Shown here: positions 1 to 21,916 of the stretch, in pieces
How positions within the stretch are numbered: the first letter of the stretch is position 1
How the letters are laid out: each line of letters starts with the position of its first letter
IMG/VR virus record: IMGVR_UViG_3300018420_002346
Location: 1 to 21,916 of that record
Source of the DNA: a virus
DNA: 21,916 bases
Strand: one strand, 5' to 3'
Translations under genes and position numbers: made by a program
Notes under the pieces: generated by a model
Seen by the model: the letters and a program-made list of their open reading frames with translations, nothing else
Database searches by the model: none
What the model was told of the DNA's origin: nothing

Positions 1-14
1 AAGATTGCAATCTT
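1..14. repeat. 14-bp perfect palindrome at window edge
   Basis: The first 14 bases (AAGATTGCAATCTT) equal their own reverse complement, and the last two belong to the stop codon of the amidinotransferase gene on the minus strand. There is no loop and no T-run visible inside the window, so it is not a convincing intrinsic terminator. What lies to the left is unseen. It may be chance in AT-rich DNA. Confidence 0.3.
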
Positions 15-1071
15 AGTCAAAGTAACTCTCCAAGCCACCTTTGCGTTTTACATCTAATGTATTACAGTGAAAGCCGCCGCTCATACTACGAGCTTGACGT
101 GCAGGACACGCTACACTTTCAATGCCATACTTGTCTAATATACGCATTAGTGGTTCTTGGTCTTTGTCAATTACTACACAATTTTCATTAATGCTTAACA
201 AGTTCATACCAATCCACGGACTGCAAGGACTTACACCGTTTGGTAAATTGGCATTTGGTGCAACAAGATCTTCCATACCTACAAAAATCTTATCCCATGA
301 TTCGAATATCTTTGGATAATGATCTGGTGTACAACGTTCTGCATTAAACATAACTAATCCAGGGCGTAAAGGAATAACTGTGCTATCAAAGTGCGCAAAG
401 AAGTAAAAGTCTTCTGCTAGGTGTAACTTATATCCTCTTGGCTCTACAATAGTCTTTAACCATTCGTATCCTAATAACGATCCTGTGTTACTTACTTGAT
501 ATAATAAGTCCTTGCCAAGTCTTACAATGTTTGGAGCCTCCCATACAATTTCATTGTTCTTTACTGTAGGAACACTTAGGTCTTCAAATTGATATAGATC
601 GTCTTTAAGAATAGGAGCAGGACTTTTGATCCATTGTACGCCTTCTTTCATTTGCTGATATAAGTAGTCGTAATATACACGAGTTTCGTATTGTCTTGCC
701 CGCATAGGACTACTACATTCGATAATCATATTATCAAGTGGCAACAATAAATCTCTTGGACAAAAACTATACCATCCTGTTGTTGTCCAGTCAGGCGAAC
801 TAAATTCTACACTGTGATCTGTAGGAGTAGGACGATGCACTTTAATACCTAACTTAGTTAGTGTATCAGATAAAATTTCTAAATCTTCTTCTGCTTCTTC
901 CATGATTTGTTTATCATGTGGACCTTCTAATCCCTTTAGTTCTTCTTCACTGTAGGTTGCGTACGAAAAACTACGAACACTAGGGTCCATAGTAGGAAGC
1001 ACTGCGCCTTTGGCAGTGCCTACAAAGATTTCTTCTAACGGATCCCAGTCATTGTTTGATTGTACTGCCAT
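13..1071 (-). CDS. Glycine/inosamine-type amidinotransferase
   Basis: This 352-residue protein matches the L-arginine:glycine amidinotransferase / StrB family, which moves the amidino group of arginine to an amine acceptor through a cysteine intermediate. Family landmarks are in order: EAPNIVRLGKD (178-188, with the catalytic Asp188), AHFDST (His227 in the HxD position), WIGMNLLSI (286-294) and GGFHCNTLDVKRKG near the C-terminus with the nucleophile at Cys336. The end, LESYFD, resembles the end of human AGAT, so the gene looks full length. All three catalytic positions are present. The ATG is preceded by GGGAG seven bases upstream, and the start overlaps the aminotransferase gene by 23 nt, so the two are probably co-translated. 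The acceptor cannot be read from sequence: glycine, another amino acid or an aminocyclitol are all possible. Confidence 0.9.
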   Translation of the reverse strand: MAVQSNNDWDPLEEIFVGTAKGAVLPTMDPSVRSFSYATYSEEELKGLEGPHDKQIMEEAEEDLEILSDTLTKLGIKVHRPTPTDHSVEFSSPDWTTTGWYSFCPRDLLLPLDNMIIECSSPMRARQYETRVYYDYLYQQMKEGVQWIKSPAPILKDDLYQFEDLSVPTVKNNEIVWEAPNIVRLGKDLLYQVSNTGSLLGYEWLKTIVEPRGYKLHLAEDFYFFAHFDSTVIPLRPGLVMFNAERCTPDHYPKIFESWDKIFVGMEDLVAPNANLPNGVSPCSPWIGMNLLSINENCVVIDKDQEPLMRILDKYGIESVACPARQARSMSGGFHCNTLDVKRKGGLESYFD

Positions 1072-1951
1072 CTAAAACTCCCTTATTTAAATAATTATGA
1101 AAACTAAGCCTATTAGTATTACTGCCACGATTATAATCAATCCATTCATCGCCGCCTATACCAAAAAGAACAGTTGCACTAGGCTTAGTGTTTGTAATTT
1201 TACAAAACTTTATTTGTGTTGTTCTATATTTGTTTACTATATAATCCGAACTAAAATTATTAATCAATTCTAATCCTAGTATTGCTCCAAGTCTATTTTG
1301 ATAATTTGCCTTTTCATAAACAAACAAAGTATCATCGTCATCTTCTTTTGTTAACCGCATACCAATACGTGCGTGTGCTACTGGAAATGTTTTACTTAAA
1401 CTAAATGTAATATCAGTTATACACTTATGATTAAAATCAAAATCTAGTTCCGAACTTATTGTATAGTATGCACAATCTATTAGTACAGGTATGTTTAATG
1501 CACTACAATTATGTAAGATAAAATCCATTTGTTCGTGTTTGTTACCTGTATCAGCAAACGGATAACTTATAATTACAGCATCATTGCCATCTAACTTTCC
1601 GTCTTCAATATAGTCCCAATTTAATTTACTATTTCGCCAAGCTAACTGATGATACAAATATTCTGATTTAAAAATCCTAAATCTTCTATTAAGATTTTTC
1701 ATATAAAATTTATCAAATGCTTCGCTTGTACCATGTGAATACACAGCATATTTAAAATTATCTAATCCTGTTGTATTGTGAGGATGTTGTTTAATCCAAT
1801 CTAAATATGTTTGACAAAACTCTTTATTAATATCAATATTAGAAAATTGATCTAAGCTGATATTCTGCATGGCATTTAATACATTGGCATCATTTACTGC
1901 GGCTGAGTGACCAAACGGTAAATGCTTATTGTCATATTGATACTTACTCAT
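1049..1951 (-). CDS. PLP-dependent aminotransferase, fold type I, compact
   Basis: This 300-residue protein has the marks of a class I/II aminotransferase. SHGTSEAFDKFY (72-83) fits the phosphate-binding turn, VLIDCAYY (156-163) supplies the Asp159 that pairs with the pyridine nitrogen, and FSLSKTFPVAHARIG (183-197) is the Schiff-base motif with Lys187 and the following Arg195. NRLSF near 280-284 places an Arg where the substrate carboxylate is usually held. At 300 residues it is well below the usual 380-420, so the small domain is reduced. It overlaps the upstream oxygenase gene by 8 nt and the downstream amidinotransferase by 23 nt. A plausible order is amine installation followed by amidination, as in aminocyclitol pathways, but that order is inference. 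The Shine-Dalgarno site is weak, consistent with translational coupling. Confidence 0.8.
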   Translation of the reverse strand: MSKYQYDNKHLPFGHSAAVNDANVLNAMQNISLDQFSNIDINKEFCQTYLDWIKQHPHNTTGLDNFKYAVYSHGTSEAFDKFYMKNLNRRFRIFKSEYLYHQLAWRNSKLNWDYIEDGKLDGNDAVIISYPFADTGNKHEQMDFILHNCSALNIPVLIDCAYYTISSELDFDFNHKCITDITFSLSKTFPVAHARIGMRLTKEDDDDTLFVYEKANYQNRLGAILGLELINNFSSDYIVNKYRTTQIKFCKITNTKPSATVLFGIGGDEWIDYNRGSNTNRLSFHNYLNKGVLDGSTIKQ

Positions 1952-2462
1952 TATCTAACCACGTAATTTGCATAACTATAAAATCTGTAAAACTAAAATT
2001 ACTAACTCCGTGCCATGTATATGCACTCCAACTATATATATCACCTACACTCCATTGTGTGTTAGCCTCTTGGTCAATTTGCATTACTTGACCTTTATCC
2101 CAAGGCGTAAGCATAACAACAGTTCTGTTTATATTTTCTGCTTGCTGTTCTGTAATATTATTATACCGTACAAAGGTAGAATAGCTATCGTAATGCATCC
2201 AAAGATTATATCCTGGAGTTAGCTTTAAAAAGTTATAATGATGGATTTTATTTTCAAACGGTGTTAGATACCTTTTTAATTCATCGTCGATTTTAGGATT
2301 AAGCGCCATATAATGCTTAGAACATTCCTTTGGCATACCGAGCTTACGATATTGATCTTCTAACGCTAATTTTTTAGTTGTAGCAAAGTTATCCCATATA
2401 TCAGTATGCGGAACTTCATCTATCATATATGTTTCTAACCATTCAAACTGATCTGTGTTCAT
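1944..2462 (-). CDS. 2OG-Fe(II) oxygenase-like protein lacking the usual 2OG arginine
   Basis: This 172-residue double-stranded beta-helix protein is of the small phage 2OG-Fe(II) oxygenase type. The segment LTPGYNLWMHYDSYSTF (81-97) carries the HxD iron motif (His90, Asp92), GDIYSWSAYTWHGVSNF (140-156) carries the distal His151, and the strand ending in IVMQITW follows. In the paralogue starting at 4234 an Arg lies 10 residues after the distal His; here that position is Phe161 and no basic residue is nearby. Either 2OG is anchored from another strand (Arg113 is a candidate) or the enzyme uses no 2OG. AGGA lies seven bases before the ATG. The gene overlaps the GT-like C-terminal reading frame by 20 nt upstream and the aminotransferase by 8 nt downstream. 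Confidence 0.72.
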   Translation of the reverse strand: MNTDQFEWLETYMIDEVPHTDIWDNFATTKKLALEDQYRKLGMPKECSKHYMALNPKIDDELKRYLTPFENKIHHYNFLKLTPGYNLWMHYDSYSTFVRYNNITEQQAENINRTVVMLTPWDKGQVMQIDQEANTQWSVGDIYSWSAYTWHGVSNFSFTDFIVMQITWLDNE

Positions 2463-2805
2463 TTGCTAGTCCTTTAACTATTTCTTTGTTATGCCATAAA
2501 ATAGGCTGCATTGACTTTAATATAGACTCAAGTGTATTGTAATCTAGCGAATTAATGTAATCTAAAGTTTTAAATATTTTTTTTAAACGTTGTTCATGAT
2601 CAATTTCGTCATCATAGCTTTCGTCCCAAAATTTTTCAAATGTCTTAAACCCTTTACTTTTTAATAACTTTAATGTGTTAGGTGGTCCAACAATAACAAA
2701 CGGTGTTGAATTCCATATAGGTATTATAATTTTTTCACTAAAATAACTAGTAGGATCTAAAAAACCTGATTCACATACTACTGCACAAAATACATCAGTA
2801 AACAT
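2443..2805 (-). CDS. C-terminal part of GT-like phage protein, after an in-frame stop
   Basis: The 120 residues match the C-terminal domain of a family I know only as conserved phage proteins with a faint glycosyltransferase (fucosyltransferase-like) signature. CAVVCESGF (7-15) is followed by FSEKIIIPIWNSTPFVIVGP (22-41, the SEK...PI...G pattern), then GFKTFEKFWDESYDDEID. Relatives are single proteins with an N-terminal half like the reading frame just upstream, which is in the same frame and ends in TAA five codons before this ATG. The ATG has no proper ribosome site: only GTGAG directly against it. This is therefore probably the distal half of one gene broken by a nonsense codon, or a product of readthrough or reinitiation. 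A separately expressed domain is possible but less likely. Confidence 0.6.
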   Translation of the reverse strand: MFTDVFCAVVCESGFLDPTSYFSEKIIIPIWNSTPFVIVGPPNTLKLLKSKGFKTFEKFWDESYDDEIDHEQRLKKIFKTLDYINSLDYNTLESILKSMQPILWHNKEIVKGLANEHRSV

Positions 2806-2820
2806 CTCACGCTTAATTTA
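2806..2820 (-). other. In-frame TAA junction between two halves of a GT-like gene
   Basis: On the minus strand the upstream frame reads ...SLVPN, then TAA at 2820-2818, then codons for I-K-R-E, then the ATG of the downstream frame. Both reading frames start at coordinates that are multiples of three, so only this stop codon separates them. Converting it to a sense codon would give a protein of about 433 residues. Confidence 0.75.
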
Positions 2821-3744
2821 ATTAGGAACAAGGCTTACACTAGGAATTTCTAATCTGTCAGTTATCTTTCCGTATACAGTTGAAGGATTACATTTTATTG
2901 TGTCTATTTGTAAGGGAGACATTTCGTCTAATTTCTTTTGTCCTGTAATTATTGATTTTCTTAATTTAGTATCCCAATTATTAATATTAAACCATATTGC
3001 ATTTTTAAAATTCTTAGGTGACATTTTATAGTGCCAACTAATTTTAGAATCAAAATTTATTAAGTACGAAGCAATTATATGCCTATATGGTTCATATCGC
3101 CAGTTAGTATTAATAAATTTATATTTTAATTTATTTTTTCTAAAAGTTCCTTGATTTCTTGTTATTTTAATAATTCTATCTTGTGTATCAATATCGTAAT
3201 ATTTGAATTTTATATTAGTATATCTTGATGAAAACTTTTCTAAATTTAATTCTGGGGAGCATACTGTTACATTAGTCAGTTTATTATTTTCAATTAAATC
3301 CTGTACACTATCTAATTGAAATGATCTTGACCCATTTGAAAATTTTCCTTTTAATAATCCTTCGTTATTTTCTAACAATATTAAATCTTGCTTGAGATTA
3401 TTTCTATTTAATTTAGTTCGTGATCCTGTATATTTAAGAATATTTTCAGTTAGATAAACAGTTAGTCCTACCTTATTAAGCAAATCAATAGTATCATTAT
3501 TGTAACGAATACTATCCATTTGAGGACACTCAAGTGTATCGTTAAATATCATAAATGGCGTTTCGTTGTGATCTAGTATTGTTAAATAATCCTTAAAAGA
3601 TTGTATCGGCGAAGTATAAAATGACGGATCACTATATTTAAAATCTTTATCACTTATGCCTTCTTCTAACAAGTATTCTATATTATTAACATCAATTATT
3701 TTATAACTTGAAATATGTTCTAATAATAACGGGCCATTATACAT
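2818..3744 (-). CDS. N-terminal part of GT-like conserved phage protein
   Basis: This 308-residue protein has no clear signal peptide or membrane segment. The recognisable element is YKFINTNWRYEPYRHIIASY near 205-225, which corresponds to the N-R-x-x-x-x-HR signature seen in phage GT-like proteins whose C-terminal half carries the SEK...PI...G motif. That half lies immediately downstream in the same frame beyond a TAA. The N-terminal 190 residues are lysine/asparagine rich and unrecognised. The ATG has GGAG six bases upstream and overlaps the oxygenase gene before it by 8 nt. DNA here is the most AT-rich of the window: 9 G/C in the 60 bases from 3121. A sugar- or surface-modifying role is only inferred. 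Confidence 0.6.
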   Translation of the reverse strand: MYNGPLLLEHISSYKIIDVNNIEYLLEEGISDKDFKYSDPSFYTSPIQSFKDYLTILDHNETPFMIFNDTLECPQMDSIRYNNDTIDLLNKVGLTVYLTENILKYTGSRTKLNRNNLKQDLILLENNEGLLKGKFSNGSRSFQLDSVQDLIENNKLTNVTVCSPELNLEKFSSRYTNIKFKYYDIDTQDRIIKITRNQGTFRKNKLKYKFINTNWRYEPYRHIIASYLINFDSKISWHYKMSPKNFKNAIWFNINNWDTKLRKSIITGQKKLDEMSPLQIDTIKCNPSTVYGKITDRLEIPSVSLVPN

Positions 3745-4234
3745 CTACAACTCCAGTAACTTGTATAGTGTATCTATTTTTATTTCCAACATTAACTGCA
3801 CTATGTAAGGTTGTTCCTGACCATCCTACTATGTCGCCAGCTTTCCAATTAGAATAAACTGTACTACCTACTGTTAAAAGATGACCTTGTTCCCAATCTT
3901 CAGCAAATATTACGTAACGCTTTATAAGATTTAAGTCTAAAACATTGTGCGCTTTTGAATAGTATCCGTATTTGTCTTGATGTGGTGGCAGATAGTGCCC
4001 AGGTGTTAGGCAATGAAAACATACTCCTATATGTTCTAGGTCTACAAAATGTTTTGATACAGTATCAATTATGTGTGTTTCGTCCTTAATAGGGCATATG
4101 CCAATTGTAGTATTATCGATATTATGTCCTATGCGTTTCCAAGCAGAGAGCTGCTCTTTATCTCTAAAATACTCTTGGGTATACGATAAAGTTTTATAGT
4201 AATTAGACCAAAAAGGACGAATCGATTTCTTCAT
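3737..4234 (-). CDS. 2OG-Fe(II) oxygenase, small phage type
   Basis: I place the start at the ATG at 4234, giving 165 residues. A longer frame would run across the divergent promoter into the opposite gene. CLTPGHYLPPHQDKYG contains the HxD iron motif (His85, Asp87), AGDIVGWSGTTLHSAVN contains the distal His144, and NKNRYTIQ puts Arg154 ten residues later for 2-oxoglutarate. All cofactor residues are present. The closest architecture in the window is the protein starting at 2462. The substrate is unknown. It is the first gene of the minus-strand block, lies directly against a late-type promoter and has no Shine-Dalgarno sequence. Confidence 0.8.
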   Translation of the reverse strand: MKKSIRPFWSNYYKTLSYTQEYFRDKEQLSAWKRIGHNIDNTTIGICPIKDETHIIDTVSKHFVDLEHIGVCFHCLTPGHYLPPHQDKYGYYSKAHNVLDLNLIKRYVIFAEDWEQGHLLTVGSTVYSNWKAGDIVGWSGTTLHSAVNVGNKNRYTIQVTGVVDV

Positions 4235-4247
4235 ATTAATATTTATA
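4235..4247 (-). promoter_or_regulatory. T4-type late promoter for the minus-strand block
   Basis: The minus strand reads TATAAATA (4247-4240), an exact match to the T4 late-promoter -10 element, followed by TTAAT and then the ATG at 4234. In T4 the element covers about -13 to -6, which puts +1 on the A of the start codon. The match is exact, but the region is AT-rich, so function is inferred. Confidence 0.6.
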
Positions 4248-4260
4248 TACGCACTTAACG

Positions 4261-4273
4261 AATAAATATTAAT
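4261..4273 (+). promoter_or_regulatory. Late-type promoter for the plus-strand block
   Basis: The plus strand reads AATAAATA (4261-4268), fitting the NATAAATA late motif of T4-like marine phages, followed by TTAAT and the ATG at 4274. Geometry is identical to the opposite-strand promoter. There is no Shine-Dalgarno sequence. Confidence 0.55.
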
Positions 4274-4942
4274 ATGATTACGCGAACTAAACATATTGTA
4301 GATCTTGCTCTCATAGAAGAAGCAGCACAATCATTCAAAACTAATGATTTTAAAACTACACTAAACGAGCCATCTGGATCATTCTTCTATGACGGATGGA
4401 GAATTAAGGAAGAGTATAAAAATACAATATGGGAAAAACTGCTTACTACACTTGCTGTTAGTAATCACGGCGAAGCAAGAGTGATAAAGTTAGACATAGA
4501 ACGTTGTTACACTGCACACGCTGATATAGATGATAGGTGGCATTTATCATTAGATCGAGGAAAGCACTTCTTAGTAGATTTAGATACTTTAGAGTTACAT
4601 TCTACTAAATTAGGATATTGGTATAATATGGATACTAGTATTTTGCATAGTGCTGTAAACTTTGGCGATAATCCTCGTTATCAATTAGTTGTTAGACAAC
4701 TGTTAAATAATGCTAAAATTTTAGATAGTAGTAAGGTACAAATTATAGTCAAAGGCGAACATAGTAGATATAAATTTGATAGTACATTAAGTCCTTGGCT
4801 TAATAGAGCTAACAAGAATAGTAGATTAAATTCATTTACAGTTAATGACAATGTTGTAGAGTTTAACATACCAACAGACGATATCGAAATATTGCAGCAG
4901 GTTGTGCCTAAAGAATTCGAGTTTACACATGTCAGAAACTAA
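4274..4942 (+). CDS. 2OG-Fe(II) oxygenase-like protein with C-terminal extension
   Basis: The 222-residue protein has a complete set of iron and 2OG ligands. CYTAHADIDDRWHLSLD gives the HxD motif (His82, Asp84), MDTSILHSAVNFGDNPRYQL gives the distal His125 and Arg135 ten residues later. The -LHSAVN- stretch is the same as in the oxygenase transcribed divergently from the shared promoter, so the pair are paralogues. The order of motifs also resembles aspartyl/asparaginyl beta-hydroxylase-like proteins. Residues 145-222 are an extra region with no family I recognise. It is the first gene of the plus-strand block and overlaps the kinase-like gene by 14 nt. Confidence 0.75.
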   Translation: MITRTKHIVDLALIEEAAQSFKTNDFKTTLNEPSGSFFYDGWRIKEEYKNTIWEKLLTTLAVSNHGEARVIKLDIERCYTAHADIDDRWHLSLDRGKHFLVDLDTLELHSTKLGYWYNMDTSILHSAVNFGDNPRYQLVVRQLLNNAKILDSSKVQIIVKGEHSRYKFDSTLSPWLNRANKNSRLNSFTVNDNVVEFNIPTDDIEILQQVVPKEFEFTHVRN

Positions 4943-5498
4943 TTTAAAACCATTCTTTAAATTTGCAAACGGATATGCGTGTCAAGCTACTCCGTTGTAT
5001 GATGGTAGCTATGATAATACCGTTTTTGTAATGTCTTACAAAGACCAATACTGGTTTGATTTAGAAGTTAGAGGAATTAAATTACTAGAAGGCAAATCTT
5101 ATTCTCCCGAAATAATAGATGTTGACCCTGTACAAAAGAAAATAACATTTAAATGGTATGATACTAATTTAAATCATATGTTGCATTATAACAAACCTTT
5201 ACCTAAAGATTGGATTATTCAAATAAAAGAAATATTAGAAGATTTAGAAAACTCAAATATTTTTAAACTAAACATCTATCCGCACACCTTTTATTTAAAA
5301 AATGATAAAGTATGTGTAATGGATTTATACGCTTGTCTATTAATTGAAGATAAGATTACTAGCGAAGTATTAGAAGGCGTAATAAACAATAAAAGTAGGT
5401 TTCCTATAAAAGACAATATACTTGATATTAAATATGCATACGACTATACAATAACAAACAACATAGGCGAATGGCCAGGAGATTTTTTAAATGCTTAA
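4929..5498 (+). CDS. Degenerate kinase-like (phosphotransferase-fold) protein
   Basis: The start is placed at the ATG at 4929 (189 residues). The upstream in-frame alternative is a TTG inside the previous gene. The pattern is that of a small kinase fold: FDLEVRGIKLL (43-53) fits the alpha-C helix with its Glu, ITFKWYD (72-78) fits the hinge strand, NIYPHTFYL (115-123) stands where kinases have the catalytic loop (D-x-H-P-x-N in aminoglycoside-phosphotransferase types), and VCVMDLY (128-134) fits the metal-binding Asp132. The catalytic Asp and the metal-binding Asn positions read Asn115 and Thr120, so phosphotransfer is doubtful. The same family appears at 7359. Kinase relationship is inferred from pattern only. 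Confidence 0.5.
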   Translation: MSETNLKPFFKFANGYACQATPLYDGSYDNTVFVMSYKDQYWFDLEVRGIKLLEGKSYSPEIIDVDPVQKKITFKWYDTNLNHMLHYNKPLPKDWIIQIKEILEDLENSNIFKLNIYPHTFYLKNDKVCVMDLYACLLIEDKITSEVLEGVINNKSRFPIKDNILDIKYAYDYTITNNIGEWPGDFLNA

Positions 5499-6039
5499 CT
5501 TTATCGGAAATTGTAATAATATTATTTGTTGGAACGATGTTATTAAAAGTGTAGACCAAGCAACTCCTGCATATGTCGGGCCGCGACACGATGTCGGACA
5601 CGAAGTAGAAGGCGTTGACGAAGTTGCAAAACCAATTAGAGATGCTGGATATAAATTCAAAGCCGAAGGTGGTAATGCTAGTTGGGAAATGCATTTTCCA
5701 GGTAAACAATTTTCAGCTGATGTAGTTGACACGTTTATGGAGTTTGTCGGAATGGACAGTTATATAAACTGCTGGATTAGTAAAATATATCCTGGTGATG
5801 TTGCTCCATGGCACTGGGACATAACCGACGACGAAAACACATTAAATGCAAAAGGTGATTTAAAACGATTTCATTGTCATATAGATATTCCTAGGCCTGG
5901 GCATATCTTTATCATTGATAGTACTTGTTTATACAACGAACAACAAGGAAATGTATATCAATGGCCAGATAGAAAGAGTTGGCACGCTGGTGCAAATGCA
6001 GGACTAACGCCAAAGTATCTATTTAACATCTGGGGGTAA
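5491..6039 (+). CDS. 2OG-Fe(II) oxygenase with lysine in the 2OG position
   Basis: The 182-residue protein carries APWHWDITDDE (HxD: His108, Asp110), a jelly-roll core RFHCHIDIPRPGHIF (126-140), and RKSWHAGANAGLTPKYLFNI (161-180) with the distal His165 and Lys175 exactly ten residues later. Some 2OG oxygenases, such as FIH and JmjC proteins, use lysine rather than arginine to bind 2-oxoglutarate, so activity is plausible. A good AGGAG lies nine bases before the ATG, and the gene overlaps its predecessor by 8 nt. It differs enough from the divergent pair that it probably has another substrate. Confidence 0.78.
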   Translation: MLNFIGNCNNIICWNDVIKSVDQATPAYVGPRHDVGHEVEGVDEVAKPIRDAGYKFKAEGGNASWEMHFPGKQFSADVVDTFMEFVGMDSYINCWISKIYPGDVAPWHWDITDDENTLNAKGDLKRFHCHIDIPRPGHIFIIDSTCLYNEQQGNVYQWPDRKSWHAGANAGLTPKYLFNIWG

Positions 6040-6040
6040 A

Positions 6041-6556
6041 ATGAAAATTATCTTAACAGGAGCATCAAACAATATTGGTAATATGTTATTAACGCATTAT
6101 AGTTCACTGTATGATGTTATACCTATAAGTAGAAAGCACAACTGGGATTTATCAATAGAAGCAAAACAACAAGAATTAGTTGAGTTAACTAAAACAGCAG
6201 ATGTGTTATTAAATGTCGGTCACTTAAATTTCTTTCAAGGAATTTTATTAGAAAAAAGTAATGCAAAAATTAATATAAGTTTTAGTAGTTTACTTACAAA
6301 ATTTAATTGGAGCATAATTAAGAATTTTGATAGCCCTACTTATTTGGCTGAAAAGTTATTCTTAGAACATGTACACAACGAATTAAAAAATAGTGCATTA
6401 ATTAGGATTTCTAAATACGGAAAAGGAGGTATACCTAGTATACTTGACGAACAACTAATTAGTGCAATTGACGATGTAATTGAAGGTAGAAGTATACTGC
6501 CTACATGTATTGATATTAGTAATGGGGCAGGTGCTCTATCTCAAGTGCTTTCTTAA
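6041..6556 (+). CDS. Short NAD(P)-dependent SDR-type reductase
   Basis: The 171-residue protein opens with MKIILTGASNNIG, the TGxxxxIG dinucleotide-binding turn of short-chain dehydrogenases. INISFSSLL (78-85) supplies the catalytic Ser region and TYLAEKLF (100-107) is the YxxxK motif (Tyr101, Lys105). Usual SDRs have 230-250 residues; here the loops between the Rossmann strands and the C-terminal substrate lid are shortened. The core catalytic residues are retained. GGGGG lies four bases before the ATG, one base after the oxygenase stop. The 3' end overlaps the convergent oxygenase gene by 41 nt. Carbonyl reduction of a sugar or aldehyde intermediate is likely but unproven. Confidence 0.7.
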   Translation: MKIILTGASNNIGNMLLTHYSSLYDVIPISRKHNWDLSIEAKQQELVELTKTADVLLNVGHLNFFQGILLEKSNAKINISFSSLLTKFNWSIIKNFDSPTYLAEKLFLEHVHNELKNSALIRISKYGKGGIPSILDEQLISAIDDVIEGRSILPTCIDISNGAGALSQVLS

Positions 6557-7331
6557 ACGATTCTGAAAATTTACAATCAATACGTAGACCGTACTCTACT
6601 TCTGTACTATTTTCGCCGCCATGCCAATCTTGATCATTCCAAAACGCTGCATTACAATTTAGATAATGCTTGTTTTCGCTTTCAGGATCCCATATATAGA
6701 ATCCACGTTTAGTACGATAACGTATGTGTATAAATTCATTGTTATGCGGACTGTATTGCTTATCATCATGTACGCCATTGTTTGCATCTAAATCTCTATG
6801 TTCAAATGCTCTACCATTGTGATCACAATGAAAAAATATAACTCTACCTATACGATCAATGATTCCGTCTGTTTGTAATCCTTCAACCCAATCAACTACT
6901 CCTGGGAAGAACTTTGACTCTTCTGTTTTTTGACGTTCTGCATTACGTTCATTCCAATCGCCTTCATTCCATAAGAAGTAATAAACGTAAGGATCGTCTG
7001 CACCTAGTGTAGTTTTAAGATAACGAGTAAAAATGTTACGTTGTTTATAATCACCAAAGTCTGTTGGTAGTATTTTATTACCTTCTACTTTAATACGATG
7101 ATCTTCTGGCAGTGCCTGATAATCATTCCACGCCTGATAGATTGGCTTCCAGTTCATAATATAACTAGAATCTTTCCATTCAAAGCCAGGTGCCATCCAC
7201 GTACCTTCTTTGGCGTAATCTCTAGCGCAAGCGAATCCCCTTGCTATTTCAGGATGCAAGAGTTTAAACTTGCTCACAGGCAAGTATGGATCTAAGTTAA
7301 TATAGGGCTTTCCGCCAATTCCTCGTATCAT
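6516..7331 (-). CDS. 2OG-Fe(II) oxygenase, long form
   Basis: The start is placed at the ATG at 7331 (271 residues). The longer frame would add a hydrophobic leader encoded inside the divergent kinase-like gene and is probably spurious. FEHRDLD (176-182) carries the HxD motif (His178, Asp180), FIHIRYRTKRGFYIWDPESE (200-219) is the core beta-strand pair, and NDQDWHGGENSTEVEYGLRI carries the distal His237 with Arg250 thirteen residues later. The N-terminal 160 residues form an extra domain rich in Trp and Tyr. It is the only minus-strand gene between two plus-strand blocks, so it is probably transcribed alone. Its 3' end overlaps the SDR gene tail-to-tail. Confidence 0.75.
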   Translation of the reverse strand: MIRGIGGKPYINLDPYLPVSKFKLLHPEIARGFACARDYAKEGTWMAPGFEWKDSSYIMNWKPIYQAWNDYQALPEDHRIKVEGNKILPTDFGDYKQRNIFTRYLKTTLGADDPYVYYFLWNEGDWNERNAERQKTEESKFFPGVVDWVEGLQTDGIIDRIGRVIFFHCDHNGRAFEHRDLDANNGVHDDKQYSPHNNEFIHIRYRTKRGFYIWDPESENKHYLNCNAAFWNDQDWHGGENSTEVEYGLRIDCKFSESFKKALEIEHLPHY

Positions 7332-7358
7332 GTAAGTACTTATCAGGTAAGTACAAGT
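7332..7358. promoter_or_regulatory. 27-bp divergent gap with palindrome and direct repeat
   Basis: Between two divergent ATGs the gap contains the 10-bp palindrome TAAGTACTTA (7333-7342) and two direct copies of GTAAGTAC (7332-7339 and 7347-7354). No late motif or good sigma-70 pair is present: the best minus-strand -10 is GATAAG with no matching -35. It could be an operator or chance. Confidence 0.3.
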
Positions 7359-8054
7359 ATGAAAGACAATTACGAGTATTATTATAATAATGTACCTGGG
7401 AAAGGACTGTGTAGAAATAATCTTATCTACACAAGCCTTATTAGTAAAGATCGAAAAACATTTTGTCAATGGTATTACAATGATACTGACTATCATAAAG
7501 GTCACAATCAAGTAGTTGATCCTGCATTAATGGAGGAAAAGTTTAACAGAGAAGTCGAAGGCTTAGTGTATATGGACGATCAAGGGTTTAGTGATCTAAT
7601 ACCTGAATTTGATATTGACTTTAACGAAAAGAAAATATACCTAAAAATTGACGGTCCTGATATGTGGGAACTAGCAGGCTGTACAGGAACAGACTACAGT
7701 GCTGTAGTACCTGACTGGGACAAACAAATGTTAAACATTCTTCAAGCACACTATGATATAGGACTATACAAATATAGTTTACATCCTAGCAGTTATTTTG
7801 TTGTTGACGGACAATTAAAAAGTATGAATTATTTTTTTACATACTTTGAGGATGAACCATATATTTCTTTAAGAAGTGTAATGAGTCATATAAGCGAAGA
7901 AAGACAAGCAGATTTATTTCCTAAAATGACTGCTGCTGGTATTGATGTTGATCAACCAACACCTCACAATGAAATACAACTTCTTGCATTTGAAAGTTTT
8001 AGAACAAACTTTAGAGATGATGTAATGGAGGCTGCTAAACAAATCTATGTATAA
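7359..8054 (+). CDS. Kinase-like fold protein lacking catalytic residues
   Basis: The 231-residue protein resembles the one starting at 4929. FNREVEGLVYM (62-72) fits the alpha-C helix Glu, KIYLKIDG (92-99) fits the hinge strand, and DIGLYKYSLHPSSYFVVDG (133-151) corresponds to the catalytic loop, followed by LKSMNYFF where kinases have the metal-binding Asp. Ser140 stands at the catalytic Asp position, Ser145 at the Asn, and Asn157 at the second Asp, so it should not phosphorylate. A binding or scaffold role is a fair guess. The Shine-Dalgarno site is poor (AGG eleven bases upstream). It starts the plus-strand block and overlaps the acyltransferase-like gene by 8 nt. Confidence 0.5.
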   Translation: MKDNYEYYYNNVPGKGLCRNNLIYTSLISKDRKTFCQWYYNDTDYHKGHNQVVDPALMEEKFNREVEGLVYMDDQGFSDLIPEFDIDFNEKKIYLKIDGPDMWELAGCTGTDYSAVVPDWDKQMLNILQAHYDIGLYKYSLHPSSYFVVDGQLKSMNYFFTYFEDEPYISLRSVMSHISEERQADLFPKMTAAGIDVDQPTPHNEIQLLAFESFRTNFRDDVMEAAKQIYV

Positions 8055-8604
8055 TTTAGTAGAGTGGTCACCGGAACTTGATTTAACTGATTTTTATAAC
8101 GAAGCATCTCGTAGAGGGTTCGTTAATAATTCTAGTCAAAAAGCAATGATTGATTGTTTTAATAATGAACAAGAATGGATGGTGTGGATACTCTACGAAA
8201 ACAACCGTGCCATAGGTAGTGTAGCAGCACATTCGTTTAACGATGTTATGCCTGAAGGATATCGCATACTTACTCGTGTGTGTACGTTTGCCGAAGCTCG
8301 CAAAGATAAAGGACTAATTACTCCTAAACGTCTTATAGCAGAACATCAAAATCTAACAGATCAGTTTTTACTACCCAAATGTATCGAATGGGTTGCAGGA
8401 CGTGGTCGCATGTTTGCTACATCAAATGCCAGTAAAGAAGCAAGTCAACGACTAGTACACAGTTATTATTTTCCTACACTTGCTAAATTAGGTATTGTTG
8501 AAAAAATCAAAGATGTGCATTATAGACACACTGATCAAACTGTATGGGAAATACACGCTGACAAATTCTTTGAAAATTTAGAAAAGTACGAACGATGGCA
8601 TTAG
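8047..8604 (+). CDS. Putative GNAT-like acyltransferase
   Basis: The 185-residue protein has the layout of a GNAT fold: an N-terminal helix pair (1-40), strand WMVWILYEN (44-52), the turn AIGSVAAHSF (55-64), then a central strand YRILTRVCTF (72-81) followed by a long helical C-terminal half. The acetyl-CoA pyrophosphate loop (Q/RxxGxG/A) is not obvious: the nearest candidate is GRGRMFATSN near 118-127. The family assignment is moderate. It overlaps the kinase-like gene by 8 nt upstream and the PP-loop gene by 10 nt downstream, so all are probably co-translated. Acylation of an amine made elsewhere in the cluster would fit, as inference. Confidence 0.5.
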   Translation: MYNLVEWSPELDLTDFYNEASRRGFVNNSSQKAMIDCFNNEQEWMVWILYENNRAIGSVAAHSFNDVMPEGYRILTRVCTFAEARKDKGLITPKRLIAEHQNLTDQFLLPKCIEWVAGRGRMFATSNASKEASQRLVHSYYFPTLAKLGIVEKIKDVHYRHTDQTVWEIHADKFFENLEKYERWH

Positions 8605-9269
8605 AAGTTAATAAGGATTGGTCGCGTATAGGTATTAGTTTAAGTGGCGGTGCAGATAGTGCATTGCTTGCATATCTAATACTTAAAGAAACTGATGCTG
8701 ACATTTATTTTACTACGCAAGTACGTATGTGGAAGACTCGCCCTTGGCAGCGTTATGTTGCACAAGGCGTAGTTGCATGGTTTCGCAATCACTTTACTAA
8801 TCATATAGAGCACATCGAAGGGTTTATTCCTCCAGAACTCGAGGAACCTGTAAGCCCTCTTATTACAGACGAGTATGGTGCAGAAAAACCCGGTAATAGA
8901 ATTATACTTAGAGCACACAATGAATTTATAATTCACACGCATAAATTAGATGCTTGGTTTGCTGCTGTTACTAAAAATCCAGAAGATGTTCCCGGCGGTC
9001 TACCCGAACGCAACAAAGGAGTATTACCGTTACATATGAAACATATGGGTATTGACATTTGTCATCCTTTCGTGTATACTACTAAAGACTGGATCGTAAA
9101 ACAATATTACGAAAACAATATAGAAGACTTATTAAATATTACTCGCAGTTGCGAAGGCGAGTTTGAACATATAACTTATCAAACATATACTCCAGGACAA
9201 TATGTTCCTATATGCAGAGAATGTTTTTGGTGTAAAGAAAGAGAATGGGCAATTGAACAAATCAAATAG
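8595..9269 (+). CDS. QueC-like PP-loop ATP pyrophosphatase
   Basis: The 224-residue protein begins with RIGISLSGGADSALLAYLI, the N-type ATP-pyrophosphatase PP-loop (SGGADS, 17-22). HPFVYTTKDWIV (157-168) is the region QueC-type enzymes use after the nucleotide fold, and four cysteines in the QueC zinc pattern follow: Cys186 (TRSCEG) and CRECFWC (Cys207, 210, 213). QueC makes 7-cyano-7-deazaguanine by adenylating a carboxylate and adding ammonia. No QueD, QueE or QueF is recognisable in the window, so this enzyme may serve DNA/RNA deazaguanine chemistry elsewhere in the genome, or may activate another carboxylate for amide or nitrile formation. It is followed by an overlapping radical SAM gene. 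Confidence 0.75.
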   Translation: MALEVNKDWSRIGISLSGGADSALLAYLILKETDADIYFTTQVRMWKTRPWQRYVAQGVVAWFRNHFTNHIEHIEGFIPPELEEPVSPLITDEYGAEKPGNRIILRAHNEFIIHTHKLDAWFAAVTKNPEDVPGGLPERNKGVLPLHMKHMGIDICHPFVYTTKDWIVKQYYENNIEDLLNITRSCEGEFEHITYQTYTPGQYVPICRECFWCKEREWAIEQIK

Positions 9270-10524
9270 TTGTACATTTTGTATGCATCCATTTACTGGA
9301 TTAGCTACTAGAGAAGACGGCGCTGTCAAAGTATGTTGCCGCAGCCAGCCTATTGGGTTTATTCAAAACGAAACTCTAGAAGAAATATGGAATGGCGACA
9401 ACATGAAGGAAGTTCGTCGTCAAGTATTGAACAACGAGCGACCAGATGTATGCAAACCGTGCTTTGACCTTGAAGATCAGGGTGTACAGAGCTTACGACA
9501 GCGTCATACAGCAGGGGTAATACCAGAAGCTAGGGTCAACTTATACCCTGATGCATTAGACGCTTTAGACGACGATTATAACATGCCGTTTGAACTTCCT
9601 ACAATGGAGATCAAACTTAACAACTTGTGCAACTTAAAGTGCCGTATGTGCAATCCACTAGACAGCACTAGCTGGAAGGACTGGAACGAAGTGAAACCAT
9701 TCTACGAAAAGGAAAATAATATTCTTATTCCTATTGTAGACACACTTACTACTAAGCCAGGACAATATATTGGTCCGTTTGATAACTCAGACAACTGGTG
9801 GACAAGTTTTGAAAAACTACTGCCGCACTTTAGACGTGTAGAGTTTGCAGGTGGCGAGCCATTAATGGATCCGTATCACTACAAGATACTTGATAAACTT
9901 GCACCTTACGGAGATAACATAGAGCTAAAGTACGCTACAAACGGTACTACGCTAGGTATTAAAGGCGGAAGAACAATACACGACTATTGGCCTAAGTTTA
10001 AATCAATCGCGGTAAATGTAAGTATAGACGGTTTACATGATGTATACGAGTACATTAGAGGCAATGGTAAGTTTAGCGAAATAGAAGAAAACATAAAAGT
10101 ATTCAAAGCATTTCCTAATGTAAGTCGTGTTGTTGGTGCGTTTACTGTACAAGCAAATAACATCTTGCAAATTTGTGATGTAATTGATTACTTCTTAAAT
10201 GACTTAGGCATTGTATTTTATTCACATCGTGTAAACTATCCTATGGCACTAAGTGCGCAAACACTACCGCCTGAACTAAAAGCAAAGGTTGTTAGTGATT
10301 TAGAAGATATGAAAATTAAAATTCTTGACTATGCTGTTATACAAGAAAACGAATTGCTTAAAACTGTAACACTGCAACAGATACAAGATAATATTAACTT
10401 CTTAACTGCAAAATGTATGCACGATACACACTGGCAAGATTGTATAAATTTTAATCTTGCATTAGATAAAACACGTAATCAAGACTTCCTTACAGTAAAT
10501 CCGGAATTTAAACAGTATGTATAA
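9202..10524 (+). CDS. Radical SAM enzyme with N-terminal twitch domain
   Basis: The 440-residue protein has its auxiliary-cluster domain in front of the radical SAM barrel, as in the N-twitch radical SAM family. SCTFCMHPFTG (Cys24, Cys27), KVCCRS (Cys45-46) and DVCKPCFD (Cys84, Cys87) form the first domain. LNNLCNLKCRMC (Cys143, 147, 150) binds the SAM iron-sulfur cluster, FAGGEP (215-220) is the SAM amino-group motif and VSIDGLHD (273-280) is a barrel strand. Substrates of this family are not established. The ATG at 9202 has AGGA four bases upstream but overlaps the PP-loop gene by 68 nt. A TTG at 9253 would reduce the overlap to 17 nt and keep all cysteines. The gene overlaps the next by 8 nt. 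Confidence 0.88.
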   Translation: MFLYAENVFGVKKENGQLNKSNSCTFCMHPFTGLATREDGAVKVCCRSQPIGFIQNETLEEIWNGDNMKEVRRQVLNNERPDVCKPCFDLEDQGVQSLRQRHTAGVIPEARVNLYPDALDALDDDYNMPFELPTMEIKLNNLCNLKCRMCNPLDSTSWKDWNEVKPFYEKENNILIPIVDTLTTKPGQYIGPFDNSDNWWTSFEKLLPHFRRVEFAGGEPLMDPYHYKILDKLAPYGDNIELKYATNGTTLGIKGGRTIHDYWPKFKSIAVNVSIDGLHDVYEYIRGNGKFSEIEENIKVFKAFPNVSRVVGAFTVQANNILQICDVIDYFLNDLGIVFYSHRVNYPMALSAQTLPPELKAKVVSDLEDMKIKILDYAVIQENELLKTVTLQQIQDNINFLTAKCMHDTHWQDCINFNLALDKTRNQDFLTVNPEFKQYV

Positions 10525-11419
10525 AGTTACGTCAAAATGGCCACATCAAGATTCAATTAAGGTAGAATGGAATTTAGGAAAACGCTGTAACTTAGATTGT
10601 GCATACTGTCCAGCAGCTATCCATGATAACTATAGTCCGCATACTAATATTAAAGTATTATTAGATACTGTAGATGCGCTTGCTGAATTAGATAAGCCTG
10701 TTAGAGTAAGTTTTACAGGTGGCGAACCATGTATACATCCAGACTTTGAAGAATTAATTAAACATGCAAGACAAAGATTAGATTGGATTAATGTAACTAC
10801 TAACGGTTTGCGTAAAGCAGAATGGTATGCAGAAGCACCTGTAGATCACTATGTGTTTAGTTTGCATTTTGATAACGAACATTGGGAACGTGCAATGGAT
10901 AATATTATGTTTTTTGCACAACACAATGAAAATATGGATAGAATACCATTTCAAGTAAATGTTATGGCACATCATCAACATATGGATCGTGTACGGTTGG
11001 CTGTTGCACGATTTCACGGTCATAATATTCCATATGTAATTAGACGTATACGATGGACTGAAGCAGAAGACCGTGATTGGTTTGATGATATGCGTTATGA
11101 TACAAAAGACTTAGATTGGATATTAAAGACTAATGCTACTGCGTTACCTAACTGTGTTATTGACGAACACGAATTAAAACATGCCAACGACATTATTAAA
11201 GAAAAACTTAATGGATACGAAGGGTGGCGGTGTGCTGCTGGTATAGAAAGTTTAATGATTAATTGGGATGGAGAAGTACATCGAGCTACATGCAGAGTTG
11301 GTAGGAGCTTAGGTAATATTTACGATGGTAGTTTCGAAGCACCCGAAGAATGGATTACATGCACACGTAAATGGTGTACATGCGCTGCTGATATTCCTTT
11401 AACTAAAGTTTCCACTTAG
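10517..11419 (+). CDS. Radical SAM enzyme with C-terminal SPASM/twitch-like domain
   Basis: The 300-residue protein carries KRCNLDCAYCPAA (Cys24, 28, 31) and FTGGEP (66-71). After the barrel comes YEGWRCAAG (Cys239), a strand INWDGEV, Cys259, then CTRKWCTC (Cys282, 287, 289), which would bind one auxiliary iron-sulfur cluster. The same GWxC...CxxxxCxC ending occurs in the protein encoded convergently at 11403 and, with a changed spacing, in the one at 15348, so the three are paralogues. Histidines are unusually frequent in the middle region (MAHHQHMDRVR). It is last in the plus-strand block, and its end overlaps the convergent paralogue by 17 nt. Confidence 0.88.
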   Translation: MYKVTSKWPHQDSIKVEWNLGKRCNLDCAYCPAAIHDNYSPHTNIKVLLDTVDALAELDKPVRVSFTGGEPCIHPDFEELIKHARQRLDWINVTTNGLRKAEWYAEAPVDHYVFSLHFDNEHWERAMDNIMFFAQHNENMDRIPFQVNVMAHHQHMDRVRLAVARFHGHNIPYVIRRIRWTEAEDRDWFDDMRYDTKDLDWILKTNATALPNCVIDEHELKHANDIIKEKLNGYEGWRCAAGIESLMINWDGEVHRATCRVGRSLGNIYDGSFEAPEEWITCTRKWCTCAADIPLTKVST

Positions 11420-12353
11420 TCATTAACATTTCAGGTTGACACCAACATTTGTTTTTTGTACATACAGTTGGCACAAGCTCTGGATTAAATGTTTCAGTAA
11501 AGTCTTTATCGTATAAATTATAGAATTTTTCTTCACCGTATAACAAGTTACCACAAGTACCTGTAATTGTTCCGTCTTTTTGAATATTAATATTTTCAAT
11601 ACCTATATTACACATCCAGCCTTCGAATTCGTTCAAGTCATTTACAGAAAAGAAATTTCTATTAACTTTTTCTTTAGATCCATCATCATATGTAACTTTA
11701 GTCTTACCTTTAAGAATGTTTTCGTGCTCGTCTTTGAAAACTCTCCATATTGGGGGTCTACGTTTAGTATGATCCTTAAAAATATCTCGTTGATTTCCAG
11801 TATATTGGGGAGGATGAACTTCCATTGCAGAAATAAACCACGAATGCTTGCTACGTTGTTTCATTATTTCAATTGCTTCAACACATTCTTCGTATGCCGT
11901 AGGATCTATCAAAACTAGTGCATTAATAGGAATACCTTTACTGTATACTAAGTCTAATACATCAATGTATTGATTAATGTCTGTTACTTCTTTATGATGA
12001 TAACTAAACAATACTTTATCAAATGCTGTTACATTCTTTTCCCACCATCGTAGTGTTCGGCTGGCGTTTGAGCTAACAGTTATTTTAACATTATAATTAG
12101 CTTTTAGTTCTCTAGCAAATTTTGCAACATCTGGCCATAATGTTGGTTCACCGCCTAATAAATTAACTTCAAATTTATTTCTTCCGTTACTAACATAAAA
12201 GTCTAATAAATGCTTAAAGTTTTTAACTAACTCGTTATAGTCGTTGTGCCAACGAGTATCACCGCCATTTGCATACGGGCCACAGTACCAACATTTGTAG
12301 TTACAATAATTACCAATCATAAACTCTATTCTAAGTCTATTTTTTGACTCCAT
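11403..12353 (-). CDS. Radical SAM enzyme, paralogue with GWxC...CxxxxCxC C-terminus
   Basis: The ATG at 12353 gives 316 residues; a longer form would need a GTG at 12419 inside the preceding gene. GNYCNYKCWYCGPYANGG (Cys17, 21, 24) is the cluster motif, and LLGGEP (65-70) binds SAM. The end carries FEGWMCNIG (Cys248), Cys267 and CTKNKCWC (Cys298, 303, 305), matching the spacing in the protein at 10517. The GPYANGG stretch after the third cysteine resembles WPYARSS in the protein at 15348, so those two are closer around the SAM site. There is a 23-nt gap from the upstream gene and no obvious ribosome site. Confidence 0.85.
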   Translation of the reverse strand: MESKNRLRIEFMIGNYCNYKCWYCGPYANGGDTRWHNDYNELVKNFKHLLDFYVSNGRNKFEVNLLGGEPTLWPDVAKFARELKANYNVKITVSSNASRTLRWWEKNVTAFDKVLFSYHHKEVTDINQYIDVLDLVYSKGIPINALVLIDPTAYEECVEAIEIMKQRSKHSWFISAMEVHPPQYTGNQRDIFKDHTKRRPPIWRVFKDEHENILKGKTKVTYDDGSKEKVNRNFFSVNDLNEFEGWMCNIGIENINIQKDGTITGTCGNLLYGEEKFYNLYDKDFTETFNPELVPTVCTKNKCWCQPEMLMTKWKL

Positions 12354-12376
12354 TGTATCTATTCTAATTATTTCTT

Positions 12377-13777
12377 TCAAAGTAAATGTCCTAATTCTGG
12401 AAAAAAGTTTGCTGCACACAAACCTCTAATGTTATCTAGTTTGTTTACATATTCTTTAAAGCCAGGCAGCAGATGTGTGCTGTCTTTTGAATCCATATAG
12501 TTTAATAACCCTTGCCATTGACGCCATCCCTTAGGATTGTGTAGCCAAAAGTCATCGTCTTGTGTGTAGTTGTCCCATAGCCATTGCTTTAATTCTGCAA
12601 AACGGTTGTGTACGTCTTGTTTATCTTCTGCGGGCAACATAGTAATGTTTAAGAATGTAGGTATATGTACTAGATGTGCATTTACTAGTCCGCCGCCCAT
12701 CATATTGCCATCAATTAACCCTACGTTTACTTTTTTGAAGTTGCTAGTAACTTTCCACTTGATAAAATCCGGTATAGTTTTTATATTGAATATTTGTACT
12801 GCTGTTGCTATACTGATATGTATATTATCAGGAGTGTCGTCTAGTAATCGTAATGTACTTTCTACATCTGTAAACTTTGTAGGAAAACGAATATACTCGT
12901 CACGTTCTTCATAACTGTCAATTGAAATAGCAAACTTAACTTTCTTAAACTTGCTCCAAAGTGCAATTAGTTCTTGATCAACTAATATACCGTTTGAGTT
13001 ATAACGTAATAATATATTTTGCTCGTATCCTTGGCGTACAATTTCCTCTAAGAACGTTTTATGTTCACGAATCATTAAAGGTTCGCCACCGGCAAAATAT
13101 ACTTGCTTTAGGTTAGGAATCTGTGCATATAGTTCATCCCAGAACTCTTTGCGCTCGTGCCATTTATTATTAAACTCTTTTTTGTCCCAGCGCATTTGTT
13201 TCTTAACATCAGGGTCTTGCAGTACAGGAATAAGTTTCTGCCAATCACCTACCCACTTTGAACTGTCGTGTGGACTACACATTACGCATTTAATATTACA
13301 AGTATGTCCTAAACGTAAATCTAAATACTGCAAACGTTCGGGTACAGTACCATCTTGTTCAGTTTGGGAGATTAGTTCTTGTATATCAACGCCTTCGTCA
13401 TTCATCCACGTAGCAGTTTCCCAAATACGTTTGCTAACAACGCCTTGTGCTTCTTCGTCAAAACATCCTTTACAACTTGCAGGTATCTCTCCACGTAGCA
13501 TAGTTGTACGCACACTTTTCATATAATCATTATTAAATGCTTCTAGGGGAGTATTACGTGCAAAGTTAGCAGGACGACCATCTTCCATTTTAACAAGTCC
13601 TACTTCGTGATCTTCACCTGCACCACTAGCATTTGCTGTGCAGCATAAACGCATATCGCCATTTGGTCTAGTTGCTAAGTGTATCCAAGGAAGTACACAA
13701 AAGGTACAACTTGACTTAGATTCTAAATCACGTTGAAACTTTCCTAATCGTGTGTCTTCACTATCGTACCATTTCAT
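12377..13777 (-). CDS. Radical SAM enzyme with N-terminal twitch domain
   Basis: The start is set at the ATG at 13777, where it forms an ATGA junction with the methyltransferase stop and has AGG nine bases upstream; this gives 466 residues. SSCTFCVLPWIHLATRPNG (Cys24, 27), MRLCCTA (Cys45-46) and ASCKGCFDEE (Cys102, 105) form the front domain. GHTCNIKCVMCSPHDSSKW (Cys160, 164, 167) is the SAM cluster motif and FAGGEP (228-233) follows. FAISIDSYEERDEYIRFP is the conserved barrel segment. It is the longest of the three N-twitch proteins in this window, the extra length being an insert after the CC pair and a longer C-terminus. Coupling to a methyltransferase suggests they act on one substrate. 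Confidence 0.9.
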   Translation of the reverse strand: MKWYDSEDTRLGKFQRDLESKSSCTFCVLPWIHLATRPNGDMRLCCTANASGAGEDHEVGLVKMEDGRPANFARNTPLEAFNNDYMKSVRTTMLRGEIPASCKGCFDEEAQGVVSKRIWETATWMNDEGVDIQELISQTEQDGTVPERLQYLDLRLGHTCNIKCVMCSPHDSSKWVGDWQKLIPVLQDPDVKKQMRWDKKEFNNKWHERKEFWDELYAQIPNLKQVYFAGGEPLMIREHKTFLEEIVRQGYEQNILLRYNSNGILVDQELIALWSKFKKVKFAISIDSYEERDEYIRFPTKFTDVESTLRLLDDTPDNIHISIATAVQIFNIKTIPDFIKWKVTSNFKKVNVGLIDGNMMGGGLVNAHLVHIPTFLNITMLPAEDKQDVHNRFAELKQWLWDNYTQDDDFWLHNPKGWRQWQGLLNYMDSKDSTHLLPGFKEYVNKLDNIRGLCAANFFPELGHLL

Positions 13778-14379
13778 TTCTTTTTGCCTATAATCATAAA
13801 TCTTGTATATTTCTCTGTAGGATACTCGCCTGCCCAAATTACGTTAAGTCTAGACATACGTTTAAAGTCATCCAAATCTGCTGCACAATTAATATGTTCT
13901 TCTAACTCAAAGTAGTTATTACTTTGTAGTATAATTAATGCTTCGTCTGGTACTAGATTTAACCAACACTCATATGCACCGTTAGTAAGATGTTCGCAAC
14001 TGGTGTTAATAACAATATCACCGTTACCATCATAATCGCTCATATCTGCGGTTACTGCTGTAAAACGTCCTTCCATTTCTTGACGCTTGTTTACTGTACT
14101 TGCAAGTTCTTGGCATGTAGGATCAATATCTACACTGGTAATGTGTTTAATAGGAATACCTGTGTTAAACAAAATACTAGACAATACTCCGTTCCAGCCG
14201 CCGTAAATTTCAATCTTTGCAGACTTGTGCCAAGTGCCGCACATTTCTTCTAGTCGTTCCGCGAGCCAGACCTTGCTGCGAAGTTGACCTTTCCAGAACG
14301 ATTCTAATGTACGATATCTATCATCACTGTTGCGAATAGCATCCATCCAAAACATTACATCTTCAATTTCAACTTTCAA
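13774..14379 (-). CDS. Class I SAM-dependent methyltransferase
   Basis: The 201-residue protein has the Rossmann methyltransferase motifs in order: EIYGGWNGVLS (57-67, motif I with a G-x-x-G turn), SVDIDP (82-87, acidic end of beta-2), VTADMSDYD (109-117) and DIVINTSCEHL (121-131, motif IV). The C-terminal half closes with a beta strand RFMIIGKKK. It lacks a target-recognition domain, so it is not a typical DNA methyltransferase. The start is TTG, supported by AGGAG six bases upstream; the next ATG would remove eight residues. It lies between two radical SAM genes, overlapping one by 11 nt and the other by an ATGA junction. Confidence 0.75.
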   Translation of the reverse strand: MKVEIEDVMFWMDAIRNSDDRYRTLESFWKGQLRSKVWLAERLEEMCGTWHKSAKIEIYGGWNGVLSSILFNTGIPIKHITSVDIDPTCQELASTVNKRQEMEGRFTAVTADMSDYDGNGDIVINTSCEHLTNGAYECWLNLVPDEALIILQSNNYFELEEHINCAADLDDFKRMSRLNVIWAGEYPTEKYTRFMIIGKKK

Positions 14380-15355
14380 ATTGTGCTCCTAGTTTATCGA
14401 AAATACCGCATTGCTTACTACATTCTTGTAGAGGCTTATCTGTCCAAGTATTTTCAATATGTGTAAAATAATTAGATTCAAATATATCCTTTAAACTTTG
14501 TTTGTTTAAATTAGGAAACACTTCAATCTGCTCCATATAATCAATTCTTGATTCTTGAGAGGGTAATATCCAACCAAAATCTAACCAACAACACGGACTT
14601 ACTGTTCCGTTTGCACCTACGTATATCTGTGATTGTTTCTTAGCTTTACATACAATTGTAGGAGAAACTGCCTGTTGTGCTTGTTCAACTAATGGTATCA
14701 TGTTTTTACTTTTACTAGTAGGCTCTAAATAATGAGTAGGTTTGCCATTATCATCTAGCACTGCCCATTTGTCATTTTTAAATCTACTAGTATGCTTTAC
14801 TGTAAAATTATTAAATTTCATTTCGTTTGCAATAGTACGACATTCTTCAATTTGATGTTCGTTATGTTTAAAGACTAACATGGCCCACTCTGCATTACCG
14901 CCATTGTCGATAAAAGATTTTGCATTTTCAATAATCTTGTGCCAATCTGTAGATACTCTATATAAATGATGTGTATCTGCAAGACCATCAATGCCGAATG
15001 TTACATCTATATTTAAGTATGCAAGATCATGCCACCATCTTTTACTTCGTGCGCCGCCATTAGTATGCATACTAAGTCTTATATTAGTGTTGTTCTCTCT
15101 AAGATATTTAAAGATTTCAAGAGTGTCCTCAGCGATAATAGGATCTCCTAAATTGCCGCACATAAACAATCTATCCAATTGTTTTACAAAACTTACAGGG
15201 AACCATTGCTGAAATTGTTCTAATGTAATTTCATCTAGCGTTATCAAAGGATTTAGCATGCCGCCACTAATACGTCTAGGACACATAGGACAACGTGCCT
15301 GACACTTACTTGTAACTTCTAAATGTATTTCTTTTATATCTGTATAATTATACAT
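14369..15355 (-). CDS. Radical SAM/SPASM enzyme with GNLGDP in place of GGEP
   Basis: The 328-residue protein starts MYNYTDIKEIHLEVTSKCQ, with CQARCPMCPRR (Cys18, 22, 25) as cluster motif. The SAM-binding GGEP is replaced by CGNLGDP (66-72), a variant known in some SPASM-type radical SAM families. The C-terminal part has Cys236, GTVSPCCWLD (Cys255-256) and ECSKQCG (Cys312, 316), a SPASM-like auxiliary-cluster set. It belongs with the protein at 17012 rather than with the N-twitch or GWxC groups. AGG six bases before the ATG supports the start. It overlaps the upstream radical SAM gene by 8 nt. Confidence 0.87.
   Translation of the reverse strand: MYNYTDIKEIHLEVTSKCQARCPMCPRRISGGMLNPLITLDEITLEQFQQWFPVSFVKQLDRLFMCGNLGDPIIAEDTLEIFKYLRENNTNIRLSMHTNGGARSKRWWHDLAYLNIDVTFGIDGLADTHHLYRVSTDWHKIIENAKSFIDNGGNAEWAMLVFKHNEHQIEECRTIANEMKFNNFTVKHTSRFKNDKWAVLDDNGKPTHYLEPTSKSKNMIPLVEQAQQAVSPTIVCKAKKQSQIYVGANGTVSPCCWLDFGWILPSQESRIDYMEQIEVFPNLNKQSLKDIFESNYFTHIENTWTDKPLQECSKQCGIFDKLGAQFES
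14380..14390 (-). promoter_or_regulatory. Ribosome binding site fixing a TTG start
   Basis: On the minus strand AGGAG (14390-14386) is followed by six bases and then TTG at 14379. Spacing is ideal and the site favours the TTG over the ATG 24 bases downstream. Confidence 0.6.
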
Positions 15356-16334
15356 TCTTTACCTTTGGTATTTTGCTGTCTGCACTACTAACACAACTTG
15401 ACGTAATACACTTACGTGGTGCTTTAAACAGCTCAAATCCGCCGTCTAACGTGCCTAAGGGTTCATCATGGCAACTATAGCTGCGCTTAACTTCGTTCTC
15501 TCTTATAACGCATCCTTGATATCCTGCATTACAAGTCCAACCTTCAAACTTATTAAATCCAAACGCATTAAAGCGTTCTGCCTGATCTAACTCGTACTCT
15601 TTTCCGTCTTTGTCATAGAGGGCGATTTGTGCAATTTGCTCTCCTTGCCATTGCTGTGGGAATCCTTGCTGCATTCTTGCCACTTGTTCTTTTGAATATC
15701 CATGTACCACGTAACTGGCGGTAGGATCGGACTGTGGCTTAAGAGTGACATTGATACCTCTGGCGGCAAATCGTTCCAAGCGTTCGTAAAGGTCTTCAAA
15801 CATTTCCGGAACCATAACTTGATTAATTGTAACATGGGTTCCTCCTTTCATTAGTTGGAGACATTTATCTCCAAATTCTTGTTCATTAGCAAATTCTGCG
15901 TGATAGCTAGCAGTAATGCTTCTACGCTGTAATTTACTTGTTGCGTCTAACCACCTGTTCCACCATTTACTGCCCGGACTAAGATTTGTGGTCATATGTA
16001 TACTTTGGTACTCGGGTGCTGTATCGCTACAGTAATGATCTATGATCTCCCCAAAGTATTTATAAGCAGTAGGTTCGCCTCCACTAAAAGAGAAGTGAAA
16101 ATCAGTGAAGTTATTTGCACGAGCCTGTGCTTTGATACTATCCATGGCCTTTAAGTAAATTTCTAGATTTTGGTGGTCAGGGGTACTAGATCTAGCGTAT
16201 GGCCAGCAATAAGAGCAGTTATAATTACAAAATCTAGCCAGGATCCACGAAACTGTGAAAAGATGGCTCTTTAGGAGAGTCTTCTGGCCAAACTCAGTAA
16301 TATTATCCCACGGTATGTTTTGAAAATTGTTCAT
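15348..16334 (-). CDS. Radical SAM enzyme, GWxC C-terminal type
   Basis: The ATG at 16334 gives 328 residues. RFCNYNCSYCWPYARS (Cys36, 40, 43) is the cluster motif, FSGGEP (83-88) binds SAM, and ITASYHAEF (140-148) resembles the barrel strand LFSYHHKEV of the protein at 11403. The end has FEGWTCNAG (Cys268), Cys275, Cys288 and the pair Cys309/Cys314, so the cluster spacing differs from its two paralogues, and the final CxC is absent. The local DNA is less AT-rich than its surroundings: 29 G/C in the 60 bases from 15601. The gene overlaps the glycosyltransferase by 32 nt. Confidence 0.87.
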   Translation of the reverse strand: MNNFQNIPWDNITEFGQKTLLKSHLFTVSWILARFCNYNCSYCWPYARSSTPDHQNLEIYLKAMDSIKAQARANNFTDFHFSFSGGEPTAYKYFGEIIDHYCSDTAPEYQSIHMTTNLSPGSKWWNRWLDATSKLQRRSITASYHAEFANEQEFGDKCLQLMKGGTHVTINQVMVPEMFEDLYERLERFAARGINVTLKPQSDPTASYVVHGYSKEQVARMQQGFPQQWQGEQIAQIALYDKDGKEYELDQAERFNAFGFNKFEGWTCNAGYQGCVIRENEVKRSYSCHDEPLGTLDGGFELFKAPRKCITSSCVSSADSKIPKVKNV

Positions 16335-16980
16335 GCAACCAATCAAAGTCGTTTATTAAGAAAATATCACTGCTGCTAGAAAAGCCAAACTCCATGCCAG
16401 CCCTAGCACCTGCCACTGCATATTCACCAAATGGTCTATCGTGTCCCACGGTTGTCCAAGTTTTAAGTCTTTCATTTGTCTCTTCCTCGTTTTGTCTGTC
16501 AATTGTTTTACTTGCTAATTTAGCACATTCTCTAAATGCACTTTTCCAAGTATTAAAAGGATCTACATTAAATGATGTAATATTAGATACTTCTGGCATT
16601 GCCTTAAAATACTGGCTAATACTTGTAGTCATATCAGTCTTTGTTAAATCCATCTCTAATGTAAGTTTTCTAGGAAGTAATTTTACACCACCGTACCCAT
16701 ACACTAAATCATTAACAGGATTTTTACTGCGCCATACATGCACAGTTTCTAAATCATAATCGTCTACTTTATGAGTAAAATTAAATTCTTCTAATACCGT
16801 TGCATCAGCATCAACTACCCAAAACATTTTAGTAAAACATTTTTTAGCTGCGGCAATGTGTGCTTGATGTATTCCTTTTACACCGTCTACACGCTTTGCT
16901 CTAGGAAATCGTGCTTTTAAATTTTGCCAATTATTTTCTGCTTCTGGTTCATTGTAACTTATAAAGACAATATCATACAT
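16303..16980 (-). CDS. GT-A fold glycosyltransferase-like protein
   Basis: The 225-residue protein starts MYDIVFISYNEPEAENNW, a first beta strand and loop as in family 2-like transferases. KRVDGVKGIHQAH (29-41) is a typical second element of phage GT-A proteins, and MFWVVDADATV (52-62) holds the DxD-like motif (Asp57, Asp59) for metal and sugar nucleotide. GHDRPFGEYAVAGARAG near the C-terminus is likely the acceptor-side helix. The sugar donor cannot be told. It is the first gene downstream of the strong promoter at 16987-17015 and has no Shine-Dalgarno sequence. It heads an operon of four radical SAM enzymes and a methyltransferase, which points to a sugar-containing substrate. Confidence 0.7.
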   Translation of the reverse strand: MYDIVFISYNEPEAENNWQNLKARFPRAKRVDGVKGIHQAHIAAAKKCFTKMFWVVDADATVLEEFNFTHKVDDYDLETVHVWRSKNPVNDLVYGYGGVKLLPRKLTLEMDLTKTDMTTSISQYFKAMPEVSNITSFNVDPFNTWKSAFRECAKLASKTIDRQNEEETNERLKTWTTVGHDRPFGEYAVAGARAGMEFGFSSSSDIFLINDFDWLHEQFSKHTVG

Positions 16981-16986
16981 GTTATT

Positions 16987-17015
16987 ATTATACTACTTTT
17001 AAAATTATTTGTCAA
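16987..17015 (-). promoter_or_regulatory. Perfect-consensus sigma-70 promoter
   Basis: The minus strand reads TTGACA (17015-17010), 17 bases, then TATAAT (16992-16987): both hexamers and the spacer are the textbook optimum. Six bases later is the ATG at 16980, so the predicted +1 is the A of the start codon. The -35 box contains the TGA stop of the upstream gene. Confidence 0.8.
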
Positions 17016-17977
17016 CTAAAATCTTTTAGACTAAAGTTTGTACCTAGCATATGATAAGGAGTTGCTGTTTTATCATTTGACCAAACAAGTACTTCCGGAT
17101 CGTCATAAAGAAAATCGCAATTCTTACAATAGTCTATACTATCAAAATCTTTCATTTCGTGTGCTTTACGAAGTTTGTTATATTCGTCTCCGTACCATAT
17201 TTCTTCTATGGTTTGATTTTGCACATGTCCTAGCACACTTTTGCTTTCGTTAGGAGGACCCATTGTTTGACAGCAAGGCGTAACTGCACCTTTTAATCCT
17301 CCGTTACCTCCACTACGTATTGTAATTTCAGGAGCAAACGGGCGGCCGCAAGTTCTGCGTTTGCTAGGATCACGTAAATATAAAGGCTGATAGTTTCCGC
17401 TCCAGTTATGCATTTTCCATATGTAGCCTATGCTACCAGTAGGACCAATAAAATTATTTCTGTATTGTTCTACTTCATAGTCTACTTGATTGTTATCAAG
17501 TATTAAATGATAACTGCTTATTACACAATTACTGTTAGATTCTTTGATGTATTCTTTTGCTTTTATTACATTAGTTTTAAGAAGTTCAAAGTTATCTACT
17601 GCCATCCATTCTTTATACTTTTCTTTGTTATACCCTATACAACTAAATCTAGCAAAACTTAGGCCTGCATCAACACAATCTTGCATGAAGTGCCCACTAA
17701 AGAAACTACCATTACTATACATAAAACTAGGAAAGCCTCGCTTAGTGCATTGTTCGATATATAAAGGCAGGTCTTTTGCCATAGTAGGTTCCCCTGATCC
17801 TTCAAGGTTGATTACTGGCTTGCCTGGTAGTTGATCTAATATGTTAATAAACATATCTAAAGGCATTTTGCGTGTCCAGTCTTTACCCCTGCCGGTAGTT
17901 TGTGGACACATTTGACATTTATAATTGCAGCCGCCAAACACTTCTACTACTGCACGTTCTAAATTAGGTACGCTCAA
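17012..17977 (-). CDS. Radical SAM/SPASM enzyme
   Basis: The 321-residue protein has EVFGGCNYKCQMCPQ (Cys17, 21, 24), then NLEGSGEPTMAKD (58-70), with GSGEP in the SAM-binding position. The C-terminal SPASM set is RTCGRPF (Cys210), AVTPCCQT (Cys235-236), the LGHV...TIEEIW element usual before the last cysteines, and YCKNCDF (Cys284, 287). The start codon is TTG: there is no ATG before the cluster motif, and GGAG lies six bases upstream. It overlaps the upstream gene by 14 nt, and its stop lies within the next promoter. SPASM enzymes commonly modify peptides or sugars; the substrate is not known. Confidence 0.87.
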   Translation of the reverse strand: MSVPNLERAVVEVFGGCNYKCQMCPQTTGRGKDWTRKMPLDMFINILDQLPGKPVINLEGSGEPTMAKDLPLYIEQCTKRGFPSFMYSNGSFFSGHFMQDCVDAGLSFARFSCIGYNKEKYKEWMAVDNFELLKTNVIKAKEYIKESNSNCVISSYHLILDNNQVDYEVEQYRNNFIGPTGSIGYIWKMHNWSGNYQPLYLRDPSKRRTCGRPFAPEITIRSGGNGGLKGAVTPCCQTMGPPNESKSVLGHVQNQTIEEIWYGDEYNKLRKAHEMKDFDSIDYCKNCDFLYDDPEVLVWSNDKTATPYHMLGTNFSLKDFS

Positions 17978-18770
17978 TTTTTACTCCGTAATTGTTAAAT
18001 GTATCAAAGCTAGGTACTAGACATAATGCTTGAATCTGTTGCTTTAAACTTGTTGAATCTTTTATAGTAATATTAATAGTATTTCTATACTTTCTAGGAA
18101 CAGTGTATCCAAACTCAGTTAAATCAAAATTAGCAACTAGGTTAGTTTTTGCAAAAAACTTTTTTAATTTTAAATAATATCGATGTACTTCATTAATAAT
18201 AGTATCATTTTTATTAAAATGTACATGGGGTATAAGACTGCCTTGGTCTGCTACTACGCACAAGTACATTTCATATTGCTTAAAATAACTTTTAAGTTCA
18301 GTATAATTTAAAAATACTCTATCGAAATTTAATTCGATTCCTCCTGTGTTAAATGCTAAAATTTCCAAAGGTCCTGTATGAAATAAATCTATAATTTTTT
18401 GTCGAGAGCCGCCTGGATGTATTACCCATTTGTTTTCTCTAATATCCCAATGCACTCCTAACGGGTTTTTGAAAGACTGATTTGTAATATAATCCTTTGT
18501 TAACCATACTAATTTACAATAGTTCTCAATAGGAACTTTATATTCGCTTTTGTATTGTTCAAAATTATCTACAGAAATATTATCCCAATTAATACTAGTA
18601 AACAGTCCGATTGTTAGAAATTCTTTAATTTCATTCTTAATATTTCCTACTGTATCATACGATAGCATATCTTTATTAACTGTTGCTAACCCTAAATATT
18701 CATTTTGATGCTTGTAGTTAAAAAACAATCTTTCATGTGAGTCTGAATTTGGAAGATGTTTAATAATCAT
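17964..18770 (-). CDS. Unrecognised protein with ParB-like HPGGSR motif
   Basis: I start it at the ATG at 18770, which makes an ATGA junction with the upstream stop (268 residues); ATGs at 18782 and 18791 are alternatives. I do not recognise the family. NPLGVHWDIRENKWVIHPGG followed by SRQKIIDLF (about 102-130) has the look of the ParB/sulfiredoxin-like nucleotide-binding pattern (V-x-PG-x-x-R), but this is a weak likeness. The middle is rich in aromatic residues, and the end has no cysteine motif. There is no signal peptide or clear membrane segment. It lies between another unknown protein and a radical SAM gene with overlaps on both sides, so a shared pathway is likely. Confidence 0.6.
   Translation of the reverse strand: MIIKHLPNSDSHERLFFNYKHQNEYLGLATVNKDMLSYDTVGNIKNEIKEFLTIGLFTSINWDNISVDNFEQYKSEYKVPIENYCKLVWLTKDYITNQSFKNPLGVHWDIRENKWVIHPGGSRQKIIDLFHTGPLEILAFNTGGIELNFDRVFLNYTELKSYFKQYEMYLCVVADQGSLIPHVHFNKNDTIINEVHRYYLKLKKFFAKTNLVANFDLTEFGYTVPRKYRNTINITIKDSTSLKQQIQALCLVPSFDTFNNYGVKIERT
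17978..17987 (-). promoter_or_regulatory. Ribosome binding site fixing a TTG start
   Basis: GGAG on the minus strand (17987-17984) is six bases before TTG at 17977. No ATG exists upstream of the cysteine motif, so this site decides the start. Confidence 0.65.
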
Positions 18771-19735
18771 GCTTGGCCCCATTTGCTCCACATATCTGTT
18801 AGTAACTTAATATAGGATGCGTCTGCATGTCTAAAGTCATACTCTATACGTTTTTTATTAAATTCAATGCTGTAAAAATCTGTATATTCTTTAAAAAAAT
18901 CGATAGCTTCGTTAAATGGCATATTTTGTATTCGGCCAACAGGTGCATAACCTAATGCAAGTTGTTCATCTTTAGGATCTACTCCTTTAGACTCTAACCA
19001 AGTTGTAAACTTATCATCAGATGGTAATTCGTATCCTGTACCAAAGTAACAATTAAACTCTCCACTAATCACACGATGTTCTGATATGCCGTCTGCTGTT
19101 ACTACATCGTCATTGTCTAGATATGCTTCATACCAAGTTTTACCAGTTTGTGCATAATGCAAATATACTAATCCGTCATCAACTTCTTTAACAAAGTCTT
19201 TTTTAAACGCCGGGTCTAATTCTATACGCTCAGTTACTCCAAGTAAGTTATAATAAAAGTAACCATTTGTATACCCGTCATCTCGAATGTTTTCAGTTTC
19301 GTACCATGCTTCTAATTCATGGCAGCAATGATTTAAATAACAAATAGCAAGTCTAGTATCGCCGTTAGCAGTTGTTAATTCACTACCTGGATTCCATAAT
19401 TGTCCTTGCATTACTTCAAAATGATGATGTAAAATATTTAATAATTCTTGATCATACCTAGTGCGAAGAGGTCCAAAATTTTCTACTATTTTATACTTAC
19501 TATAATAGTTAATTGTTGCAATACTTCTATCAAGGTCATTGCAAATATGATCTACAGTTCTATAGTTATTATGAAATCCTAATAGGCTAAAATTCTTTTG
19601 AAATATTTTTCGATTATGTGTTGCTAGCAGATAGTCAAGTTGACTTAACCAGACGTTTGCTACTTCACTGTTGTCTGGTTTTATATTAATATATTTAATA
19701 TCATTATTTGTATTTCTAAACCCAAGCTCTATCAT
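18767..19735 (-). CDS. Unrecognised conserved-looking protein, 322 residues
   Basis: I do not recognise this protein. It starts MIELGFRNTNNDIKYINIKP, and the ATG has AGG six bases upstream. Residues about 95-145 look helical with clustered histidines (LLNILHHHFEVMQGQ and LNHCCHELEAW) that might bind metal, as in four-helix carboxylate/histidine proteins, but no ExxH pair is clear. WNPGSELTTANGD lies between these helices. The second half has aromatic and acidic stretches. No transmembrane segment is apparent. It overlaps the SGNH gene by 20 nt and meets the next gene in an ATGA junction, so its product is probably needed at a similar level to that partner. Confidence 0.6.
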   Translation of the reverse strand: MIELGFRNTNNDIKYINIKPDNSEVANVWLSQLDYLLATHNRKIFQKNFSLLGFHNNYRTVDHICNDLDRSIATINYYSKYKIVENFGPLRTRYDQELLNILHHHFEVMQGQLWNPGSELTTANGDTRLAICYLNHCCHELEAWYETENIRDDGYTNGYFYYNLLGVTERIELDPAFKKDFVKEVDDGLVYLHYAQTGKTWYEAYLDNDDVVTADGISEHRVISGEFNCYFGTGYELPSDDKFTTWLESKGVDPKDEQLALGYAPVGRIQNMPFNEAIDFFKEYTDFYSIEFNKKRIEYDFRHADASYIKLLTDMWSKWGQA

Positions 19736-20543
19736 TAAATGCCTTTATAACTTGCTCTGCATGTGCTGCTTGAGACTTTGGTCCAGGGTGCATTTTATCT
19801 CTTGCACATTTATCATCAATATTAGGAAAAGGATTAACTGTATGGTTAGGAAACATTAATTTGCATAATTCATTTAATGGATGATCCCATGATGATAATA
19901 CTATCTTTATATTGTTTGCTTTTGCTATGTCGCTTATCCAATTAACATATGTTATTGCTTGATTAATAAAAAAATCTTCATCAACAGATGTAAACAGTTG
20001 ATTTAATTTTTCATAATCATGATGAGGCCAATACGGAATAATATTAATTATTTCCCCTTGAGGAGTTAAATGCATTTGACGCGACCAAGCAGGTAATGTA
20101 AATACTGCATAGTCAAAATCAATTACTTGAGCTGCTGCTGCAAATGTTCTTACAGTTCTTTCTAATCCTGCGCCACCCATTCCTACATTTATAGGATTCA
20201 TGTCTAATGCTTCGCTAATAATATTAACAAACATATCGTCATTATGAATACCTTCACCGAATGTAAAGCTGCAACCAAAAAAACCAATTGTTTCTTTTTT
20301 AGAGTTTAAGTCCCATTCGTTCCTAAAGTTGTATTCATTAATGTAATACTTCCAATCTGTTTTAGGATCTAACAATTCTTCTTCCGCTTGATTACATGCT
20401 AATAATTCAAACCCTTGTTTAACAAAAGAAAGTTTTTGTTTAAACACTTGATGTGTTTTGCCGAATACACGGAGGTCACTAACTGACTTTATATTAGAAG
20501 GTGAAGTTCTAAGATATGGTACAAAGTCAGTTCCTCTAGCCAT
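19716..20543 (-). CDS. SGNH/GDSL-type hydrolase
   Basis: The 275-residue protein has IGFFGCSFTFGEGI (86-99), SGNH block I with nucleophile Ser92, VGMGGAGLERT (120-130) as block II, and DKMHPGPKSQAAHAEQVI (249-266) as block V with the catalytic Asp249/His252 pair (DxxHPG). AVFTLPAWSR stands where block III (GxND) should be, without an evident Asn. These enzymes remove or add acyl groups on sugars or lipids. There is no signal peptide, so it works in the cytoplasm or on virion components. GGAG seven bases before the ATG supports the start. It overlaps the N-twitch radical SAM gene by 8 nt. Confidence 0.75.
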   Translation of the reverse strand: MARGTDFVPYLRTSPSNIKSVSDLRVFGKTHQVFKQKLSFVKQGFELLACNQAEEELLDPKTDWKYYINEYNFRNEWDLNSKKETIGFFGCSFTFGEGIHNDDMFVNIISEALDMNPINVGMGGAGLERTVRTFAAAAQVIDFDYAVFTLPAWSRQMHLTPQGEIINIIPYWPHHDYEKLNQLFTSVDEDFFINQAITYVNWISDIAKANNIKIVLSSWDHPLNELCKLMFPNHTVNPFPNIDDKCARDKMHPGPKSQAAHAEQVIKAFNDRAWV

Positions 20544-21801
20544 TGTTTAACTCCGGATTTAATTTGAATACATCTGTATCGCGAATGTCATCAATTTGTT
20601 TTGATTTCCATTTAAACTGTTTCCATAAATGACTATTATCATGTTGGTACATAAAGTCTATAATGTTCTGCCAACCACTAAACGGTATGCCTGTATCAGC
20701 TTCTAACTTCTTACCATACTTTGTTATTTTATCTGCTGCTTGTTCTTTTAATAATTCTGGCAACACTGTAATACTGTAGTAATCAGGTGTAAACAACGGA
20801 TTTAAATGAAACCTATCTACCCAATAATTTTCCATGTAAAACCCTCGTCGAGGATGTACGCTTTCTAATGGCATTAAATCGTTCTTATGCAATTCTGCGT
20901 GTAACTCTGTAAGTCTAAATATATTAAGGATACTAACAGTTGGATGAAACCAGTAGTCTACTACACCGCTAGATCTAATCTTTTTAAGGTTTTCTAAAGT
21001 ACTATCCCATTTTCCTTTATATCTAATATGTTCAAACGCATCTCCGGCACCATCAATGCTTATACTTAAATGAACATAATTAAATTTCTTCCAGTAATCT
21101 AAGATATTCTCTTTTCCTTTACCTAATGTGGTACCGTTTGTACTATAGCGTAAATCAATATCATACTTTTCTTTTTCATCAAGCATTTTAAGAATACGCC
21201 AATGCTCGGGCATAATCAAAGGTTCACCGCCTGCAAAGTGTATTTCTTTCATTGTTTCAAGATTTTCTTCAATGTCTTCCCAGAATACGTTTGCTTCTTT
21301 TAGATCAATAAGTTTTGTGTCACTGTACTTGTCTGCACCAGGATGTAGCTTTTGAAAATCGTTTGCCCATTGTGTACTGAACAGAGGCGAGCACGTTGTA
21401 CATGCAAGATTGCAGTAATTACTAAAACGGAAGTCCCAATACTTTAATTGTAATTCTGGTATACTGCCATCGTCTGCTGTGCTAGCAATTAGATCTTTAG
21501 TTTCATCAAACCACTTACTGTTTAACCCAGTTCGCATTGTGTTTAAATTGTTCTGCTGTTTTGATACACAACGTTCACACGCACTAGGCAATGGCTTACC
21601 GTCTAGCATATCTTTACGCATCTTCTTTGCTCGATCGCTATTAACTACGTCAATTAGTTTTTGATGCTTAACATTACCAAAGCTATTTTCTTCACGCAAA
21701 GGAGTCTGACAACACGCAAACGATCTGCCATCGTTAATAACATGCAAGTGCATCCAAGGCGCTACGCAAAATTCGGGACTATTTTTTAAATCATCATTCA
21801 T
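20536..21801 (-). CDS. Radical SAM enzyme with N-terminal twitch domain
   Basis: The 421-residue protein has a reduced front domain: EFCVAPWMHLHV with a single Cys12 where its two paralogues have CxxC, then FACCQT (Cys30-31) and SACERCVSKQ (Cys75, 78). SNYCNLACTTCSPLFSTQW (Cys130, 134, 137) is the SAM cluster motif, and FAGGEP (189-194) follows. The C-terminal region contains SGWQNIIDFMYQHDNSHLWK, which parallels RQWQGLLNYMDSKDSTHLLP of the protein at 12377. The ATG has GAG seven bases upstream. It overlaps the cut upstream gene by 8 nt and the SGNH gene by 8 nt. Confidence 0.9.
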   Translation of the reverse strand: MNDDLKNSPEFCVAPWMHLHVINDGRSFACCQTPLREENSFGNVKHQKLIDVVNSDRAKKMRKDMLDGKPLPSACERCVSKQQNNLNTMRTGLNSKWFDETKDLIASTADDGSIPELQLKYWDFRFSNYCNLACTTCSPLFSTQWANDFQKLHPGADKYSDTKLIDLKEANVFWEDIEENLETMKEIHFAGGEPLIMPEHWRILKMLDEKEKYDIDLRYSTNGTTLGKGKENILDYWKKFNYVHLSISIDGAGDAFEHIRYKGKWDSTLENLKKIRSSGVVDYWFHPTVSILNIFRLTELHAELHKNDLMPLESVHPRRGFYMENYWVDRFHLNPLFTPDYYSITVLPELLKEQAADKITKYGKKLEADTGIPFSGWQNIIDFMYQHDNSHLWKQFKWKSKQIDDIRDTDVFKLNPELNNG

Positions 21802-21916
21802 ATTTCATCTCACTAAAAAGTTTTTCAAACTTACGTTGATGTTTCATATTAAAAAACTTTTGCTTGTTTCTATCCATAAACGGAATCAATTCTTCTACTT
21901 TATCTTTTATTTCTTG
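21794..21916 (-). CDS. C-terminal fragment of an unknown gene, cut by window end
   Basis: The minus-strand frame is open from the window edge to TGA at 21796-21794 and encodes 40 residues, beginning QEIKDKVEELIPFMDRN and ending EKLFSEMKYE. The residues are highly charged and helical in character. It overlaps the next gene's start by 8 nt in the way all neighbours here do, which supports a real coding end. No function can be told from the fragment. Confidence 0.55.
   Translation of the reverse strand, partial: QEIKDKVEELIPFMDRNKQKFFNMKHQRKFEKLFSEMKYE

Follow-up and report, generated by a model that had tools for sequence, protein, structure and literature searches.

The 21.9-kb contig IMGVR_UViG_3300018420_002346, analysed over its whole length of 21,916 nucleotides (the window), is best explained as an internal section of a biosynthetic island that undergoes recombination and lies among the host-recognition (baseplate/tail-fibre) genes of large aquatic T4-superfamily phages. 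A glycan-type biosynthetic or modification system in that region is well supported, because its genes recur together in viral contigs, control loci contained none of them, and a chimeric origin of the contig was rejected.

The window holds 27 ORFs, which represent 26 genes, one glycosyltransferase gene having been counted twice because of an in-frame stop. Phage structural genes were absent from these 27 ORFs, no transmembrane protein was found in the window once a false extension of OX5 had been removed, and INPHARED gave no nucleotide match to a known phage. The longest non-coding gap is ~31 bp, bearing out the preliminary description of a nearly gapless enzyme island in under 22 kb, and the island genes are under purifying selection (dN/dS 0.03-0.20).

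Enzymes encoded in the window

AMT (13..1071, minus strand, 352 aa) is a StrB1-type amidinotransferase. By profile matching it aligned with 1bwd (StrB1, inosamine-phosphate amidinotransferase; E=1.8e-105 over 348 residues), its homology to the solved StrB1/AGAT amidinotransferases is full-length, and it is nearer to the aminocyclitol enzyme StrB1 than to AGAT. The StrB1 match confirmed the original amidinotransferase call, though the PF02274 score lay below the Pfam cut-off. Cys336, His227 and Asp229 are invariant; where other viral members keep the catalytic Asp, those of the window's clade have Glu178. The dN/dS of AMT was 0.03. PLP (1049..1951, minus, 300 aa) is a HisC-like fold-type I aminotransferase; this assignment was upheld by the invariant catalytic residues Asp159 and Lys187 and a HisC profile match (1.1e-4), despite a PF00155 score (6e-4) slightly under the Pfam cut-off. 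It matches Aminotran_1_2/HisC rather than the DegT-type cyclitol aminotransferases of the streptidine pathway.

All eight proteins initially described as radical SAM enzymes exceeded the curated PF04055 cut-off and retain an intact CxxxCxxC, but the positions first given for the motifs are the lower ends of the ORFs. Three are N-terminal-twitch enzymes, scoring above the 170-bit curated cut-off of NF033640 (N_Twi_rSAM), under which the other five fell: RS1 (9202..10524, plus; 327 bits, 1.3e-97, with PF04055 also over cut-off), RS4 (12377..13837, minus; 379 bits, 3e-113) and RS8 (20536..21801, minus; 372 bits, 4e-111, PF04055 1.4e-15). RS5 (14369..15355, minus; PF04055 and PF13186 over cut-off) and RS7 (17012..17977, minus; PF04055 1e-11, PF13186 5e-11, dN/dS 0.04) are radical SAM/SPASM proteins, and RS2 (10517..11419, plus; PF04055 6e-15), RS3 (11403..12419, minus; 2e-12) and RS6 (15348..16346, minus; 8e-12) complete the set.

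Among the five proteins previously listed as 2OG-Fe(II)-type, one, OX2 (3737..4330, minus), passed the PF05118 cut-off (7.8e-7) as an Asp/Arg-hydroxylase-like 2OG oxygenase. OX1 (1944..2462, minus; E=0.014, HxD motif) and OX3 (4274..4942, plus; 0.0016, HxD/E motifs) match the same family below threshold, and OX4 (5491..6039, plus) and OX5 (6516..7511, minus, with a conserved core) are oxygenase-like by their HxD motifs. OX1 adjoins the PLP-AMT pair in many contigs, the OX4 slot holds homologues 77-84% identical in relatives, and the listed start of OX5 is too early, its homologues being ~270 aa long.

U308 (2818..3744, minus) and U120 (2443..2805, minus) are the N- and C-terminal parts of one GT-B-like glycosyltransferase, a single ORF of 407-445 aa in relatives; an in-frame TAA at 2820-2818, overlooked at first reading, splits the window's copy. 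An intact homologue modelled with AlphaFold2 (pLDDT 64) has a GT-B fold and aligned with T4 beta-glucosyltransferase (VIA-align Z 11.1 over 273 residues) as well as with a list of other GT-B enzymes. The sequence profile of the split protein found no match in the PDB, the fold comparison alone being informative. A further gene (16303..16980, minus) has an invariant DAD motif, and 2 of 12 homologues weakly match GT2 (PF00535), suggesting at motif level a GT-A-type glycosyltransferase.

The QueC-like PP-loop ATP pyrophosphatase (8595..9269, plus) is supported, as originally proposed, by phrog_1550 (5e-7), an invariant SGGADS motif and an invariant C-terminal Cys cluster. Its PF06508 score was 18.4 bits against the 22 needed, while homologues in contigs G005 and G009 reach this cut-off together with neighbouring stretches; its profile had no PDB match. 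The SDR-like Rossmann protein (6041..6556, plus; N-terminal glycine motif, homologue at L048:2595-3227), the candidate GNAT-like protein (8047..8604, plus; homologues 69-71% identical in L044 and L045) and the SGNH-hydrolase-like protein (19716..20543, minus; invariant GxSFTxG and DxxHP) show the motifs behind their first naming but lack profile support: the first two had no Pfam match, and the SGNH profile, like that of the putative methyltransferase MT (13774..14379, minus), gave chance-level PDB matches only. The methyltransferase call stands on weak matches (PF13649 E=0.07, PDB methyltransferase E=0.44). U198 (4902..5498, plus) and its paralogue-like U231 (7359..8054, plus), which align with each other, may share a kinase-like fold (weak kinase profile match for U198, E=0.03), although U198 probably lacks canonical kinase residues. 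U275 (17964..18791, minus) has homologues in L009, L011, L012 and L027, and U322 (18767..19735, minus) is highly conserved (57-83% in 11 relatives); its predicted structure (pLDDT 63) had no credible fold match. PHROG and Pfam gave no function for U275, U322, U198 or U231.

Peptides are often the substrates of SPASM and twitch radical SAM enzymes, so these proteins, with the 2OG enzymes, might act directly on amino-acid side chains, either in a virion protein or in a peptide, in a RiPP-like manner. The Asp/Arg-hydroxylase-like oxygenases of the island and the giant structural proteins and fibres close by would suit such a role. We consider it improbable: peptide-maturase models scored far under their cut-offs against the radical SAM proteins, gaps of at most ~31 bp leave no space in the window for a separate precursor gene, and an amidinotransferase, an aminotransferase and glycosyltransferases suit sugars better.

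A recurring core and its genomic setting

The core consists of a 2OG oxygenase, the PLP aminotransferase and the amidinotransferase, often with a radical SAM enzyme and a GT-B-like glycosyltransferase. Of 72 distinct viral AMT genes, 68 have PLP within 5 kb, 61 an oxygenase and 48 a radical SAM gene; all three were present in 42/72 at this distance and in 48/72 within 8 kb. No island family had a match in the control loci, which covered 841 kb surrounding gp46 in phages of the same group. Cellular AMT neighbourhoods, a control biased by HMMs built from viral families, had island-type neighbours in 2 of 61 cases (L094 and L095), and these two place in the viral AMT clade and resemble phage contigs. 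The co-occurrence check proposed in the preliminary description therefore came out in its favour: dozens of viral contigs carry an oxygenase and an aminotransferase gene alongside the amidinotransferase and radical SAM genes.

These constant partners also bear on whether AMT could serve host-type creatine or guanidinoacetate metabolism amid unrelated auxiliary metabolic genes. An ocean-wide survey lists GAMT, a creatine-pathway gene, among virus-enriched genes (PMC11360552). However, AMT is closer to StrB1 than to AGAT and has radical SAM, oxygenase and PLP enzyme genes as its constant company, making such a role extremely unlikely.

A chimeric contig, which would have undermined the island, was ruled out. 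Contig L009 overlaps the window with 99-100% identity over its right half and brings in structural-type genes, L033 and L049 overlap the left half, and the longer contigs G001 and G005 contain both halves with the same genes, order and strands.

The longer contigs sharing the island belong to T4-superfamily jumbo-like myophages related to Atu_ph07 and PA5oct. The first Gp23 search matched one contig, most contigs being partial; T4-type capsids were confirmed on later contigs. On the longer contigs the island measures ~30-40 kb and includes 7-16 radical SAM genes. It is bordered by baseplate/tail-fibre genes on one side and by a fibre-like gene and MoxR/VWA genes on the other; this position was seen on contigs with a common baseplate wedge gene. 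A 5112-aa structural ORF also flanks the island. In lineages outside this group, genes assigned to tail-fibre PHROGs directly adjoin the cassette. A fibre or MoxR/VWA anchor was present at only 38 of 85 AMT loci within the flank examined.

Gene content is mosaic. The same slots in relatives are occupied by genes either 70-94% or 25-55% identical, and cassettes have been swapped, so a single pathway for all island genes is unlikely. The original proposal of a virion or cell-surface glycan or a small molecule agrees with a glycan-type system in the host-recognition region, but its claim that all the genes serve one complex substrate was not supported.

Related modules in known phages

Reports of radical SAM gene arrays in phages go back to 2010, to our knowledge with no explanation put to the test, and the description of the system as uncharacterised is only partly apt. 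Campylobacter phages CP220/CPt10 (Eucampyvirinae) have an interchangeable module of five radical SAM genes and an amidinotransferase, followed by tail genes and swapped between relatives (PMC2853527). The island likewise combines several radical SAMs and an amidinotransferase in a replaceable cassette beside tail genes. In CP220, AMT, radical SAM and two nucleotide-diphospho-sugar transferases lie together, and phage WX1 has a class I/II aminotransferase and a BtrN-annotated protein. However, the CP220/CPt10 module is smaller and has no annotated set of Asp/Arg-hydroxylase-like oxygenases, and the Campylobacter AMT is only 24-25% identical and falls outside the well-supported marine clade.

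The host recognition cluster of pelagimyophages such as Pelagibacter phage Mosig EXVC030M (PMC7029224) is also large, variable and located beside VrlC and tail fibres, with VrlC and gp14 as its borders, and it shares MoaA-like proteins, aminotransferases, Asp/Arg hydroxylases, GNAT, methyltransferase and carbamoyltransferase genes. The sister contigs G001 and G005 similarly have a large variable island with glycosyltransferases amid baseplate and tail-fibre genes. Mosig differs in belonging to Kyanoviridae, with a smaller genome, fewer radical SAM genes and no amidinotransferase annotated in the stretch examined. Synechococcus phage S-SCSM2R encodes in one run an AHBA-synthase-type PLP gene, a radical SAM, glycosyltransferases, 2OG oxygenases and an annotated inosamine amidinotransferase, but its PLP family is different, it has one radical SAM, and its AMT is 34-37% identical. 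Both the Campylobacter and S-SCSM2R AMTs sit on long branches, and their unsure placement in the tree is compatible with one origin or with convergence. In Agrobacterium phage Atu_ph07, an orthologous baseplate wedge (38%) and a giant structural protein precede three radical SAM genes, but no amidinotransferase, aminotransferase or oxygenase is annotated there. A 183-kb T4-like ocean genome has 12 radical SAM genes (PMC5332604).

Outside phages, the streptidine branch of streptomycin biosynthesis offers the same AMT family and a comparable logic of oxidation, transamination and amidination. The island departs from it in its HisC-like rather than DegT-type PLP enzyme, and a cyclitol dehydrogenase or kinase was not identified.

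Candidate product and acceptor

We tentatively favour, at just short of an even chance, a cytoplasmically assembled, heavily tailored, guanidino-bearing glycan, most likely put on the neighbouring adhesin or tail-fibre protein. This reading draws on the nucleotide-sugar enzymes encoded by a sister island (an epimerase and UDP-glucose/GDP-mannose dehydrogenases), a NolO-like carbamoyltransferase next to the core in contig L208, the nucleotide-diphospho-sugar transferases that accompany AMT in CP220, the likeness of AMT to StrB1, the glycosyltransferases and the lack of membrane proteins. Oxidation or hydroxylation of sugar-like carbons would fall to the radical SAM enzymes and 2OG oxygenases, the HisC-like enzyme would convert a keto group to an amine, and the StrB1-like enzyme would transfer an amidino group to that amine from arginine. 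Further groups could be added by methyl- and acyl-type enzymes. The GT-A- and GT-B-type glycosyltransferases would attach the product to its acceptor, and modification of the adhesin or fibre might alter its binding. The enzyme families, their linkage across contigs, the position of the island and the purifying selection were observed; from them we infer the glycan nature, the step order and the acceptor.

Some observations count against this model. The enzymes do not by themselves establish that the substrate is a sugar, the GT-A call is at motif level, and the GT-B model has modest confidence and its gene is interrupted in the window. Adjacency to fibre genes does not equal fibre modification. 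The mosaic gene content and the low share of AMT loci with a fibre or MoxR/VWA anchor also weigh against the model.

The glycan could instead belong to the host, with LPS core or capsule altered during infection to block superinfection or to reduce sticking of progeny to debris. The pelagimyophage authors interpret their own glycosyltransferases in this way (PMC7029224), the nucleotide-sugar enzymes of the sister island would fit, and the assembly of core oligosaccharide takes place at the cytoplasmic face, making a flippase unnecessary. The window has no membrane protein, however, lytic phages have little time for surface remodelling, and the linkage to fibre genes is compatible with either target; we regard a host acceptor as fairly unlikely.

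DNA modification in other phages employs PLP, radical SAM and acyl enzymes, and hypermodification of phage DNA bases by the island enzymes was also considered. The QueC-like gene lies inside the island and may act in a 7-deazaguanine pathway; FolE and QueE lie 10 kb from the island in a sister phage, QueD occurs in 5 of 19 contigs, and in structure the split glycosyltransferase comes closest to T4 DNA beta-glucosyltransferase. Base modification would nevertheless be expected to be genome-wide and stable, whereas this fibre-region island varies between close relatives. The QueC-like gene was found in few relatives, and a non-exhaustive search saw no DNA-modification anchors beyond the deazaguanine genes. 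We judge this very unlikely.

AMT genes occur commonly in viral metagenomes. Under the favoured glycan reading, the core conserved across many viral contigs leads to a hypothesis about the chemistry, in which an aminated, sugar-like unit bears a guanidino group; it is open to test in the cultured analogues Mosig, CP220-type phages and S-SCSM2R. More speculatively, and somewhat unlikely in this full form, a widespread class of aquatic phages may carry a guanidinylated natural-product-like glycan on the host-binding apparatus, made by an assembly line of multiple radical SAM enzymes whose genes form an exchangeable unit in the adhesin locus. Small-molecule chemistry would then help, alongside protein sequence, to tune the host range. 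If virions carry guanidino groups, this would affect our view of viral surface chemistry and host range and offer a source of new enzymes.

Gene content of the island

The window is a complete IMG/VR contig with 27 ORFs that overlap or almost abut, in three strand blocks. Our analysis confirmed that it carries an enzyme-dense island of radical SAM, oxygenase, and group-transfer genes, as the preliminary description had reported. In a Pfam profile search, all eight radical SAM genes exceeded the curated cut-off of PF04055, and CxxxCxxC was intact in each, which bears out the earlier count; the coordinates given there as motif positions are actually ORF ends. Three of the proteins (RS1, RS4, and RS8) matched NF033640 (N-terminal twitch domain) over their full length with scores far above cut-off, and the other five of the eight searched were not members.

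By profile comparison, the best-defined enzyme of the window is the predicted amidinotransferase (AMT), an assignment that held: a profile of 13 phage members matched StrB1 (1bwd) at 1.8e-105 and AGAT, HsvA, and SxtG at 1e-77 to 1e-82. Cys336, His227, and Asp229 were invariant; at the position of the catalytic Asp, the clade of the window has Glu, and the remaining viral members have Asp. The PLP protein is a HisC-like enzyme of fold type I, short for its family, in which Asp and Lys are conserved. Among the five proposed oxygenases, OX2 was clear, and OX4 and OX5 were the weakest, at motif level. The earlier SDR, GNAT, SGNH, and methyltransferase labels remained weak after profile searches. 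The listed start of OX5 (6516-7511) is too early, and its apparent transmembrane segment falls in the false N-terminal extension. A strongly conserved 322-aa protein (U322, 18767-19735) with LHHHFE and LNHCCHELE blocks may bind metal; searches for a known family or a similar fold gave no match.

ORFs 2818-3744 and 2443-2805 (minus strand) share one frame, with a single in-frame TAA between them, and their relatives are one intact ORF of 407-445 aa. The structure predicted for an intact homologue (pLDDT 64, pTM 0.60) has a GT-B fold: its best VIA-align match was T4 beta-glucosyltransferase (Z 11.1 across 273 residues), and further GT-B enzymes ranked next. The TAA that interrupts this glycosyltransferase gene fits a natural pseudogene and a sequencing error indistinguishably.

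Recurrence and contig integrity

AMT relatives are encoded by at least 486 viral contigs. We examined 95 AMT loci, which are not independent draws, as they are mutually related and were selected as best matches; they comprised 72 distinct AMTs. Within 5 kb of these, we found PLP genes in 68/72, oxygenases in 61/72, radical SAM genes in 48/72, the split glycosyltransferase family in 43/72, and PLP, radical SAM, and oxygenase together in 42/72, all lower bounds because contig ends clip the flanks. A control set of 80 loci flanking gp46 in this phage group, 841 kb in all, gave no match to any island HMM. The co-occurrence check suggested earlier was supportive.

Viral AMTs formed a single clade (99/99) separate from cellular AMTs, with several deep lineages whose flanks differ; in two of these, the cassette adjoins genes with tail-fibre PHROG matches. 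Two contigs filed under a Puniceispirillum MAG (L094, 1-12783) and Synechococcus lacustris (L095, 1-3736) have AMTs within the viral clade and island-type neighbours, and are probably phage contigs that ended up in cellular assemblies. All genes tested showed purifying selection, with dN/dS of 0.03-0.20 and synonymous sites close to saturation.

A chimeric window, raised earlier as a concern, was rejected: its right half is 99-100% identical to the related contig L009, and both halves occur on G001 (115 kb) and G005 (79 kb) with order and strands unchanged. Beyond the shared part, L009 carries three GT-like genes, two structural-type proteins, and two more N-terminal-twitch-like radical SAM genes (L009:5864-8678); as these lie directly past the window's right end, the phage island holds at least ten. 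Radical SAM genes were present on 24/24 related contigs (3 to 13 each), and three long contigs chosen via gp46, not via any island gene, had 16, 15, and 9.

Carrier phages and analogous modules

The baseplate wedge gene linked to the island matched phrog_10646 (1.3e-296); its nearest relatives are in the jumbo myophages Atu_ph07, Phosso, SCTP-2, and PA5oct (284-490 kb). It was found on eight further contigs, and T4-type gp23 on five, one of 344 kb. G001 and G005 share the order gp46/47, baseplate, giant structural protein (>5,000 aa), fibre-type proteins, island, fibre-like gene, VWA, and MoxR. This layout is the counterpart of the variable host recognition cluster reported for pelagimyophages (PMC7029224). 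The giant ORF (5112 aa in G001, at L053:2714-18052; 5230 aa in G005) is flanked by the wedge and fibre genes.

Radical SAM modules also occur in Campylobacter phages CP220 and WX1, Pelagibacter phage Mosig, and Synechococcus phage S-SCSM2R, with Atu_ph07 and Vibrio phage K566 as weaker analogues. Each also contains a subset of aminotransferase, amidinotransferase, oxygenase, and glycosyltransferase genes, and most lie close to baseplate or tail genes. The module of CP220/CPt10, where five radical SAM genes accompany a putative glycine amidinotransferase, was already termed interchangeable (PMC2853527), and a 183-kb T4-like ocean genome has 12 radical SAM genes (PMC5332604). Judged against the open-access literature, the island differs from these modules in being larger and oxygenase-rich, with a defined core recurring across aquatic viral contigs.

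Proposed chemistry and acceptor

Streptidine formation follows an oxidise-transaminate-amidinate logic. The core may perform a similar series, which would leave a sugar-like unit bearing a guanidino group. The earlier biosynthetic reading was partly supported. A glycan is suggested by the AMT-StrB1 kinship, the GT-B fold, and a GT-A-like motif. Further support comes from the sister island, which encodes UDP-glucose/GDP-mannose dehydrogenases together with an epimerase, from two nucleotide-diphospho-sugar transferases next to the CP220 AMT, and from a NolO-like carbamoyltransferase next to the core on contig L208. For the QueC-like gene, a role in 7-deazaguanine DNA modification is a possible alternative, because QueE and FolE (L056:16613-17485 and 17482-18171) lie ~10 kb past the island in G001, and QueD occurs in 5/19 related contigs.

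With the false OX5 extension removed, no membrane protein was found in the window, which makes a cytoplasmic acceptor, either unassembled virion proteins or lipid-linked core sugars, likelier than phage-driven export. The host envelope is the main rival as acceptor; because the island is linked to fibre genes, we favour the neighbouring adhesin.

Follow-up and report, generated by a model that had tools for sequence, protein, structure and literature searches.

The window, by which we mean the whole stretch of 21,916 nucleotides that was analysed, is a 21.9-kb virus record holding many radical SAM/SPASM proteins, 2OG oxygenases and other enzymes. Two operons diverge within it from a short junction at 4231-4277. 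The leftward one opens with a gene (3737-4234, minus strand) for a 165-aa 2OG oxygenase of the aspartyl/asparaginyl hydroxylase-like type (Pfam PF05118, E 5e-7) and continues, tightly packed, through two related unknowns, a second oxygenase, an aminotransferase-like gene and a 352-aa unknown (13-3744, minus strand). The first gene of the rightward operon (4274-4942, plus strand) encodes a 222-aa member of a distant 2OG-oxygenase-like family, with 46 relatives in viral contigs, and the rest of this operon occupies 4902-6556 (plus strand). The initial annotation had described the two first genes as paralogous oxygenases; both are indeed 2OG-oxygenase-like, but their mutual match is distant, and the partner of the plus-strand gene, an oxygenase in the window, is in its relatives often an unrelated enzyme, for example a radical SAM protein, a PP-loop protein or a member of other families. 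A second divergent junction, at 7329-7361, separates the genes 6516-7331 (minus strand), which has 269 matching stretches in viral contigs at up to 86% identity, and 7359-8054 (plus strand). From 9202 to 21801 the window carries a dense radical SAM/SPASM cluster with methyltransferase-, PP-loop- and GNAT-like genes, whose order is kept, with variations, among relatives and which probably represents one biosynthetic pathway.

Searches with the plus-strand gene and with the 6516-7331 gene gave relatives, and a search for close relatives of the leftward gene (3737-4234) found nothing. Among annotated phages, neither the window nor its plus-strand protein had a match, and almost no gene near the repeat described below received a name from PHROGs or NCBIfam. 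Some relatives of the plus-strand gene are carried by contigs 107-357 kb long. Of the 19 relative contigs tested, 3 have the T4 capsid protein gp23 (E about 1e-82) and 5 have homologues of the gp55-type late sigma factor (E 2e-6 to 3e-8), one of which has a 46% match to annotated late sigma factors; two Pfam models for gp45 gave no match, but neither did they give one for a positive control, so that this negative carries no information. Since the large relatives carry gp23 and gp55 homologues, the group is T4-type and, through this link, the window is, as judged from sequence, a fragment of an uncultured T4-type phage. By capsid and sigma factor, PA5oct, Phosso and similar jumbo T4-type phages are the closest cultured kin of the relatives.

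The junction between the two operons is a perfect inverted repeat of 47 bp, with arms of 16 nt at 4231-4246 (minus strand) and 4262-4277 (plus strand), 100% complementary and separated by a loop of 15 nt. Each arm, read outward, is ATAAATA-TTAAT-ATG-A, and thus contains promoter box, spacer and start codon of its operon. On the minus strand the box TATAAATA (4247-4240) is followed by TTAAT and ATG (4234-4232); on the plus strand AATAAATA (4261-4268) is followed by TTAAT and ATG (4274-4276), and from both ATGs the reading frames are open (165 and 222 aa). The arrangement had been claimed by the initial annotation and was found exactly as described; 200 dinucleotide shuffles of the window produced no perfect inverted repeat of at least 16 bp with a loop up to 40, and repeats of at least 12 bp averaged 0.085 per shuffle. 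Moreover, ATAAATA is depleted in the window, where 16.8 occurrences would be expected and 3 are found, two of them within the repeat.

Late-promoter boxes close to the start codon

That the two boxes are T4-type late promoters, as first proposed, agrees with their match to the T4 consensus (PMC2988020). The T4 late box is an 8-bp element spanning -13 to -6, with its first T at -13, and T4 late promoters tolerate A in place of this T, a variant present at nine T4 sites (PMC2988020); the rightward box at 4261-4268 has A at -13, and both boxes of the window (4240-4247, minus strand; 4261-4268, plus strand) lie 5 nt before the ATG. In nearly all relatives of the plus-strand gene, TAAATA or TAAGTA is found a few nucleotides before the start codon, and the proteins of the family start alike from the predicted ATG, with M-[I/L]-x-x-T. 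Among 71 ATAAATA sites drawn from 35 non-redundant relative loci and the window, 40 stand 4 nt (20 sites) or 5 nt (20 sites) before the ATG of an open reading frame, other distances being represented by about 0.4 each. The whole-genome counts were likewise anchored on open reading frames, because pattern counts that do not require them are noisy in AT-rich phages; the loci are metagenome contigs, many of them related, and the counts are therefore not fully independent.

The late boxes of the relatives (TAAATA/TAAGTA) fall into two classes, one at 4-5 nt from the ATG and devoid of a Shine-Dalgarno sequence, the other at 14-30 nt and usually provided with one. Both are visible in the large relatives G003 (357 kb) and G012 (217 kb), where boxes lie either at 4-5 nt or at about 14-23 nt, the latter separated from the ATG by a Shine-Dalgarno. 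Over the whole set, a Shine-Dalgarno sequence precedes 3-10% of the genes of the close class, compared to 70% of leadered late genes and 47% of all other genes, and a pyrimidine stands just before the ATG in 83-92%, 51% and 43% of them, respectively. The same alternative is found among orthologues of a single gene: in 50 distinct upstream regions of gene 6516-7331, 39 have a box at 4-5 nt and none of these a Shine-Dalgarno, whereas 9 of the remaining 11 do have one, so the orthologues use one system or the other.

The short distance, observed in many relatives, together with the lack of a Shine-Dalgarno and the pyrimidine before the A, supports the earlier proposal that the mRNAs would be leaderless. 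Given the position of the T4 box (PMC2988020), a spacer of 5 nt sets +1 on the A of the ATG, in accordance with the start sites first predicted; in the window these would be 4234 (minus strand) and 4274 (plus strand), each with a pyrimidine at -1. For spacers of 4 nt, a +1 held rigidly at box+6 would coincide with the T, and the choice of the start must there shift by one base.

A host-type promoter, or an AU-rich signal for ribosome binding, might in principle take the place of a gp55-dependent promoter, as some of the spacers between divergent boxes contain TATAAT-like strings and AT-rich starts can help ribosomes. Nevertheless, in the same genomes the box is found 16-23 nt upstream of starts with a Shine-Dalgarno, a position that rules out a role in ribosome binding; its sequence agrees with the late box of T4 (PMC2988020), and gp55 homologues are encoded by relatives. 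In addition, the distance to the ATG is 4 or 5 nt, with no case at 3 and almost none at 6, which fits a rule for transcription start. We thus regard this explanation as improbable. A host -10 element (TATAAT) within the spacer was also considered and dropped, many spacers having no TATAAT.

Divergent pairing of the boxes

The two TAAATA boxes of the window are separated by a gap of 17 bp, TATACGCACTTAACGAA (4246-4262). The junction at 7329-7361, the only other one of divergent genes examined in the window, is organised in the same way: in each direction a TAAGTA box precedes the ATG by 5 nt, and the two boxes are 5 bp apart. In the relatives, an opposite-strand TATTTA was found within 40 nt upstream of 75 of the 129 distinct leaderless sites, compared to 2 expected (37-fold). 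The gaps between divergent boxes peak at 4-5 and at 18-19 bp and, less markedly, at 32 bp; no such peaks were seen in convergent and tandem box controls, nor in T4, PA5oct and Syn9. The three classes are spaced by steps of about 14 bp, which is not a helical turn. Twins upstream of the relatives of gene 6516-7331 have a gap of 4-5 bp in 30 cases out of 32, and gaps of 17-19 bp, as well as parts of TATACGCACTTAACGAA, recur between other gene pairs. When viral contigs were scanned with fixed TTTC arms (CATGAAATATTTA...TAAATATTTCATG) and the gap left free between 3 and 33 bp, 44 modules were retrieved, of which 43 had a gap of 18 or 19 bp. These span about ten pairings of gene families, so the module is not tied to one gene pair. 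On this sequence evidence, the paired boxes form a module that recurs, with the distance between them nearly fixed at 4-5 or 17-19 bp.

By contrast, the 47-bp element did not turn out to be conserved as an exact unit, the relatives keeping only the boxes, their distance to the ATG and the class of the gap. Six other viral contigs (L251-L256) have arms identical to those of the window, but with a gap of 10 bp and different genes; there the arms separate two short unrelated genes, of 56 aa and of mostly 140-144 aa. Nor was the proposed origin by inverted duplication of one gene start borne out, because the module joins unrelated families, and unrelated gene pairs share the twin layout.

Two ordinary late promoters could also face each other by chance, the identity of the arms then resulting from coincidence and a shared consensus rather than from a special twin module. 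Indeed, 9 of the 16 bases of an arm (TAAATA and ATG) are fixed by promoter and start codon, which leaves only the 5-nt spacer and two flanking bases, and identical spacers in both arms are not the rule, being found in 8 of 34 pairs in set A and in 3 of 30 in set B. These numbers, however, exceed the 2.1 and 0.44 obtained by permutation, the excess being significant in both sets; the 37-fold enrichment of opposite boxes upstream of leaderless sites and the clustering of gaps between unrelated gene pairs at 4-5 and 18-19 bp further argue against chance, which we consider an unlikely explanation.

The spacer of 17-19 bp, in the window (4246-4262) and in other modules, has a common asymmetric element, TRTGCTACTATTA.. 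or TRTGCGYACTTAA... This element (TRTGCKNACT...) was found in 29% of twins, compared to 7% of leaderless sites that stand singly and 3% of the remaining boxes. Its enrichment, and the fact that a perfect inverted repeat between divergent operons has the usual look of an operator, would suit a dimeric regulator that binds the repeat and controls both operons from promoters located elsewhere. On the other hand, what is conserved in each arm coincides exactly with the late-promoter box, 4-5 nt away from the ATG; the same box also occurs singly, with no mirror partner; between box and ATG the arm sequence varies freely among relatives, which is not expected of an operator; and in orthologues the box interchanges with a leadered box and a Shine-Dalgarno. 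An operator is, for these reasons, very unlikely in our opinion.

Inversion of a cassette and identity of the arms

The contigs L028 and L037 are collinear over 10.6 kb, with 85% identity. With respect to them, the segment 2805-5003 of L029, a 2.2-kb cassette lying between two twin modules, is inverted, and both breakpoints of the inversion lie inside twin modules. This is the one clear case found, and it comes from metagenome assemblies. The identity of the cassette (86%) is higher than that of its flanks (68-78%), which allows transfer rather than flipping in place. The asymmetric spacer was also observed in both orientations between the same two families, F1 and F7, being nearer to F1 in 5 contigs (L269, L272, L275, L282 and L293) and nearer to F7 in 8 (L261, L270, L274, L283, L286, L287, L292 and L297). 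Both the inversion and the two spacer orientations are compatible with recombination between the arms or with template switching (PMC8604942). In template switching, the arms of short inverted repeats are made alike and the spacer between them is inverted (PMC8604942); as a candidate mechanism in these phages, it would fit both the perfect arms and the spacers found both ways.

In set B the mean similarity of the spacers was not raised (2.10 compared to 2.05) in spite of the excess of identical ones, suggesting that homogenisation of the arms is sporadic, the simplest reading of this excess. The exact identity of the 16-bp arms of the window probably reflects such homogenisation.

The inverted cassette in L029 and the two-way spacer between F1 and F7 could also be expected from a site-specific DNA inversion switch, as in phase variation. 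No recombinase, however, was linked to the module, the two orientations were not seen within one population, the inversion being seen between phages only, and general recombination or template switching (PMC8604942) suffices. Furthermore, a divergence of 14% in the flipped cassette points to an old flip or to a transfer. We consider a switch of this kind highly improbable.

Comparison with known systems and proposed role

The element shares with T4 late promoters, which depend on gp55/gp33/gp45 (PMC2988020), the 8-bp TATA box TATAAATA, or its version with A at -13, the AT-rich segment downstream, and the presence of a gp55-like sigma factor and of gp23 in the relatives of the window. It differs in the position of the box, 4-5 nt from the ATG and thus with no leader, in the alternative TAAGTA and in the divergent pairing at near-fixed gaps. 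In T4, none of the 29 TATAAATA sites is closer than 13 nt to an ATG and there is no peak at 4-5 nt; neither Syn9 nor PA5oct has a 4-5 nt class. We file the element as a variant of the T4 late promoter, and not as a separate kind.

The lack of room for a leader and of a Shine-Dalgarno is reminiscent of the leaderless mRNAs of mycobacteria and other bacteria (PMC3898074, PMC4633059); by contrast with these, the putative leaderless mRNAs of the window group would come from phage late genes, depend on a phage sigma factor and exist beside a second late class with Shine-Dalgarno leaders. The bidirectional promoters of E. coli (Warman et al., PMC12825309) are similar in having a symmetric element and opposite transcripts, with competition between polymerases expected; there, one -10 element is shared, the starts are usually 18, 10 or 23 bp apart, and exclusion between polymerases is discussed (PMC12825309). 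In our case there are two separate boxes, 17 bp apart in the window, in place of the shared -10 element of a Grainger-type bidirectional promoter, the predicted starts are about 28 or 40 bp apart, and the start codons lie inside the element.

A cultured parallel is the Pelagibacter phage HTVC008M (L099-L106), in which 11 called starts (for example 19456, 49760 and 75830) have a late box at a distance of exactly 5 nt from the ATG, and which has one divergent twin, at 18914-18945, with a gap of 4 bp; it differs in that twin modules are rare. In a survey of pelagimyophages, the method used for cyanophages could not predict late promoters (PMC7029224), and the leaderless class of HTVC008M seems to be unreported. 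More generally, searches of the open literature on T4-type phages, directed at late transcripts without leaders, at the mapping of late promoters and at divergent promoters, found no earlier report of such an arrangement, subscription papers and preprints being outside their scope.

Taken together, the 47-bp element is probably a twin late promoter, belonging to an uncultured T4-type phage, that acts with a gp55-type sigma factor, gives leaderless starts, fires in one direction per initiation and serves as an evolutionary joint. A gp55-type late sigma factor would recognise TAAATA on either strand, RNA synthesis would begin at, or within one base of, the A of each ATG, and both operons would be translated from leaderless mRNAs, with the downstream genes of these tightly packed operons presumably translated via coupling or from their own sites. 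The late holoenzyme would bind one box at a time, so that each initiation picks one direction: as the predicted starts are 40 bp apart and point away from each other, we infer that two polymerases cannot fit, and simultaneous firing of boxes 17 bp apart is sterically unlikely. Equal output in the two directions, as proposed by the initial annotation, is not implied. In evolution, the module may behave as a symmetric joint, at which swapped or inverted cassettes would stay expressed because each half carries promoter and start codon. More tentatively, and with a probability that we place well below even, the twin late promoter might be a standardised recombination joint, whose symmetric arms and near-fixed, invertible asymmetric spacer allow enzyme cassettes to be flipped or exchanged with no loss of expression, the orientation of the spacer biasing which side is transcribed.

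If the transcripts are leaderless, some of the late genes in a group of T4-type phages are translated with no Shine-Dalgarno, possibly by exploiting an altered pool of ribosomes in the infected cell, and such promoters will escape gene callers and promoter searches built on the expectation of a leader. The twin module would also offer these phages a simple rule for shuffling gene cassettes at a promoter with no loss of expression. HTVC008M, being cultured and carrying the same signature, makes the leaderless claim directly testable.
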